This document shows positions 1 through 64,000 of a DNA stretch of 64,000 nucleotides, in pieces. Below the pieces are notes generated by a model. It was not told the DNA's origin, did no database searches, and saw nothing but the letters and a program-made list of their open reading frames with translations. Numbering within the stretch: the stretch's first letter is position 1; each line of letters starts with the position of its first letter. The DNA is from Streptomyces sp. NBC_01217. Its GTDB lineage: Bacteria > Actinomycetota > Actinomycetes > Streptomycetales > Streptomycetaceae. A program made the position numbers and the translations under genes. Where the stretch lies: the NCBI RefSeq assembly GCF_035994185.1, contig NZ_CP108538.1, positions 682,001-746,000 on the forward strand, in the 5' to 3' direction.

Positions 1-23
1 ACCATCATCGCGGCGCCCGCATC

Positions 24-1523
24 TCAGAACTCCGACGAGCGCCTGGACTGCCTGATAATGGAGCTCTGCGGCATGGCGAGCTTGATCTCCTCGCGCAGGT
101 CCTCGATCTTCGCGTAGCCCGCGAACTGGCCCGTCAGCCGGTACATCTCGCGCAGCCGGTCCCAGGTGCGGTGCGAGGAGGTCTCCCCCATCGTCACCAG
201 GGCGAGCCGCGCATAGCGGTCGGCCTGCTCGGGGTCGTCGGCGATGAAGCACGCCGAGGCGAGCGAGATGTAGTCGAAGATCTTGGACCGCTGGCGTCCA
301 TTGGCCCGGAGCTCCAGTGCCTGCTTGGCGTGGCGCTGGGCCACGATCGCGGCCGAGGGGTCGTGCTCGGCGAGCGTACGGAAAGCCAGGGCCTGCATGC
401 CATGCAGATCCGCCTCGTCGAACAACTGCATCCAACTGGGCGGCGGCACATCACTCTTGTCCGATACGAAGAGCTCCTCGGCCTTGCCGAGGGTACGGCG
501 CATGGCCTGGCCGCGGCCCATTGACGCCTGCGCCCAAGCCTCGATGGTGTGCAGCATGGCCTGGGTTCGCGGCAGCACCATGTCCCCGGAGCCGGACTTG
601 GCGAGTTTCATCAGGTCCAGGGCGTCGTCGGGACGGCCCAGGTGGACCATCTGACGGGCCGCCCTGGAGAGCGCCTCGCCCGCGCGGGGGCGGTCGCCGC
701 CCTCGCGCGCCGCATGGGCGGCGATGACGAAGTACTTCTGGGCGGTCGGTTCGAGACCGATGTCGTGGGACATCCACCCTGCGAGCACGGCGAGATTGGC
801 GGCGACGCCCCAGAGACGGCGCTGCAGGTGTTCGGGGTGGCGGAAGGCGAGCATGCCGCCCACCTCGTTGAGCTGGCCCACCACGGCCTTGCGCTGGAGG
901 CCGCCGCCCCGGGAGGCGTCCCAGGCGCGGAACACCTCGACGGACCGTTCGAGCGCCTCGATCTCCTCCGAGCCGATGGGCGCGGCCTCGTACCGGTCGA
1001 AACCGGCCTGGTCCGCGTAAAGAGGGTCGTCGATCCTTGGGGCATCGGCCGCCAGCACAGGGTCGGTGTGCAGCCAGTCGTGCATGGGGCCGGTGATGGT
1101 CGATCCTGCGGCGAGCGCGGCGCCCGCGCTCACCAAGCCGCGTCGGTTGAGCATGAGGTCCATTCCCGTGAATTCGGTGAGGACCGCTGCCGTCCGCTCG
1201 GGCGCCCACGGCAGTCCGTCGGGATTGTGCTGCTTCCCGACCTCCTGCCGCTTCCCCGCACGCCCGCGTCGGCCGAACCCGAGGTCCTCGATGGTCACGA
1301 CACGACCGAGCCGCTCGGTGAACAGGGCAGCCAGCACTTTGGGCACAGGATCGCGGGGGGACTCCCCCATGTCGATCCAACGCCTCACCCGCGAGGTGTC
1401 GGTGGCCAGCTGCGGGTGGCCCATGGCCGCCGCCTGCCGGTTCACCATTCTCGCGAGTTCGCCCTTGGACCAGCCGGCAAGGCCGAACAGGTCGGACAGG
1501 CGGGTGTTGGGTTCTCCGGTCAC
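24..1523 (-). CDS. NsdA-like HTH/TPR regulatory protein
   Basis: A 499-residue protein starting at GTG (1523). The first ~85 residues resemble a DNA-binding region (SDLFGLAGWSKGELARM, then TSRVRRWIDMGE). The rest is mostly helical and alanine-rich, like the tetratricopeptide-type repeats of Streptomyces NsdA proteins. NsdA of S. coelicolor is known as a negative regulator of sporulation and antibiotic production. Streptomyces genomes hold several paralogues, so I assign the family but not orthology. The gene is divergent from a phosphotransferase-like gene. A perfect TGACAG-N7-CTGTCA inverted repeat lies about 30 bases upstream of the start and may be an operator. A small-ligand-sensing or partner-binding role for the repeats is inference. 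Confidence 0.75.
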   Translation of the reverse strand: MTGEPNTRLSDLFGLAGWSKGELARMVNRQAAAMGHPQLATDTSRVRRWIDMGESPRDPVPKVLAALFTERLGRVVTIEDLGFGRRGRAGKRQEVGKQHNPDGLPWAPERTAAVLTEFTGMDLMLNRRGLVSAGAALAAGSTITGPMHDWLHTDPVLAADAPRIDDPLYADQAGFDRYEAAPIGSEEIEALERSVEVFRAWDASRGGGLQRKAVVGQLNEVGGMLAFRHPEHLQRRLWGVAANLAVLAGWMSHDIGLEPTAQKYFVIAAHAAREGGDRPRAGEALSRAARQMVHLGRPDDALDLMKLAKSGSGDMVLPRTQAMLHTIEAWAQASMGRGQAMRRTLGKAEELFVSDKSDVPPPSWMQLFDEADLHGMQALAFRTLAEHDPSAAIVAQRHAKQALELRANGRQRSKIFDYISLASACFIADDPEQADRYARLALVTMGETSSHRTWDRLREMYRLTGQFAGYAKIEDLREEIKLAMPQSSIIRQSRRSSEF

Positions 1524-1550
1524 GTCAAGCCCCCAGGTTCTCGGCTGTGT

Positions 1551-1569
1551 TGACAGTAACCCCCTGTCA
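1551..1569. promoter_or_regulatory. Inverted repeat TGACAG-N7-CTGTCA upstream of the NsdA-like gene
   Basis: Perfect 6-bp arms (1551-1556 and 1564-1569) separated by 7 bases, 28 bases upstream of the GTG start at 1523. The size and spacing suit a dimeric regulator. Whether it is bound by the adjacent protein is unknown. Confidence 0.4.
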
Positions 1570-1584
1570 GATGCCTTGCGACTA

Positions 1585-1614
1585 TTCGCCAGGGTTCGCC
1601 AGGGTGCGCCAGAT
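1585..1614. repeat. Three 10-bp direct repeats (TTCGCCAGGG) in the divergent control region
   Basis: Two exact copies of TTCGCCAGGG (1585-1594, 1595-1604) are followed by a degenerate third, TGCGCCAGAT (1605-1614). The 10-bp period puts all copies on one face of the helix, as for tandem activator sites. The repeats lie between the two divergent genes, upstream of the kinase-like gene. Confidence 0.4.
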
Positions 1615-1754
1615 GGTCTGCCACCCGCGGTCCGGTGTCAGGTAGGAAAGCGCCACCCCGCCCGGCAGCCCTAGGTACTCCCCAGGGTGCCGATCGGCCG
1701 CCGGCCGGGGCGGTGTACGCAACTTGTCGGCGCACGAAGGGATCTGTCTCGCCC

Positions 1755-2891
1755 ATGTACACAGCATCGTCCTCCGTGACCGCCCCGCCCCGACCGCTTC
1801 GTCCCCTGGGGGCGGGCGGCGGACCGTACCTTGCTCCGCACCCCGCCGCGCCAGTACCCGGCACGGTCCGCCCGCGGCGGCCGACGGGGCTCGGCGGCCC
1901 GCCGCTCAGCGGGCGGCTGGACCTGTCCGGCCCGCAGGGCGCCCAGCTGAGGATGGCGATCGCCTCGGTGCACCGGATCTGCCCGGAGTTCAATCCGGTG
2001 CAGGTGCTGCGCCGCAGCGGCCGTTCCGTGCTCCTCGTCGGCTCCACCGGTCGCACCACCGCGGTCGCCAAGTGTTTACTGGACCACTCCCCCGCGTGGT
2101 CGGAGCGGTTCCGGCACGAAATAGCTGCATATCGTGCGTTCGTCCGGCACCGCCCGCCTGTGCGGGTACCCCGGCTCATCGCGGCCGACCCGGAGAACTG
2201 CACCCTGGTGATCGAGCGGATGCCCGGCCGGGTGGCCGCGCTGACCCGCCACCCGTCGGAGGCGCCGCCCCGCGCCGATGTGCGGGCCGCACTCGGCGCG
2301 ATCACCCGCGTCAACGCGTGGCGGCCGGCTCCGGGTCTCTTCGACGCGCCGCTGGACTACGCCTCGCGCATCGCCCGCTATCACGAACTGGGGCTTTTCA
2401 CCGACCGCGATCTGGGCGATCTGCAGAAGCTGCTGCACGGACTGGCGCACGCGGGCGGCCGTCAGGGCATGGGGCAGTTCTGTCATGGTGACGCGCTGCT
2501 CTCCAACATCCTGCTGTCACCGACGGGTCCGGTGCTGGTGGACTGGGAGCACGCGGGCTGGTATCTGCCCGGCTACGACCTGGCGACGCTCTGGGCGGTC
2601 CTGGGCGACGCACCGGCGGCTCGCCGTCAGATCAGCCAGCTGGCACAGGCCGCGGGGCCCGCTTCGCGGGACGCGTTCCTGGTAAACCTGATGCTGGTGC
2701 TGACGCGGGAGATCCGTACCTACGAGACGGCCGTCCAGCGGGCCATGCGGGAGCCGGTGCCCCCGGGCGCCGGACAGGACCGGCCGGGCGCGCTCACGTC
2801 GAGCGAGGAGCAACGGCTGCTGCTGCGCCGGCTGCACGACGACTGCGCGATGGCCCGCCGGGCCGTGCGTGCCGCGGTCGGCACACGCTGA
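1755..2891 (+). CDS. Aminoglycoside phosphotransferase (APH)/choline-kinase-fold protein with a TTA codon
   Basis: A 378-residue protein from ATG 1755, preceded by GAAGGGAT; in-frame upstream starts add only a low-complexity extension. Kinase-fold marks are Lys106 (TAVAKCLL), the Brenner-type catalytic loop HGDALLSN (His244, Asp246, Asn251) and the metal-binding DWEHAG (Asp263). Such proteins phosphorylate hydroxyls of small molecules; the substrate is unknown and resistance should not be assumed. Leu108 is encoded by TTA (2076-2078). In Streptomyces this rare codon makes translation depend on the bldA tRNA, so late-growth expression is likely. The gene is divergent from the NsdA-like regulator and ends in a strong hairpin. 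Confidence 0.8.
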
Positions 2892-2908
2892 CCCTTCCGA
2901 GGGGGGAC

Positions 2909-2952
2909 GCGCGCTGCGGGTCCGGTGCCGACACACCGGGCCCGCAGCGCGC
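2909..2952 (+). terminator. 19-bp stem hairpin after the phosphotransferase-like gene
   Basis: Arms 2909-2927 and 2934-2952 pair over 19 bases with one G-T wobble and a 6-base loop. It lies 17 bases past the stop at 2891, between convergent genes. Confidence 0.7.
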
Positions 2953-2962
2953 TGTCGTACGC

Positions 2963-2999
2963 CACCGGCCCCGCACGCCGAACGCGTGCGGGGCCGGTG
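2963..2999 (-). terminator. 16-bp stem hairpin after the amidase gene
   Basis: Arms 2963-2978 and 2984-2999 pair perfectly around a 5-base loop, just downstream of the minus-strand stop at 3005. Together with the hairpin at 2909-2952 this insulates the convergent pair. Confidence 0.7.
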
Positions 3000-3004
3000 C
3001 TTCC

Positions 3005-4336
3005 TCAGTGCGCGCGCACGATGTCCACGTCGGACGCCTTCACGAACGCGATCCGGTGGCCGATCTGCACCGTCACGTACTTCTCCTTGCCGCTGAAGTA
3101 CGAGTGGTCGAGCGGGTACGAGGCGTCGATCGTCGGGGCATAGAAGAAGCCCGTGGGTGCCTCACCGCCGCCGGGGTAGGACTGGCCGGCCTTGATGGTG
3201 TACTGCAGCGGCGACCCCACCCGCTGGTCCGCGAAGTCCGCGGGGTACTCGGACTTCTCCGGGTACGCGACCCCGTACACCGGCACCTCCGTACGGCCCG
3301 CCTTCGGCTTGACCACGTAGCCGGAGGTGGACGTGGTGGTGCGGGTATGGGCCGGGGTCTGGAACCAGGCCTTCTGCCCGTACCACCAGATGGCCGTCCA
3401 GCCGGGGGCGCGGTCCGCGACGACGGCCTGCTGGGTGGCGCTGATCTTGCTGCCCCAGTCGGCGGCGCAGTTCGTTCCGGGCGAACCGTCGGTGTGCAGG
3501 CCCGGGTCGGAGAAGAGCGGTGCGTCGGTGGACGGTCCGGTGTGGAGCGGGACGGCGCTGGAGCCCTGGACCGGCAGGTCGACGCCCTTCTCGCAGTCGC
3601 GGAACGCCTGCTTGTTCTTCTTGAAGTCCGGGTTGACGGTGATGAGTTCGCTGCCCCTGGGGGCGCTCGGCACGGTGGGCTTGCCGAGCAGCGTCATGAA
3701 GTGGTTCCAGTCCCAGTAGGTGCCCGGGTCCCAGTGCATGTTCTTGGTGCCGGACGCGCTGGTGGGCGGCACACCGTCGTGGCCGATGATGTGCTGGCGG
3801 TCGAGCGGGATGTCGTACTTGGCGGCGAGATAGCGCACCAGTTTGGCGGTCGAGCGGTACATCTCGGGGGTGTACCACTTGGCGCCCTCGACGGCGACGC
3901 CCTCCTGCTCGATGCCGATCGAGTGGGTGTTGACATACCAGTTGCCCGCCTGCCAGGCGACGTCCTTGCCCTTGACCATCTGGGTCACATGCCCGTCGGC
4001 CGAGCGCACCACATAGTGGGCGGAGGTCTGCTTCAGCGGGTTCTGGAAGATGTTCAAAGTGGTGTCGAAGTCTTCTTCGGTGTCATGCAGAACAATGAAC
4101 CTGATCTTGTTGCTGTGCGGCCGGTCCGAGGTGTCGTAGTTCCCGTACGACTCCTTGTCGGCCGGGTCACCCGTCTGCTGGTAGGCCGCCGGTACCCAGT
4201 CGCATTCGAGGCCGCGCGGGCATTCCGGCCGCACCCCGTCCGCACCGGCCTGCGCCACAGGACTGAGCAGCGTCATGCTCAGTGCGCCGACCGTGGTCAA
4301 CGCGAGTGCGAGTCCGGTCCTCTGCTTGGACGTCAT
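3005..4336 (-). CDS. Secreted N-acetylmuramoyl-L-alanine amidase (Amidase_2/PGRP fold)
   Basis: A 443-residue protein; ATG 4336 has the ribosome site AAGAAGGG. Residues 1-30 form a Sec signal peptide ending in PVAQA. The amidase domain spans about 75-215. The expected zinc ligands are His84 (IVLHDTEE), His186 (IIGHDGVPP) and Asp203 (HWDPG). This family cuts the amide bond between muramic acid and L-alanine in peptidoglycan, outside the membrane. The ~220 C-terminal residues contain paired cysteines and aromatic residues and resemble an SH3-like or wall-binding extension that I cannot name. It is divergent from geosmin synthase, with 385 bases between the starts. A function in wall remodelling during development is inference. 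Confidence 0.88.
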   Translation of the reverse strand: MTSKQRTGLALALTTVGALSMTLLSPVAQAGADGVRPECPRGLECDWVPAAYQQTGDPADKESYGNYDTSDRPHSNKIRFIVLHDTEEDFDTTLNIFQNPLKQTSAHYVVRSADGHVTQMVKGKDVAWQAGNWYVNTHSIGIEQEGVAVEGAKWYTPEMYRSTAKLVRYLAAKYDIPLDRQHIIGHDGVPPTSASGTKNMHWDPGTYWDWNHFMTLLGKPTVPSAPRGSELITVNPDFKKNKQAFRDCEKGVDLPVQGSSAVPLHTGPSTDAPLFSDPGLHTDGSPGTNCAADWGSKISATQQAVVADRAPGWTAIWWYGQKAWFQTPAHTRTTTSTSGYVVKPKAGRTEVPVYGVAYPEKSEYPADFADQRVGSPLQYTIKAGQSYPGGGEAPTGFFYAPTIDASYPLDHSYFSGKEKYVTVQIGHRIAFVKASDVDIVRAH

Positions 4337-6935
<2,599 letters not shown>

Positions 6936-6957
6936 CGCCCGCTTGCTTCGCGGCTAC

Positions 6958-6986
6958 GGCCCGTCGTGCTCACCGCGCGGCGGGCC
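6958..6986 (+). terminator. Hairpin between geoA and the convergent small gene
   Basis: GGCCCGTCG (6958-6966) pairs with CGGCGGGCC (6978-6986) with one wobble and an 11-base loop. It lies between convergent stops at 6935 and 6993, so it could serve either strand. Confidence 0.45.
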
Positions 6987-6992
6987 TGAGGG

Positions 6993-7493
6993 TCAGCCCT
7001 GCTGGAACAGCTCGGCGGGCAGGGGCTTCAGCAGGGTGTACAGATCGTCCGTGATCGGCCGGTCCCAGCTGGCGATGGTGACGAGCACGCCGTCGCTGCG
7101 GTCGAACTGGACGCAGGAGATCCGGCTCTCGGAGAGCTTGACGCGGCGGACGATCAGCAGGTTGTCGCCCTGCATCACCGGCATGTCCTCGGTGCCGGTG
7201 ACCTCGACCGGTTCGTCGTTCTCCAGCGCGAGCAGCAGCTGGGCGACCTCGAACGGGATCTGGCCCTCCTCGGTCTCTCGGGCGGGCGAGCCCTCCGGGA
7301 GATTGCCGATGATCATCGCGGGGCCGCGGCCTCCGAACAGGTCGTAGCGCAGGAAGACGCCCTGACAGCTGCCGTCGGGCGCGGGCAGCAGACCGGCGCC
7401 GAGGTTTCCGGGCCAGTCGCCCGGGTCCATGGCCAGGACGTCGAAGTCGGGGCCCGCGGGTGTGGCGGCGCTACGGCGGCGGAGGAAGGACAT
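6993..7493 (-). CDS. Conserved hypothetical protein (166 aa)
   Basis: A 166-residue soluble protein that I do not recognise beyond its resemblance to conserved actinobacterial proteins of unknown function. It has no signal peptide, membrane segment or metal motif. The N-terminus is basic (SFLRRR), followed by a mixed alpha/beta composition with FEVAQLLLALEND and NLLIVRRVKL in the middle. The start at ATG 7493 is the first in frame and lacks a clear ribosome site. It is convergent with geoA and upstream of an ACT-domain gene on the same strand; no operon is evident. Confidence 0.6.
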   Translation of the reverse strand: MSFLRRRSAATPAGPDFDVLAMDPGDWPGNLGAGLLPAPDGSCQGVFLRYDLFGGRGPAMIIGNLPEGSPARETEEGQIPFEVAQLLLALENDEPVEVTGTEDMPVMQGDNLLIVRRVKLSESRISCVQFDRSDGVLVTIASWDRPITDDLYTLLKPLPAELFQQG

Positions 7494-7592
7494 GCAGACA
7501 TGTTACGTGTCCGGGCTCACGTTGCGGAGCCGGGTCCGCGCCGCCCGGGGCGCATCCGGGTCCGCGGTCCGGGCTCCGGCCGGCCCCCGCGC

Positions 7593-8000
7593 TCAGTCCT
7601 GGCCGGATTCCGTGGCCAGCGCCTCCAGCACACCGACGGCCTCGGCGGCCCGGTCGTAGGGGACGAACAGGTGGTCGTGGTGGAAGCCGGCCACCACATT
7701 GCAGCTCAGCCCGGCATCGGTGAGTGCCAGGGACACGGCGGCGGTGAGGCCCACCGCGTCCAGCGCGGAGTGGACACGGAGGGTGATCCAGCCCGCCACG
7801 TAGTCGTACCGCAGCCCGGCCGCTACGGCTTCCGTCTCCGGCAGCACCAGGGTGAGTCCCTCGGGCTCGGTGACCGTGACGACCGGAGTGACGCCCTCGG
7901 GCATCGCACCGTCGGGCACGGTGGTGAAGGCATAGCGGCCCGGGTTCAGCTCCGGCCGCATACCGCTCAGCAGGGTTCGAAGATCGCGCTCGCCTGTCAC
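7593..8000 (-). CDS. Small ACT-domain protein
   Basis: About 135 residues, starting at GTG 8000 (a second in-frame GTG lies at 8006). The C-terminal half, about residues 65-130, fits an ACT-type ligand-binding fold: GWITLRVHSALDAVGLTAAVS, then GLSCNVVAGFHHDHLFVP. Stand-alone proteins of this kind usually bind amino acids or similar small ligands; the ligand here is unknown. It begins 10 bases after the stop of the CGNR zinc-finger gene, so the two are probably co-transcribed. No enzyme domain is attached. Confidence 0.65.
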   Translation of the reverse strand: MTGERDLRTLLSGMRPELNPGRYAFTTVPDGAMPEGVTPVVTVTEPEGLTLVLPETEAVAAGLRYDYVAGWITLRVHSALDAVGLTAAVSLALTDAGLSCNVVAGFHHDHLFVPYDRAAEAVGVLEALATESGQD

Positions 8001-8010
8001 GGTCACCACG

Positions 8011-8610
8011 CTACGTGGCGCGGTGGCGCTCGTGGTGACGTGCGACCCGGGCGCGGTTGCCGCAGGACGGCTTGCACCACTCCTGGCGGGGGTGCTCCTT
8101 GACGAAGTAGCGCACGCAGCGAGGGGCGTGGCAGGCGCGCAGCGCCGTGCGGTCCGGTCCGGCGAGGAAGCCGATGGCTGCACGGGCGAGCGCGGCAGGC
8201 AGGGCGCTCTGCCCCGCCGCTCTGCCGACCGGGTGATGATGGGCGACGGGGTCGTGGTCCGGCGCCCAGTCGAGGCGGGGCACGGTCGCGACCGTGGCAG
8301 CGGTGGCATTGAGCCTGCGCAGCGCCTCCTCCAAGGGCGGCAGCCGTCCGGCATCGGCGGGGCTCGGCTCGCCGGGGCGTACGGCGTACGCGAAGAGCGC
8401 CCGAACGGCGGCGCGCAGCGACCGTACGGCTTCCAGGCTCTGTGCGTCGGCCGCCCAGCCCCCGCCGCCCGACGCGTCGCCGAGCAGACCGGACCGCTCG
8501 CGCACCCAGTGGGTCAGCCCCTCCGGGGTGTCGAGGTCGTCGGCGACACCACCGCGCCCGTCGTGGCGGATGGTGAGTGCGAGGTCGAGCGCAAGGCGGG
8601 TGTCGGACAC
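8011..8610 (-). CDS. CGNR zinc-finger protein (ABATE domain)
   Basis: About 199 residues. I chose GTG 8610 (VSDTRLALDLAL), the only plausible start codon near the conserved N-terminus. The C-terminus carries the CGNR zinc finger: cysteines in CHAPRC, then WCKPSCGNRARVARHHERHR. The N-terminal part corresponds to the ABATE region usually paired with this finger. Members are presumed transcription regulators with unknown inducers. The first gene of a likely two-gene unit with the ACT-domain protein 10 bases downstream. Confidence 0.82.
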   Translation of the reverse strand: MSDTRLALDLALTIRHDGRGGVADDLDTPEGLTHWVRERSGLLGDASGGGGWAADAQSLEAVRSLRAAVRALFAYAVRPGEPSPADAGRLPPLEEALRRLNATAATVATVPRLDWAPDHDPVAHHHPVGRAAGQSALPAALARAAIGFLAGPDRTALRACHAPRCVRYFVKEHPRQEWCKPSCGNRARVARHHERHRAT

Positions 8611-8717
8611 GGATGTAATGGTAGCTACGGCGTGAGCCGTTAAGCACGAGGGAGGGCCTGCGGACCTCCGGGAGCGCGGCTGCCGCGGCCCGAAGGCCGG
8701 TGCCGGGCGTCCGGTCC

Positions 8718-8957
8718 TCAGGTCAGGTCGAACTCGCCGTCGCGGGCGTTCACCACGAAGGCGCGCCATTCGGCCGGGGTGAAGATCAGCGACGGGCTGC
8801 CGGGTTTGCCGGCGTTGCGCATCGCGATGAACCCTTCGACAAAGGCGATCTGGACATCGCCCGTACCCTGACTGCCCGATCGCCAGTCCGCGTTGCTGAG
8901 ATCGAGGTCCGGCTTGTCCCAGCCCGCGAAGGGCTGCTGGGTGGTGCTCTCCGCCAC
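8718..8957 (-). CDS. DUF397 protein
   Basis: A 79-residue protein. GTG 8957 is preferred over the upstream ATG at 8990 because GGGAGGAG sits directly in front of it. The DUF397 core is evident: LDLSNADWRSGS, then VQIAFVEGFIAMRNAG, then LIFTPAEWRAFVVNARDGEFDL. In Streptomyces these small proteins are normally encoded next to an XRE-type regulator and act with it (the BldB/AbaA-like group). No such regulator is adjacent here; the neighbours are a CGNR protein and a thiolase-fold gene. Confidence 0.8.
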   Translation of the reverse strand: MAESTTQQPFAGWDKPDLDLSNADWRSGSQGTGDVQIAFVEGFIAMRNAGKPGSPSLIFTPAEWRAFVVNARDGEFDLT

Positions 8958-9061
8958 GTCGGCTCCTCCCACTTGTTCGTCCCGGGCCAAAGACTAGCCA
9001 CCGTCGGCGGCCCGGGACAGGCTGCGGTTCAGGGTTCCTCCGGTCCGGGTTCCGCCTGCCG

Positions 9062-10228
9062 TCAGTGGGTGGGCGGTTCGGCTCCGACCAGCCACATGGA
9101 GAAGAACTGCGCCCCGCCGCCGTACGCATGACCGAGCGCCCTTCGCGCCCCCTCCACCTGGTGCGCGCCCGCCTGTCCCCGTACCTGCAGCGCTGCTTCG
9201 GCGAAGCGGATCATGCCGGAGGCGCCGATGGGATTGGTGGAGAGCACCCCGCCCGAGGGGTTCACCGGGAGGTCTCCGTCGAGTTCGGTGGCGCCGGACT
9301 CGGTGAGCTTCCAGCCCTCGCCCTCCTCGGCGAAGCCGAGGTTCTCCAGCCACATGGGTTCGTACCAGGAGAACGGCACGTACATCTCGACGGCGTCGAT
9401 CTCGCGTCGCGGGTCGCTGATTCCCGCCTGCCGGTACACATCGGCGGCGCAGTCCCTGCCCGCCCGCGGCGAGACGAAGTCCTTGCCTGCGAAGAGTGTG
9501 GGTTCGCTGCGCATCGCGCCGCCGTGCATCCAGGCGGGCGGATGCGGGGAACGGTCCGCTCCGGCACGGTCGGTGAGGATCATCGCGCAGGCCCCGTCGG
9601 AGGACGGGCAGGTCTCGGAGTAGCGGATCGGGTCCCAGAGCATCGGTGCGGAGCGGACCTTCTCAAGGGTTATGCCGGGGTCGTGGATGTGCGCGTACGG
9701 ATTCTTGAGCGCGTTGCGGCGGTCCTTGTACGCGACGAGGGAGCCGACCGTGTCGGGTGCCCCGGTGCGGCGCATGTACGCGCGCACGTGCGGGGCGAAG
9801 AAGCCGCCCGCGCCGGCCAGCAGCGGCTGCTGGAACGGGATGGGCAGCGACAGGCCCCACATGGCGTTGGACTCGGACTGCTTCTCGAAGGCGAGTGTGA
9901 GGACCGTGCGGTGTACCCGCGCGGAGACCAGGTTGGCTGCGACGAGTGCGGTGGAGCCGCCGACCGAGCCGGCGGTGTGCACGCGGAGCATGGGTTTGCC
10001 GACCGCGCCGAGGGCGTCGGCGAGATAGAGCTCGGGCATCATCAGGCCCTCGAAGAAGTCGGGTGCCTTGCCGATGACGACGGCGTCGATGTCCGCCCAG
10101 GTCAGGGCGGCGTCCTCCAGGGCGCGGACGGCAGCCTCGCGGACGAGTCCGGCGATGGAGACGTCCCGGCGGGCGGAGACGTGCTTCGTCTGGCCGATGC
10201 CGACTACGGCCACGGGCTCCTTAGGCAT
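9062..10228 (-). CDS. Thiolase-fold lipid-transfer-type protein (Ltp/SCP2-like, no catalytic Cys)
   Basis: A 388-residue protein of the thiolase superfamily. At the position of the nucleophilic cysteine it has HTAGSVGGST (around Gly87), and the usual GHPIGATG is replaced by STNPIGASG. Near the C-terminus HAYGGG places Tyr369 where thiolases have the second cysteine. In Ltp2-type retro-aldolases of steroid catabolism, tyrosines in this region take over catalysis, so a carbon-carbon lyase or acyl-CoA-binding role is more likely than thiolysis. The start overlaps the upstream thiolase-like gene by 8 bases. A DUF35 partner lies two genes upstream, as expected for such complexes. Confidence 0.75.
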   Translation of the reverse strand: MPKEPVAVVGIGQTKHVSARRDVSIAGLVREAAVRALEDAALTWADIDAVVIGKAPDFFEGLMMPELYLADALGAVGKPMLRVHTAGSVGGSTALVAANLVSARVHRTVLTLAFEKQSESNAMWGLSLPIPFQQPLLAGAGGFFAPHVRAYMRRTGAPDTVGSLVAYKDRRNALKNPYAHIHDPGITLEKVRSAPMLWDPIRYSETCPSSDGACAMILTDRAGADRSPHPPAWMHGGAMRSEPTLFAGKDFVSPRAGRDCAADVYRQAGISDPRREIDAVEMYVPFSWYEPMWLENLGFAEEGEGWKLTESGATELDGDLPVNPSGGVLSTNPIGASGMIRFAEAALQVRGQAGAHQVEGARRALGHAYGGGAQFFSMWLVGAEPPTH

Positions 10229-11273
10229 GAGCGCTCTCCCCTTCGAGGACGGCGACCAGGTTCTGCTGGAGACAGGGCCCGGAGGTGGCGTGGGCGAGCG
10301 CGCGGTCGGACTCGCCGCGGTGGATGCGGGCCGCGGCCTCGCCGAGGCGGATCAGCCCGGCGGCCATGACGGGGTTGGCGGCGAGCGCGCCACCGGACGG
10401 GTTGACGGTGACGCTGTCGTCGAGCCCGAGCGCCTTGCGCAGGACCACCTCCTGGGAGGTGAACGGGGCGTGCAACTCGGCGGTGTCCACGGGCCGTTCG
10501 AAGGCACCGGCGCGTTCGGCGGCGAGCCGGGTGGACGGCGACCGGGTCAGCTCTCGTACCCCGAGACTGTGGGCCTCGATGCGGTGGTCGATGCCGCGGA
10601 TCCAGGCGGGGCGGGGACACAGGGCCCGTGCGGTGTCACCGGCCGCGAGGATCACGGCTGCGGCGCCGTCGCCGACCGGCGGGCAGTCGCCGGTCCGCAG
10701 CGGCCGCACGACGTACTCACCGGCCGGGACCGGGCCCTTGAGCTGGGCGTGCGGGTTGTCCACGGCGGCGGCGCGGCTGCGGGCGGCGATCGCGGCGAGT
10801 GCGGTCTCGTCGGTTTCGCCCGCGTCGATCAGCGCCTGCGCCTGGAGTGCGGCGAGCGCGACGGAGTCCGGCCACAGCGGGCCGACGTAGTACGGATCGA
10901 GCTGGCGCGTCAGTACGTCGCGCACCTCACCGGATGAGGACTTTCCGTAGGCGTAGACGAGCGCGGTGTCGGCCTCGCCCGTCAGGATCTTCACCCATGC
11001 CTCGTAGAGTGCCCACGCGCCGTCCATCTCCACATGGGACTCGGAGATCGGCGGGTACGCGCCGACGCCGTCGAGCGCCATGGTGAAGGAGAAGGCGCGG
11101 CCCGCGAGGTAGTCGGTGGAGCCGGAGCAGGTGAAGCCGATGTCCCCGGCCCTGAGACCGGTCGTGTCAAGGACCCGGTGGAGTACGGGCATCAGCATCT
11201 CGACTTCGGAGAGTTCGTCGGTGCGCCTGAGGTGGTCGCTCTGCGCGAAGGCGACGATCGCTACGTCCCGCAT
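10221..11273 (-). CDS. Second thiolase-fold protein, Cys-less
   Basis: A 350-residue thiolase-superfamily protein. The region expected to hold the nucleophilic cysteine reads SHVEMDGAWALYEAW, with no cysteine, and the C-terminal signature is NPSGGALAANPVMAAG rather than the histidine-containing form. It therefore probably acts as a non-thiolase partner, most likely forming a heteromer with the adjacent thiolase-fold protein and the DUF35 protein. Its start directly abuts the stop of the DUF35 gene, and its 3' end overlaps the next gene by 8 bases, so the three are translationally coupled. The substrate is unknown. Confidence 0.75.
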   Translation of the reverse strand: MRDVAIVAFAQSDHLRRTDELSEVEMLMPVLHRVLDTTGLRAGDIGFTCSGSTDYLAGRAFSFTMALDGVGAYPPISESHVEMDGAWALYEAWVKILTGEADTALVYAYGKSSSGEVRDVLTRQLDPYYVGPLWPDSVALAALQAQALIDAGETDETALAAIAARSRAAAVDNPHAQLKGPVPAGEYVVRPLRTGDCPPVGDGAAAVILAAGDTARALCPRPAWIRGIDHRIEAHSLGVRELTRSPSTRLAAERAGAFERPVDTAELHAPFTSQEVVLRKALGLDDSVTVNPSGGALAANPVMAAGLIRLGEAAARIHRGESDRALAHATSGPCLQQNLVAVLEGESAHA

Positions 11274-12224
11274 CTACAACAGCTCCTTGTACGCGTCGTA
11301 GTCGGCGTCCGGTTCCCCGGTCGGCCGGTAGTGATCGGGGTGACGCCCGCCCTCGGTCCAGACGGGTTCGACCCGCAGGCCCATGCGCACCTGGTCGTAG
11401 GGGATTTGGCCGATGCGTGCGTGCAGTGCGAGGTCCGCGCCGTCGAGTGCGATGTGCGCGTAGACGTACGGGACCTCGATGTCGAGATTCGCCGTGTGAG
11501 CAGCCTTGATGTTGACGATGCAGTACGTGGTCACGGTGCCGCGCGGGCCGACCTCGACCTGTTCGGCGGTGGCGACACCGCAGGTGGGACAGGCGCCGCG
11601 GGGCGGTACGTAGACCTTGTCGCAGGACGGGCAGCGCTCGCCGACGGTGCGCCGCTCGGACAGTGCGCCCAGGTACGCGCTCTGGGCGCGGCCGGGCGTG
11701 TACCGGTAGTCGAGCCGGGCGGGGGTGACGATGCCGTGGACGGGGTCGGTGAACTCGCCGCTGTGCGGGGCCGGCCTGCCTGCCTCCGCGTCGTACGGCT
11801 CGAAGCAGGCGATGTCGGTGATGGCGCCGGTCCGCTCGGAGGCCCAGCGGATCCGTACCCGCATGCCGGTGCGGACGGCTTCCGGACCGGGCGCGGCGAC
11901 GGCGTGCAGCAGGGCGGTGTCGGCGCCGTCCAGCCGGACGAGGACCCAGGCGAAGGGGGTGTCGAGGGGCTGGCCGGGACGCGGGGCGGGGTTCCAGGCC
12001 CAGGTGGTGACGGTGCCGGTGGCGGCGACCTCGGTCAGCTCGCGGATCTCCTGCGCGGTGACTGGGTCGTACTCGACGGGCGGGACCAGGACCTTTCCGT
12101 CGCCGGTCCGCACGCCGAGGACGGTGCGTTCGCGCAGCCCGGTGAGGAAGGCGCTCTGGACCGGTCCGAGGGAGCGGGTGAAGGGGAATGCGACCACCAG
12201 CGGTGCGCTGAGGATGTCGGGCAC
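11274..12224 (-). CDS. Duplicated DUF35 (rubredoxin-like zinc ribbon/OB-fold) protein
   Basis: A 316-residue protein with two consecutive DUF35 units. The first (about 20-145) retains the OB-fold pattern TGTVTTWAWNPAP but has no zinc-ribbon cysteines. The second (about 175-300) has a complete ribbon, Cys198/Cys201 and Cys212/Cys215 (CPSC, CPTC), followed by GTVTTYCIVN. DUF35 proteins are partners of thiolase-fold enzymes, for example in steroid side-chain aldolases and acyl-CoA condensing complexes. The fused arrangement next to two thiolase-fold genes suggests that each half docks one partner. That stoichiometry is inference. Confidence 0.8.
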   Translation of the reverse strand: MPDILSAPLVVAFPFTRSLGPVQSAFLTGLRERTVLGVRTGDGKVLVPPVEYDPVTAQEIRELTEVAATGTVTTWAWNPAPRPGQPLDTPFAWVLVRLDGADTALLHAVAAPGPEAVRTGMRVRIRWASERTGAITDIACFEPYDAEAGRPAPHSGEFTDPVHGIVTPARLDYRYTPGRAQSAYLGALSERRTVGERCPSCDKVYVPPRGACPTCGVATAEQVEVGPRGTVTTYCIVNIKAAHTANLDIEVPYVYAHIALDGADLALHARIGQIPYDQVRMGLRVEPVWTEGGRHPDHYRPTGEPDADYDAYKELL

Positions 12225-12240
12225 GGTCGGCCTCCTTGGC

Positions 12241-13041
12241 TCAGGCGCGCCTGTAGACGGGCGGGCGCTTCTCTGCGAAGGCGCGGGCGCCCTCCTTGGC
12301 GTCGTCGGTGGCGAAGAGCGGCCGGCCGCGTTTCAGTTCCGCGGCGAGGCCCTCGGTCTCGGTCAGCTCGGCGGTCTCGTACACGGAGGCCTTGACGGCT
12401 TCGACGGCGAGCGGTCCGCAGGCATTGATCTGCTCGGCGACGGCGAGCGCCTGTTCCAGTGCGGTGCCGTCGGGGACAACCCTGCCGATCAGCCCGATGG
12501 CGGCGGCCTCCTCGGCGCTGTACGGGCGTCCGGTGAGGAGCATTTCGAGGGCGTGGGTGCGGGCGATCTGGCGCGGCAGCCTTACTGTCGACCCTCCGAT
12601 GGGAAAGAGGCCGCGCCTGACCTCGAAGAGCCCGAAGGTGGCGCCCGCCCCGGCGATGCGGATGTCGGTTCCCTGGAGGATCTCGGTGCCTCCGGCCACG
12701 CAGTGGCCCTCGACGGCGGCGATGACCGGTTTGCGCGGGCGGTGGTGGCGCAGCATCGCCTTCCAGTGCAGATCGGGATCGGCGGTCATCCGGTCGCGGT
12801 ACTGCTCGCCCTCCATCCCCTTGCCCGCCAGGGCTTTGAGGTCCATGCCGGCACAGAAGCTGCCGCCCGCGCCGGTGAGGACGACCGAGCGGACCGTGTC
12901 GTCCTCGTCCGCCGCCAGCCAGCCGTCGTACAGCCCGACCAGCATCGGCAGCGAGAGCGCGTTCTTCGCCTCCGGTCTGTTCAAGGTGAGCACCAGCGTG
13001 GCGCCCTCGCGCTGCACGGTGAGGTGTTCCGTACCACCCAT
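12241..13041 (-). CDS. Enoyl-CoA hydratase/isomerase (crotonase) family protein
   Basis: A 266-residue crotonase-fold protein, full length for the family. Oxyanion-hole segments are GGSFCAGMDLKAL and AVEGHCVAGGTEI. The catalytic-glutamate region reads LFEVRRGLFPIGGSTVRLPR; the glutamate of FEVRRG aligns with the first hydratase Glu, and the second is replaced within GGST. The exact reaction (hydration, isomerisation or hydrolysis) is therefore uncertain. It is the first gene of the minus-strand lipid module, 16 bases before the DUF35 gene, and divergent from an acyl-CoA synthetase across a region with an operator-like palindrome. Confidence 0.85.
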   Translation of the reverse strand: MGGTEHLTVQREGATLVLTLNRPEAKNALSLPMLVGLYDGWLAADEDDTVRSVVLTGAGGSFCAGMDLKALAGKGMEGEQYRDRMTADPDLHWKAMLRHHRPRKPVIAAVEGHCVAGGTEILQGTDIRIAGAGATFGLFEVRRGLFPIGGSTVRLPRQIARTHALEMLLTGRPYSAEEAAAIGLIGRVVPDGTALEQALAVAEQINACGPLAVEAVKASVYETAELTETEGLAAELKRGRPLFATDDAKEGARAFAEKRPPVYRRA

Positions 13042-13105
13042 TGCCTGCCTCCCGTCTCAAGACCTAGAACAGGTTGCAGTAGGCGGGGTTGCAGTTCAAG
13101 AGTTT

Positions 13106-13122
13106 TCTGACAGTCAGTCAGT
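13106..13122. promoter_or_regulatory. Operator-like inverted repeat, crotonase / acyl-CoA synthetase divergon
   Basis: CTGAC (13107-13111) and GTCAG (13117-13121) form a perfect inverted repeat with a 5-base spacer, flanked by T-runs. Read wider, it is TCTGA-N7-TCAG, a pattern repeated at 41558 before another lipid-type operon. Its place between divergent genes suggests a repressor site, probably of TetR type. Confidence 0.45.
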
Positions 13123-13208
13123 TTTCTTCTACGGCGCCCCTTCCCACTTGTGCCGCCCGGCGCTCTAATGACCGCCGAGCCAGTCAGCTTCCGGGGTCAG
13201 GAGGAACG

Positions 13209-14837
13209 GTGGAATACAACCTTGCCGACCTGTTCGAGTCGGTCGTCGACGCGGTCCCGGAACGCGAGGCGCTCGTCTGCCTCGACCACCCCGGTACGGG
13301 TGCGGAACGCCGCCTGACGTACGCGGAGCTGGACGCGGCCGCCAACCGTATCGCCCACCATCTGATCGGGGCGGGCATCTCCCCCGGCGAGCATCTGGGG
13401 CTGCATCTCTACAACGGGGTCGAGTACCTCCAGTCGGTACTGGCCTGCCTCAAGACCCGCATCGTCCCCGTCAATGTCAACTATCGCTACGTCGAGGAGG
13501 AGTTGGCCTACCTCTACCGTGACGCGGATCTGGTGGCACTGGTCTTCGACGCCGAGTTCGACGCACGGGTCTCGGCCGCGGTCCCGAAGGCCCCGACGCT
13601 CCGTCACCTGATCCGGGTGGGGGCGTCACCGGCCGGTGCCGGCGGTCCCGACGCTGTGGCGTTCGCGGATGCCGAGGCGGCGGGGAGCCCGGAGCGCGGC
13701 TTCCCGCCACGCTCGGCCGACGACCAGTTCATCATCTACACCGGCGGCACCACCGGCATGCCCAAGGGCGTGATGTGGCGCCAGGAGGACCTCTTCTTCT
13801 CCGGCCTCGGCGGCGGTGCGCCGACCGGCGAGGCCGTGAAGACCCCGCAGGAGCTGGCCGAGCGGGTGGCCGCGGGCGGCGAAGGGATCACCTTCTTCCC
13901 CACTCCCCCGCTGATGCACGGCACCTCGACGCTCACCGCGTTCATCGGGTTCAACTTCGGCCAACGGGTCGTGGTCCACCGCAAGTTCGTGCCCCAGGAG
14001 GTGCTCCGTACGATCGAGAAGGAGAAGGTCACCAGCGTCTCCCTGGTGGGCGACGCGATGCTGCGACCGCTGATCGACGCACTCAAGGGGCCACTGAAGG
14101 GCACCGACTGTTCGTCGCTGTTCTCCGTCTCCAGCTCGGGCGCGATCATGTCGGACTCGGTGCGTGCGGAGTTCCAGGCACTGGTGCCCACGGTGATGCT
14201 GCTGAACAACTTCGGCTCGTCGGAGTCCGGCTTCAACGGCACGGCGACGGCGGACTCGGGCCCGGAGAAGGGCTTCCGGCTCCAGGTCAACTCCCGTACG
14301 ACGGTGGTGGATCCGGTGACGTACGAGCCGGTGGCCCCGGGCGGGCAAGGACGGATCGCCCAGCGCGGCCATGTACCGCTCGGCTACTACAACGACCCGC
14401 GAAAGACCGCGGAGACCTTCTTCCACAGGGATGAGGAACGCTGGGTGCTGCTCGGCGACATGGCGACCGTCGACGCGGACGGCATCGTCACGGTCCTCGG
14501 CCGGGGCTCGCAGTGCATCAACACCGGGGGCGAGAAGGTGTACCCCGAGGAGGTCGAGGAGGCACTGAAGGCCCATCCGGATGTGTACGACGCGCTGGTC
14601 GCCGGGGTGCCGGACGAACGGTGGGGGAACCGCGTCGCGGCAGTGGTGCAGCTGCGCGAAGGGGCGGCCGAGCCCTCGCTCGGCGACGTACAGGCGCACT
14701 GCAGGACCCGGCTGGCCGGCTACAAGATCCCCCGCCGACTGGTGATCACCCGGCAGATCCAGCGCTCACCGAGCGGCAAGGCCGACTACCGATGGGCCCG
14801 CTCGGTCGTCGCGCCCCGGCCCGGGCCCGAGGACTGA
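13209..14837 (+). CDS. Acyl-CoA synthetase (FadD-type AMP-forming ligase)
   Basis: A 542-residue enzyme starting at GTG 13209 directly behind the ribosome site CAGGAGGA. It belongs to the ANL superfamily. The phosphate-binding loop is IIYTGGTTGMPKGVMW, the adenine region is NNFGSSESGFNG, the ATP-ribose aspartate lies in VLLGDMAT, and the C-terminal lysine is in RSPSGKADYRW. The family activates fatty or other carboxylic acids to acyl-CoA through an acyl-adenylate. Divergent from the crotonase, DUF35 and thiolase-fold operon, it probably supplies that module with its CoA thioester; the acid is unknown. Confidence 0.9.
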   Translation: MEYNLADLFESVVDAVPEREALVCLDHPGTGAERRLTYAELDAAANRIAHHLIGAGISPGEHLGLHLYNGVEYLQSVLACLKTRIVPVNVNYRYVEEELAYLYRDADLVALVFDAEFDARVSAAVPKAPTLRHLIRVGASPAGAGGPDAVAFADAEAAGSPERGFPPRSADDQFIIYTGGTTGMPKGVMWRQEDLFFSGLGGGAPTGEAVKTPQELAERVAAGGEGITFFPTPPLMHGTSTLTAFIGFNFGQRVVVHRKFVPQEVLRTIEKEKVTSVSLVGDAMLRPLIDALKGPLKGTDCSSLFSVSSSGAIMSDSVRAEFQALVPTVMLLNNFGSSESGFNGTATADSGPEKGFRLQVNSRTTVVDPVTYEPVAPGGQGRIAQRGHVPLGYYNDPRKTAETFFHRDEERWVLLGDMATVDADGIVTVLGRGSQCINTGGEKVYPEEVEEALKAHPDVYDALVAGVPDERWGNRVAAVVQLREGAAEPSLGDVQAHCRTRLAGYKIPRRLVITRQIQRSPSGKADYRWARSVVAPRPGPED

Positions 14838-15021
14838 GGCACCGGGACCCGTGACCCGCGCCTCACCCGGATGGCACCCCGGCCCGAATCACCCGAATGC
14901 ACCCTTGTACGTCCGCTCCGCGCACCGGGCGGCGGCCTCGGACTGAGCCATTCAGGCACGCCCCGTGCCCGACCGCTCACACTATGTGGCAATGGGGGGA
15001 AATCGCCCATAGCGTCGGCTC

Positions 15022-16110
15022 ATGAGGAAACGACACATCATGAGCCTTGTCTCTGTCGCGGTCGTCTCGGCCGCGGGACTCGTGGTCTCGGCCGCGGTAT
15101 TCGGGACGGCAGTTCCGTCCGCCTCCGTCGCGAGCCCGCGTGTGGTGCACCCCGGCGGGTCGATCCAGAAGGCGGTGAACGCCGCCGAGCCCGGTGACAC
15201 GGTCGTCGTCATGCCCGGCACGTACCGGGAGACCGTCGTGATCGACAAGAAGGGCCTGACCCTGCGCGGCCTCGGCAGCCGGACCGTCATCAAGCCCCCG
15301 ACGGCGAAGAAGCAGTCCACCGACGCCTGCGCGAAGGCCGGCAGCGGAATCTGCGTCCTGGGCAAGAAGGGCCGGACCGTCGACGGCGTGACCATCGACT
15401 CGGTCACCGTATCCGGATTCAAGAAGAACGGCGTCTGGGCCTCCTGGACGGACCAGCTGACCGTCCGGCGGGTGACCTCCGAGCGCAACGGCGTCTGGGG
15501 CATCGCCCAGGAACGCTCCACCCGCGGCCAGTTCACGGGCAACATCGCCCGTGCCAACGGCGACGCGGGCCTCTTCGTCGCGAACACCGTCGACGAGGAG
15601 GGCGGCGCCACCGACACCCGCGGCACCGAGATCCAGGACAACACACTGGCGAACAACCGGATCGGCTTCACCGCAAGGCGTGTACGAAACCTGTCGGTCC
15701 ACGACAACACCTTCACCGGCAACTGCAACGGCGTCTTCGTCGTGGGCGACGAGGGCAAGCCGCAGGCCGGAGCCATGACGATCCGGTCCAACCAGATCAC
15801 CGACAACAACAAGTACTGTGCCAAGACCGAACGGCTGCCCGCCATCCAGGGCTCCGGCATCGTCCTCACCGGCGCCGCGGACACCCAGGTGCGCTCGAAC
15901 ACGATCAGCAACAACGTCGGCACCACGCCGATGTCCGGCGGCGTCGTGCTGTTCAAGAGCTTCGTGGGCACGAAGAACACCGGTCACACCATCAGCGGCA
16001 ATGTCTCGCTCGGCAACAAGCCGGCCGACCTGGCCAATGGGGACACCGGCAAGAACAACACCTTCGTCGCCAACGTCTGCAAGAAGTCCACACCGGCAGG
16101 GATGTGCTGA
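15022..16110 (+). CDS. Secreted right-handed parallel beta-helix protein
   Basis: A 362-residue protein with a signal peptide (residues 1 to about 37; basic RKRH, then a hydrophobic stretch). The mature part begins HPGGSIQKAVNAAEPGDTVVV and continues GTYRETVVIDKKGLTLRGLG, typical of NosD/pectate-lyase-like beta-helices. It then repeats short rungs such as SVHDNTFTGN and IRSNQITDNN. Two cysteine pairs may stabilise the fold. No catalytic residues can be assigned, so it may bind or cleave a polysaccharide. It lies upstream of the methyltransferase of the pigment locus on the same strand, 36 bases away, but I see no functional link to polyketide synthesis. Confidence 0.75.
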   Translation: MRKRHIMSLVSVAVVSAAGLVVSAAVFGTAVPSASVASPRVVHPGGSIQKAVNAAEPGDTVVVMPGTYRETVVIDKKGLTLRGLGSRTVIKPPTAKKQSTDACAKAGSGICVLGKKGRTVDGVTIDSVTVSGFKKNGVWASWTDQLTVRRVTSERNGVWGIAQERSTRGQFTGNIARANGDAGLFVANTVDEEGGATDTRGTEIQDNTLANNRIGFTARRVRNLSVHDNTFTGNCNGVFVVGDEGKPQAGAMTIRSNQITDNNKYCAKTERLPAIQGSGIVLTGAADTQVRSNTISNNVGTTPMSGGVVLFKSFVGTKNTGHTISGNVSLGNKPADLANGDTGKNNTFVANVCKKSTPAGMC

Positions 16111-16146
16111 CCGGTGCACCCCCGCACGAGGAGAAGCGAAAACAGC

Positions 16147-17223
16147 ATGACCACTGTGAGTCCCACTCCCGCACCGACCCCCGCACACGCCGCCGTCCCG
16201 CACCCCGTCACTCCCCCTCAGCCGGCCATGCAGCTGCGCGAGATCGCCTTCGGGGCGGCCCGCGCCGCCGCCGTGCGCGCCGCGGCCCGGCTGGGCGTCG
16301 CCGACGCGCTGGGCGAGACGCCCGCGACCGCGCAGGAGCTCGCCACGCTGGTGAAGACCGAGCCGGTGCCCCTGCTCCGGCTGCTGCGCGCCCTGTCCTG
16401 CTACGGGATCTTCGCCGAGACCCCGGACGGGTACTTCGCCCACACCGAGATGTCCCGCCTGCTGCGCGAGGACGACCCGAACAGCCTGCGTGACATCTGC
16501 CTGTGGTGCACCGAGCCCTGGACCTGGGACGTCTGGCCGCACCTCGACGACGCGGTGCGCACCGGCAGGAGCGTCTTCGCGGACGTGCACGGCAAGGGCT
16601 TCTTCGACTACCTCCACCAGGAGGCACACGAGTCGGCCCAGATCTTCAACCGGGCCATGACCACCTCCAGCATGCAGTCAGCGCTGGACGTCGCCGAACT
16701 CCTCGATCTCACCGGGGTGTCCGCGGTCGCCGACATCGGCGGCGGCCAGGGGCACGTGCTGGCGAGCCTGCTGGAGAAGCACCCGTCGCTCCGCGGCACC
16801 CTGATGGACCTGCCGGGTGTGGTGGCACGGGCGGATGCCCGGCTGCGGGACGAGGGGCCGCTCGTCGGCCGGACCCGCATCGTGGCCGGGGACTGCCGCG
16901 AGGCCATCCCCGTCCAGGCCGATCTCTACATCATCAAGAACATCCTGGAGTGGGACGACGACAGCACGCGCAGGACCCTGCGCAACGTCATCGCCGCAGC
17001 CCGACCGGGGGCCAGGGTCGTCGTCATCGAGAACCTCGTCGACGACACCCCGTCGATGCGGTTCACCACCGCGATGGACCTGCTGCTGCTCCTTAACGTC
17101 GGCGGTGCGAAGCACACCAGGGAGAGCCTGGTCAGCCGGATCTCGGACGCCGGGCTGCTGATCGGCAAGGTCGTCCCGGTCAATCCCTACCTCCACGCCT
17201 TCGAATGCGTGGTCCCCGGCTGA
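16147..17223 (+). CDS. SAM-dependent O-methyltransferase-family protein of the spore-pigment locus
   Basis: A 358-residue protein of the dimeric polyketide O-methyltransferase family. It has an N-terminal winged-helix dimerisation region (about 30-115) and a SAM-binding loop ADIGGGQGHVLASLL (about 195-209). After it, the catalytic block that normally reads KxxLHxWxD here reads KNILEWDDDS, so the general-base histidine appears to be missing. The protein may use another base, or may have moved to a different SAM-dependent reaction, as RdmB-like members did. It converges on the cyclase end of the whiE-type operon, and its product probably modifies the pigment. Confidence 0.78.
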   Translation: MTTVSPTPAPTPAHAAVPHPVTPPQPAMQLREIAFGAARAAAVRAAARLGVADALGETPATAQELATLVKTEPVPLLRLLRALSCYGIFAETPDGYFAHTEMSRLLREDDPNSLRDICLWCTEPWTWDVWPHLDDAVRTGRSVFADVHGKGFFDYLHQEAHESAQIFNRAMTTSSMQSALDVAELLDLTGVSAVADIGGGQGHVLASLLEKHPSLRGTLMDLPGVVARADARLRDEGPLVGRTRIVAGDCREAIPVQADLYIIKNILEWDDDSTRRTLRNVIAAARPGARVVVIENLVDDTPSMRFTTAMDLLLLLNVGGAKHTRESLVSRISDAGLLIGKVVPVNPYLHAFECVVPG

Positions 17224-17245
17224 TCTCCCGACCGGGCACAGCGCA

Positions 17246-17287
17246 GATCGCCCCGGGTCCGGCCGGTCGGCCGGACCCGGGGCGATC
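17246..17287. terminator. Perfect 20-bp inverted repeat between convergent genes
   Basis: Arms 17246-17265 and 17268-17287 are exact reverse complements with a 2-base centre. It sits between the methyltransferase stop (17223) and the cyclase stop (17302), and would terminate transcription from both sides. Confidence 0.75.
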
Positions 17288-17301
17288 GTCCGTCATTCGC
17301 C

Positions 17302-17634
17302 TCAAGCGGTGGCGCCGCGCTCCCACCGGTAGAACTCGTGGGCCATGGCGTCCTTGGGGCTGCGCCAGGTCTGCGGGTCGTACGCGCTCACATAGGCGGT
17401 GAGCTTGTCGCTGATGTCCTTGAACGCCGGGTGCTGCGTCACCTTGGCGATCTCGGGGCCGGGCGGGCGCTCCGATTCGATCAGATGCAGATAGACGTCG
17501 CCGAACTGGAAGAGCTTGCGCCTGGTGACACCGACGAGGTGCGGCAGTTCGCTGCTGTCGGACTCGGCGAACAGCTCGGCGATGTCCGGCGCCGACCCCG
17601 GTGCCATCCGGGCGACGATCAGAGCGTGGTGCAT
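17302..17634 (-). CDS. whiE-ORFVII: Polyketide cyclase, TcmI/WhiE-VII family
   Basis: A 110-residue protein. ATG 17634 has AGAAAGG upstream; the in-frame codons before it are not supported. The sequence MHHALIVARM, then VGVTRRKLFQFGDVYLHLIE, then RWERGATA matches the small dimeric ferredoxin-like cyclases (TcmI family) that close later rings of aromatic polyketides. It is the last gene of the spore-pigment operon, separated from the preceding cyclase by 75 bases. Small cyclases of this type act without cofactors, so no catalytic motif is expected. Confidence 0.88.
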   Translation of the reverse strand: MHHALIVARMAPGSAPDIAELFAESDSSELPHLVGVTRRKLFQFGDVYLHLIESERPPGPEIAKVTQHPAFKDISDKLTAYVSAYDPQTWRSPKDAMAHEFYRWERGATA

Positions 17635-17709
17635 CGTGGGATGCCTTTCTGGTTCCCGGCCCGGCACCCGGCCGGGCGGCCGGGTGCCGGGTCGTGGGCG
17701 GACAGCGGA

Positions 17710-18448
<739 letters not shown>

Positions 18449-18464
18449 GAGGACTTCTCCTTAC

Positions 18465-19715
18465 TCACGCTTGGATGTCGGTGGGGCGCCGCAGCACCAG
18501 CGCCGCGTTCGAGCCCATGAGCCCGCGGCTGAGCACGAGCGCCGTCCGCAGTTGCGCGGGGCGCGCCTGGCCGGTGACCACGTCGAGGTCGTGGCACACG
18601 TCGTAGACGTTCGGGGTCGGCGGTATCAGCGCGTTCTCCATGGAGAGCACGGCCGCGGCCGCGTCCAGCACCGGTGCACCGCAGTAGGCACGCCCGATGC
18701 CGGTCTTGGGCGCCGTCACCGGGACCCGTCGGCCGTGCGCGCCGAGCGCGTCCGCGATGGCCAGCGCCTCGGCACGGTCGGCCGCCGGTACGCCGAGGGC
18801 GTCCGCGAAGACGACGTCGATCTCGTCCGGCGCGCAGTCGGCCTCCCGCAGGGCGCCGATGATCGCCTGGGCGAGGCCCTCGCGGGACTCTTCCCACCGG
18901 GACGCCCCGGTGAACGTGGCGGCGTGCCCGGCGACTTCGGCCCGGACCCGGGCCCCGCGCCGACGCGCCGACTGCTCCTCCTCGACCACCAGCATGGCGC
19001 CGCCCTCGGCCGGCACGAATCCGCAGGCGTCCGCGGTGAACGGCCGGTAGGCACGGGCGGGGTCCTCGCTGGTGCTCAGATCCTCGTACCCGAGCTGGCA
19101 GACGACCGAGTAGGGCGCCAGCGGTGCCTCGGCCGCGCCGACCACCACCGCTTCGGTGCCGCGGTGGATCGAGCGTGCCGCGTGCGCCAGCGCATCCAGC
19201 CCGCCCGCCTCGTCGCTGGCCACGACCGCGCAGGGCCCCTTGAAGCCGCCGCGGATCGAGATCTGGCCGGTGCTGGCGGCGTAGAACCAGGCGATGGACT
19301 GGTAAGGGCCCACATAGGTGGACCCCTGCCCCCACAGCCGTTGGAGTTCACGCTGGCCGAATTCGCCACCGCCGGACCCGGCAGCGGTCACCACGCCGAC
19401 GTCGAAGGGCGCGTTCTCGTAGTCGGCACGGCCGAGCCGTGCGTCGTCCAGCGCGATGTCCGCGGCGGCCATCGCGAAGTGTGTGAACCGGTCGGTCTGG
19501 ACGATGAAGCGCTCTTCGATCAGCTCGACCGCCTCGAAGCCCCGCACCTCGCCCGCGACCCGCAGCGGCAGCTGCTCGCACCCCTCGCGGGTGACCCGGT
19601 CGAGAACGCTGATCCCTTCGTGCGTCCTCTTCCAGAAGGTCTCGGTGTTGATGCCGTTGGGGGCGACGACACCGATGCCGGTGACGACGGTGCGCCGTGT
19701 TCTGCGGGTTTTCAT
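18465..19715 (-). CDS. whiE-ORFIV: Ketosynthase beta / chain-length factor (WhiE-IV)
   Basis: A 416-residue chain-length factor from ATG 19715 behind GGGAGG, overlapping the KS-alpha stop by 4 bases (ATGA). The ketosynthase fold is intact, but the cysteine position reads [11 protein letters not shown], placing Glu169 where most such subunits have glutamine and KS-alpha has cysteine. This subunit pairs with KS-alpha, decarboxylates malonyl-ACP to prime the chain and sets chain length by the depth of the interface tunnel. The homologous spore-pigment systems make long (C20-C24) chains; the length here cannot be read off directly. Confidence 0.93.
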
Positions 19716-20980
19716 GGTGTCCTCCCACCTGTTCTCGTCAGGGCCACCGCGGACTGGAAGCCGCCGAACCCGCTGCCGACCGAGAGGACGTTGCGCAGCT
19801 TCATGGGACGTGCGGTGCGCGGCACATAGTCGAGATCGCACTCCGGGTCCGGGCTCTCGTAGTTCGCCGTCGGCGGCACCGTCTGGTGGACCAGTGCGAG
19901 CACGCAGGCGGCGATCTCTATGGCCCCGATCGCCCCCAGCGAATGGCCGACCATCGACTTGATCGAACTCATCGGTACGTCGTAGGCGTGCGCGCCCAGG
20001 GCCCGCTTCACGGCGGCCGTCTCGTGCCGGTCGTTCTGCTTGGTGCCGGAGCCGTGCGCGTTGACGTAGTCGATCTGCGAACCGTCCATGCGGGCATGGC
20101 CGAGAGCCTGGTTGATCGCCTCGGCCATCTCCAGCCCCTCGGGGGTCAGCCCCGTCATGTGGTAAGCGTTCCCGAAGGTGGCGTAGCCCGCGATCTCGCA
20201 GTACACGGTCGCTCCGCGGGCCCGGGCGTGCTCCATCTCCTCCAGCACGAGCACCGCTCCGCCCTCGCCCATGACGAAGCCGTCGCGGCGGGAGTCGAAC
20301 GGCCGGGAGGCGTGCTCGGCATCGTCGTTGTTCGCCGATGTGGCCTTGATCGCGTCGAAGCACGCCACCGTGATCGGGGTGATCGGTGAGTCGGACGCCC
20401 CGGCGACGCAGACGTCGACGCGGCCCTCCTCGATGGAGTGGAAGGCGTACCCGATCGCGTCGAGGCCGGAGGTGCAGCCCGTGGAGACGGTCTGCACCGG
20501 GCCGTGGGCACCGACCTGTTCGGCCACCGCCGAGGCGAGGGAGCTGGGTGAGAAGGCCCGCTCCAGATGCGGTCCGGCCGGCCGGTGGTCGACGTCCCAG
20601 CGGGCACCGCTGCCGCTGACGGCGACGTAGTCGTGCTCCAACCGGGTCGTACCGCCGACCGCGGTGCCCAGCGACACACCCATCCGCCAGGGGTCCACCT
20701 TCTCCGGATCGAGGCCCGCGTCACCGAGGGCCTCTCTGGCGGCCACCATCGCGAACTGGACGTACCGGTCCGACCTGGCGATCTCGTCCGCGTCCAGCCC
20801 GTGTGCCGCCGGGTCGAAGTCGCACTCTGCGGCGATGCGGGAGCGGAAGCCGGCCGGGTCGAAGAGCGTGATGCCCCGGGTCGCGGTGCGGCCGTTCGCG
20901 AGGAGGTCCCAGAAGGCCGCTGCGCCGATGCCGCCGGGGGCCACGACGCCGACACCGGTGACCACCACGCGGCGGGTCAT
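19712..20980 (-). CDS. whiE-ORFIII: Ketosynthase alpha (WhiE-III)
   Basis: A 422-residue beta-ketoacyl synthase from ATG 20980 that overlaps the cupin stop by 4 bases. The catalytic triad is complete: Cys169 in [11 protein letters not shown], His309 in [11 protein letters not shown] and His346 in [10 protein letters not shown]. The subunit performs repeated decarboxylative condensation of malonyl-ACP units with the adjacent chain-length factor. Gene order and translational coupling match the whiE, sch and cur spore-pigment clusters of other Streptomyces. Confidence 0.95.
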
Positions 20981-21411
20981 GAGGTGGCCTCCGTTCGTTC
21001 CGGCGGCGCGACGCGCTCGGCGGACTCCGTGTGTTCCGTGTCGACGTGGCCGAGTTCCGGGCGCGGGGCGAGTGGGCCGAGGTGGAAGACCATGCGTGCC
21101 TCGACGTCGCCCACGTTCCGGAAGCGGTGGCGGACATGGGGAGGGATCAGCAGGCCCTGGTCGGGCCGCATCCGGTGCGGTTCGCCGTCCAGATCCACCT
21201 CCAGGAGACCGTTCACGACGTACACGAACTCCTCGGAGTACGGGTGGTAGTGCTCGCCGATGCGGTCGCCGGGCTGAACGATGGCCAGCCCCATGAAGCC
21301 GCTGGTGGCTCCCACCGTCGTCGGCGTGAGCATGGCGCGAAGGTCGCCTCCGCGCCTGCGATTGGGCTGCGTCTCGCTGAGGTCCACGATGCGTGGCCGG
21401 TGCATGGTCAT
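20977..21411 (-). CDS. whiE-ORFII: Cupin protein of the spore-pigment operon (WhiE-II)
   Basis: A 144-residue single-domain cupin from ATG 21411 (a second ATG follows at 21405), with AGGAGG upstream. The two cupin motifs are evident: [21 protein letters not shown] and later [14 protein letters not shown], with histidines placed to bind a metal. Homologues are conserved in whiE-type clusters; they are thought to act on the pigment intermediate, but no precise reaction is known to me. The stop overlaps the KS-alpha start. Confidence 0.9.
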
Positions 21412-21488
21412 GACTGCTTTCCTCCTGGCGCATTGCGCGTTGTGTTGGACGGGTTGAGCGAGAACCCCCCAGGGTGCGGATGCGCGGT

Positions 21489-22610
21489 TCAGGACTCCAT
21501 GGCCCGCCGATCTGTGATCAGGGTCATCTCGGACTCCGTGAGGAAGCGCGGGATGCCCTGCTCGGTGGTGGGCACGGCGTACGCGGCGCCGTCGAGGAGG
21601 CGTCCGAGCCTGGCCACCTTGCCGGGGCCGTCGATACCGACCATCTGGGCCGGCTGCGCGTCGATCGGTCCGACCGCTTCGAGGAGGCGGACGACGACGT
21701 CGTCGCGCTGGAAGATGGTGCTGCTGTCGATGATGCTCGCGGGGTCGTCGGCCGCCTCCTCGTCGTGGCCGGCGAGCAGCCGGGCGAGTGCCATGCCGCA
21801 GCCCTCCTTGGCCTGGTAGAAGAGCGCGTGCCGGCGGATGTCCTCGGCCTTGTGCCGGCCCGCGGTCACGTGGTGGACGGTCGGGAGCGCCGCTCGGGTG
21901 AAGAACATCCGGGCGGAGTCCGGGTCGCTGAGGTCCCGGTCCTGCTCCAGATAGGGGTTGATGGCCTCTTCGACGGCCCGGACCTCGGGCTGCCGGGAGA
22001 CATGCCGCAGGGCCGCCAGGAGGTCGCCCTCGACCTCGACGGCCCGCACGACGCGGTTTCCGTGCATGAAGAGCGACGTGCGGCGCAGTCGGGTTACATC
22101 ATCGACACGCGCCTTCGGGGACTCGTAATCGGCCAGGATCTTCGCCACGATGTCCTCTGTGCCCTGCTTGACGGTGAAGGTGAGCGCGTGGCGCACCACC
22201 CCGTCGCCCAGACGGGGCGAGGCCTGCAGTCGGCCCTTGGCCGCCTCGGGCGCCATCTCGAACGCCTTGCCGGTCTCCCGCAGGACGCTGAAGCGCAGCG
22301 AACGGGTGTCGCGTACGCAGTTGTGCAGCGGCTGAACGGTTGCGACGTGCTCCTCGCTGTTCACCCAGGCGAGGAACGGCGGGGCACTCTCCCACTCGCT
22401 GGTGATCAGCCACTGGGAGGGGTTCTCGATGGACTGGCACAGCTGGTCGCTGATGTGACCGGGGACGGATGCCACCTGATTGCGCAGGTGCTCATACGCC
22501 TCCAGGAACTGCTTCTGGGCTCCGTCGTACAGGTCCAGCAGCAGCACGACACGCAGCCTGGAACCGTCGAAGGCGGACTGGGAGATCCGTTCCGAGAGGG
22601 TGATGGTCAT
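21489..22610 (-). CDS. whiE-ORFI: SchA/CurD-domain protein of the spore-pigment operon (WhiE-I)
   Basis: A 373-residue protein from ATG 22610 with GAAGGAGAT upstream. It belongs to the SchA/CurD family, found in spore-pigment clusters. The halves look related: each contains a ferredoxin-like or dimeric alpha/beta-barrel-type segment ([20 protein letters not shown] near the N-terminus; [21 protein letters not shown] in the second half). An oxygenase-like role has been suggested for related folds, but the reaction is not established. It is the first gene of the minus-strand operon; its promoter must lie in the 267-base region shared with the FAD hydroxylase. Confidence 0.9.
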
Positions 22611-22712
22611 CTTTCGATCTCCTTCGAGACGGTGTCGTGGCCGGGCCGGATGGCATGCCGTCAACCGTCGGTTGGCGAGTGGATTCGGAGAGGGGACTCT
22701 CCCGGCGGATGT

Positions 22713-22758
22713 GATCGGTCCGCCCCCGTAACCGCGGGCATCGTCTCCGTGACCGATC
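22713..22758. promoter_or_regulatory. Inverted repeat GATCGGTC / GACCGATC in the divergent whiE control region
   Basis: Exact 8-bp arms at 22713-22720 and 22751-22758 are separated by 30 bases, roughly midway between the ORFI start (22610) and the hydroxylase start (22878). Spore-pigment promoters are under late sporulation control in S. coelicolor; I could not identify the two promoters themselves. The repeat could be a looped operator or two half-sites. Confidence 0.35.
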
Positions 22759-22877
22759 GTGAAACGCTGGTCCGGGTGGCGCGAGATTTATGAACCGTTC
22801 AGGTGAGCGGCCGTCCGAACCGCTCCGGCGAGGGCATTGAACAATGCAACCGAACGGCGTCCGAGCTGGAGCAACTG

Positions 22878-24506
22878 ATGAACGAGAACGTCGACATTCG
22901 CGTACCGGTCCTCATCGTGGGCGGCTCCCTGGTGGGCCTGTCCGCCTCACTTTTCCTCGGCCGGCTCGGCATCGAGCATCTGCTGGTCGAAAAGCACCGA
23001 TCCACCTCGACACATCCTCGCGGACGTGGCAACAACGTGCGCACGATGGAGGTGTTCCGCACGGCGGGTGCCGAGCAGGGCATCCGGGAGGCGGCTTCGG
23101 TCCTCGCCGACAACCACGGCATCCTCCAGGCCGGTTCGCTCACCGGGGACGACCAGGAGTGGCTGTTCAAGGAGATCGACCCGGGTGGCGGTCTCGCCCG
23201 CTTCAGCCCGACCGGCTGGTGCCTGTGCAGCCAGAACGACCTGGAGCCCGTTCTGGTGAAACTTGCCCGCAAGCAGGGCGGTGACCTGCGGTTCTCCACC
23301 GAGATGCAGAGCTTCGACCAGGACCCGTCAGGGGTGGACGCGGCACTCAAGAACCGGGAGACCGGCGAGCACATCAGTGTGCGTGCGGACTACCTCATCG
23401 CGGCGGACGGGCCGCGCAGCCCCATCCGTGAGCAGCTGCGCATCGACCGTACGGGGCCCGGCGATCTCTTCCACAACGTGAGCATCACCTTCCGCTCCCG
23501 GCAGCTCGCCGATGTGCTGGGCGACCGGCGCTTCATCGTCTGCTATCTGACCAACCCGGCTGCGGACGGCGCCCTGTTGCCGGTGGACAACGAGAAGGAG
23601 TGGGTGTTCCACGCGCCGTGGCAGCCCCAACTGGGCGAGACGCTGGAGGACTTCACCGACGAGCGGTGTGCCGAGCACATCCGCACGGCGGTCGGCGCGC
23701 CGGGCATCGACATCGAGATCACCGGAAGGGCCCCGTGGCATGCCGCGGAGCGGGTCGCCGAGCGGTACTCGTCCGGCAGGGTGTTCCTCGCCGGGGACTC
23801 GGCCCATGAGATGTCCCCCACCGGGGCGTTCGGTTCCAACACCGGTATTCAGGACGCGCACAACCTGGCCTGGAAGCTCGCCGCCGTGCTGAAGGGGGAG
23901 GCGGGCCCGGGTCTGCTGGACACCTACGAGGCGGAGCGGCTGCCGGTGGCGCAGGCGACGAGCGCGCGGGCCTCGGCGCGCTCCAGCGAGCACAGTCACC
24001 CCGGTTACGCGGCGGCGCCGGGCGTGGGCGGCGGGAGGCAGGGCGGCATGCTCACCGTGGCCCTGGGCTATCGCTATGTCCGCGGCGCGGTCCTGGGTGC
24101 CGATCCGCAGCAGCCGGTGGTGCCGCAGGGAATGCAGCTGAACGGTCAACCCGGCAGCCGGGCACCGCATCTGTGGGTCCGTCAGACCGGTGATCGCAAG
24201 TCCACCCTGGATCTGTACGAGCACACCCTCGTGCTGCTCACCGACGGCCGGGACACGGTGTGGCGGCAGGCGGCGGCGCGGGTCGCCGACCGGCTCTCGG
24301 TACGGCTCCAGGCGTACGGCATCGGTCCGGGCGCCGATCTGGAGCCGGAGAACGGGGCCGACTGGGCCGAACTCCACGGCACGACGTCCGAAGGCGCCGT
24401 GCTGGTGCGCCCCGACGGCTTCGTGGCCTGGCGCTCGACGGGTCCCGTGGCCGACGCCGAGGCCACCCTCCAGGAGGTCCTGACCTCCGTGCTGCACCGG
24501 GCCTGA
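22878..24506 (+). CDS. whiE-ORFVIII: FAD-dependent aromatic polyketide hydroxylase (WhiE-VIII/SchC family)
   Basis: A 542-residue class A flavoprotein monooxygenase. I prefer ATG 22878, which has CTGGAG upstream, over the in-frame codon at 22803. Marks are the ADP-binding GGSLVGLSAS (about residues 15-24), the DG motif YLIAADGPRSPIR and the GD motif VFLAGDSAHEMSPTGAFGSNTGIQDAHNLAWKLA. The C-terminal thioredoxin-like extension matches polyketide hydroxylases. It uses NAD(P)H and oxygen to hydroxylate an aromatic intermediate of the spore pigment. As in S. coelicolor, it is divergent from the seven-gene operon. Confidence 0.93.
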   Translation: MNENVDIRVPVLIVGGSLVGLSASLFLGRLGIEHLLVEKHRSTSTHPRGRGNNVRTMEVFRTAGAEQGIREAASVLADNHGILQAGSLTGDDQEWLFKEIDPGGGLARFSPTGWCLCSQNDLEPVLVKLARKQGGDLRFSTEMQSFDQDPSGVDAALKNRETGEHISVRADYLIAADGPRSPIREQLRIDRTGPGDLFHNVSITFRSRQLADVLGDRRFIVCYLTNPAADGALLPVDNEKEWVFHAPWQPQLGETLEDFTDERCAEHIRTAVGAPGIDIEITGRAPWHAAERVAERYSSGRVFLAGDSAHEMSPTGAFGSNTGIQDAHNLAWKLAAVLKGEAGPGLLDTYEAERLPVAQATSARASARSSEHSHPGYAAAPGVGGGRQGGMLTVALGYRYVRGAVLGADPQQPVVPQGMQLNGQPGSRAPHLWVRQTGDRKSTLDLYEHTLVLLTDGRDTVWRQAAARVADRLSVRLQAYGIGPGADLEPENGADWAELHGTTSEGAVLVRPDGFVAWRSTGPVADAEATLQEVLTSVLHRA

Positions 24507-24539
24507 CGCCAAAGCACCGTGCGGCCGGCCGAACACCTG

Positions 24540-24575
24540 CCGGTGCCGCGCTCACCGCGGTGAGCGCGGCACCGG
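24540..24575. terminator. Perfect 36-bp palindrome between convergent genes
   Basis: Arms 24540-24557 and 24558-24575 are exact reverse complements. It separates the hydroxylase stop (24506) from the peptidase stop (24626), and would serve both strands. Confidence 0.7.
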
Positions 24576-24625
24576 GGTACCCGGCGTGGGGCGGACCCGT
24601 CACCCGACCGGGCCCGCCGCACCTG

Positions 24626-27600
24626 CTAGGTCTTCTTCAGGGTGAAGTCGGTGGTCACCGTTCCCTTCTTGACGACCTTGACGGTGGTCACCGTGGGTGC
24701 GTAACCGTCCTTGGCGACGATCACGGTGAGCGGGTTGTTGCGGGCGTCCAGCCAGAGGGCGTAATGACCGTCCTTGTCGGTGATCAGTGTGTATGAGTTC
24801 GCCCACGAGTCGATCTGGACGGTTGCCCCCTTCAGGGGTGCCGTGCCTCCGTCGGTGGCCTTGCCGAACACCGTCCCGGTGATCTTGCCCCAGGTGTTCG
24901 GCGGGGCAACGGTCATGGTGACGGGGATTGGCGCCACCTGGTACGGGGTGTTGGTGGAGATGCCCACCTGGGCGGTGAAGGCACCCGGCTGGGTGACCTC
25001 GTCCACCGAGGCGTTCACCGACACCACGACCGAGACGGTGCCGCCCGGGGCGATCGTGAACTGCGAGGAGCCCAGCGACAGCCAGGTGACGTCCGAATCA
25101 CCGGTCTGGTCGTAGCCGGGGAGCAGTTCGACCGTGCTCACCGGGCTGGCGATGCCGGTCGCGCCGCCGACCTTGTAGAAGCCCGGGGCGCCGCCGCCGC
25201 GGAACGTCGCGACATCGGCGTTGGGCAGGGCCGACCAGGTCCCGGCGGCCGGGTCGTAGGCGTAGCCCGCGTTGGTGAGTGCGTTGCCGCTGATGCCGGA
25301 GGAGATCAGCAGCAGGCCGTTGGCCGCGGTGGAGGCGGAGCCCCACAGGGTCTTGGGCATGTCCGGCAGGGCGGACCAGGAGTCTGCCGCCGGGTCGTAG
25401 ACGTACGCGGACTTCAGCTCGGTGTCGTCGGTGACACCACCGGAGCAGTACAGCAGTCCGCTGATGGCGCCGCAGGACTCCCAGGCGACATCCTCGGGGT
25501 AGCTTGCCGCGGTGGCCCAGGAGTCGTCCGACGGGTCGTAGACCGTCACGGAGTCGGAGCCGCAGGCGTTGGCGGTGCAGCCGCCCACGGCGTACAGCTT
25601 GCCGTCCAGGACCGCGGAGCCCGATCCTGCCAGCGCGGCCGGCGAGGAAGCACCGGTCGTCCACGCGTTGGTGGCGGGGTCGTAGATCTCCAGCTTGGCG
25701 TCCGGGCTGCCGCCGGCGCCCCAGCCGCCGACGGCGTAGAGCTTGCCGTCGATGAAGCCGTGGGCCGGTGCCTCCCGGGTGTCCGCCGCGTCGGCCAGCC
25801 GGGTCCAGCCGTTCTCCGCGTCGTAGGAGTGGAGCGACTTGATGTCGCCCGAGCCGTCGAAGCCGAACGCCGTGTAGATCTTGCCGTTGTCGGCGGCGAC
25901 AGCGTTGTCCTCGATGGTGTCGGGCAGATCGGCCACGGTTTCCCAGGCGTCGCCGCCCTCGGCCGGGGCGGCCGTGGTGCCGGCGGACTTGCCGGCCTGA
26001 CTCTTCGCCGACAGCGGGGAGTAGTTGCCCTTCTTGCTGATCAGTGGCGCACCCGAGGCGGACGGGGTGAAGCCGCCGGTCTTCTCGGCCAGCTTGACGG
26101 TGGCGTCGGCGCCACCGGTGTTCTTGATCGTGACGGTCTTGGTCGCCGAACCGCCCCAGGCCACCGGGGAGTTGACCGAGGTCGGAGTGACCTTGAGCCG
26201 CCCGGCCTTGAGGGAGAAGTTCTTCTCGACGGTGGAGTCTGCGGCGAAGGTCACGGCCTTGGAGGCCGTGGTGTACTTGGACTTGGCGGCGGTCAGCGTC
26301 TGCTTGCCGACCGGTGCGAAGGCCCAGTAGAAGCCGTCGCCGAGGCCCGCGTCGTCCGGGGTGGCGGCCGTGGTGGTGCTCACGGCGCTGCTGCCGGTGC
26401 CGGTCAGGGTGGCCCCGCTGATGCCGTCGCCGGTGTTGGCGTCGTCGACCTGGCCGACGACCAGACCGCCGGGGACGGTCGCCACGTGACGGGCGCCGAT
26501 GAACACATCGTCGACCTCCCACCACCAGCCGTACGAGCCGGTGAAGTGGAACCGCACCCTCACGTCGGGGTCGCCCGCGTAGTCGGTCAGCGGAATCGTG
26601 ATCTTGGAACCGGTCACGGAGGTGGCGAGCGAGGAGACCGCGGTCCAGGTGGTGCCGCCGTCGGTGCTCACCTCGACCTCGGCGGTCTGGTTGGAGAAGG
26701 ACCTGTAGGTGGTCCGGTAACTGAGTTCGGGCAGATCCTTGGCGGAGAAGTCGTACGAGGGGCTGGTCAGCGTGGAGTTCTGGGTCTGGCCGCTGCCGGC
26801 CTTGTCGCTGTCGACGACGGCGAAGGCGCCCGTGCCGCCGGTGGTGTTCGTCCGGTTGCCCGGGTCGTCGAACTGCCAGCCGCCGGTGGTTCCGTCGGCG
26901 TTGTCGACAGTCCAGCCCTCGGGGGCCGAGGCGGTGGAGTCGAAGGGCTCGGTGGTGCCGTCGTCCACCGCTGTGTACCCGGCGGCGGTTCCCGCCCAGG
27001 CGTCCACCGGCAGGCTCACATTGGCGGAGACCGCCGAGTCGCCCACGGTGACGTCCTTGGCGGCGCCCAGGTATCCGGGATAGTTGCTGGTGACCTTCAG
27101 GGTGTAGGTCTTGCCGGCCGGCAGGTCCACCGCGTAGGTGCCGGTGAGCGGGTCGGTCTCTATGGGGGCGCCCGGCACCCCGGCCACGGTGATCTTGGCG
27201 TAGAGCGGCCAGCCGTGCCCGGAACCGTCGGTGATCTTGCCGGAGACCGTCTCGGTCGGGACCGGGGCGAGCGCGAAGCTCTTGGTCAGGGTGGAGCCGT
27301 CGGTGATCTCGACACCGCTCAGCGTGGAGGTGGTGTACCCGTAGGCACTGACCGACACCTCGTAGGTGCCGGCCGCCAGGGTGAGCGTGTAGCTCCCGTC
27401 CGCCGCGGATTTGGCCTTGGAGTCGCCCACGGAGATCTCCGCGCCGGAGACCGGCTCACCGGTGCCGCTGTCGGTGACGGTGCCGGAGAGCACACCGTGC
27501 GGGCCGTTCCGGAAGGCAGCGGCGCCGTTCGGGGTGCCGAGGCCGGTCGGGCCGTCCCAGCCCTCGCCCGCCGTGCACAGCGTGGACGGGCTGCAGGAGC

Positions 27601-28864
27601 CGTTCTCGCCGTCGACGACGTCGTTCAGGCCGCTGCCGCCGGCCGCGTAGGGGTACGCGGCGGGGTAGGTACCGGCGGTCGGCGTACCGGCCACGGCGTA
27701 GACACCGGCGATGATCGGTGAAGAGGCGCTGGTGCCGCCGTAGACGGCCCAGCCGCTGCCCCCGTAGGTCTGGTAGACCGAGACACCGGTCAGCGGGTCG
27801 GCGACCGCGGAGACATCGGCGACCCCGCGCATGTCGCAGCCGGTGTCGGTGCTCTCCTGCCAGGCCGGCTTGGGCTCGTAGACCGAGCAGCCGGAGCCCG
27901 GACCGCCGTAGCTGTTGTGCCAGACCGACTCGGACCAGCCGCGGGAGGCGGAGGAGTCCTGAACCAGCGCGGTACCGCCCACGGAGGTCACGTACTGCGA
28001 GGCCGCCGGGTAGGCGACGCCGTAGGCGTCATCGCCCGAGGAGGCGACCACGGCGACACCCGGGTGATTGTAGTGGGCGTCGAACTCGGTGGTCTCCGAG
28101 GGGTCCTCGCCACTGCCCGGGGTGCTGTTGTAGCCGGTGCCGTACGAGTTGGAGACGTACTTGGCGCCCTGGGCGACCGCCTGGTCGACCGAGGCACCGA
28201 TGTCCTCGAAGCTGGCGGAGTCGGCCTCCACCAGGACGATGCTGGCGTACGGGGCGGCCGCCGAGACCATGTCCAGGTCGAGCGAGATCTCACCGGCCCA
28301 GCCGCTGTCGGGCTCCGGGTAGTCGGTGCCACCCCTCTGGTCGACCTTCTTGAAGCAGCCGTTGGCCGTGGTGCAGGCAGGCAGGCCGTACTGCGCCCGG
28401 TAGACGGCCAGGTCCTCTTCGGCTGTCGGATCGTCGTAGGCGTCGACGATGGCGATCGTCTGGCCCGCGCCGCCGTCGGTCGGCAGGTTGTAGGCGTTCT
28501 GGAGCGCGGTGGCACCCCAGCCGCTCGGGGTGTCGCTGGGCAGGACGCCCTTGGCGGAGGTCACATCGGTGCGGCGCAGCGCGAAGCAGCTCACCTCACC
28601 GGGGCCGGGCTCGGCACAGGAGGCTTCGACGGACGGTTTGGCGGTGGTGTCGGAGGTGGCGGAAGTCGTGGAGGTGGCGGAGGTGGCGGAGGTGGCGGAG
28701 GTGGCGGAGGTGGCGGAAGTGGCAGCGTTCGCCGCCGGGGCGGTAAGCCCCAATACGGCGATGGCCGAGGCGCTGGCCAGGGCGGTCAGCCCATTCCACC
28801 CCGGTCTTCTCCGTCTGGCAGCCGGTCCGGATTTGCCGGTGACAGTCAATTGCGTGTCTCCCAT
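24626..28864 (-). CDS. Very large secreted S53 (sedolisin-like) peptidase with kelch and carboxypeptidase-regulatory-like domains
   Basis: A 1412-residue exported protein from ATG 28864. After a basic, hydrophobic signal region (residues 1-47) comes a low-complexity run of Ala-Thr-Ser triplets (48-71). The S53 domain covers about 105-450, with catalytic Glu192 and Asp196 (AGEISLDLD), oxyanion Asp278 (SSGDDAYG) and nucleophile Ser379 (YGGTSASSP). The long prodomain of classical sedolisins is missing. Then follow carboxypeptidase-regulatory-like beta-sandwiches (GVLSGTVTDSGTGEPVSGAEI), a MAM-like sandwich, about five kelch repeats (DGKLYAVGGW, DGKLYAVGGC) and a final regulatory-like domain (LKGATVQIDSW). 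It probably acts in the wall or medium on proteins; the added domains suggest adhesion or substrate binding. Confidence 0.85.
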   Translation of the reverse strand: MGDTQLTVTGKSGPAARRRRPGWNGLTALASASAIAVLGLTAPAANAATSATSATSATSATSATSTTSATSDTTAKPSVEASCAEPGPGEVSCFALRRTDVTSAKGVLPSDTPSGWGATALQNAYNLPTDGGAGQTIAIVDAYDDPTAEEDLAVYRAQYGLPACTTANGCFKKVDQRGGTDYPEPDSGWAGEISLDLDMVSAAAPYASIVLVEADSASFEDIGASVDQAVAQGAKYVSNSYGTGYNSTPGSGEDPSETTEFDAHYNHPGVAVVASSGDDAYGVAYPAASQYVTSVGGTALVQDSSASRGWSESVWHNSYGGPGSGCSVYEPKPAWQESTDTGCDMRGVADVSAVADPLTGVSVYQTYGGSGWAVYGGTSASSPIIAGVYAVAGTPTAGTYPAAYPYAAGGSGLNDVVDGENGSCSPSTLCTAGEGWDGPTGLGTPNGAAAFRNGPHGVLSGTVTDSGTGEPVSGAEISVGDSKAKSAADGSYTLTLAAGTYEVSVSAYGYTTSTLSGVEITDGSTLTKSFALAPVPTETVSGKITDGSGHGWPLYAKITVAGVPGAPIETDPLTGTYAVDLPAGKTYTLKVTSNYPGYLGAAKDVTVGDSAVSANVSLPVDAWAGTAAGYTAVDDGTTEPFDSTASAPEGWTVDNADGTTGGWQFDDPGNRTNTTGGTGAFAVVDSDKAGSGQTQNSTLTSPSYDFSAKDLPELSYRTTYRSFSNQTAEVEVSTDGGTTWTAVSSLATSVTGSKITIPLTDYAGDPDVRVRFHFTGSYGWWWEVDDVFIGARHVATVPGGLVVGQVDDANTGDGISGATLTGTGSSAVSTTTAATPDDAGLGDGFYWAFAPVGKQTLTAAKSKYTTASKAVTFAADSTVEKNFSLKAGRLKVTPTSVNSPVAWGGSATKTVTIKNTGGADATVKLAEKTGGFTPSASGAPLISKKGNYSPLSAKSQAGKSAGTTAAPAEGGDAWETVADLPDTIEDNAVAADNGKIYTAFGFDGSGDIKSLHSYDAENGWTRLADAADTREAPAHGFIDGKLYAVGGWGAGGSPDAKLEIYDPATNAWTTGASSPAALAGSGSAVLDGKLYAVGGCTANACGSDSVTVYDPSDDSWATAASYPEDVAWESCGAISGLLYCSGGVTDDTELKSAYVYDPAADSWSALPDMPKTLWGSASTAANGLLLISSGISGNALTNAGYAYDPAAGTWSALPNADVATFRGGGAPGFYKVGGATGIASPVSTVELLPGYDQTGDSDVTWLSLGSSQFTIAPGGTVSVVVSVNASVDEVTQPGAFTAQVGISTNTPYQVAPIPVTMTVAPPNTWGKITGTVFGKATDGGTAPLKGATVQIDSWANSYTLITDKDGHYALWLDARNNPLTVIVAKDGYAPTVTTVKVVKKGTVTTDFTLKKT
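28652..28723 (-). repeat. 9-bp tandem repeat encoding (Ala-Thr-Ser)n
   Basis: Eight consecutive triplets, six or more of them exact ATS, lie just after the signal peptide (residues 48-71). At DNA level this is a GGAGGTGGC-type 9-bp repeat on the plus strand. It probably forms a flexible, possibly glycosylated, stalk. Such repeats vary in copy number by slippage. Confidence 0.8.
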
Positions 28865-29499
28865 GTGATGCACGGGTCGACCACACGCTTTTCCGGTCGA
28901 CGGCGAATAGTTTTCGCCGTTAATCAATTGGTCGGTATATGCGAGTCAAACGCAACGATTTCACTGTTAATGATTTGTTTCGCCGCCGCACCAAAGGGGC
29001 CATCTCCGAGCAAGACGAGAAAAAACGACGCCAGGGCGGCGCCAGGAGAATGGGCATTCCACAATAAATTTCCGGACACCGGACGAAACAAGCCGATACC
29101 GGCCGCCACCGTCCGCCCAGGAAGGCAGAACACGAATCGGCCAGTCGATGGCGGTCGGCCGCCTCCCGGATTCTCGGGTGGCGACCACGACCAGCATTCT
29201 TCCGGAATCGGGCACGGCCCGGCGGTCACTTTCGGACATTCATCGGTGTATGCCAGATAGATGCAGCCATTTTCTGCTCGGGCAGGGCTCGAATAATTCG
29301 ATTCCTTCTCCGGAGGGCCCGCTCGTCAATGCCGCCTGGCGGGCCAGAATCAATCAGCACCCGGAGGGTCGACCAGGTTTATCCGCAGAGATTTGGTGGG
29401 AATGCCACAGGGCTCGGTGAATAAACACCGCACAGTGGATGGACCGGTCCCACGGACAGGGGCCACGCCGCATGGAGTGACTGCGCGCCCGGCAGAGGC
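28865..29499. other. 635-base intergenic region upstream of the S53 peptidase
   Basis: It is locally much richer in A/T than the rest of the window (28900-29060), and the short open frames in it lack Streptomyces codon bias. It contains a candidate promoter for the peptidase (28921-28949). I see no gene, RNA or mobile-element end in the remainder. Confidence 0.55.
28921..28949 (-). promoter_or_regulatory. Candidate promoter of the S53 peptidase gene
   Basis: On the minus strand TTGACT (28949-28944) is followed after 17 bases by TGATTA (28926-28921), close to the vegetative consensus. Transcription would begin near 28914, giving a leader of about 50 bases before ATG 28864. Confidence 0.4.
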
Positions 29500-31023
29500 T
29501 CAGGACAGTCCGAACGACCGCAGCTCCGCGAGGAATTCGTCCGGTCGCTCGGTGTGGACGAGGTGTCCGGCATCGATGGTGACGAAGCGGCCACGCGGTA
29601 TCCGCCCCGCCATCCAGACCAGCCCGTCCTGGGCGATCTGGCTTGCGGGGCCGCCGCCGATGACGAGGGTAGGGGCGGTGATCTCCCCGAGCCGTTCGCG
29701 CCAGGCCGGGTCCGGTTCGTTCAGCTGGGCGTTGATCGACGGCACCACGGGCCAGTCGAAGCCCAACTCCTCGTCGGGCCGTTCGACGGGACCGCGCGGC
29801 GGGTGGAGCGGGAACGGCGGCGGTACCTCCTCCAGGACGAGCCGGCCGATCAGTCCGGGTTCCTGCGCGGCGAGCAGACAGGCCGCGGCGGCGCCCATGG
29901 AGTGTCCGACCACGGTGGCGCCCGCCAGGTTGCGGACCTCCAGGAAGGCGTGCAGATCGTCCCGGAACAGCTCGAAGGAGTAGCGGCCGGGCCAGTCGCT
30001 GAGGCCGTGGCCACGGAAGTCGAAGGCGTATACGCGGTGTTCGGCGGCGAGGCGTTCGGCGATCCCGGTCCAGGTCCTGCTGTCGTCGCCACGGCCGTGG
30101 ACCAGCACGACGGGCGACGCCGACATGTCCCCCCACACCCGGTGGGCGAGCCGTATGCCGCCCGCGTGCACGCTCAGCACGTCCGGATCGAGGAAGGCGT
30201 TGACCGTACGGACGAAGGCGCCCGGGTCGTCCAGCCAGGGGTAGTGCGCGGCGCCGCGCTGCACGACGAACTCGGCGTTCGAGAAGAGCGCGACCAGTTC
30301 GGCGGCGCGGTCCGGCGTCGGTCCCGCGTCGTACTGGCCCGCGAGGACGAGGACCGGTGCGGTCACGTCCGCGAGTGCGGCGGCGGTGGCGGCCGGGTCG
30401 AAGACACCGTCCTCGTAATAGGCCTGCGCCGCTTCGGAGTTGGTCTGTCCGGGGGCGGTGGCGGCATGGGCCCGGGAGAGAGCGTCCCATCGTCCGTAGG
30501 TGAACGGCTCGACGGCGGACCAGACCTCACTCGCGGCTCGCCCCGACCGGATGTCCTCCAGGGCGGCCCGCCCGGCTGCGTACCACGGTTCGTCCCGGCG
30601 CAGCTCACAGGCCTCGCGCCAGTCCTGGCCGGTGACCTCGATACCGACGGATCGGGCGCCGGGTGTGACGAGCGTGAGCGTACGCAGCCGCTGCGGGTGC
30701 CGTGCGGCATAGAGTGCGGCCAGGTCGGCCGATCCGGAGTGTGCGAGCAGGTCGATGCCTTCGAGGCCGAGGTGTACGCGCAGTGCTTCGACGTCGTCGA
30801 CCAGCCGGTCGCAGCGGTACGTCGACGGGTCGTCCGGCACCGCGGACTCCCCCGTGCCGCGCAGATCGAGCACCACGAGCTGCCGGTGGGCCGAGAGTCC
30901 GCCGAGATCGCCCAGGTAGGCTCCGGCCCGCATCGGTCCGCCGGGCAGACAGATCAGCGGTGCGCCCTTCCCCAGAAGGCGGTAAGCGAGTTCGGTCCCG
31001 TCGTATGCGTGGAAAATCGGCAT
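29500..31023 (-). CDS. Tandem alpha/beta-hydrolase protein (two hydrolase domains in one chain)
   Basis: 507 residues from ATG 31023 (an in-frame ATG at 31032 is equally possible). Two complete alpha/beta-hydrolase units are joined. Domain 1 (about 1-280) has the nucleophile Ser96 in LLAHSGSADL, acid Asp232 (GQYDAG) and His260 (RGAAHYPW). Domain 2 (about 285-507) has the oxyanion segment LVHGRGDDS, Ser375 in VVGHSMGAAA and a terminal DAGHLVH; its acid residue is less clear, since the usual position reads VIGGGPAS. No signal peptide. Proteins of this superfamily normally carry one such domain. The substrate is unknown. It is divergent from paaK. Confidence 0.82.
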   Translation of the reverse strand: MPIFHAYDGTELAYRLLGKGAPLICLPGGPMRAGAYLGDLGGLSAHRQLVVLDLRGTGESAVPDDPSTYRCDRLVDDVEALRVHLGLEGIDLLAHSGSADLAALYAARHPQRLRTLTLVTPGARSVGIEVTGQDWREACELRRDEPWYAAGRAALEDIRSGRAASEVWSAVEPFTYGRWDALSRAHAATAPGQTNSEAAQAYYEDGVFDPAATAAALADVTAPVLVLAGQYDAGPTPDRAAELVALFSNAEFVVQRGAAHYPWLDDPGAFVRTVNAFLDPDVLSVHAGGIRLAHRVWGDMSASPVVLVHGRGDDSRTWTGIAERLAAEHRVYAFDFRGHGLSDWPGRYSFELFRDDLHAFLEVRNLAGATVVGHSMGAAAACLLAAQEPGLIGRLVLEEVPPPFPLHPPRGPVERPDEELGFDWPVVPSINAQLNEPDPAWRERLGEITAPTLVIGGGPASQIAQDGLVWMAGRIPRGRFVTIDAGHLVHTERPDEFLAELRSFGLS

Positions 31024-31160
31024 GTACGCCATCCAAACAGGGCCTGCCGGACAGTGCAGCCGTGTTCAGTGTGCGCGTATCCGTGCGGGGTGGGGCGGAT
31101 GAGCTGTGTCGTCCCTCTTGCCATGGGGCGGAACATCCTGAATTACTGCTACCGAAGAAA

Positions 31161-31178
31161 CGACCGAACGATCGGTCG
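31161..31178. promoter_or_regulatory. PaaR-like operator upstream of paaK
   Basis: CGACCGAACGATCGGTCG is a palindrome with one mismatched pair. Its core ACCG-NN-CG-NN-CGGT (31163-31176) equals the core I recall for the TetR-family phenylacetate repressor PaaR of corynebacteria. It lies 25 bases before the paaK start and is shared with the divergent hydrolase gene. Confidence 0.55.
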
Positions 31179-31202
31179 CCTGTGCGGGAGAGGGAGATCG
31201 GG

Positions 31203-32492
31203 ATGACGGCTCTGCTGGACGCGGCGGAACGACTGAGCCGCGACGAGCTGGAGGCACTCCAGCTGGAGCGGCTGCGGGCCACGCTGCACCATGCGTACGA
31301 GAACGTCGGCCACTACCGGGCCGCGTTCGACAAGGCCGGGCTGCGTCCGGACGACTGCCGTACGCTCGCCGATCTCGCCCGCTTCCCCTTCACGACCAAG
31401 GCGGATCTGCGGGAGAACTACCCCTTCGGCATGTTCGCCGTGCCCGAGGACCGCGTACGGCGTATCCATGCGTCCAGCGGGACGACGGGCCGTCCGACGG
31501 TCGTCGGTTATACCGAGCGCGACCTGGACACCTGGGCGGATGTGGTCGCCCGCTCGATCCGGGCCGCAGGGGGCCGTCCCGGGCACAAGGTCCATGTGGC
31601 GTACGGATACGGGCTGTTCACCGGCGGTCTGGGAGCGCACTACGGGGCGGAACGGCTCGGCTGTACCGTCATCCCCGCCTCGGGCGGCATGACGGCCCGC
31701 CAGGTCCAGCTGATCCAGGACTTCCGGCCCGAGATCATCATGGTGACGCCGTCGTACATGCTGACGCTCCTGGACGAGTTCGAGCGGCAGGGCGTCGATC
31801 CGCGGACCACCTCCCTGAAGGTCGGGATCTTCGGCGCCGAGCCGTGGACGCAGGAGATGCGGCGCGAGATCGAGGAGCGGTTCGCGATCGACGCGGTCGA
31901 CATCTACGGCCTCTCGGAGGTGATGGGGCCCGGTGTCGCGCAGGAGTGCGTGGAGACCAAGGACGGGCTGCACATCTGGGAAGACCACTTCTACCCGGAG
32001 ATCGTCGATCCGTTCACCGGCGAGGTGCTGCCGGACGGTGAGGAGGGCGAACTGGTCTTCACCTCGCTCACCAAGGAGGCCATGCCGGTCATCCGCTACC
32101 GGACGCGGGACCTGACCCGGCTGCTGCCCGGCACGGCGCGGGTGTTCCGGCGGATGGAGAAGGTGACCGGGCGCAGCGACGATCTGGTGATCCTGCGAGG
32201 GGTGAATCTCTTCCCGACCCAGATCGAGGAGATCGTGCTGCGCACCCCGGCAGTGGCACCGCACTTCCAGCTGCGGCTGACCCGCGAGGGCCGCCTCGAC
32301 GCGCTGACCGTACGGGCGGAGGCGCGGGCGGGGGCCACGCCCGAGCAGCGGACGGCCGCAGCGGAATCGATCACGGCGGCCGTCAAGGACGGGATCGGGG
32401 TGTCGGTCGGGGTCGAGATCGTCGATCCCGGGACGCTGGAGAGGTCGGTCGGCAAGTTCAAGCGGATCGTGGACGAGCGCGGGGGGCGTTAG
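31203..32492 (+). CDS. paaK: Phenylacetate-CoA ligase
   Basis: A 429-residue enzyme from ATG 31203 with GAGAGGGAG upstream, the normal PaaK length. Motifs are the phosphate loop IHASSGTTGRPTVVGYT (near residue 90), YGLSEVMGPGVAQEC, the ribose-binding RYRTRDLTRLLPG and the C-terminal GRSDDLVILRGVNLFPTQIE. It makes phenylacetyl-CoA from phenylacetate, ATP and CoA, the entry step of the aerobic phenylacetate pathway. No paaABCDE or downstream paa genes are in the window, so this copy either feeds a pathway elsewhere or serves secondary metabolism. The operator-like palindrome just upstream supports phenylacetyl-CoA-responsive control. Confidence 0.92.
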   Translation: MTALLDAAERLSRDELEALQLERLRATLHHAYENVGHYRAAFDKAGLRPDDCRTLADLARFPFTTKADLRENYPFGMFAVPEDRVRRIHASSGTTGRPTVVGYTERDLDTWADVVARSIRAAGGRPGHKVHVAYGYGLFTGGLGAHYGAERLGCTVIPASGGMTARQVQLIQDFRPEIIMVTPSYMLTLLDEFERQGVDPRTTSLKVGIFGAEPWTQEMRREIEERFAIDAVDIYGLSEVMGPGVAQECVETKDGLHIWEDHFYPEIVDPFTGEVLPDGEEGELVFTSLTKEAMPVIRYRTRDLTRLLPGTARVFRRMEKVTGRSDDLVILRGVNLFPTQIEEIVLRTPAVAPHFQLRLTREGRLDALTVRAEARAGATPEQRTAAAESITAAVKDGIGVSVGVEIVDPGTLERSVGKFKRIVDERGGR

Positions 32493-32499
32493 GAACGGT

Positions 32500-32538
32500 C
32501 CGGCGGATCAGGGTCGCGGGGCGGCCCCGATCCGCCGG
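32500..32538. terminator. Hairpin after paaK
   Basis: CCGGCGGATC (32500-32509) pairs with GATCCGCCGG (32529-32538), with short extra GGG/CCC pairing in the loop. It lies between the paaK stop (32492) and the convergent ligase remnant (stop 32546). Confidence 0.6.
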
Positions 32539-32545
32539 CTTCCCC

Positions 32546-33205
32546 CTACGCGAACCGGTCGCGCAGTTCCCGCTTGAGGATCTTGCCGCTGGCGTTGCGC
32601 GGCAGCTCGTCCACGAAGAGAACCTTCTTCGGGGCCTTGAAATGGGCGAGCCGCTCGCGAGCGTGGTCGATGAGTTCGGTCTGTGTCGCCTCGCCGCGCA
32701 GGACGACCACGGCGGTCACGGCCTCGATCCAGCGCTCGTCCGGCAGCCCGACGACCGCGGCCTCGGCGACGGCGGGGTGGGTGTAGAGGGCGTCCTCGAC
32801 CTGTCGGGAGGCGACGAGGACACCGCCGGAGTTGATGACGTCCTTCACCCGGTCGACGGCGGTGAAGAAGCCCTCCGCATCGCGCACGGCGAGGTCGCCG
32901 GAGTGGAACCAGCCGTCGCGGAAGGCCTCCGCGGTCTCCTCGGGCTTGTCCCAGTAGCCCTCGCACAACTGGGGTGAGCGGTAGACCACTTCACCGGCCG
33001 TGCCGTCGGGGACCTCCTTGCCGTCCTCGTCGACGACCCGGGCCTCGACGAAGAGGACGGGCCTGCCGCAGGAGTCCATCCGGCCCTCGTGCTCACCCGG
33101 TCCGAGGACGGTGGCCAGCGGGCCGATCTCGCTCTGGCCGAAGCAGTTGTAGAAGTCGAGGGCGGGGAGCCGGTCGCGCAGCCGTTCCAGCACGGGAACC
33201 GCGCC
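32546..33205 (-). pseudogene. 5'-truncated acyl-CoA synthetase (FadD-type), C-terminal ~220 codons
   Basis: The frame encodes the C-terminal part of an AMP-forming acyl-CoA ligase: VPVLERLRDRLPALDFYNCFGQSEIGPLATVLG, then GYWDKPEETAEAFRDGWFHSGDLAVRD, then RVKDVINSGG and the terminal NASGKILKRELRDRFA. Family members have about 540 residues, so roughly 320 N-terminal residues including the ATP phosphate loop are gone. Homology stops near 33205; from there the plus strand encodes an acylase tail, and the continuing minus-strand frame is only its shadow. No start or ribosome site is retained. It cannot be a functional ligase. Confidence 0.85.
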
Positions 33206-33216
33206 CCGGCCGGTGA
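33199..33216. other. Deletion/recombination junction joining two decapitated divergent genes
   Basis: To the left, minus-strand coding of an acyl-CoA synthetase ends at the motif VPVLERLR. To the right, plus-strand coding of a penicillin-acylase tail begins at about DLSAADLAGAC. Both lack their 5' ends, as if one deletion had removed the divergent 5' halves and the promoter region between them. I see no repeat or insertion sequence at the join. Confidence 0.7.
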
Positions 33217-33907
33217 TCTGAGCGCCGCGGACCTGGCTGGTGCCTGTGCGGTGCTGCCCGGCGGCAGCACAGTCGGCAGCGACGGCAAGGCGGTCGATGT
33301 GTCGGCGGCGTGCGACGTGCTGCGGCGCTGGGACCGGAGGACCGACACCGGCAGCCGGGGCGCGCTGCTCTTCGACCGGTTCTGGCGCAGGGCGTCCGCG
33401 CTCCCGTCGACCGAGCTGTGGAAGGTGCCCTTCTCCCCCGCCGATCCGGTCGGCACGCCGAACACACTGAACACCTCGGCGCCCGGCGTCACCAAGGCCC
33501 TTGCCGACACGGTGACCGAGCTGCGGGCGGCGGGGATCGCCCTGGACGCACCGCTGGGGCAGTACCAGTCGGTCGTACGCAACGGGAAGCGCATCCCACT
33601 CGGCGGCGGTACGGAGTCCCTCGGCATCTGGAACAAGACCGAGCCGGTGTGGGACTCGGCAGCCGGCGCGTACACGGAGGTGTCCACGGGCTCCAGCTAC
33701 ATCCAGGCGGTCGGCTGGAACGGGTCCGGGTGCCCGGTGGCGCGCACCCTGCTCACGTACTCCCAGTCCTCCAACCCGAACTCGCCGCACTACAGCGATC
33801 AGACCGAGCTGTACTCGGGTGAGCGGTGGGTGACGTCGCGATTCTGCGAGAAGGACATTGTGCGCTCGCCCGCGCTGCGGGTGGTGCGGGTGCACGAGCG
33901 CCGGTAG
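33211..33907 (+). pseudogene. 5'-truncated penicillin acylase/acyl-homoserine-lactone acylase family gene
   Basis: About 230 codons matching the C-terminal end of the large subunit of Ntn-hydrolase penicillin acylases: VDVSAACDVLRRWDRRTDTGSRGALLFDRFWRRA, then GTPNTLNTSAPGVTKALAD, IPLGGGTESLGIWNK and YIQAVGWN. The signal peptide, small subunit and the catalytic N-terminal serine of the large subunit are all missing; intact members have about 750-800 residues. An ATG at 33089 opens this frame, but it lies inside the ligase remnant. The product, if any, would be inactive. The 3' end is intact and convergent with an MFS gene 14 bases away. Confidence 0.85.
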
Positions 33908-33921
33908 TTCCATTCCACCGG

Positions 33922-35391
33922 TCAGTGGCTTCGAGTGCGGGCGGCGAGCACGGTGGCCAGGACACATGGCGCGAGCAGCAGCCCGAAGGCGGCGCCGTAG
34001 CCGGTGAAGTCGCTCGCGCCTGAGCCCAGGCAGGCGTTGAAGAGGGCGGATGAGACCCCCAGAACCGTTATCTGGCCCAAGTTCTGGGTGGTCTGCATCG
34101 CGCTGCCCGCACAGCCCTGCCGGCCGGGCGGCGCATGGGAGAGCGACAGCACGGTGAGCGAGGGGGCGAGCAGGCCCATGCCGATGGCCGCGACGACCAT
34201 CGCCGATGCGGCAAGGGGCGCGGGCATCGCCGGAAGCGTCCCGACTGCGGCGATCGCGACCGCCGCCGCCAGCACCAGTGCCCCGGCCACGACCAGACGG
34301 TGCCGGGGCACGCGCTCCAGCAGGCGGCCCTGCACCCAGGACGAGGCCGCCCAGGCCACGGCGGCGCCCGTGAAGGCCAGGCCTGTCACGACCGGAGCCA
34401 CATCCCGGTCGGTGACCAGCATCAGCGGGACGAGGGCCTCCAGCGTGAAGAACACCCCCGAGCTCAGCCCGCGCAGCAGCACCGTGGCCGGCAGGCCGCG
34501 CGCGGCACGCCAGGTTCCGGGCGGCAGCAGCCGGGGCGCGAACACCACCAGCAGGGCGAGTCCTCCCGCGGCGAACAGAAGGTGGCGCAGGTCCCAGCCC
34601 GAGGCGCCGTACTGCCCCAGCGCCGCGCCCACGCTCACCGCTGTCGCGATCACCAGCGCGGGGCGTGACGGCCTGTCGCCCGACGGCGCGGGCGCGGCCC
34701 GCCAGGAGCGGCCGCGCAGCACGGCCACCACGGCCAGGGCGGGCAGCAGGGTGAGAGCGGCCAGGCCCAGGAACACCGCGCGCCAGGACCACCACTGGGC
34801 CACCAGCCCCGCCAGCGGAGGACCGACCAGCGACGGAACGATCCAGCAGGCACTCATCAGCGCCAGGACGCGCGGTCGCAGGCGATCGGGGTACGCCTGG
34901 CCGATGGCGGTGTTGATCGCCACCGCGACCATTCCGCCCGCCAGCCCGTCCAGGAAGCGCCCGGCCGCCAGTTGCCAGATCGAGGTGCTGGCGGCCGAGG
35001 CGAGCAGTGTGGCCACCGCCAGCGCCATGCCCGCAGCCAGGGGGCGCTGCGCACCGGCACTGTCCGCCCAATGGCCACCGAGTACCCCGCCCAGCAGACT
35101 CGCGGCCACGAAGCATCCCGCCACCAGCGGGAAGAGCGACACCCCGTCAAGGTCCCGTGCGGCCGTGGGCAGGGTGGGTACCACGGCCAGCGCGGCCAGC
35201 CCGGTCAGGAACATCACCGCGGCGAAGCTGAAGGTGGCCGCCGCGTACGTTCCGGAGAAGAGTCCCTCGGCGGTGCCGGATCGCTCCGGCGGACGGCCTG
35301 CCGTCGGGCCCGGCCGACCGGGTACGGCGACGATCGCCTCGGTGGATGTTGCGGGCGGGCCGCTCGGTGGGCGCTCCGGTTGATCGGTCAC
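33922..35391 (-). CDS. MFS transporter (drug-efflux type)
   Basis: About 489 residues from GTG 35391; upstream in-frame codons are basic and not typical. After a proline-rich cytoplasmic N-terminus come about 12 hydrophobic segments. The intracellular loop after the second segment, GGHWADSAGAQRPLAAGM, is a variant of the MFS motif A, and WIVPSLVGPPLAGLVAQWWSWRAVFLG fits the antiporter-specific region of proton-driven drug exporters. The substrate is unknown. It stands alone between the acylase remnant (convergent) and a VOC protein on the same strand. Confidence 0.85.
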   Translation of the reverse strand: MTDQPERPPSGPPATSTEAIVAVPGRPGPTAGRPPERSGTAEGLFSGTYAAATFSFAAVMFLTGLAALAVVPTLPTAARDLDGVSLFPLVAGCFVAASLLGGVLGGHWADSAGAQRPLAAGMALAVATLLASAASTSIWQLAAGRFLDGLAGGMVAVAINTAIGQAYPDRLRPRVLALMSACWIVPSLVGPPLAGLVAQWWSWRAVFLGLAALTLLPALAVVAVLRGRSWRAAPAPSGDRPSRPALVIATAVSVGAALGQYGASGWDLRHLLFAAGGLALLVVFAPRLLPPGTWRAARGLPATVLLRGLSSGVFFTLEALVPLMLVTDRDVAPVVTGLAFTGAAVAWAASSWVQGRLLERVPRHRLVVAGALVLAAAVAIAAVGTLPAMPAPLAASAMVVAAIGMGLLAPSLTVLSLSHAPPGRQGCAGSAMQTTQNLGQITVLGVSSALFNACLGSGASDFTGYGAAFGLLLAPCVLATVLAARTRSH

Positions 35392-35522
35392 GAGCGCACA
35401 ACGTATGTGGGGCGCGCGACGGCGTGCCACTCGATTTATGGCTGCCACGCGCCACGGGCACGGGCCGGTGGCGCCCTGCGGCATCGCTGAGCGAGCACCG
35501 GACCGCGTCTGCCACCGGGCCG

Positions 35523-35921
35523 TCACACGGATGGATCGACGAATGGGACGCGCGCACGCCTGGTCACGCAGAAAGGGTGCCCGGCCGGGTCGGTGAAGAC
35601 GCGCCACCTGTCACCGTCCGGTTGGTACTCAGGTTTGGCCGCACCCAGCTCCAGCAGCATCGCCTCGGCTTCGTCGAGGTCATCGACCGCGAAGTCGAGG
35701 TGGAACTGTTGTGGCGCAGTCTGGCTGGGCCACTGCGGAGCCCGGTAGTTGTCAACCCGTTGGAAGCCGATGACGAACCCGTCCTCGCGGACGAGGCCGG
35801 CGAAGTCGCCGTCCGACTCGGGGTGGAGCTCGAACCCGGTGGCCTGCCGATAGAACGCGGCCAGCGCCCGGGGATCGGGACAGTCGAGGCTTATCGCGGT
35901 GAGCTTCATCTGCGGGGGCAT
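35523..35921 (-). CDS. VOC (glyoxalase/dioxygenase-like) family protein
   Basis: A 132-residue protein with one VOC module pair from ATG 35921 (ACGGAG upstream). It begins MKLTAISLDCPDPRALAAFYRQATGFEL and continues FHLDFAVDDLDEAEAMLLELGA, ending DPAGHPFCVTRR. His in QFHLDF and Glu/His near the end could bind a metal. Proteins of this size are often resistance or lyase-like enzymes, but most in Streptomyces have no known function. It lies downstream of nothing obvious on its strand and 131 bases before the MFS gene. Confidence 0.85.
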   Translation of the reverse strand: MPPQMKLTAISLDCPDPRALAAFYRQATGFELHPESDGDFAGLVREDGFVIGFQRVDNYRAPQWPSQTAPQQFHLDFAVDDLDEAEAMLLELGAAKPEYQPDGDRWRVFTDPAGHPFCVTRRARVPFVDPSV

Positions 35922-36031
35922 GGCAACTCCGTCACGGCCGAAACGCTCTCAGGTGCAGGAAGCGTCACACCCTACTGATCAGCGTCACACCTCGTGGACT
36001 GTCTGAGCCGCCGTTTGGCCTGCCGTCATGA

Positions 36032-36286
36032 CTACTGTCGGCTCCGGACAGCCCATCAGCGCGGCTCTCGGAGAAGACCTGTGCGCTGAAAGCCGGTTTC
36101 GAGGGCACGTGGGTGCCTGAGCCGATCAGTTCGCTCTGCGGACTGGCCGGCAGCATGCGGCTCCGGCCGCACCCGGAGGCAGACAGGTGGCTCGCACTCA
36201 CCATCGGCCAGGGGGACAGGGAACTGCCGTTTGAACTGCTCGTCGCAGCCGGCGAGACCAAGGTGCCTGCCTTCTCCGGGCGATGA
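36032..36286 (+). pseudogene. Short open coding fragment without a start codon
   Basis: An 85-codon open frame with strong G/C third positions and no ATG or GTG near its 5' end. It reads TCALKAGFEGTWVPEP, then GLAGSMRLRPHPEADRWLAL, then GDRELPFELLVAAGE, and ends at TGA 36284-36286. Composition and codon use look like real coding, so it may be the tail of a lost gene. I do not recognise the family. The alternative is chance in a 399-base spacer between a VOC gene and the WYL-regulator gene. Confidence 0.3.
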
Positions 36287-36320
36287 GTCGATGAGTCGAC
36301 CAAGTCCTGCGATTTCGCCG

Positions 36321-37304
36321 TCAGGGTCGGTCCGCCAGGGCGGCACTGAAACGCGCCGCGAGCGTCGCGACCGCGGCGCGTAGTTCTTCTCCGCCATCGA
36401 CGCGGAAGGCGAACGGCACGCTCGCCAGCCATTCCTGCGCGTACATCGCGGCATTTCTTGTGCTGCCGATGAGCACGCATCCGTCCTCCGACGGTTCGAG
36501 CCGTCCCATGGGAGGCCGGATCCACGGGGCCACCTCGGCCAGTGGGGCGTGGAACACAACGCGGGTGGGGAACTCCCACCCGGTTCCCAGGTTCTCCTCC
36601 ACTGCTGCGACCGGGTCGAGGCCGTCGGGCGGCTCGAACTCGTGGGCGGTCTGCTGTACGGCGCCGACTCGGTCGATCCGGTAGGTACGGATCGCGTCCG
36701 CGCGATGGGAGTGACACAGGAGGTACCAGCGTCCATGGCGGACGACGACCGCCCAGGGGTCCACCTCGGCTTCCCATTCGTTGCCGGACTCGCTCCGGTA
36801 CGTGATCCGCACACGACGTCGGGCCGCGGCGGCGGTGACGAGCGCGCTGGTGGTAGGGGGGTCTGGACGGGCCGAGTGCCGGTCGGGCACGGCCGAGGCG
36901 TGCTCTCGCAGAGCCGCTGCTTGTCGGCCGATGCTCTCGGGCAGTGCCCGGATGACCTTGCCCAGGGCCGAACCGACGAGGTCGTCGGCCTCGGCGGCTG
37001 CCGGCCGGCTGTCCAGCACCGCCATGACCAGCCCAAGTGCCTCGGGCTCCGAGAAGACGACCGGCGGCAGCCTGGTCCCGCGTCCGAGCCGGTAGCCGCC
37101 ATAGGGACCCCGGGTCGACTCGACGGGGATGCCCGCCTCTCTGAGGATCGCGACGTACCGGCGCGCGGCCCGCTCCGTGACACCAAGACACGCGGCGAGC
37201 TCGTCCGCAGTCGCACCGGGGCGGGTCCGAAGGATCTCAAGAGCGCGCAGAACTCGTGCGGTGGGGCTGGGATCGGTCGGCACACGGGCAGAGTAGGTGG
37301 TCAC
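36321..37304 (-). CDS. WYL-domain transcriptional regulator
   Basis: About 327 residues; GTG 37304 is chosen (GTG 37283 also possible). The N-terminal helix-turn-helix of DeoR/HTH_11 type is TARVLRALEILRTRPGATADELAACLGVTERAARRYVAIL, followed by the wing STRGPYGGYRLGRG. The WYL domain is around 130-220, with RVRITYRSESG and DPWAVVVRHGRWYLLCHS; the WYL motif itself appears as WYLL. These proteins sense small ligands or nucleic acid through the WYL domain. It is divergent from an alpha/beta hydrolase, which it probably regulates. Confidence 0.88.
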   Translation of the reverse strand: MTTYSARVPTDPSPTARVLRALEILRTRPGATADELAACLGVTERAARRYVAILREAGIPVESTRGPYGGYRLGRGTRLPPVVFSEPEALGLVMAVLDSRPAAAEADDLVGSALGKVIRALPESIGRQAAALREHASAVPDRHSARPDPPTTSALVTAAAARRRVRITYRSESGNEWEAEVDPWAVVVRHGRWYLLCHSHRADAIRTYRIDRVGAVQQTAHEFEPPDGLDPVAAVEENLGTGWEFPTRVVFHAPLAEVAPWIRPPMGRLEPSEDGCVLIGSTRNAAMYAQEWLASVPFAFRVDGGEELRAAVATLAARFSAALADRP

Positions 37305-37565
37305 GAGACAAACAGGAAGCAGATTGTCCGGAACCGGTCCTAGGGTGATGCGCACGACCCGGCTCCGCGAACGGGACCTCACCGGAGCACACGTCGGGCG
37401 CATGCGCTCCGCCGATCTGACTCAGAGGTGACTCACACCGGGCCGGGCGGGCCCGAATGGAGATCTCCCCTTCAAGGAAGGTCTCGGCATCGTCCTCGAC
37501 GAGGAAGGGGACACCGGCTCCGTGCCGAACGTGATCCGACCTCACTGGAGAAAGAGAACAGATTC

Positions 37566-38252
37566 ATGGACATCCTGCTCATCGCCGGCCTGTGGCTCGA
37601 CGGATCCGCATGGGACGACGTCGTGCCCGCGCTCAAGGAACTCGGCCACTGTCCCGTGCCGCTCACGCTCCCCGGTCAGGGTGACGGATCCGCGTCCGCC
37701 ACGCTCGACGACGAGGTGGCAGCGGTGCTCGCGGCCGTGGACTCGACCCCCGAAAGGCTCATGGTCGTTGGGCATTCCGCCGCCTGCAGCCTGGCTTGGC
37801 TGGCCGCCGACGCGCGACCGAAGAAGGTGGCCAAAGTCGCTCTCATCGGCGGCGTCCCGTCCGTCGACGGGACGGCCTACGCCGACTTCTTCGAGTCGAA
37901 GGGCGGCGTCGTGCCCTTCCCCGGCTGGGGCCCGTTCGAGGGGCCGGACTCCTCTGACCTGGATGAGGGGGCCAGGGACCGCATCGCCTCCGCTGCCATC
38001 CCCGTACCCGAAGGGGTGACCAAGGGCCTGGTGCATCTGACCGACGAGCGACGGTTCGACGTCCCGGTCGCGCTCGTGTGTCCCGAATTCACCCCTGCCC
38101 AGGCCCGGGAGTGGATCGGCGCCGGTGACGTACCCGAACTCGCCAAGGCCAAGCACCTTGACTTCGTCGACATCGACTCAGGTCACTGGCCGATGTTCAC
38201 CAAGCCGATCGAACTGGCCCGCCTCCTGGCCTCAGCGGCTGCCGACGCCTGA
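37566..38252 (+). CDS. Alpha/beta-hydrolase
   Basis: A 228-residue hydrolase from ATG 37566 (GGAGAAAG upstream). The order is canonical: N-terminal strand MDILLIAGLWLDGSAWDDVV, nucleophile Ser in MVVGHSAACSLAW (residue about 69), a C-terminal strand with the acid near ALVCPEF and His in DSGHWPMFT. It lacks a signal peptide, so it is cytoplasmic. Similar Streptomyces proteins are adjacent to WYL regulators. The ester or amide substrate is unknown. Confidence 0.85.
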   Translation: MDILLIAGLWLDGSAWDDVVPALKELGHCPVPLTLPGQGDGSASATLDDEVAAVLAAVDSTPERLMVVGHSAACSLAWLAADARPKKVAKVALIGGVPSVDGTAYADFFESKGGVVPFPGWGPFEGPDSSDLDEGARDRIASAAIPVPEGVTKGLVHLTDERRFDVPVALVCPEFTPAQAREWIGAGDVPELAKAKHLDFVDIDSGHWPMFTKPIELARLLASAAADA

Positions 38253-38299
38253 CATCGGGCGTCGGGCGTCGGGCGTCGGGCGTCGGGCGTCGGGCGTCG
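38253..38299. repeat. 7-bp tandem repeat (CGTCGGG)n
   Basis: Five exact CGTCGGG units (38260-38294), preceded by a degenerate CATCGGG and followed by a partial unit, start directly after the hydrolase stop. A slippage-prone microsatellite. I see no coding or hairpin function. Confidence 0.85.
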
Positions 38300-38430
38300 A
38301 GATCGTTGGCAGGGTGGTTGATCCGGTGTGAGCGTCCGTCAATGCTGCGACCGGGGAGGGCTCCGAGTCGGGCTGCCCTGGTCAGCGGTGTGGCCGCCTG
38401 TCGTGCCCCCAGCTCTGCGACAATCGCTCC

Positions 38431-38811
38431 ATGAGCAAGCAGGAGTGGGACGCATTGACCAGGTCCGAAGAGGCCTTCATGGTCAATTCCTACGAGATCG
38501 ACATCCTGCCTGGTGTCCGGGGCGATCTCGACCAGTCCCGCCCGGTCAGCGAGCTGGCGGAAATCCTGCTCGCTCTCATCGATCGTGGGTGGATCGAGGT
38601 CCGCCGAATCGCGCCGTGGGCCTCTCCCTCCGAGGAGAACGGCTTCCAGCCGGGTGAGCTAGTGCCTCGTCATCAGCTTCCGGCAGTTCTCGAAGACGCG
38701 GCCGCCTGGGAGTATCCCGAAGACGGGGACTGGGTCGGCGCGTTGACCCTGGTCGAGACCGAAGCGGGAAAGAAGATCACTCGTCTGTCTCCCGAGAAAA
38801 TGGCCGAGTAG
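38431..38811 (+). CDS. Hypothetical protein (126 aa)
   Basis: A 126-residue soluble, acidic protein from ATG 38431. I do not recognise a domain. It begins MSKQEWDALTRSEEAFMVNSYEIDI and has a helical middle (SELAEILLALIDRGWIEVRRI) followed by an acidic C-terminus (EDAAAWEYPEDGDW). The pattern of a small helix-turn element with DRGWIEVRR resembles a winged-helix fold, but this is weak. It stands alone, with 178 bases upstream that contain the CGTCGGG repeat. Confidence 0.55.
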   Translation: MSKQEWDALTRSEEAFMVNSYEIDILPGVRGDLDQSRPVSELAEILLALIDRGWIEVRRIAPWASPSEENGFQPGELVPRHQLPAVLEDAAAWEYPEDGDWVGALTLVETEAGKKITRLSPEKMAE

Positions 38812-38857
38812 ACCGCCAGGGCGGGCGGCGGACGGCGAGTATCGGGGGGATTGTGGT

Positions 38858-40408
38858 TCACAGTGGCCGTTGGTGGCCTTCCCAGTACGGGTCGCGCAGT
38901 CGCCGTTTGTACAGCTTGCCGTTGGGGTCGCGGGGCATTGCCGCGATGAAGTCGATGCTCCTGGGGCGTTTGTACGCGGCCAGGTGGTGTTCGCAGTGGC
39001 GCAGGATGTCGGCGGCCAGTGTGTCTCCCGCCTCGTGTCCGCCGGCGGGTTCGACGGCCGCCTTGACCTCCTCGCCCCAGTCGGGGTGCGGGATGCCGAA
39101 GACCGCGGCGTCGGCGACCGCGGGGTGGCTAAGGAGGGCGCTCTCGATCTCGGCGGGGTAGATGTTGACGCCGCCGGAGATGATCATGTCGATCTTGCGG
39201 TCGCGGAGGAAGAGGTAGCCGTCCTCGTCGAGGATGCCGAGGTCGCCGACGGTGAAGAAGTCTCCGATGCGGCTCTTCTTCGTCTTGGTCTCGTCCTTGT
39301 GGTAGCTGAAGCCGCCGGTGTTCATCTTCATGTAGACGGTGCCGAGTTCGCCGGGTGGCAGGCGGTTGCCGTCGTCGTCGAAGACGGCGAGTTCGCTGAT
39401 GGGCCAGGCGCGGCCGACCGTGCCCGGTTTCTTCAGCCAGTCCTCGGCGGTGGCGAAGGCGCCGCCGCCCTCGCTGGCCGCGTAGTACTCCTCGACGGAC
39501 CGCCCCCACCAGTCGATCATGGCGCGCTTGACGTGGTCGGGGCAGGGGGCCGCGCCGTGGATCGCGTGGCGCATGGCGGTGACGTCGTATCCCCGCTTCA
39601 CCTCGTCGGGGAGGGCGAGGAGGCGGTGGAACTGGGTGGGGACCATGTGGGTGTGGGTGCAGCGATGGGTGTCCATGAGCCGCAGCATCTCCTCGGGCGT
39701 CCACTTGTCCATCAGGACCAGCGGGTGCCCGATGTGCAGGGAGGCGCCCGCGAACTGGAGGACGGCCGTGTGGTAGAGCGGCGAGCAGACCAGATGGACG
39801 TTGCCGTCGAAGGGTTTGATGCCGAAGATGCCGAGGAATCCGCCGAGGTGGCTCTCCTCGGGGAGCTTTCCGGGGAGCGGACGGCGGATGCCGCGCGGGC
39901 GGCCGGTGGTGCCCGAGGTGTAGTTCATGACCCAGCCGAGGGTGCGGGATCCGGGTGGCGTGTCGGGCTGTCCGTCGAGCAGTTCGGCGTACGGGCGGAA
40001 GCCGTCGACCGTACCCACCGCATAGCGGTGGGTCGCCGGGAGCTTCGCCTCGTCCGCGGCCGCGGCCACCGCCCGGGCGAACCGCTCGTGGGCGATCAGC
40101 ACCTTGGCGCCGGAGTCGGAGACGATCCAGGCGATCTCCGGGCCGACGAAGTGGTGGTTGACGGGGACGAGATACAGGCCCGCCTGGGAGGCGGCGAGGT
40201 AGGCGGTGAAGAACTCCGCACCGTTGGGCAGGACGACCGCGAAGGCGTCGCCCCGCCGGAGCCCGGCGGCGCGCAGTCCGTGGACCAGGCGGTTGGCCGC
40301 GGCGTGCAGCCGGCCCGCCGTCCAGGTCTCCCCGTCGGGCGCCACAAGGACCGTACGGTCGGGGTCGGCTGTGGCCTGGGCCCAGAACCCGTTCGGCGGC
40401 CGGTTCAT
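38858..40408 (-). CDS. AMP-dependent acyl-CoA synthetase/ligase
   Basis: A 516-residue enzyme from ATG 40408, overlapping the upstream monooxygenase stop by 4 bases (ATGA). ANL-family motifs are MNYTSGTTGRPRGI, YAASEGGGAF, TVGDLGILDEDGYLFLRDRKIDMIISGGVNIYPAEIE and the terminal DPNGKLYKRRLRDPYW with the catalytic lysine. It forms an acyl-CoA from a carboxylic acid; the acid is unknown. Coupling to a nitronate-monooxygenase-type flavoprotein suggests that both work on the same substrate class. Confidence 0.9.
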   Translation of the reverse strand: MNRPPNGFWAQATADPDRTVLVAPDGETWTAGRLHAAANRLVHGLRAAGLRRGDAFAVVLPNGAEFFTAYLAASQAGLYLVPVNHHFVGPEIAWIVSDSGAKVLIAHERFARAVAAAADEAKLPATHRYAVGTVDGFRPYAELLDGQPDTPPGSRTLGWVMNYTSGTTGRPRGIRRPLPGKLPEESHLGGFLGIFGIKPFDGNVHLVCSPLYHTAVLQFAGASLHIGHPLVLMDKWTPEEMLRLMDTHRCTHTHMVPTQFHRLLALPDEVKRGYDVTAMRHAIHGAAPCPDHVKRAMIDWWGRSVEEYYAASEGGGAFATAEDWLKKPGTVGRAWPISELAVFDDDGNRLPPGELGTVYMKMNTGGFSYHKDETKTKKSRIGDFFTVGDLGILDEDGYLFLRDRKIDMIISGGVNIYPAEIESALLSHPAVADAAVFGIPHPDWGEEVKAAVEPAGGHEAGDTLAADILRHCEHHLAAYKRPRSIDFIAAMPRDPNGKLYKRRLRDPYWEGHQRPL

Positions 40409-41514
40409 GAGGCGCTCCGTCCGGCGATGCGGTTGATCCGGTCCACGGCGCGTTCGAAGCCACGGGTCAGATCGTCGAAGACTGCCTGCACGCTGCGTTC
40501 GCTGTTCATCCGGCCGACGATCTGGCCGACGGGAGTGCCGAGCAGTGCGCCCGTCTCGTACTTCTGGATACGGGAGACGGCCTCGGCCACCAGCAGCCCC
40601 TGGAGCGGCATGGGCAGGGTGCCGGGGCCCGCCGGATCGTCCCAGGCGTCGGTCCATTCGGTACGGAGCTGGCGTGCGGGTTTGCCGGTGAGGGCGCGGG
40701 AGCGGACGGTGTCGCCGGAGCCTGCGGCAAGGAGTTTGCGGGTCAGCGTGCGGGAGTGCAGGTCGGCCTCTTCCGTGGTCAGCCAGAGGGAGCCGAGCCA
40801 GACACCCTGAGCGCCGAGGGCGAGTCCGGCGGCGATCTGCTCCCCGCTGCCGATGCCGCCCGCGGCGAGTACGGGGAGCGGGCCCACGGCGTCGACCACG
40901 TCCGGGACCAGGACCATGGAGGCGATCTCACCGGTGTGACCGCCCGCCTCGTACCCCTGTGCGACGACGATGTCGATGCCCGAGTCCGCGTGGTGGCGGG
41001 CGTGTCTGGCGCTTCCGGCGAGCGCGGCGACAAGGACGTCCTGGTCGTGGGCGCGCTGCACGACATCGGCAGGCGGTGAGCCCAGGGCGTTGGCCAGAAG
41101 CCCGATGGGGTAGTCGAAGGCGACGTCGAGCTGGTTGCGGGCGACTTCCTCCATCCATCCGGTGATGCGCCAGCCGGACGCCTCGCCCTCGGCGAGTTCC
41201 GGCACGCCGTGCTTGGCAAGGGTGTCCTGGACGAACCGGCGGTGTCCGGCCGGGATCATCGCCTCGACGTCGGCCTCGGTCACCCCCTCCACCTTCTTCG
41301 CGGGCATGACGACGTCGAGGCCGTACGGCTTGCCGTCGGTGTGCTCCTGCACCCAGTCGAGGTCGCGCGCGAGGTCGTCGGGGGCGGTGTAGCGGACCGC
41401 GCCGAGTACGCCGAATCCGCCGGCCCGGGTGATCGCCGCGGCCACCGCGGGGAACGGCGTGAAGCCGAAGATGGCGTGCTCGACTCCCAGTTTCTTGCTC
41501 AGCTCCGTCTCCAT
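40405..41514 (-). CDS. Nitronate monooxygenase-like FMN protein
   Basis: About 369 residues from ATG 41514 (another ATG at 41541). TIM-barrel flavoprotein marks: GFTPFPAVAAAITRAGGFGVLGA at the start, IDIVVAQGYEAGGHTGEIASMVLVPDVVDAV and VLAAGGIGSGEQIAAGLALGAQGVWLGS, the phosphate-binding end of the barrel. The family oxidises nitronates or related compounds using FMN; many members have other, unknown substrates. First gene of a two-gene unit with the AMP ligase. A TCTGA-N7-TCAGA palindrome lies 44 bases upstream. Confidence 0.88.
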   Translation of the reverse strand: METELSKKLGVEHAIFGFTPFPAVAAAITRAGGFGVLGAVRYTAPDDLARDLDWVQEHTDGKPYGLDVVMPAKKVEGVTEADVEAMIPAGHRRFVQDTLAKHGVPELAEGEASGWRITGWMEEVARNQLDVAFDYPIGLLANALGSPPADVVQRAHDQDVLVAALAGSARHARHHADSGIDIVVAQGYEAGGHTGEIASMVLVPDVVDAVGPLPVLAAGGIGSGEQIAAGLALGAQGVWLGSLWLTTEEADLHSRTLTRKLLAAGSGDTVRSRALTGKPARQLRTEWTDAWDDPAGPGTLPMPLQGLLVAEAVSRIQKYETGALLGTPVGQIVGRMNSERSVQAVFDDLTRGFERAVDRINRIAGRSAS

Positions 41515-41557
41515 GGGGCGCAGGATGCCGCAGCCGGACATCCGAGGGAAGAGATTT

Positions 41558-41574
41558 TCTGATGCAGTGTCAGA
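41558..41574. promoter_or_regulatory. Operator-like palindrome TCTGA-N7-TCAGA
   Basis: Perfect 5-bp arms (41558-41562 and 41570-41574) between the divergent monooxygenase and serine-hydrolase genes. The same TCTGA-N7-TCAG spacing occurs at 13106-13121 before the crotonase/FadD divergon. Confidence 0.45.
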
Positions 41575-41652
41575 TTCTTTGTGACGTAGGGGGCCTCCGC
41601 GACGGCAGTGGTGACAGTAATCTCTGCTTCGGCAGGAAGTTTCATCATCGGA

Positions 41653-41675
41653 CGAAATTTCGAAAGTTACTTTCG
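41653..41675. promoter_or_regulatory. Overlapping double palindrome upstream of the serine hydrolase
   Basis: CGAAATTTCG (41653-41662) is a perfect palindrome. It shares its last CG with CGAAAGT-T-ACTTTCG (41661-41675), a perfect inverted repeat with a 1-base centre. The block ends 21 bases before the ATG at 41697, immediately upstream of the ribosome site, where a bound repressor would block expression. The GAAA/TTTC character recalls RpiR- or LacI-type operators. Confidence 0.6.
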
Positions 41676-41696
41676 CGCAGCAGGAAGGGGTTCCGG

Positions 41697-43547
41697 ATGA
41701 CCGAGGACGCGGCCGGCAGGGGGATGAGCCGACGCAGGCTGGGCGGTGGGATGCTGGCCCTGGGCGGAGCACTCGCCCTGGCGCCGATTCCGTTCGCGGA
41801 GCGGGCGTCGGCCATGGAGTCGGGGGCGGGGTCGTCGGATATGCACGCAGGGACCGGGGCGAGCGCGGCATCCGCGCAGGCGCGGCCGACACTGCGGCGC
41901 GGATCGGCCGCCCGTGCCGGGTTGCTGCAGGGGCCCCTGGACCAATTGGTCGCCGATGCGGAGAAGTTCCTCTCCGACTCCCCCAAACACCCCTGGTACG
42001 CGGGTGCGGTGCTGCTCGCCGGACGGGGTGGCACGGTGGCTCTGCACCACCCGATCGGCAAGGCCGTGCGCTACGCGGCCTACGACGAGAAGACCGACAC
42101 CGGGGTGGAGTTCCCGCCGGACCAGCAGATCGCCATGGCCGAGGACACCGTCTTCGACCTGGCCTCGGTGTCGAAGCTGTTCACCTCGATCCTGGCCGTG
42201 CAGCAGATCGAGCGCGGGACGCTGGAGCTGGAGGCGAAGGTCGCCTCGTATCTGCCCGATTTCGCGGGTGGCGGCAAGCAGGACATCACGATCCGTCAGC
42301 TGCTCACGCACACGTCGGGCTTCCGTGCCTGGATTCCGCTCTACGCGGCACCGACGCGGGAGGGGAAGCTGGAGCTGCTGTGGAACGAGGTGCCCGCCAA
42401 TCCGCCCGGCACGGTGTACCTCTACTCCGACCTCAATCTGATCTCGCTGCAACTGGTCCTGGAGAAGATCACCGGCCGCACGGAGGATGTCCTGCTCCGT
42501 GAGCAGATCACTGCTCCGCTCGGGATGCACCGCACCCGGTACAACCCGCCGGCCTCCTGGAAGCCGAAGATCGCCGCGACCGAGGACGCCCGGCGCCCCT
42601 GGTCCGGCCTCGACCGCGGGCTGGTCTGGGGCGAGGTGCACGACGAGAACGCCTACAGCCTGGATGGCGTGGCGGGCCACGCCGGGGTCTTCTCCTGCGC
42701 CTGGGACCTCGCGATCCTCGCCCGTACGCTGCTCAACGGCGGGGTCTACGGCCGGGCGCGGATTCTCTCCGCGGAATCGGTGGACCTGCTGTTCACGGAC
42801 TTCAACACCGCGTTCCCCGGCGATGCGCACGGTCTCGGCTTCGAGCTCTACCAGCACTGGTACATGGGGGCGATGGCCACCCCGCGTACCGCTGGCCACA
42901 CCGGTTTCACCGGCACCAGCCTGGTCCTGGACCCGACGACCGACTCGTTCCTCATCGTCCTCGGCAACTCGGTACACCCGGTGCGCAGTTGGCGCTCCGG
43001 CAGCGCGCCGCGCGTCGCCACCGCAAACCAGATGGCGCGCGCCGTCGCCGTCCGCCCCGCCCGGGGACGTACGGCATGGTTCTCGGGGCTGGCGAGCGCC
43101 ACCAGCGCCACCCTCACGCTGCCCGCGGTGCGTCTCGATTCGTCGCGGGCCCGGCTGAGCTCGGCCCTGTGGTGGGACACCGAGCCCGGGTCCGACTTCC
43201 TCTTCCTGGAGGCATCGGCGGACGCCGGGGCGACCTGGCAACCGGTCCCGTTCACCACCGTACCGGCGACCGGTCATCAGCACCCGGAGCCCGAACCGCA
43301 TCCGGCGGGCTCGGTCTCCGGCTGGTCCGGCCGGGTCTGGCACCGCCTCGACGCGGATCTCGCCGCCTGGCGCGGCAAAGAGGTGCGGCTGCGGTGGCGG
43401 TATGCGACGGATCAGTTGTACGTCGGGCGCGGGGTGTACGTGGACGCCATCCGGGTCGAGGACGGCAGGAGAACGGTCTTCGACGAGGGCCGGGCCGGCG
43501 ATGCCGCGGGCATCGAGGCGCTGGGCTGGACGGCTTCGGCGAACTGA
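41697..43547 (+). CDS. Tat-exported serine hydrolase (beta-lactamase/PBP4* fold) with C-terminal beta-sandwich
   Basis: A 616-residue protein from ATG 41697 (AGGAAGGGG upstream). A twin-arginine signal (SRRRLGGG, hydrophobic run, ending ERASA) precedes the class-C-type hydrolase domain (about 80-440). Marks: nucleophile Ser157 in SVSK, Tyr243 in YSDLN and the HTG triad in AGHTGFTGTS. The last ~150 residues form a beta-rich module (SCALWWDTEPG-like, VRLRWRYATDQLYVGRGVYVDAIRV) resembling immune-inhibitor-A/MAM sandwiches. From memory, close relatives in Streptomyces sit beside NamZ/NagZ-type muramyl-sugar genes; here it is alone. A role on wall fragments is inference; antibiotic resistance is not implied. 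Confidence 0.85.
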   Translation: MTEDAAGRGMSRRRLGGGMLALGGALALAPIPFAERASAMESGAGSSDMHAGTGASAASAQARPTLRRGSAARAGLLQGPLDQLVADAEKFLSDSPKHPWYAGAVLLAGRGGTVALHHPIGKAVRYAAYDEKTDTGVEFPPDQQIAMAEDTVFDLASVSKLFTSILAVQQIERGTLELEAKVASYLPDFAGGGKQDITIRQLLTHTSGFRAWIPLYAAPTREGKLELLWNEVPANPPGTVYLYSDLNLISLQLVLEKITGRTEDVLLREQITAPLGMHRTRYNPPASWKPKIAATEDARRPWSGLDRGLVWGEVHDENAYSLDGVAGHAGVFSCAWDLAILARTLLNGGVYGRARILSAESVDLLFTDFNTAFPGDAHGLGFELYQHWYMGAMATPRTAGHTGFTGTSLVLDPTTDSFLIVLGNSVHPVRSWRSGSAPRVATANQMARAVAVRPARGRTAWFSGLASATSATLTLPAVRLDSSRARLSSALWWDTEPGSDFLFLEASADAGATWQPVPFTTVPATGHQHPEPEPHPAGSVSGWSGRVWHRLDADLAAWRGKEVRLRWRYATDQLYVGRGVYVDAIRVEDGRRTVFDEGRAGDAAGIEALGWTASAN

Positions 43548-43599
43548 GCCGGGCCGCGGGCCGCGATAGGTTTCGGCAGGCCATCGGCACATCGACCGG

Positions 43600-43637
43600 C
43601 CGTGCGGGGGAAGGGCCGTCCCCCTTCCCCCGCACGG
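43600..43637. terminator. 16-bp stem hairpin between convergent genes
   Basis: Arms 43600-43615 and 43622-43637 pair perfectly around a 6-base loop. The right arm ends next to the LysE-type gene stop (43638), and the hydrolase stop is 52 bases to the left. Confidence 0.75.
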
Positions 43638-44258
43638 TCACAGCAACTGCACGGCGAGTGCCGTGATCAGGACGCTGGAGGCCAGGGCGGTGGCCAGCTG
43701 CCCGCGGCGGCTCGTCACCGCCCGGCCCAGCAGCGCTCCCCCACCGGCGAGCATCAGCTGCCAACTCGCCGACGCCACAAAGGCGGCGAGCACGAACACG
43801 GCCCTCTCCAGATGGCCGGCGTCGGCGGTGGTACGGCTGCCGAGCACGAGCGCCGCGAAGTAGACGACCGTGGCCGGGTTCATCATGGTCATCCCGAGCA
43901 GCATCAGGTAGGACCGTGCCGGACTGACAGCTTCCGTCTCGATCCGGGCCACGCTCCGTCGCCCTCGGTAGCGCCCGATCGCCGTCGTACCGCTGTGGAC
44001 CGCCAGTGCGATCAGCACCAGCGCCGACGCCCAGCGCAGGGGCGCCATGACCGGCGCGAGGATCTGCGTGAGCGAGGAACCTCCCACGACCGCGACGACC
44101 GCGTAGAGGCCGTCGGCGGTGGCGACGCCCAGAGCCGCGCAGGCACCCGTCCTCAGAGATGTCCGGGCGGTGAGGCCCACCAGATAGGTCCCGACCGCAC
44201 CCACCGGGACGGCGATGCCGTACCCGGCGAGCAGTCCCGCGACCAGGATGGCGGTCAT
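43638..44258 (-). CDS. LysE/RhtB-type amino-acid exporter
   Basis: A 206-residue membrane protein from ATG 44258 with about six hydrophobic segments. The N-terminal pattern AGYGIAVPVGAVGTYLVGLTAR matches the LysE family signature (G-x-x-x-P-G-P-like), here PVGAVG. The central MLLGMTMMNPATVVYFAALVLG contains the conserved NP. The family exports amino acids or small amphiphiles driven by proton motive force. It is divergent from a phosphotransferase-like gene; no regulator of the LysG type is adjacent. Confidence 0.85.
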   Translation of the reverse strand: MTAILVAGLLAGYGIAVPVGAVGTYLVGLTARTSLRTGACAALGVATADGLYAVVAVVGGSSLTQILAPVMAPLRWASALVLIALAVHSGTTAIGRYRGRRSVARIETEAVSPARSYLMLLGMTMMNPATVVYFAALVLGSRTTADAGHLERAVFVLAAFVASASWQLMLAGGGALLGRAVTSRRGQLATALASSVLITALAVQLL

Positions 44259-44469
44259 GCGTGTGCGGAAGTCGGTCTCCGCAGTCGGCCGGGCTGCTGC
44301 TGACCGCGCACCGAACGGGCGGCGGAGGTCGGCGGCAGCGGGGCGGTGATCGATTCCATGGGCAGATGGTGGGGCGCCGCGGCACCGCATGCAAGGCATT
44401 TTCGTGACGCCGTGGTCGGCGTCCGGTTCCGCTTCCACGGATCGAACCTCCGTGACGGAGAATGCTCCG

Positions 44470-45399
44470 ATGACGATGACCACGCCTCCATCCCCGTCCC
44501 CGGCTCCGTATCCGTCTCCGTCTCCGTCGCCGTCTTCGCAGAACTGGACACGTGCCGAGCGGCTCGATGCCGACCGGCTGACACAGGCCCTGTACGCCGA
44601 GGCAGGTGTTCGACTGGTGGTGGAGGGGCCCTGTCCGGGAGGACAGGTCGGTGCCGCGTACGTGCGGTGGCCGGACGGCCGCCGGTCCGTGCTGAAGTGG
44701 CGTCCGGACACACGGCTCAAGGATCTGCGGGCGGGCCCGCTGGCCGTGTGCGAAGTGCTGCACACACATGGATATCCATGCCCGTCGACGGAGTTGGCGG
44801 TCCAGGTGGATCACGCGGTCGTGCTCGTCCAGGAGTTGCTGCCGGGCACGCCGATGGAGGTCCTCGACCACCACGGGCTGGATCAGGCCCTCGCCCTCAA
44901 CGAGTCACAGGCGGGGATGCTGGCCCGGCGTCCGGATGTCCCGTCGATGAGCCTGTATCTGCTCGACGACGGCCCCGGGTACTGTCTTCACGAGCCACTG
45001 CGTCGGCACAGCCGGCGCAGTGGTGCCCTGGAGCAGCGGATCGCGTCGGTCGGGGCCGGTCGTCCTCACCGGATACCCGGACGCGACGTCGTGCACCAGG
45101 ACTTCCACCCCGGCAACCTGCTCGCCGCCGACGGCTCGGTCACCGGTGTCATCGACTGGGACGGCGCGGGCCGGGGAGACCGCCGTTTCGACCTGGTCAC
45201 CCTGCGCTTCGGGCTGCATGCGAACGAACAGCCCCCGGGCGTCACGAGCCGCCTCGACGACATTCTGGACGGCCTGCCCGACGACGTACTGCGGCTCTCC
45301 TGGGCGCATATGAGTCTGCGCATGGTCGACTGGGCCATCAGGCACTTCGCCCCGGGCGACGTGGAGCACTGGCTCGACCTGGCCGAGCAGCGCCTGTGA
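44470..45399 (+). CDS. Aminoglycoside phosphotransferase-family protein
   Basis: A 309-residue kinase-fold protein from ATG 44470 (GACGGAG upstream; another ATG 6 bases on). A low-complexity Ser-Pro run follows the start (residues about 7-20, from a TCCGTC-type repeat). The nucleotide-binding lysine is in RSVLKWRPD. The catalytic loop is VVHQDFHPGNLLAADG, with HxDxxxxN, and the metal site is GVIDWDGAGRGD. HQDFHPGN is the typical APH-family form. The substrate is unknown. Divergent from the LysE gene. Confidence 0.85.
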   Translation: MTMTTPPSPSPAPYPSPSPSPSSQNWTRAERLDADRLTQALYAEAGVRLVVEGPCPGGQVGAAYVRWPDGRRSVLKWRPDTRLKDLRAGPLAVCEVLHTHGYPCPSTELAVQVDHAVVLVQELLPGTPMEVLDHHGLDQALALNESQAGMLARRPDVPSMSLYLLDDGPGYCLHEPLRRHSRRSGALEQRIASVGAGRPHRIPGRDVVHQDFHPGNLLAADGSVTGVIDWDGAGRGDRRFDLVTLRFGLHANEQPPGVTSRLDDILDGLPDDVLRLSWAHMSLRMVDWAIRHFAPGDVEHWLDLAEQRL

Positions 45400-45422
45400 T
45401 GAGGAGGCGCCGGTGGAGCTGA

Positions 45423-47114
<1,692 letters not shown>

Positions 47115-47141
47115 CCATCCGGCACCCGGCACGGGCATGAC

Positions 47142-47168
47142 GGCGCGGCGATCCCCGATCGCCGCGCC
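47142..47168 (+). terminator. Hairpin after the xylanase gene
   Basis: GGCGCGGCGATC (47142-47153) and GATCGCCGCGCC (47157-47168) pair perfectly around CCC and are followed by CTTGT. It lies 27 bases after the stop at 47114. Confidence 0.75.
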
Positions 47169-47286
47169 CTTGTCCGTTGCGTCGGCAGCCGACGTGAATA
47201 CGGCCGGGTCGGGTGGAGTGCCCGTTCCGCCAGTGGCACCCGCGTCGTGCGGCGGTGCTGTGGGTGGCGCTTCGGCCGGCCGCGCC

Positions 47287-48333
47287 TCACTGCCGGCGAG
47301 CGGACGTCGACTCCCGTACGACCAGCTTCGGCCGGATCAGGAGTGACCGTCCCGCCGCGGGCGCCGAGTCGATCCGTGCCCGCAGCTGCTGGAACGTCTC
47401 CGCGGCCATCTCCGGCAGCGGCTGGCGCACCGTCGTGAGCGGGGGTTCGAAGAGGTCGGCGAGGAGGATGTCGTCGAAGCCGACCACGGAGACGTCCTGC
47501 CCCGCGGTGAGCCCGGCGTCCTTGGCGCCCCGGCAGATCCCGATCGCGCACATGTCGTTGATGGCGACGAACGCGGTGGGCGGGCGGGGTCCGCCGAGGA
47601 GTTCCCTCGCCGCGTTCCGCCCCAGTTCCGCCGCGTCCTTGTCACCGAACTCGGCGGTGTCGGCGCCGGGCCAGACGATCGCGTCGGCCGGATCGAGACC
47701 GGCCGACTCCAGGGCGGCCCGGAAGCCGCGCAGTCGCTCGCGGCGGTTGACGCTGTTGACCGAGCCGGAGACGAACGCCAGTCGGCGGTGGCCGAGTTCG
47801 ATCAGATGACTGGTGGCGAGCTCGGCGCCCATCGCGTTGTCGACGCTGATCGAGGCAAGTGACGGCGGGTCGCCCGCCTGCGCCGTCCGGTCGAAGGCGA
47901 CCATCTTCAGTCCGCGGCTGAGCAGCGGCGTCACATGGTCGAGCGAGGGCAGCGAGGAGCAGAGCACCACTCCGCTGACCCCGTCCGCGAGCAGTTCCTC
48001 GCCGTACTTGAGCTCGCGGGCCGGATCGCGCTCGCTGTTGCAGAGCAGTACGTGATAGCCCTCGGTGAGCGCGATGGCCTCCAGCTCACGGGCGAGCGCC
48101 CCCCAGAAGGGGTTGGCGACGGACGGCACGATGAGACCGATGACCTTGATGCGGCCGGTGCGCAGCATCCGGGCGGCGCGGTTGGGCCGGTAGCTGAGCT
48201 GCTCGATCACCTGCTCCACGCGGGCCAGGGTGGCCGCCTGCATACGGTCCGTACGCCCGTTGAGGACGTTGGAGACCGTGCTCGCGGAGACCCCCGCGGC
48301 CTCCGCGACCTGATGGATCGTTACCCCGCTCAT
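47287..48333 (-). CDS. LacI-family transcriptional repressor
   Basis: A 348-residue regulator from ATG 48333. The N-terminal helix-turn-helix and hinge are VTIHQVAEAAGVSASTVSNVLNG and YRPNRAARMLRTGR. The periplasmic-binding-like sensor domain runs from IGLIVPSVANPFWGALAREL to VVGFDDILLADLFEPPLTTVRQP. It is divergent from the polysaccharide operon. Two near-identical AGTG(T/C)ATCGATTTAC sites in the 226-base gap (48367-48384 and 48472-48489) are its likely targets, giving autoregulation and repression of the operon until a sugar inducer is present. Confidence 0.92.
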   Translation of the reverse strand: MSGVTIHQVAEAAGVSASTVSNVLNGRTDRMQAATLARVEQVIEQLSYRPNRAARMLRTGRIKVIGLIVPSVANPFWGALARELEAIALTEGYHVLLCNSERDPARELKYGEELLADGVSGVVLCSSLPSLDHVTPLLSRGLKMVAFDRTAQAGDPPSLASISVDNAMGAELATSHLIELGHRRLAFVSGSVNSVNRRERLRGFRAALESAGLDPADAIVWPGADTAEFGDKDAAELGRNAARELLGGPRPPTAFVAINDMCAIGICRGAKDAGLTAGQDVSVVGFDDILLADLFEPPLTTVRQPLPEMAAETFQQLRARIDSAPAAGRSLLIRPKLVVRESTSARRQ

Positions 48334-48366
48334 GCCACCTCCGGTTCGGAACGCATCTGACCTTGC

Positions 48367-48384
48367 CAGTGTATCGATTTACTG
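48367..48384. promoter_or_regulatory. LacI-type operator O1
   Basis: CAGT-GT-ATCGAT-TT-ACTG: 14 of 18 positions are symmetric around the central CG pair, typical of LacI-family sites. It lies 33 bases upstream of the repressor's own start. Confidence 0.7.
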
Positions 48385-48441
48385 AACTCTGTTCACCGGT
48401 ACACCCGTTAACACCCCTGAAAATTCATGTGCATCAGCTGT

Positions 48442-48471
48442 TGACGCCCCTCTCGGCGCGTTCTTAGCATC
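48442..48471 (+). promoter_or_regulatory. Promoter of the polysaccharide-utilisation operon
   Basis: TTGACG (48442-48447), an 18-base spacer and TAGCAT (48466-48471), close to the Streptomyces vegetative consensus. Operator O2 begins at the next base, so repressor binding would block initiation. The leader to ATG 48560 would be about 80 bases. Confidence 0.65.
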
Positions 48472-48489
48472 AGTGCATCGATTTACCAG
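48472..48489. promoter_or_regulatory. LacI-type operator O2
   Basis: CAGTGCATCGATTTACCA repeats 15 bases of O1 with one change (AGTGCATCGATTTAC). It directly follows the -10 hexamer at 48466-48471. Confidence 0.7.
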
Positions 48490-48559
48490 TGCTTCTCAGT
48501 CATGACTGGGTTGCCTTCGCTGAATCGATCCACAGCCTCCACCTCAAGAGGGGTGCCCC

Positions 48560-49828
48560 ATGGAACTCAAAAGACGGTCGCTGCTTGCTGCCATCGGCGC
48601 CGGGACCGCTGCCGCCGCTCTCGGCGGGTGCGGCACCGGTACTTCGACGGCCGGCTCCGCCAATGGCCCCGCCGAGGGCGAGATCACGCTGCTCACGCCG
48701 ATCTACGAAGGTGCCGACGGCAAGACGCTGCTGGAGAAGGAGATACTCGGCGGGTTCCGGAAGAAGTACCCGGACGTCAAGGTGAACGTGGACTACACCA
48801 CGTACGCCCAGCTCAACGAGAAGATCACCACGGGGCTTGCGGGCGGTCTGCTGCCCGACGTGCTGATGATGGGCGTGGGCTGGATCCCGCCGTTCGCGGC
48901 GAAGAAGGCGATCGCCGAGCTGCCCGAGAGGTTCGCCACCGCGCACGACTACGAGAAGCGGGTGCTGGAGCCGTCCCGGTACGACGGAAAGCTGTACGCG
49001 CTGCCGGTCGTCCTCGACACCCGCATCGTCGTCTACCGCAAGGACCACTTCGCCGAGGCCGGCATCAGGAAGACCCCGGCGAACTGGGCCGAACTACGCG
49101 CGGTGGCCAAGCAGTTGACCAAGGACGGCCGGATCGGATTTGACCCGTTCTCCATCGATCTGCGCCAGTGCTGGGAGACCTTCCTCTTCGCCAACGGCGG
49201 CCGGCTGTTCAGCACGGACGGCAAGAAGGTGCTGTTCACCGACAACCGCGGAGTCGAGGCGCTGCAGTTCTTCAAGTACCTGATCAAGGACGGCTCCGCC
49301 GACTACGCCAAGAAGACGGACGCCGGTGCCCCGTCCAACGTACAGACCGGCAGGGCGTCGATGATGATGACCACCAGCGCCCTGTGGAAGCAGGTCGGGG
49401 ACCAGACCCCGGACCTCCTCAAGGACGACAAGCTCGGTGCGTTCATCCTCGCCAACCGCAGGCCCGCGATGCTCCAGGGCGGCACGCTCGTCACCCAGTC
49501 CGCGAGTTCCAAGCACCCGGCGGCGGCCCGTGCGCTCGTCGAGTACCTCGCGACGCCTGAGTCCATCCTCGGCGCGGCCAGGCAGCGCGGCTCCGTGCCC
49601 GGGCTGAAGGATCTCAGCGACACCGGCTATGTGAGGGAGAACAAGTTCGTCGATCTCTCCCTGCAGAGCATGGGCGACGCCTGTTCGGAGGGCGGCACCG
49701 CGGCCTGGATGGAGATCCGCGAAAAGATCAAGCCCACGCTGGAGCCCGCGATCGTGGGCGGCCAGTCCGCGAAGGACGCCATCGCGGAACTCGGCCGGCT
49801 CGCCGAGGCCGCCATCGGCCGGATGTGA
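48560..49828 (+). CDS. ABC sugar-transport substrate-binding lipoprotein
   Basis: A 422-residue lipoprotein from ATG 48560 (AGAGGGG upstream). Signal with twin basic residues (ELKRRSLLAAIG) and lipobox LGGC (Cys24, the lipidation site). The rest matches family 1 extracellular sugar-binding proteins: EITLLTPIYEGADGKTLLEKEIL, GLAGGLLPDVLMMGVGWIPPFA, and PSNVQTGRASMMMTTSALW. It captures an oligosaccharide outside the membrane for the two permeases that follow. First gene of the 11-gene operon, directly under the LacI operator and promoter. Confidence 0.93.
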   Translation: MELKRRSLLAAIGAGTAAAALGGCGTGTSTAGSANGPAEGEITLLTPIYEGADGKTLLEKEILGGFRKKYPDVKVNVDYTTYAQLNEKITTGLAGGLLPDVLMMGVGWIPPFAAKKAIAELPERFATAHDYEKRVLEPSRYDGKLYALPVVLDTRIVVYRKDHFAEAGIRKTPANWAELRAVAKQLTKDGRIGFDPFSIDLRQCWETFLFANGGRLFSTDGKKVLFTDNRGVEALQFFKYLIKDGSADYAKKTDAGAPSNVQTGRASMMMTTSALWKQVGDQTPDLLKDDKLGAFILANRRPAMLQGGTLVTQSASSKHPAAARALVEYLATPESILGAARQRGSVPGLKDLSDTGYVRENKFVDLSLQSMGDACSEGGTAAWMEIREKIKPTLEPAIVGGQSAKDAIAELGRLAEAAIGRM

Positions 49829-49840
49829 GGACCCGTCACC

Positions 49841-50809
49841 GTGGGAGCGACATCCGTATTGAAGGCGCGGCCCGCACGGCCCCCCTCCCCCTCTCAGCAC
49901 ACTGTCGCGAAGAAGCGCACCGGCAGGGCACCCACCGGCCCCGGGCGCCGCAGGCAGCGCGCCGGGATGCTGATGGTGGCGCCCGCACTGCTGCACGCCT
50001 CGCTCTGGATCGGCGTGCCGGTCGTCGCGTCGGTGGTTCTGGCCTTCACGAAGTACGACGTGCTGACGGCGCCGCAGTTCGTGGGTCTGGACAACTTCCG
50101 GGACATGATGGGCGACGCGGTCTTCCGCAAGTCCGTCGTCAACACCGTCGTCTACACCTTCTTCACCGTGCCGTTCGGCATGATGCTGGGGCTGCTGACG
50201 GCCCTGGCGCTGCACACCGGGCTGAAGGCGCGGGGCGTCTTCCGTACCGCGGTCTTCCTTCCCCAGGTGACGGCGACCGTCGCGATCGCGCTCGTCTGGC
50301 TGTGGATCTACAACCCGGGCAACGGGCTGCTGAACACACTCCTGTCGTTCCTCGGGATCGACGGCCCGGCCTGGCTGTCGTCCACGTCGTGGGCGATGCC
50401 CTCGGTGATCCTGGTCGGCATCTGGCAGGGCATCGGCATGAAGATGCTCATCTACCTGGCCGCGCTGCAGTCCCTGCCAAAGGAACTGTACGAGGCGGCT
50501 TCGGTGGACGGCGCCTCAAGGGTGCGGCAGTTCTTCTCGATCACGCTGCCGCTGCTGAAGCCCGCCACGTTCTTCGTGCTCATCACCTCGATGATCAGCG
50601 CGTTCCAGTCCTTCGACCAGATCTACATCCTGACCGACGGCGGCCCCGCCAACAGCACCACGATGATGACGTATGAGATCTACAAGTCCGCCTTCCGGGA
50701 GTTCCGCGTCGGCTACGCCTGCGCGCAGTCACTGGTGCTGTTCGTGCTGCTGATGGGCTTCACCCTGGTCAACCGGCGGATCATGGGAGGCACCCGTGGC
50801 CACAACTGA
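49841..50809 (+). CDS. ABC sugar-transport permease (MalF-type)
   Basis: A 322-residue membrane protein from GTG 49841, 12 bases after the lipoprotein stop. It has six hydrophobic segments after a basic cytoplasmic N-terminus and the EAA loop of binding-protein-dependent permeases, KELYEAASVDGASRVRQFFSITLPLLKP. It pairs with the next permease. No ATPase gene is in the operon; Streptomyces carbohydrate importers of this type share the genome-wide ATPase MsiK. Confidence 0.93.
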   Translation: MGATSVLKARPARPPSPSQHTVAKKRTGRAPTGPGRRRQRAGMLMVAPALLHASLWIGVPVVASVVLAFTKYDVLTAPQFVGLDNFRDMMGDAVFRKSVVNTVVYTFFTVPFGMMLGLLTALALHTGLKARGVFRTAVFLPQVTATVAIALVWLWIYNPGNGLLNTLLSFLGIDGPAWLSSTSWAMPSVILVGIWQGIGMKMLIYLAALQSLPKELYEAASVDGASRVRQFFSITLPLLKPATFFVLITSMISAFQSFDQIYILTDGGPANSTTMMTYEIYKSAFREFRVGYACAQSLVLFVLLMGFTLVNRRIMGGTRGHN

Positions 50810-51719
50810 GCTGCACAGGCCCGGTGCCGACGGGAAGGACCGGACCCGCACGAAGGGCAGGCCGCTCCCCGTGGGCCGGATCGTGCTCTATGTGACCCTG
50901 TCCGTCGTTTCGCTGCTGATGATGGTGCCGTTCGTCTGGATGGTGCTCACCTCGCTCAGGACGCCCGTCGAGATCGCCTCGCAGGACGCCGGACTGCTGC
51001 CGGAACACTGGGAGTTCGGCAACTACATCGACGCGCTGAAAGCGGCGCCGTTCGCGACGTACGCGCGCAACAGCTTCATCATCGCGTTCAGCCACACCGT
51101 CATCAATGTGGTGGTCGCGTCGATGGCCGGCTACGCGCTGGCGCGGATCAGGTTCCGGGGCAGCGAGGTCATCTTCTACCTCTTCATCGCCGCGCTGATG
51201 ATCCCGACGTACACCAAGGTGCTGCCGGAGTTCCTGATCGTCCGCTTCATGCCGCTGGCCGGCGGGAACGACATCTTCGGCCAGGGCGGCAGCGGCTGGC
51301 TGGACTCCTGGTGGGCGCTGATCGTTCCCGGGGCCGTCACGCCGTTCGCGGTCTTCCTCTTCCGCCAGTTCTATCTGGACCTTCCGGTGGAACTGGAGGA
51401 GGCGGCCAGGCTCGACGGACTCGGCGAGTTCCGGATCTACGCCCGGATCATGACACCGCAGGTCAAGCCCGCGCTCACCACCGTGGCACTGCTGACCTTC
51501 GAGTCGTCGTGGAACAACTTCCTGTGGCCGCTGCTGGTGACCCGTACGGACAGCCTGCGGGTCATCCAGGTCGGGCTCTCCGTCTTCAAGACGGAGAACG
51601 GCACCCAGTGGCACTTCCTGATGGCCGGCACCACGCTGGCCACCCTTCCCATGGTCGTTCTCTTCCTCATCGGCCAGCGCTACTTCGTGCAGGGGTTCGC
51701 AACCGCCGGTCTCAAGTGA
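50796..51719 (+). CDS. ABC sugar-transport permease (MalG-type)
   Basis: A 307-residue membrane protein from GTG 50796, overlapping the previous gene by 14 bases. Six hydrophobic segments; the EAA loop is VELEEAARLDGLGEFRIYARIMTPQVKP. It forms the translocation pore with the MalF-type partner. Confidence 0.93.
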   Translation: MATTELHRPGADGKDRTRTKGRPLPVGRIVLYVTLSVVSLLMMVPFVWMVLTSLRTPVEIASQDAGLLPEHWEFGNYIDALKAAPFATYARNSFIIAFSHTVINVVVASMAGYALARIRFRGSEVIFYLFIAALMIPTYTKVLPEFLIVRFMPLAGGNDIFGQGGSGWLDSWWALIVPGAVTPFAVFLFRQFYLDLPVELEEAARLDGLGEFRIYARIMTPQVKPALTTVALLTFESSWNNFLWPLLVTRTDSLRVIQVGLSVFKTENGTQWHFLMAGTTLATLPMVVLFLIGQRYFVQGFATAGLK

Positions 51720-51764
51720 CCGGTTCCGGCCCCACGGGGCCGGTCATCGAAAGGGTTTCGCTTC

Positions 51765-52529
51765 ATGTCTGCTGATCTCAACGGCTCCCGCGCACTCGTG
51801 ACAGGGGCGGGCCACGGAATCGGCCGCGCCATCGCTGTCGCTCTTGCCGGGGCCGGGGCCGATGTCGCCGTCCACTACCGCTCCTGCGCCGACGAGGCCG
51901 CCGGGACCGTCTCCGCCATCGAGGCGCTGGGACGCAGGGCGAAGGCGTTCAAGGCCGATGTCACCGTGACGAACGAGGTGGACCGGCTCGTCGATGAGGC
52001 GGCCGGTTTCCTCGGCGGCCTGGACGTCCTGGTCTGCAACGCGGGCCATCTGATCGGCCGGGCCACGATCGCCGAGATGTCCGACGACCACTTCGAGCAG
52101 GTTCTCTCCACCAATCTGACGTCGACGTTCCGCACGGTGCGGGCGGCGCTGCCGTATCTGACCAAGTCCTCGGCCGGACGCATCATCACGATGTCCTCGC
52201 TGGCCGCGCACAACGGCGGCGGCCCCGGCTCGGTCGCCTACGCGGCGGCCAAGGCCGGAGTCCGCGGCTTCACCAAGGGCCTGGCCAAGGAGCTCGGCGG
52301 CACCGGCATCACGGTCAACACCGTGGCTCCCGGCTTCATCAAGGGCACTGCCTTCCACGACACGTTCACCGCGCCCGAGACGCAGCAGGCGATGGAGGCC
52401 GGCATCCCGGTCGGCCGGGCGGGCACCCCGGAGGATGTCGCCGCCGCGGTCGTGCATCTGGCGTCGCCGTCGTCCGGCTTCCTCACCGCCACCACGGTGG
52501 ACATCGACGGTGGCGTGTGGCCGCGTTGA
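51765..52529 (+). CDS. Short-chain dehydrogenase/reductase, probably of uronate catabolism
   Basis: A 254-residue classical SDR from ATG 51765. NAD(P)-binding TGAGHGIG (residues 13-20), NAG (92-94), catalytic Ser144/Ser145, Tyr159 and Lys163 (YAAAK). Such enzymes reduce 4-deoxy-5-ketouronate (DEH) to 2-keto-3-deoxygluconate, or act as KduD-like dehydrogenases, in lyase-based uronic acid pathways. The assignment to that step comes from the neighbouring lyases and is inference; other sugar or acyl substrates are possible. Its 3' end overlaps the heparinase-like gene by 13 bases. Confidence 0.85.
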   Translation: MSADLNGSRALVTGAGHGIGRAIAVALAGAGADVAVHYRSCADEAAGTVSAIEALGRRAKAFKADVTVTNEVDRLVDEAAGFLGGLDVLVCNAGHLIGRATIAEMSDDHFEQVLSTNLTSTFRTVRAALPYLTKSSAGRIITMSSLAAHNGGGPGSVAYAAAKAGVRGFTKGLAKELGGTGITVNTVAPGFIKGTAFHDTFTAPETQQAMEAGIPVGRAGTPEDVAAAVVHLASPSSGFLTATTVDIDGGVWPR

Positions 52530-54307
52530 GGCGGATCGCCCGGGAGCGGGGCGGCTGGTGGCATGCGTACGTGTGCCCGGCACACGGCGTGGAGCTCGAC
52601 CACGGTGATCTGCTCGCCGGGGTCTTCCCGGCGGACGGTGCGCGCTGTGCCTACGGCTGCCGGGTGGACGACAAGGCGGTGCGCGGTGCCTGGCTGGTGC
52701 TGTCGCACCAGGCGTGGGCGCGACGCCTTCGGGTGCTCGCCCACCGGGGCGAGCGTGCTCAGGCGGTGGCTCGGCTCGTCGAGTACGCCGGTCTGTACGC
52801 GGAACTCGCCACCGAGCGGCACGGCGAGGCACAGACCTGGATGCTGCGCGGCCGGCTCTTCCACCAGGCGCTGACCGACGCCATCTGGGCGGTCACCATC
52901 GGACACACCGTGATCACACTCGCCGAGCGGTCCATCGACGACCTGGTACCCGTCCTGCCGCTCCTCGACGATCTGGAGCGGGCCGCGCTGGACGCCCGGA
53001 ACGTGCTGACCGGTCAGGGGCATCTCGCCTCCAACTACACCGCGTGGCTCAACGCCGCCGGTGCGGCCGCGAGTCGGGGCGCCGCCGCGGCCCGTGGCCA
53101 GGAGTGGGACGGCGCGAAGCAGTGGCTGGAGGGCGAGCACGGGCTGTACGCGCATCTGCGGGTCGCGGTCGCCGATGACGGCTGGGAGTGGGAGGGCAGC
53201 ACCTACTACCACGGGTTCGTGCTGCGGGCCGCGCTGCTGGCGCTGCGCCGCACCGACCCCGCGGCCGTTCCGTCCGATGTGGTGGACGTACTGGCCTCGA
53301 TGACGGACATACTCGCGACGATCGCCACGCCGGGCGGCATCCTGCCCGCGCTGCACGACGGCCCGTATCTGCGCGGGCCGCTCGCGCTGGAGTGGCTCGA
53401 ACTGGTGGCACTCGTCCAGCAGTTGGTTCCCTCTCCCACCCTCGATGCGGTGGCGTCGCGGGCCCGCGCCGAGCTCGGCACGCAGGACGACGGGCTCGAC
53501 CGCGAGCTGGTCGGCTGGTTCGCAGGACCACCGCTGCCGGAGCGCCCGGCGCCCGCTCCGGTCACGGTGTTCCCGAGGGCCGGATACGCGGTGCTGCGCC
53601 ACGCGGGCGTCCACGCGCTGCTGGACTTCGGTCCGCACGGCGGCTCCCACGGGCACCGCGACAAACTGTCGCTGTATCTGTACGGGGACACCACGCCGTG
53701 GCAGCCCGATCCCGGTCAAGTTCCCTACGCCCACGCCCAGTTCCGTGATCTGTACGCATCCACGGAGGCGCATCCCGCCTTCCGGGTGGACAGCACTGAA
53801 CAGGCAGAGTGCGCCGGGCAGTTGCTCGGCGCGGACGGATCGTCCGTCACGGCCGAGGTGACAACAGCGTACGAAGGCGTGCGTGCCGTACGGCGGGTGG
53901 CGCTCGGCGACGGCTGTCTGATCGATCTGCTGACCCTGAGCGCCGGGGACCAGCGGCAGCTCGTCGCACAGCTGCGGCCCGGTGTCGCGCTGGACGTCCA
54001 GCTACAGGCCGCGGGCCCGGTACGCACCACCTGGTACGGCGACGAGACCCTGCACGGCTGGCACACCCACACCCCCGGCCTGTCGGTGCGACCGGTCACC
54101 CGGCCGGGGCCCGGGACCGCCGACGATCCGCAACGCATGTGTACCCGGGTCGACTTCACCGCGCAGACGGACCGGATCACCTTCGCGTCTGTGTATCAGA
54201 CGGCGTCGGCGGGCCCCGCCGTGACCGACGTACGGCTGGACGGCGAGGGGCAGTTGACGGTCGCGCTGGCCGACGGCAGCACCGCACGGTTCCGGACGGA
54301 GGACTGA
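52517..54307 (+). CDS. Heparinase II/III-like polysaccharide lyase family protein, copy A
   Basis: A 596-residue protein with GTG 52517 as first start, inside the SDR tail; TTG 52526 is an alternative. No signal peptide. The N-terminal alpha/alpha-toroid region (about 60-330) has SNYTAWLNAAGAA and WEWEGSTYYHGFVLRA; the C-terminal beta-sandwich (about 350-590) has DFGPHGGSHGHRDKLSLYLYGD, where the histidines match those of the heparinase II/III barrel. Lacking export, it probably cuts imported unsaturated oligosaccharides. Specificity is unknown. Confidence 0.82.
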   Translation: MAALRRIARERGGWWHAYVCPAHGVELDHGDLLAGVFPADGARCAYGCRVDDKAVRGAWLVLSHQAWARRLRVLAHRGERAQAVARLVEYAGLYAELATERHGEAQTWMLRGRLFHQALTDAIWAVTIGHTVITLAERSIDDLVPVLPLLDDLERAALDARNVLTGQGHLASNYTAWLNAAGAAASRGAAAARGQEWDGAKQWLEGEHGLYAHLRVAVADDGWEWEGSTYYHGFVLRAALLALRRTDPAAVPSDVVDVLASMTDILATIATPGGILPALHDGPYLRGPLALEWLELVALVQQLVPSPTLDAVASRARAELGTQDDGLDRELVGWFAGPPLPERPAPAPVTVFPRAGYAVLRHAGVHALLDFGPHGGSHGHRDKLSLYLYGDTTPWQPDPGQVPYAHAQFRDLYASTEAHPAFRVDSTEQAECAGQLLGADGSSVTAEVTTAYEGVRAVRRVALGDGCLIDLLTLSAGDQRQLVAQLRPGVALDVQLQAAGPVRTTWYGDETLHGWHTHTPGLSVRPVTRPGPGTADDPQRMCTRVDFTAQTDRITFASVYQTASAGPAVTDVRLDGEGQLTVALADGSTARFRTED

Positions 54308-54310
54308 CCC

Positions 54311-56296
54311 TTGTTGCTCTCGGCGACCCCGCCGCCCGGCCCGCGCCCCGCCCAGGAGGTCCGGCTGTACGAGGAGGCCGCCCGCCACCGCGGGCTGACC
54401 CCGCCCCGTACACACCCCCTCGCCAGCATCACCTGGCTGGGCCCCGCCGCATCCAACCCGGCGCTGGCCTTCCGGGTCGGCGGCGATCCGGCCCATCTGG
54501 CGGAGAGCCGGCGCTGGATCGAGGCAGCGGTACGGCTGCCGCACTGGGGTAGGGCCCACATGCCGGACCACGATCTGGACGCCGGCTGGCTGCTGCACCA
54601 CCTCTCGCTCGCGTACCGGTGGATCGGCGACGAACTACCGGACGGAGTACGGGCGTTGCTCCGGTACAAGCTGCTGCTCCAGGGTCGGCGGATGTATGAG
54701 TTCGCGGTGGCGAGCGAGGGCCGCTGGTGGTCGTCGTCGTACTGGCAGAACCACAACTGGATCTGTTACGCGGGTCTGGCGACGGCCGGTTATGTGCTGG
54801 GCAAGGAGGAGTGGACCGAGCGCGCCAAGGACAATCTCGGCAAGGTCCTGGATCTGATGCCCGAGGACGGTTCGCACGCCGAGGGTGTCGTGTACTGGCG
54901 CTACGGCGTGCCCTTCCTCGCCATCCATCTGGATCTCCTCCAGGAGGCGGAGGGCATCGACTGGTGGGGGCGGGGCGGTTTCCTCTCCCACACCTTCCGC
55001 TACCGGCTCCACCAGAGCGCGCCCGGTTTCGCGTTCAATGTCGACCACGGCGACTGCCACGACCGCCGCAGTGGCCACAGCGCCGGTCTGTACTACCGCC
55101 TGGCGGCCCAGTACGGCATTCCGGAGGCACAGTGGATGGGCGATCTCGCCTCGGGCGAACTGCTGTGGCAGGAGGCCGCGGAGAGCGGCGTGCGGCCCGG
55201 CATCCTTCCGGAGGCCTACCTCGAATACCTCTGGTTCGACCCGTCCGTGCCCGGCGCCCGTCCCACCGAGACCAGGGCGTTCTTCCCCGACCTCGGCCTG
55301 CTCGCGGCCCGTACCGGATGGGACGACGACGCCACGCTCGTCTCGTTCAAGGCGAGCCCCGGCGGCGGGCACAAGGCATGGGAGACCGCGGCGAAGCACC
55401 GGGCCGAGCGGGGCTGGGAGACCCTCGACCAGGGGCACCACCACCCCGATTCGGGTTCGTTCGTGCTGGTCTCGCAGGGGGCGTTCCTCGCGGTCGACGA
55501 GGGCTACAGCAATCGCAAGCGGGCGGCGCACCACAATCTGCTGCTGGTGGACGGACAGGGATACGCGGACGAGGACCGCTACCACGTCTACCGGGACATC
55601 CCGTACGAGCGGCAGGCCCGGCAGCGTGATGTGCTCGTGGATCCCGGCTGCGGCTGGGCGCACGCCACGGCGGAGATCGCCGCGATGTACGACCCCGGGC
55701 TCGGGGTGCGGCGGCTGGACCGGACGCTGGTGTTCACCCCGTCGGGGCGGCTCGTACTGCTGGATCTCGCCGAGGCGGACACGGAACGGGAGTGGACGTT
55801 CCTGCTCCAGACGGACCGGCCGACCGAGCCGCAGCCGGACGGCAGCCGGCTGATCCGGTCCGGGGCGGCCTCGGCGCTGGTGCGGCAGTTCGCGCCGCTC
55901 GACGGTCCGGTCGTCTCCGGGGCCACCGAGGTCGAGGCCAATCCGACGTCGAGCACGCCGGAGCTGCGCCTGACCCGCACGCTGCACACGCTGCGTGCGA
56001 GGACCGCGCGGTCCTCGCACGGTCTCTTCCTCACCGCGATCACCCCGGGCCCGGCAGCGGTCGCAGCCGAGCGGGTCGTGTGTGCGAAGGGCGAGGGCGT
56101 CACATTCGGCGAGGAGACCGTGCTCCTCTCCCCCGTCACCCGCCGCATCCGTACCGCCGCCGTCTCTGCCGATGCGGCGGCGGTCCTGCTGGGCGGCGAA
56201 GGCAGTGCCCCTTATGCGGTGGCGGCCACCCGGCTGGAGCTGGACGGCCGCGTGCTGCTCGACGTCCCGGAGCCGTACACAGGAAAGGTCGGCTGA
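54311..56296 (+). CDS. Heparinase II/III-like polysaccharide lyase family protein, copy B
   Basis: 661 residues from TTG 54311, 3 bases after copy A; a TTG start is unusual, and the second TTG follows directly. The toroid half has YWQNHNWICYAGLATAGYVLG and EDGSHAEGVVYWRYGVPF; the beta half has HHHPDSGSFVLVSQGAFLAVDEGYS and AHHNLLLVDGQG, the histidine-rich barrel signature. No signal peptide. Little direct similarity to copy A, so it is probably a second specificity rather than a recent duplicate. A cytoplasmic lyase for oligosaccharides is inference. Confidence 0.8.
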   Translation: MLLSATPPPGPRPAQEVRLYEEAARHRGLTPPRTHPLASITWLGPAASNPALAFRVGGDPAHLAESRRWIEAAVRLPHWGRAHMPDHDLDAGWLLHHLSLAYRWIGDELPDGVRALLRYKLLLQGRRMYEFAVASEGRWWSSSYWQNHNWICYAGLATAGYVLGKEEWTERAKDNLGKVLDLMPEDGSHAEGVVYWRYGVPFLAIHLDLLQEAEGIDWWGRGGFLSHTFRYRLHQSAPGFAFNVDHGDCHDRRSGHSAGLYYRLAAQYGIPEAQWMGDLASGELLWQEAAESGVRPGILPEAYLEYLWFDPSVPGARPTETRAFFPDLGLLAARTGWDDDATLVSFKASPGGGHKAWETAAKHRAERGWETLDQGHHHPDSGSFVLVSQGAFLAVDEGYSNRKRAAHHNLLLVDGQGYADEDRYHVYRDIPYERQARQRDVLVDPGCGWAHATAEIAAMYDPGLGVRRLDRTLVFTPSGRLVLLDLAEADTEREWTFLLQTDRPTEPQPDGSRLIRSGAASALVRQFAPLDGPVVSGATEVEANPTSSTPELRLTRTLHTLRARTARSSHGLFLTAITPGPAAVAAERVVCAKGEGVTFGEETVLLSPVTRRIRTAAVSADAAAVLLGGEGSAPYAVAATRLELDGRVLLDVPEPYTGKVG

Positions 56297-56298
56297 TC

Positions 56299-56901
56299 AT
56301 GCAGGCAACCCTCTCGTCCGGCCGGCCGACACTGCTGCGGCGGCTGGAGTTCGTGGCCTACCCGGCCGCCGCCGGGGCCGCGTTCGCCGTGCTGTCGCTC
56401 GGTGTCGTGACCTGGCTGCCCGCACTCGCCGCGATGGGTCATGCCCTGCAGCGGTGGCGGGCGGAGGGCGACAGCCACTGCTTCACCGGCACGTTCAGCG
56501 CCTTCCCGCAGTACTGGCGGGCCCTGTGGCGGCACTCGCTGGCGTCCACCGCGGCGGGGCTCGTCCTGTCCGCCAACACCGTCCATCTGCTGGGCCGTAC
56601 GGAGCCGTGGACGTTCGTACTGCTCGCCGCGCAGGTCGGCATCGCGGCCGTGGTGGTCATCCATCATGTGGCACTCGCGGCCGAGGCGGGCCGGTTGCCG
56701 CACGGCACGGTCCGCACCTGGTCGCGCGGTGCGCTGGCCCTCGGCTTCGGGTCCGCGGCCCGTGGCACCGCACTGCTCGGCGCGGTGATCTCCGCCGCGC
56801 TGCTCTCCCTCGTCCTACCGCTGGGCCCCCTGCTCCTCGGCCCCAGCATTCCCGTACTGCTCGCTCTGTCCTTCGCAGACCCCAGGAGGCACACCCCATG
56901 A
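56299..56901 (+). CDS. YesL-like (DUF624) membrane protein
   Basis: A 200-residue membrane protein from ATG 56299, 2 bases after the previous stop. Four or five hydrophobic segments; the first contains LEFVAYPAAAGAAFAVLSLGVVTWLPALAAMGHAL, followed by a region with CFTGTFSAFPQYWRALWRHS. YesL/DUF624 proteins accompany polysaccharide-utilisation operons in Gram-positive bacteria, often with sugar ABC transporters; the function is unknown. Confidence 0.78.
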   Translation: MQATLSSGRPTLLRRLEFVAYPAAAGAAFAVLSLGVVTWLPALAAMGHALQRWRAEGDSHCFTGTFSAFPQYWRALWRHSLASTAAGLVLSANTVHLLGRTEPWTFVLLAAQVGIAAVVVIHHVALAAEAGRLPHGTVRTWSRGALALGFGSAARGTALLGAVISAALLSLVLPLGPLLLGPSIPVLLALSFADPRRHTP

Positions 56902-57977
56902 GCCGTGTACTGCGCACCACTCTCGGCGCCGCGCTGGCCGTCGGCGCCCCGCTCGCCGTCCCCCTGCCGTCCGTGGCCGCCGAAGCCGCCACCGCGTACT
57001 ACGTGTCGCCGACCGGAAGCGACTCCAACGCCGGTACGTCGGCCGGCGCCCCGCTCGCCACGATCCAGAAGGCGGTCGATCTGGCACCGACGGGCGCGGT
57101 GGTGAACCTCGCCGCCGGAACGTACCGGCAGGATGTCGTGACCAAGCGCTCCGGAGTCACCGTCACCGGCCCGTCGAACGCCGTGGTGAAGGGGGCGGGC
57201 GACGCCCGGATCATTCAGGTGCAGCACGACTCGACGACGCTCAGCGGTTTCACCGTCGACGGGCTGCACGGGTCGTCCACCGATGTGTCGGGGTACCGCC
57301 TCAAGCTCATCTATGTCATGAGCACGACTCCCGGCAATGGTGTGGGCGGTCTGCGCATCACCGGAATGACGCTGAAGAACGCCGCCGACGAATGTCTGCG
57401 CGTGCGCTATCTGGTGACCGGCGCCGACATCTCCGACAACACGATCACCGACTGCGGGGTCGCCGACTTCCGATTCGGCGGCGGCGGCAAGAACGGCGAG
57501 GGCATCTATCTCGGTACGGCACCCGAGCAGCAGGGCGCGAACGGCGCCCCGGACGCGGCCCCCGACATCAGCAGGAACAACCGCATCCACCACAACACCA
57601 TCGCCACCCGGGGCAACGAGTGTGTCGATGTGAAGGAGAACTCGACCAACAACTACGTCGAGTACAACGACTGCAGCGGCCAGAAGGACGCCGGCTCCGG
57701 CGGTCTGGACGCGCGCGGCAGCGGCAACATCTTCCGCTACAACACCATTCACGACAACGTCGGCGCGGGCATCCGGCTCGGCGGTGACACCGCGACCGAC
57801 GGCATCGACACCAGCGTCTACGGCAACACCATCACCGACAACGCGGGCGGCGGCATCAAGTTCATGCGCACCCCGCAGGGACCGGTGTGCACCAACACGA
57901 TGAGCGGCAACACCGGTGGCGACGCGGTCGGCACCTACGGCAGCGCGTACGACCCGACCGGTGCGTGCCCCCGGTGA
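56898..57977 (+). CDS. Secreted right-handed beta-helix protein (pectate-lyase-like)
   Basis: A 359-residue exported protein from ATG 56898 (AGGAGG upstream; overlaps the previous stop by 4 bases). Signal peptide 1-28 (ending SVAAEA). The mature start YYVSPTGSDSNAGTSAGAPLATIQKAVDLA and the rungs SDNTITDCGVADF, HHNTIATRGNECVDVKENS and YGNTITDNAGGGIKF are typical of PL6/PL9-like and other polysaccharide-acting beta-helices. A catalytic Lys/Arg/Ca site could lie in NECVDVKE, but I cannot confirm it. It is probably the extracellular lyase or binding protein for the first attack. Confidence 0.8.
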   Translation: MSRVLRTTLGAALAVGAPLAVPLPSVAAEAATAYYVSPTGSDSNAGTSAGAPLATIQKAVDLAPTGAVVNLAAGTYRQDVVTKRSGVTVTGPSNAVVKGAGDARIIQVQHDSTTLSGFTVDGLHGSSTDVSGYRLKLIYVMSTTPGNGVGGLRITGMTLKNAADECLRVRYLVTGADISDNTITDCGVADFRFGGGGKNGEGIYLGTAPEQQGANGAPDAAPDISRNNRIHHNTIATRGNECVDVKENSTNNYVEYNDCSGQKDAGSGGLDARGSGNIFRYNTIHDNVGAGIRLGGDTATDGIDTSVYGNTITDNAGGGIKFMRTPQGPVCTNTMSGNTGGDAVGTYGSAYDPTGACPR

Positions 57978-59125
57978 GCGGGCAGGGGCCCGCGAGACGC
58001 GGGGTGCTGACGGCGGCGGCCGGTCTGGCGGCGGTCGCCGCGACGGCGCCGGGGGCGCAGGCCGCCGGGGCTTCGAACAGTGGCTCGGGCCGGTCGCGCT
58101 GGACGACGTCCTGGGCGACCGCGCAGACCGCGCCGACCGCCGCCGACACGGTGGCGAGCGCCGGGCTGACCGACGGCACGTTCACCGCCCACGTACGGCT
58201 GTCGGCGGGCGGAGCCGTCCGGCTGCGCTACGGGCACGCCTTCGGCACGGTCCCGGTCCTGATCGGCCCGGTGACGGCGGCCGGCCGGCCGGTGACGTTC
58301 GGCGGGCGCCGGCAGGCGTGGATCGCGGCGGGCGCCTCACTGACCAGTGACCCGGTAGTCGGTCTGCGCACCGCCGAGGCCGCACGGCTGACGGTGGAGA
58401 CCCGGCTGCCCGGACCCACCGGGCCGCTGTCCTTCCACCGCAACACCCATGCCTCGCACTCCGTCGACGGTGCACGCACCACATCGGTGTTCCTGCTGAC
58501 CGGCGTCGAGGTGACGGGTGCGCACGGGCCCGTGGTCGCGGTGCTCGGCGACTCCTTGGCGGAGGGCGTCGGCACCCCGGACGACGCCGATCTGCGCTGG
58601 CCCGACCAACTGGCCCGGCGCCTGCCCGGTTCGGCCGTCGCCAATCTCGGCATCAGCGGCAACCGGGTGCTGCTGGACGACGCCCGGTTCGGGCCGGGCG
58701 GACAGGCCCGCTTCGACCGCGATGTGCTGTCGCTGCCGGGGCTGCGGACCGTACTCGTCCATCTCGGCGTCAACGACCTCCAGCAGCCACCGAGCCAGAC
58801 CGATCCGGCGCGCGTCCTGGCCGGGTACCGGCAACTGGTGCTGCGCGCCCGTGACGCCGGACTGCGGGCGGTCGGCGCGACCGTCACACCGTTCGGGGGC
58901 TGGACCCGCTGGACACCGGAGCTGGAAGCGGTACGGCAGCAGATCAACGCGGCGGTACGGACCGGCCGGCTCTTCGACGCCGTGACCGACTTCGACGCGG
59001 CGCTGCGCGACCCGGAACGCCCGTCGCGGCTGCTGCCCGCGTACGACAGCGGCGACGGACTGCACCCCAACCCCGCCGGTCACGCCGCGCTCGCCGCGGC
59101 CGTCGACCGCCGACACCTTCTGTGA
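57974..59125 (+). CDS. Secreted SGNH/GDSL hydrolase (carbohydrate esterase type)
   Basis: A 383-residue protein from GTG 57974, overlapping the previous stop by 4 bases. Tat-like signal (PARRGVLTAAAGLAA). After a beta-rich N-terminal half comes the SGNH domain: nucleophile Ser in AVLGDSLAEG, Gly in NLGISGN, Asn in VHLGVND and the Asp/His dyad in DGLHPNPAGH. SGNH enzymes of polysaccharide operons remove acetyl groups from sugars. This suggests that the target polymer is O-acetylated. Confidence 0.88.
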   Translation: MSGQGPARRGVLTAAAGLAAVAATAPGAQAAGASNSGSGRSRWTTSWATAQTAPTAADTVASAGLTDGTFTAHVRLSAGGAVRLRYGHAFGTVPVLIGPVTAAGRPVTFGGRRQAWIAAGASLTSDPVVGLRTAEAARLTVETRLPGPTGPLSFHRNTHASHSVDGARTTSVFLLTGVEVTGAHGPVVAVLGDSLAEGVGTPDDADLRWPDQLARRLPGSAVANLGISGNRVLLDDARFGPGGQARFDRDVLSLPGLRTVLVHLGVNDLQQPPSQTDPARVLAGYRQLVLRARDAGLRAVGATVTPFGGWTRWTPELEAVRQQINAAVRTGRLFDAVTDFDAALRDPERPSRLLPAYDSGDGLHPNPAGHAALAAAVDRRHLL

Positions 59126-59135
59126 GGGCCGCATC

Positions 59136-61559
59136 ATGAACCCAGCAACCACCCCGGGCACCACCCGGCGCGCCGTACTCGCCGGGGCGGCGGCGCTCGG
59201 CGCAGCCGCCGCCCTGCCGCTCGCACTCACCACGGGCACCGCGCACGCGGCCGCCGGGGACGCCGTCGTCGATGACGCCAAATCCCTGCGCACCCGCTGG
59301 CACACCCTGCTCACCGGCGGCCCCGGTCTCGATCTGACGGACCAGCGGATCGCCGCGGCCGTGGCCAGGGCCGGCAGGGCCGCGACCACCGCGGCCAAGG
59401 GCCTCGACCCGGCCCGTACCGACGGGCTGTTCCCCGATCTGACCAGCACCACGCTGTCCAACCACGTCACGACGTCGTTCAAACGCCTTGCCACGATCGC
59501 CACCGCGTGGGCCGTCCCGGGCACCGCGCAGTACGGCGACACCGCGCTGCGCGATCTGCTGCTGGCGGGCATCGACTGGATGCTGACGAACCGTTACGGC
59601 CCCGGTCACCCCCGGTTCGACAACGACTGGGACTGGGAGATCGGTTCCGCACTCGCCCTCAACGACACGGCCGTGCTGCTGTACGACGCGCTCGGGTCGG
59701 AGCGGCTCGGCCGGATCACCACGGCCGTAGGGCACTACACGCCCGACCCGAACCTCTGGCGGGCCGACCGGCAGATCGCGACCGGCGCCAACCGGGTGTG
59801 GATCTCCACCGTCGTCGCCGTCAACGCCGTGCTCACCGGCAACGGCGACGATCTGGCCCGGGTCCGTGACGCTCTTTCGGACGTCGAGGGTTCGGGTGCC
59901 AACAGCGTCCTCGCCTTCAACGACGCCGGCAACGCGGCGGAGGGCACCGGCGAGGGCTTCTACTCCGACGGTTCGTTCCTCCAGCACTACAAGCACCCGT
60001 ACAACGGCGGGTACGGCAAGGAGCTGCTGAACAACCTCTCCCGGCTGCTGAACCTCCTCGCCGGTACGGCATGGACGATCACCGACCCCGATCTCGACAA
60101 CGTCCGCAGCTGGGTCGACGACGGCTTCGACCCGCTGATGGCTCGCGGCGATGTGATGGCGTCGGTGTGCGGGCGAGAGATCGCCCGCCCCAGCAAACAG
60201 GGACATGTCTCGGCGCAGACGGTCATCGAGGCGGTCGTACGGCTGATACCGAGCTTCCCCGGCGAGACGGCCGACCGGTTCACCGCCCTGGTCAAGCAGT
60301 GGATCGCCGAGGACACCTACCGGGACTTCCTCGCCGTCACCGACCTCGCCTCGCTCGTCGCCGCCCGGCAGGTCATCGCCTCCCCCGTCCCCGCACGCGG
60401 GCCGCTCGTCGCACACAAGCAGCACCCGCGGATGGACAAGGCCGCCCACCACCGCCCCTCCTTCGCGCTCGGCATCTCCGCATACTCCTCGAGGATCTAC
60501 AACTACGAGTCGATACAGAACGAGAACCTGCACGCCTGGCACCTCTCCGACGGCATGGTCCTGCTCTACACCGACGACCTCGGGCACTACAGCGAGGACT
60601 ACTGGCCCAGCGTCGACCCGGCCCGGCTCCCCGGCACCACCGTCATCGCGGGCCGTCCCGCGGACGCGGCCGGGCAGCGCACCACCAGCACGGCCGCCTG
60701 GGCGGGCGGCGCCGCGCTGCCGGGCACGACGCTCGGGGCGTACGGCATGGAGCTGCGCGCGTACGGAAGTCCGCTGCACGGTCTGAAGAGCTGGTTCTGC
60801 CTGGACGACGTGATCGCCTGCGTCGGCTCGGGGATCACCGCCGACGCGGGCACGGCCGAGACGGTCGTGGAGAACCGCAAGCTCCGGGATCCGGCGGCGG
60901 CCCTGCTCGTCAACGGCACGGCCGCGCCCACGGACGCCGGCTGGTCGGCCCGGCTCGACCGGGTGCAGTGGCTGCATGTCGCAGGGACCGGCGGCTACAT
61001 CTTCCCTGAGCCCGCCACGCTCAACGGCCTGCGCGAGGAACGCACCGCGACCTGGCGCGACATCAACCTCAAGTACGGCACGGACACCCCCGTCACCCGC
61101 CCGTATCTGACGCTGTGGCAGGACCACGGCACCGCGCCGAGCGGAGCCGGCTACTTCTGGCTGCAGGCACCGGCGGCCTCCGCCGAGCGTACGCAGCGGT
61201 GGTCGTCCGCACCCCCGGTGAAGGCGATCGCCCGCTCCACCGCCGTGCACGCGGTACGCCGCTGCGCGGACGGGCTGATCGCCGCGAACTTCTGGACCGC
61301 GGGCACGGCACAGGACCTGTCCTCGGACGGTCCCGCCTCGGTGCTCGTACGACCGGTCGGAAGGACGGTGAGGGTGTCGCTCTCCGACCCGACCCAGCTG
61401 CGGTCCTCGGTGGTCCTGGACCTGGCGCGCCGCGGACTGGCCGTCGCCTCGGCCGATCCGGGTGTCGGCGCCGAGCCCACCGGCAACGGCATCCGGATCA
61501 CCGCCGACACCGCCGGACGCCATGGCGCAACCCTCAACCTCACCCTGAAGTGGAGCTAG
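59136..61559 (+). CDS. Secreted polysaccharide lyase family 8 (hyaluronate/chondroitin/xanthan lyase type)
   Basis: An 807-residue protein, the standard PL8 size. Twin-arginine signal (TTRRAVLAG, Arg11-Arg12; cleavage near TAHA). The alpha/alpha toroid (about 45-390) contains FDNDWDWEIGSALALNDT with Asn176, HYKHPYNGGYG with His284 and Tyr293, and CGREIAR with Arg347 and Arg351; these align with the Asn-His-Tyr-Arg catalytic set of the family. The central beta-sandwich (about 430-680) contains NYESIQNENLHAWHLSDGMVLLYTDD. It breaks uronic-acid-containing polymers by beta-elimination outside the cell. Which of hyaluronan, chondroitin or xanthan is used cannot be told from sequence alone. Confidence 0.93.
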   Translation: MNPATTPGTTRRAVLAGAAALGAAAALPLALTTGTAHAAAGDAVVDDAKSLRTRWHTLLTGGPGLDLTDQRIAAAVARAGRAATTAAKGLDPARTDGLFPDLTSTTLSNHVTTSFKRLATIATAWAVPGTAQYGDTALRDLLLAGIDWMLTNRYGPGHPRFDNDWDWEIGSALALNDTAVLLYDALGSERLGRITTAVGHYTPDPNLWRADRQIATGANRVWISTVVAVNAVLTGNGDDLARVRDALSDVEGSGANSVLAFNDAGNAAEGTGEGFYSDGSFLQHYKHPYNGGYGKELLNNLSRLLNLLAGTAWTITDPDLDNVRSWVDDGFDPLMARGDVMASVCGREIARPSKQGHVSAQTVIEAVVRLIPSFPGETADRFTALVKQWIAEDTYRDFLAVTDLASLVAARQVIASPVPARGPLVAHKQHPRMDKAAHHRPSFALGISAYSSRIYNYESIQNENLHAWHLSDGMVLLYTDDLGHYSEDYWPSVDPARLPGTTVIAGRPADAAGQRTTSTAAWAGGAALPGTTLGAYGMELRAYGSPLHGLKSWFCLDDVIACVGSGITADAGTAETVVENRKLRDPAAALLVNGTAAPTDAGWSARLDRVQWLHVAGTGGYIFPEPATLNGLREERTATWRDINLKYGTDTPVTRPYLTLWQDHGTAPSGAGYFWLQAPAASAERTQRWSSAPPVKAIARSTAVHAVRRCADGLIAANFWTAGTAQDLSSDGPASVLVRPVGRTVRVSLSDPTQLRSSVVLDLARRGLAVASADPGVGAEPTGNGIRITADTAGRHGATLNLTLKWS

Positions 61560-61563
61560 ACCC

Positions 61564-62538
61564 TTGCTGTTCGACATGGACCTGGACCGGCTGCGCGTAT
61601 ACCGGCCGGAGCCGGAGGAACCTGCCGACTTCGATGCCTTCTGGGAGAAGACGCTCGACGAGACCGCCCGCCACCCGCTGGACGCCGAATTCATCCCGTA
61701 CGACGCCGGGTTCGTGACCGTCGATGTGCTCGATGTGACGTTCCGGGGCTGGGGCGGGCAGGCCGTGAAGGCGTGGCTGCTGCTACCGAAGGCGCGCTCG
61801 GGTCCGCTGCCCGCCGTGGTGCAGTACATCGGCTACAACGGCGGCCGGGGCGTTCCGTACTCCTGGCTGACCTGGAGCGCGCTGGGGTACGCGCATCTGG
61901 TCATGGACAACCGGGGCCAGGGCGGCGGCGGCAGGAACACCGCCGACACCCCGGACATCGGCCCGGACGGGCACGGCTCGTCCTCGCCCGGTTTCCTGAC
62001 CCGCGGCATCGAGGACCCGTATCGCCACTACTACCGGCGGCTGATCACCGACGCGGTGCGGGCGGTGGACGCGGCGAAGGCCCATGAGTCGGTGGACGCG
62101 TCCCGGGTCGCGGTGCTCGGGGGCAGCCAGGGCGGCGGGCTCGCCCTGGCCGTCGCCGGGCTGCGGGACGACATCGCGGCGGCCGTCGCCGATGTGCCCT
62201 TCCTCTGCCACTACCGGCGCGCCTCGCAGATCACGGACGCCGGACCGTACGCGGAGATCGCCCGCTGGCTGTCCGGGCACCGCTTCCGGATCGACGAGGC
62301 GATGGAGACCCTGTCCTACTTCGACGGGGTCAACTTCGCCGCCCGGGCGAGCGCCCCGGCGTGGTTCTCGGTCGGTCTGATGGACCGGATCTGCCCGTCG
62401 TCCACGGCGTTCGCCGCATATCACCGCTATGCGGGTCCGGCGGAGATCGAGGTGTTCACGTACAACGGGCACGAAGGCGGCGCGGAGTACGACCTGCCGC
62501 GCAAACGCGAGGCGTTGCGCGGCGTGTTCGGCCGCTAG
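61564..62538 (+). CDS. Acetyl-xylan esterase / cephalosporin-C deacetylase family esterase (AXE1, CE7-like)
   Basis: A 324-residue cytoplasmic alpha/beta-hydrolase; TTG 61564 is 4 bases after the lyase stop, and ATG 61576 is an alternative. CE7 marks: RGQ in MDNRGQGGG, nucleophile Ser188 in VLGGSQGGGLALA, Asp in GLMDRICP and His in YNGHEGG. CE7 enzymes remove acetyl groups from imported oligosaccharides. Last gene of the operon; it converges on an oxidoreductase gene with 10 bases between stops. Confidence 0.92.
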   Translation: MLFDMDLDRLRVYRPEPEEPADFDAFWEKTLDETARHPLDAEFIPYDAGFVTVDVLDVTFRGWGGQAVKAWLLLPKARSGPLPAVVQYIGYNGGRGVPYSWLTWSALGYAHLVMDNRGQGGGGRNTADTPDIGPDGHGSSSPGFLTRGIEDPYRHYYRRLITDAVRAVDAAKAHESVDASRVAVLGGSQGGGLALAVAGLRDDIAAAVADVPFLCHYRRASQITDAGPYAEIARWLSGHRFRIDEAMETLSYFDGVNFAARASAPAWFSVGLMDRICPSSTAFAAYHRYAGPAEIEVFTYNGHEGGAEYDLPRKREALRGVFGR

Positions 62539-62548
62539 CGGTTGATGG

Positions 62549-64000
62549 TCACCGGCCCAGCGCCGCCATCGCGGCGTTGTGGCCGGGAACCCCGCTGACC
62601 CCGCCGCCGCGCACGGCGCCCGCCCCGCACAGCAGCACATTGGCGTGCGCCGTCTCCACACCCCAGCGGCCGGTGGATTCCGTGGCGTACGGGAACGCGA
62701 GGTCCCGGTGGAAGATGTGGCCGCCGGGCAGCCGCAGATCCCGTTCGAGGTCGAGGGGTGTCTTCGCCTCGATGCACGGCTCGCCGTTCTCGTCGCGCGC
62801 CAGGCAGTCGGTGATCGGCTCTTCCAGGTGCGCGTCGAGTTCGGCGAGCGTGGCCGTCAGCAGTTCGGCGCGCGTCGCCGCGTTGTCGGCGGCGAAGAGC
62901 CGGGCAGGGGTGTGCAGGCCGAAGAGGGTGAGGGTCTGGTAGCCGCGGGCGGCCAGGTCGGGGCCGAGGATCGACGGGTCGGTCAGCGAGTGGCAGTAGA
63001 TCTCGGACGGCGGTGCGGCGGGCAGCCGGCCCGCCGCCGCGTCCCGGTAGGCGTCGGCGAGCTGCCCGTACCCCTCGGCGATGTGGAACGTCCCGGCGAA
63101 GGCCTCGCGCGGGTCGACGGAGCTGTCACGCAGCCGGGGCAGCCGGGTGAGCAGCATGTTCACCTTCAGCTGCGCGCCCTCGGCCGGGGTGGGCGGCTCG
63201 TCCCCGAGGAGGGCGGCGAGCGCCTGCGGCGAGGCGTTGACCAGGACGCGGCGGGCCGCGACGACATGTTCCGCCGCGGGTGAGCGGACGGTGATCTCGG
63301 CCCGTGTTCCGTCGGTTTCGATACGGGTCGCCTCGTGCCGTACGCGGATCTCGGCCCCGGCCTCGCGGGCGGCCCGGGCGAGGGCGTCGGTGAGCGCGCC
63401 CATGCCGCCGACCGGGACGTCCCAGTCGCCGGTGCCGCCTCCGATGACGTGGTAGAGGAAGCAGCGGTTCTGGAGCAGGGACGGATCGTGCGCGTCGGCG
63501 AAGGTGCCGATCAACGCGTCGGTGAGCACGACTCCGCGTACGAGGTCGTCCTGGAAGTTCTTCTCGACGGCGACACCGATGGGCTCCTCGAAGAGCGTCC
63601 GCCAGGCGTCCGCGTCGCCGATCCGTTCGCGCAGTGCGTCCCGCGTCGGCAGGGGTTCGGTGAGCGTCGGGAAGGCCCGCTCGGCGACGCGTCCCGTCAT
63701 GCCGTAGAAGCGCTGCCAGGCCTCGTACTCGCGGTCGGAGCCGGTGAGCGCGGCGAAGGACTCCCGGGTGCGCTCCCCGCCGACGAGCAGTCCGGTGGCG
63801 CGGCCGTCGCGCACGGCCGGGGTGTACGAGGAGACGGTCCGCTTGCGTACGGCGAAGTCCAGGCCGAGATCGCGGACGATCTTCTGCGGCAGCAGGGACA
63901 CGAGGTACGAGTAGCGCGACAGGCGGGCGTCGACCCCGTCGAAGGGGCGGGTGGAGACGGCCGCTCCGCCGGTGGTGGCGAGGCGTTCCAGGACCAGGAC
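62549..64000 (-). CDS. FAD-dependent oxidoreductase, phytoene-desaturase/PYROXD2-like (5' end outside the window)
   Basis: About 484 codons are present, ending at TGA (62549-62551); the gene continues past 64000, so the start and FAD-binding N-terminus are missing. The visible part begins VLVLERLATTGGAAVSTRPFDGV, the end of a Rossmann segment, and includes HVIGGGTGDWDVPVGGMGALTDALARAAREAGAEI, ARRVLVNASPQALAALLG and the C-terminal GGHIFHRDLAFPYATE, then GVSGVPGHNAAMAAL, which all match the carotenoid-desaturase-like amine-oxidase superfamily. Substrate unknown; it is not part of the polysaccharide operon. Confidence 0.88.
   Translation of the reverse strand, partial: VLVLERLATTGGAAVSTRPFDGVDARLSRYSYLVSLLPQKIVRDLGLDFAVRKRTVSSYTPAVRDGRATGLLVGGERTRESFAALTGSDREYEAWQRFYGMTGRVAERAFPTLTEPLPTRDALRERIGDADAWRTLFEEPIGVAVEKNFQDDLVRGVVLTDALIGTFADAHDPSLLQNRCFLYHVIGGGTGDWDVPVGGMGALTDALARAAREAGAEIRVRHEATRIETDGTRAEITVRSPAAEHVVAARRVLVNASPQALAALLGDEPPTPAEGAQLKVNMLLTRLPRLRDSSVDPREAFAGTFHIAEGYGQLADAYRDAAAGRLPAAPPSEIYCHSLTDPSILGPDLAARGYQTLTLFGLHTPARLFAADNAATRAELLTATLAELDAHLEEPITDCLARDENGEPCIEAKTPLDLERDLRLPGGHIFHRDLAFPYATESTGRWGVETAHANVLLCGAGAVRGGGVSGVPGHNAAMAALGR

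Follow-up and report, generated by a model that had tools for sequence, protein, structure and literature searches.

What polymer is the LacI-linked gene set of Streptomyces sp. NBC_01217 equipped to degrade? The set consists of a LacI gene and 11 co-directional genes at positions 47287..62538 of the window, i.e., the whole 64,000 nt stretch of DNA analysed here; the LacI gene is divergent and the other 11 are on the + strand. An earlier note, made from the sequence alone, read the locus as a single LacI-controlled unit for an acetylated uronic-acid polymer, and this general reading stands. The locus is probably, though by no means assuredly, an operon for the breakdown and use of a beta-1,4-linked polyuronate bearing O-acetyl groups, with acetylated mannuronate-rich alginate of the bacterial type as the likeliest substrate. 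A description of this operon was not found in open-licence papers.

The repressor, the 11 genes and the families previously given for them are confirmed by open reading frames and Pfam profiles, with the DUF624 and HepB profiles under cut-off. The LacI-family repressor (47287..48333, − strand; LacI 1.7e-15, Peripla_BP_3 1.2e-34) faces, on the + strand, the solute-binding lipoprotein of an ABC importer, SBP (48560..49828; SBP_bac_1 2.6e-38, RR and an LGGC lipobox by eye), and the permeases PermA (49841..50809) and PermB (50796..51719), both with BPD_transp_1. These are followed by a short-chain-type reductase, SDR (51765..52529; adh_short 1.3e-53), and by two cytoplasmic heparinase-fold lyases, HepA (52517..54307; Hepar_II_III_C 5e-15), nearest PL17, and HepB (54311..56296; Hepar_II_III_C 0.008, under cut-off), which falls between dermatan-sulfate epimerase (DSE) and PL15. 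A DUF624/YesL-like protein (56299..56901; 9e-5, 23.0 bits, slightly under the 24.2 cut-off) precedes a predicted secreted right-handed beta-helix protein (56898..57977; DUF1565 2e-10, Beta_helix 2.7e-8), which has weak PDB matches only. The last three genes encode a predicted secreted SGNH/GDSL hydrolase (57974..59125; Lipase_GDSL_2 1.5e-28), a proposed O-acetyl esterase; a Tat-type PL8 lyase (59136..61559), a proposed M-preferring alginate/polyuronate depolymerase; and a cytoplasmic CE7 acetyl esterase (61564..62538), whose AXE1 match (3e-104, 348.6 bits, residues 2-309) covers the whole protein.

With the start codons chosen in this analysis, on which these lengths depend, the junctions from SBP to CE7 are, in order, 12, −14, 45, −13, 3, 2, −4, −4, 10 and 4 bases. 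The tight packing described earlier is thus seen in 9 of 10 junctions, which overlap or have gaps of at most 12 bases, but 4-base overlaps number exactly two, not several. No ATPase is found among the 12 genes with Pfam profiles, and the importer is, as had been said, without its own. Signal peptides were assigned from visual inspection alone: PL8 (TTRRAVLAG) and SGNH (ARRGVLTAA) display Tat-like RR motifs, the N-terminus of the beta-helix protein is Sec-like, and no export signal was seen in HepA, HepB, CE7 or SDR. These assignments agree with the proposed division into an extracellular PL8 stage and an intracellular stage of lyases, SDR and CE7.

Three ATCGAT-centred palindromic sites are found in the intergenic region between LacI and SBP. 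Predicted operators O1, GTGTATCGATTTAC (48369..48382), and O2, GTGCATCGATTTAC (48473..48486), are copies of the recurring motif, and O3, CTGAATCGATCCAC (48520..48533), has one mismatch to the pattern. O2 starts shortly after the −10 hexamer of a predicted promoter, TTGACG-N18-TAGCAT (48441..48470, + strand), of which one was found vs a mean of 0.2 in shuffles. ATCGAT sites are present in 48 of 71 intergenic regions, and a LacI homologue occupies the same position in 69 of 70 testable loci. A TTGAC-type hexamer-N18-TANNNT lies directly 5′ of the operator in 30 of the 32 loci that hold ATCGATTTAC, the window included. The sequence layout of a LacI-autoregulated operon, i.e., a palindromic operator and a divergent promoter, is present, and LacI is predicted to bind there.

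The whole genome was searched with the operator pattern, allowing up to one mismatch; the pattern is a palindrome, so both strands list each site. There are 20 sites vs one for a control pattern, and three of the 20 are in the operon promoter. The sole other perfect site, at 6386175, falls within a predicted reading frame. Nine of the 17 off-operon sites were inspected, and seven of these are inside predicted reading frames. The two intergenic ones each have a single mismatch: 2196206 is 5′ of a 1146-aa frame, and 8296963 is 5′ of a hydrolase-like gene (NCBIfam match under cut-off). Judged from these nine sites, a regulon beyond the operon appears unlikely.

A search for conserved neighbourhoods, which the earlier note had suggested, shows the core LacI-SBP-PermA-PermB-SDR-HepA-HepB to be collinear in 69 of the 70 loci of sufficient length; thus the gene set is more than chance. 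Loci of the PL7 or PL39 type, for example those of Nocardiopsis CNT312 (L036), Streptomyces verrucosisporus and Phytoactinopolyspora, have the same core order as the window. A CE7 homologue accompanies PL8 in all 34 loci that have PL8, an SGNH homologue of >45% identity in 29, and PL7 or PL39 in none. Of 39 loci that lack PL8, 12 hold a homologue of PL7 or PL39, families identified through Pfam and PDB matches, and one of the 12, L033, also holds a PL6-family gene; 27 show neither PL7 nor PL39. In the PL7/PL39-type loci, PL7 or PL39 replaces PL8-CE7, and several have a KDG-kinase-like gene nearby. At the level of genomes, PL7 is found in none of 12 of the PL8 type (8 Streptomyces, including that of the window, and 4 Kribbella) vs 11 of 31 others. 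The best explanation of these patterns of gene content is that the window has a variant, with PL8 and CE7, of an alginate operon of actinobacteria, some relatives of which carry PL7, PL39 or PL6 instead.

Some candidates in the relatives were dropped. PL39 matches in L050 and in one PL7 locus appeared in an unmasked search but were not given by the masked search, and were set aside because PL39 resembles HepB itself. The small gene c25 of L036 and L031 was considered as an aldolase, but by eye its sequence reads like an acetyltransferase, and its own-genome matches are weak. Ordinary neighbours (GlgB/maltokinase, SpoU, MATE, purple acid phosphatase and others) were also set aside.

The PL8 protein has the complete three-domain layout, with an N-terminal alpha-toroid (Lyase_8_N 2.7e-65), a super-sandwich (Lyase_8 3.5e-66) and a C-terminal domain (Lyase_8_C 1.2e-15). 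Catalytic residues were placed by alignment to xanthan lyase 1j0m, the closest solved PL8 (472 bits; the S. coelicolor enzyme gives 332 bits), with which the catalytic Asn, His and Tyr are common. N219, H284, Y293, R347 and R351 are each invariant in 110 of 110 aligned clade members; loss of the catalytic residues, which would have counted against the original proposal, is thus not what is seen. Elsewhere the window protein has Ser353 and Lys646, in columns that we take to be those of the xanthan-lyase recognition residues Tyr315 and Arg612 (structure 2e24 carries the title R612A). The 110-member alignment shows Ser in 109 and Lys in 108 members, and the xanthan-lyase Tyr and Arg are absent at these positions. 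The same genome also has a second, separate PL8 gene, apparently disrupted.

Aly16-1, the PL8 of Streptomyces sp. CB16, is described as an endolytic, M-preferring alginate lyase that also degrades hyaluronan, chondroitin sulfates and xanthan (PMC11596371). It was active on 7 of 19 polysaccharides assayed, with the strongest signal on alginate; the words operon, gene cluster and acetylated are absent from the main text (PMC11596371). Aly16-1 has the same three-domain layout as the window PL8 and is 805 aa (2418 bp) vs 807 aa. The two were compared through the published landmark residues of Aly16-1. Clade members L020, L022 and L025 match 6 of 7 landmarks if an upstream GTG start is taken, the exception being residue 429 (His for Asn), and P0306 matches 5 of 7. 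If the numbering may be shifted, 5 of 6 landmarks fit in 26 of the 110 clade members and 4 of 6 in the window PL8; the 20 control PL8 paralogues reach 3 at most, but so do 55 of the 110 clade members. The tail is 47 residues in clade members vs 43 in Aly16-1. Aly16-1 probably, but not certainly, belongs to the clade of the window PL8.

HepA and HepB show best or near-best profile and Foldseek similarity to PL17 Alg17c (4nei) and PL15 Atu3025 (3a0o), respectively, although at about 15-20% identity only. For HepA, PL17 chains take the top 7 places among 11 PDB profile matches (9.7e-20 to 5.9e-14; 15-18% identity) and Foldseek ranks 1-8 with a model of pLDDT 92.5; in VIA-align, heparinase III ties with PL17. 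A His adjoining the neutralising Asn has been tied to alginate activity (PMC12088678) and is missing from HepA in the profile alignment, which has Ser172-Asn173-Tyr174 vs the His-Asn-His of Alg17c. For HepB, nearly all of the 120 relatives among the matches listed carry PF16332 as their precomputed Pfam family. Its best PDB profile match is DSE (1.8e-31), followed by PL15 Atu3025 (3.7e-22); Foldseek ranks PL15 3a0o first (model pLDDT 89.8), and VIA-align puts heparinase II first, level with DSE. As we read the alignment, invariant N147-H148, Y195 and H376 are at or within one column of PL15 His311, Tyr365 and His531, but DSE fits equally. HepB is at least as near DSE as PL15.

Transcription would be controlled by LacI bound to operators that overlap the single promoter at its start, with an oligouronide releasing the repressor. 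Outside the cell, the SGNH esterase would strip acetyl groups, and PL8, by beta-elimination, would yield unsaturated oligouronides. These may be taken up by the ABC importer, energised by a shared ATPase encoded elsewhere; in Streptomyces the shared importer ATPase is of the MsiK type. Inside, CE7 would strip leftover acetyls, and the unlike pair HepA and HepB would break the oligomers down to unsaturated monomers, whose ring opening gives DEH (4-deoxy-5-hexoseulose uronate). SDR is proposed from its context to be the reductase that converts DEH to KDG. Its PDB matches include the DEH reductases 4w7i and 4tkl, but these are outscored by FabG-like chains, and in NCBIfam a FabG subfamily matches best, so the matches do not discriminate between the two.

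The earlier claim that the operon is complete is not supported: besides the ATPase, KDG kinase and KDPG aldolase are absent from its 12 genes. The lower pathway is not in the operon, as the earlier note had said; elsewhere in the genome there are a KDG-kinase-like match (2175050-2176093) and a KDPG aldolase match (2176962-2177495), which share a strand and are separated by about 0.9 kb. These are candidates, and since the pair adjoins a gluconolactonase, an enolase-superfamily enzyme and a GntR gene, its role may be in the use of a different sugar acid. KDG-kinase-like genes are found in 15 of 73 related loci (four checked by profile), including one PL8 locus, L023, and a KDPG aldolase gene in L069; the kinase matches score under NCBIfam cut-offs.

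The polymers named earlier as candidates (hyaluronan, chondroitin, xanthan, gellan, heparosan and acetylated pectin) omit alginate or polymannuronate, the best-supported substrate, which is favoured because of the comparative context, the HepA and HepB profiles and the published Streptomyces PL8. PL8 enzymes classically cut at GlcA, and the substrate could instead be acetylated glucuronan (beta-1,4-polyglucuronate) or another GlcA-rich soil exopolysaccharide, with PL8, HepA and HepB cutting GlcA links and the same DEH-SDR-KDG route. The lone Asn of HepA, as listed for heparinase III, and the lack of the alginate-linked His would suit this substrate, both esterases fit and the downstream monomer is identical; yet the flanking lyases of the relatives are of PL7, PL39 and PL6, families with alginate lyases, and Aly16-1, strongest on alginate, does not have glucuronan among its named substrates in the available portion of its report (PMC11596371). 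PL7 subfamily 4 does include glucuronan lyases (PMC7911691). On balance we consider glucuronan unlikely. A glycosaminoglycan operon, implied by the earlier list, is a weaker candidate still: PL8 and PL35/DSE-like folds are typical of such enzymes and Aly16-1 degrades hyaluronan and chondroitin sulfate, but by Pfam none of the 12 genes encodes an unsaturated glucuronyl hydrolase, a hexosaminidase or a sulfatase, the core accompanies alginate-lyase families in some relatives, two esterases would not be needed, and the genome has its other, apparently disrupted PL8.

A broad-range scavenger of polyuronates, in which a PL8 of wide specificity feeds a general importer and oligouronide lyases, would accord with the 7 polysaccharides attacked by Aly16-1 and with the PL35 GAGases related to HepB, which act on HA, CS and HS, and one on alginate (PMC12088678). 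This seems very improbable given one dedicated repressor and, among the sites inspected, no perfect operator match in any other promoter; the PL8-CE7 pairing in 34 of 34 loci also suggests one acetylated target. Xanthan is acetylated and its lyase is the closest solved homologue, but PL8 as a side-chain xanthan lyase is the least credible proposal: the clade mostly has Ser and Lys where xanthan lyase would have its recognition residues Tyr315 and Arg612, no glycoside hydrolase is found by Pfam among the 12 genes, and two intracellular heparinase-fold lyases would not be expected. For acetylated alginate, a solved mannuronic acid lyase chain of PL8, 7r2x, which we take to be PsMan8A, is distant from the window protein (44 bits). 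PsMan8A is a PL8 with polymannuronate activity, but is exo-acting and of a fungal clade (PMC7911691). Microbial alginates are usually O-acetylated on mannuronate (PMC12336832), with which the presence of two esterases accords.

A wider proposal is offered tentatively, at somewhat less than even chance: modular exchange may have retargeted one conserved actinobacterial alginate operon, with PL7/PL39/PL6 loci directed at plain (algal) alginate and the window-type loci of Streptomyces and Kribbella, with PL8, constant CE7 and mostly SGNH, at O-acetylated bacterial alginate, the biofilm matrix of neighbouring pseudomonads and Azotobacter. The PL8 clade with Ser353/Lys646 would then be an unrecognised PL8 specificity group, while HepA and HepB would be the first members of lyase families not yet assigned. 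It predicts that PL8/CE7 loci prefer acetylated bacterial alginate and PL7/PL39 loci plain alginate. If true, many Streptomyces are able to feed on alginate from biofilms, and their enzymes could be of use where alginate has to be degraded despite its acetyl groups. The operon would also give a physiological setting to a Streptomyces PL8 alginate lyase that was published without one, and substrates are proposed for two lyase groups so far annotated only as "heparinase II/III family" or "hypothetical protein".

The history of PL8 was followed on a HepB tree whose 54 rows were selected from the 78 loci and the window, built by a quick method with SH-aLRT support only. PL8 presence needs three label changes, of which two or more are required by the starred branches. 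The Streptomyces and Kribbella PL8 groups are not one clade, and therefore one gain with losses and two gains are indistinguishable. In a survey of 394 genomes of the class, HepB is found in 5 and the window-type PL8 clade in 2, at 92-100% identity, and these two genomes also have HepB; the remaining 56 PL8-positive genomes have only PL8s of at most 45% identity. The survey agrees with the operon reading, with too few positives for a co-occurrence test.

The operon is probably an alginate-type oligouronide operon, a variant of an already known type of system. As the earlier note had listed, it comprises a LacI gene (window 47287-48333, minus strand) and, divergent from it, eleven genes with the domains claimed, called on the plus strand from 48560 to 62538. 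The window corresponds to G000:C1:682001-746000; its genome amounts to 9.03 Mb over two contigs, and the closest relatives of its genes belong to Streptomyces. Nine of the ten operon junctions are overlaps or gaps of at most 12 bases, the remaining one being 45 bases. The operon end is placed after CE7, since an FAD oxidoreductase-like gene in convergent orientation has its end 10 bases beyond it. Read by eye, the sequences display twin-arginine leaders in PL8, SGNH and SBP and a Sec-type leader on the beta-helix protein; no export signal was seen in HepA, HepB, SDR or CE7. Directly behind the LacI gene is a GH10 xylanase gene with CBM2 (45423-47114), with a homologue in the vicinity of seven Streptomyces loci of the PL8 type.

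The LacI-SBP intergenic region has a single sigma-70-like promoter, TTGACG-18-TAGCAT (48441-48470; shuffles average 0.2). Directly 3′ of it, a palindrome-like site, GTGCATCGATTTAC, starts at 48473, with similar sites at 48369 and 48520. ATCGAT-centred sites are present in 48 of 71 such intergenic regions, and the promoter-operator layout is fixed in 30 of the 32 loci, window counted, that hold ATCGATTTAC (exceptions L059 and L060). The perfect operator pattern occurs three times in the whole genome, twice in the operon's control region and once within a predicted reading frame. The likely mode is therefore that LacI represses this single promoter by blocking its start, the binding itself being predicted.

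A scan with the window's HepB, one of the two cytoplasmic heparinase-fold lyases, confirmed 155 stretches; only the best 80 of 155 were kept, giving 78 loci, so that near relatives are over-represented. In 69 of the 70 loci with at least 8.5 kb before HepB, the gene order LacI(-)-SBP-PermA-PermB-SDR-HepA-HepB is unbroken, the exception being a Chloroflexi locus (L079). Gene content after this core differs among loci, as surveyed in the 73 with at least 7 kb after HepB (five shorter loci were dropped). The secreted lyase PL8 is found in 34, accompanied by the acetyl esterase CE7 in 34/34 and by SGNH in 29/34; neither PL7 nor PL39 was found in these 34. Of the relatives that lack PL8, roughly a third have alginate-lyase families alongside the core (PL7 and/or PL39 in 12 of 39; PL7 in ten, PL39 in three, both in L052), neither being found in the other 27, and CE7 is also present in four loci without PL8 (L066, L075, L076, L078). 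The L036 PL7 matches Pfam Alginate_lyase2 at 8e-44, and the L051 PL39 scores 346 bits to alginate lyase chains 6jph/6jp4. The PL7 of L052 lies ~8 kb downstream of HepB and that of L031 beyond LacI; L033 additionally holds a chondroitinase-B/PL6-family gene. PL7 is present in 11 of 43 genomes searched, and was found in none of the 12 PL8-type genomes tested among them. An MFS transporter gene is located after or near the core in fifteen loci, which suggests uptake of ready-made oligomers or monomers; it takes the post-DUF624 place in L056-L065, L067, L068, L073 and L074 (mostly Micrococcales), and L031 also has one.

The nearest solved chain to the window PL8 is a xanthan lyase (472 bits), followed by Streptomyces coelicolor and Arthrobacter GAG lyases (332 bits); a mannuronic-acid lyase chain is distant (44 bits). 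Of 246 relatives 120 were listed; among these, identities are at least 56% and then drop to 42% with nothing between, and the window PL8 group is thus a separate clade, with members in Streptomyces, Kribbella, Nonomuraea, Actinocatenispora, Isoptericola and others. In the 110 of its 115 listed members that have at least 720 aa, Asn219, His284, Tyr293, Arg347 and Arg351 do not vary. At the sites that correspond to the recognition residues Tyr315 and Arg612 of xanthan lyase, they have Ser in 109/110 and Lys in 108/110. The earlier note's broad claim holds; its substrate list (hyaluronan, chondroitin, xanthan, gellan, heparosan, acetylated pectin) does not. Gene content, conservation, catalytic residues, the promoter-operator layout at the sequence level and the associations with alginate-lyase families and CE7 are directly observed; we infer acetylated bacterial alginate as the target substrate, and likewise the order of steps and induction.

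Aly16-1 of Streptomyces sp. CB16 is described as an endolytic, M-preferring PL8 active on seven of nineteen polysaccharides, including alginate, HA, CS and xanthan, with a stronger NMR signal from alginate (Zeng et al. 2024, PMC11596371). Seven residues named in that paper served as landmarks for the comparison. Clade members L020, L022 and L025 have six of the seven in register if an upstream GTG start is taken, and P0306 has five; other listed members, by own-start numbering, have at most three (window, one), and 20 control PL8 paralogues from other genomes at most two with every start tried. With a common shift and six landmarks, 26 of 110 clade members match five, 29 match four, as does the window, and 55 match at most three, as do controls. 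Since this fit is partial, and there is a disagreement both at residue 429 (His for Asn) and in tail length (47 against 43), Aly16-1 belongs probably, but not certainly, to the clade. A Microbacterium PL8 34% identical to Aly16-1 is described in PMC12666371 as not cutting alginate; thus PL8 specificity varies between clades.

The Streptomyces loci occupy two positions in a 54-row HepB tree: one is a PL8 group, which takes in the window, S. atratus and S. anulatus among others, and the second a PL7 group shared with Nocardiopsis. Kribbella PL8 loci cluster with Microlunatus and Promicromonospora, where no PL8 was seen. The PL8 label requires three changes, and therefore the secreted lyase was exchanged at least twice, or its gain was followed by losses. 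Streptomyces poriferorum P01-B04 has two locus versions on its contigs, L032 and the PL8-type L081; the L032 HepB is 58% identical to the window's, like PL7-type loci, on a contig piece that stops before any secreted lyase. The Streptomyces protein P0324 (769 aa) joins a PL8-like part (residues 34-576) to a CE7-like part (residues 126-323); it apparently reflects either an assembly error or a deletion that fused the two adjacent genes. A second PL8 gene in the window's own genome (G000:C1:6445524-6446767; L002, L003), ~38-40% identical to the window's, looks disrupted in the assembly, its matches being split between two open frames, one of 446 aa and one of 406 aa.

For the lower pathway, the same genome has a KDG-kinase-like match (2175050-2176093, below NCBIfam cut-offs) and, ~0.9 kb away on the same strand, a KDPG aldolase match (2176962-2177495). 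These could supply the last steps, or may serve another sugar acid instead. A gluconolactonase-like gene lies between them, a mandelate-racemase-type enzyme, GntR and SDR lie beyond, and a stronger KDPG aldolase match is at 2702539. Of the 73 loci, 15, one of them the PL8-bearing L023, have KDG-kinase-like PfkB genes; those of L023, L031, L036 and L069 were profile-checked and are below NCBIfam cut-offs where NCBIfam was applied. In L069 a KDPG aldolase gene adjoins HepB.

In HepA residues 16-48 (window 52562-52660), His16 and Cys20 are invariant and His23, Cys44 and Cys48 nearly so, possibly a metal site; we know of no PL17 with such an N-terminal feature. In Plantibacter (L070:12611-16083), a Hen1/Pnkp RNA-repair pair is directly 3′ of the core operon.
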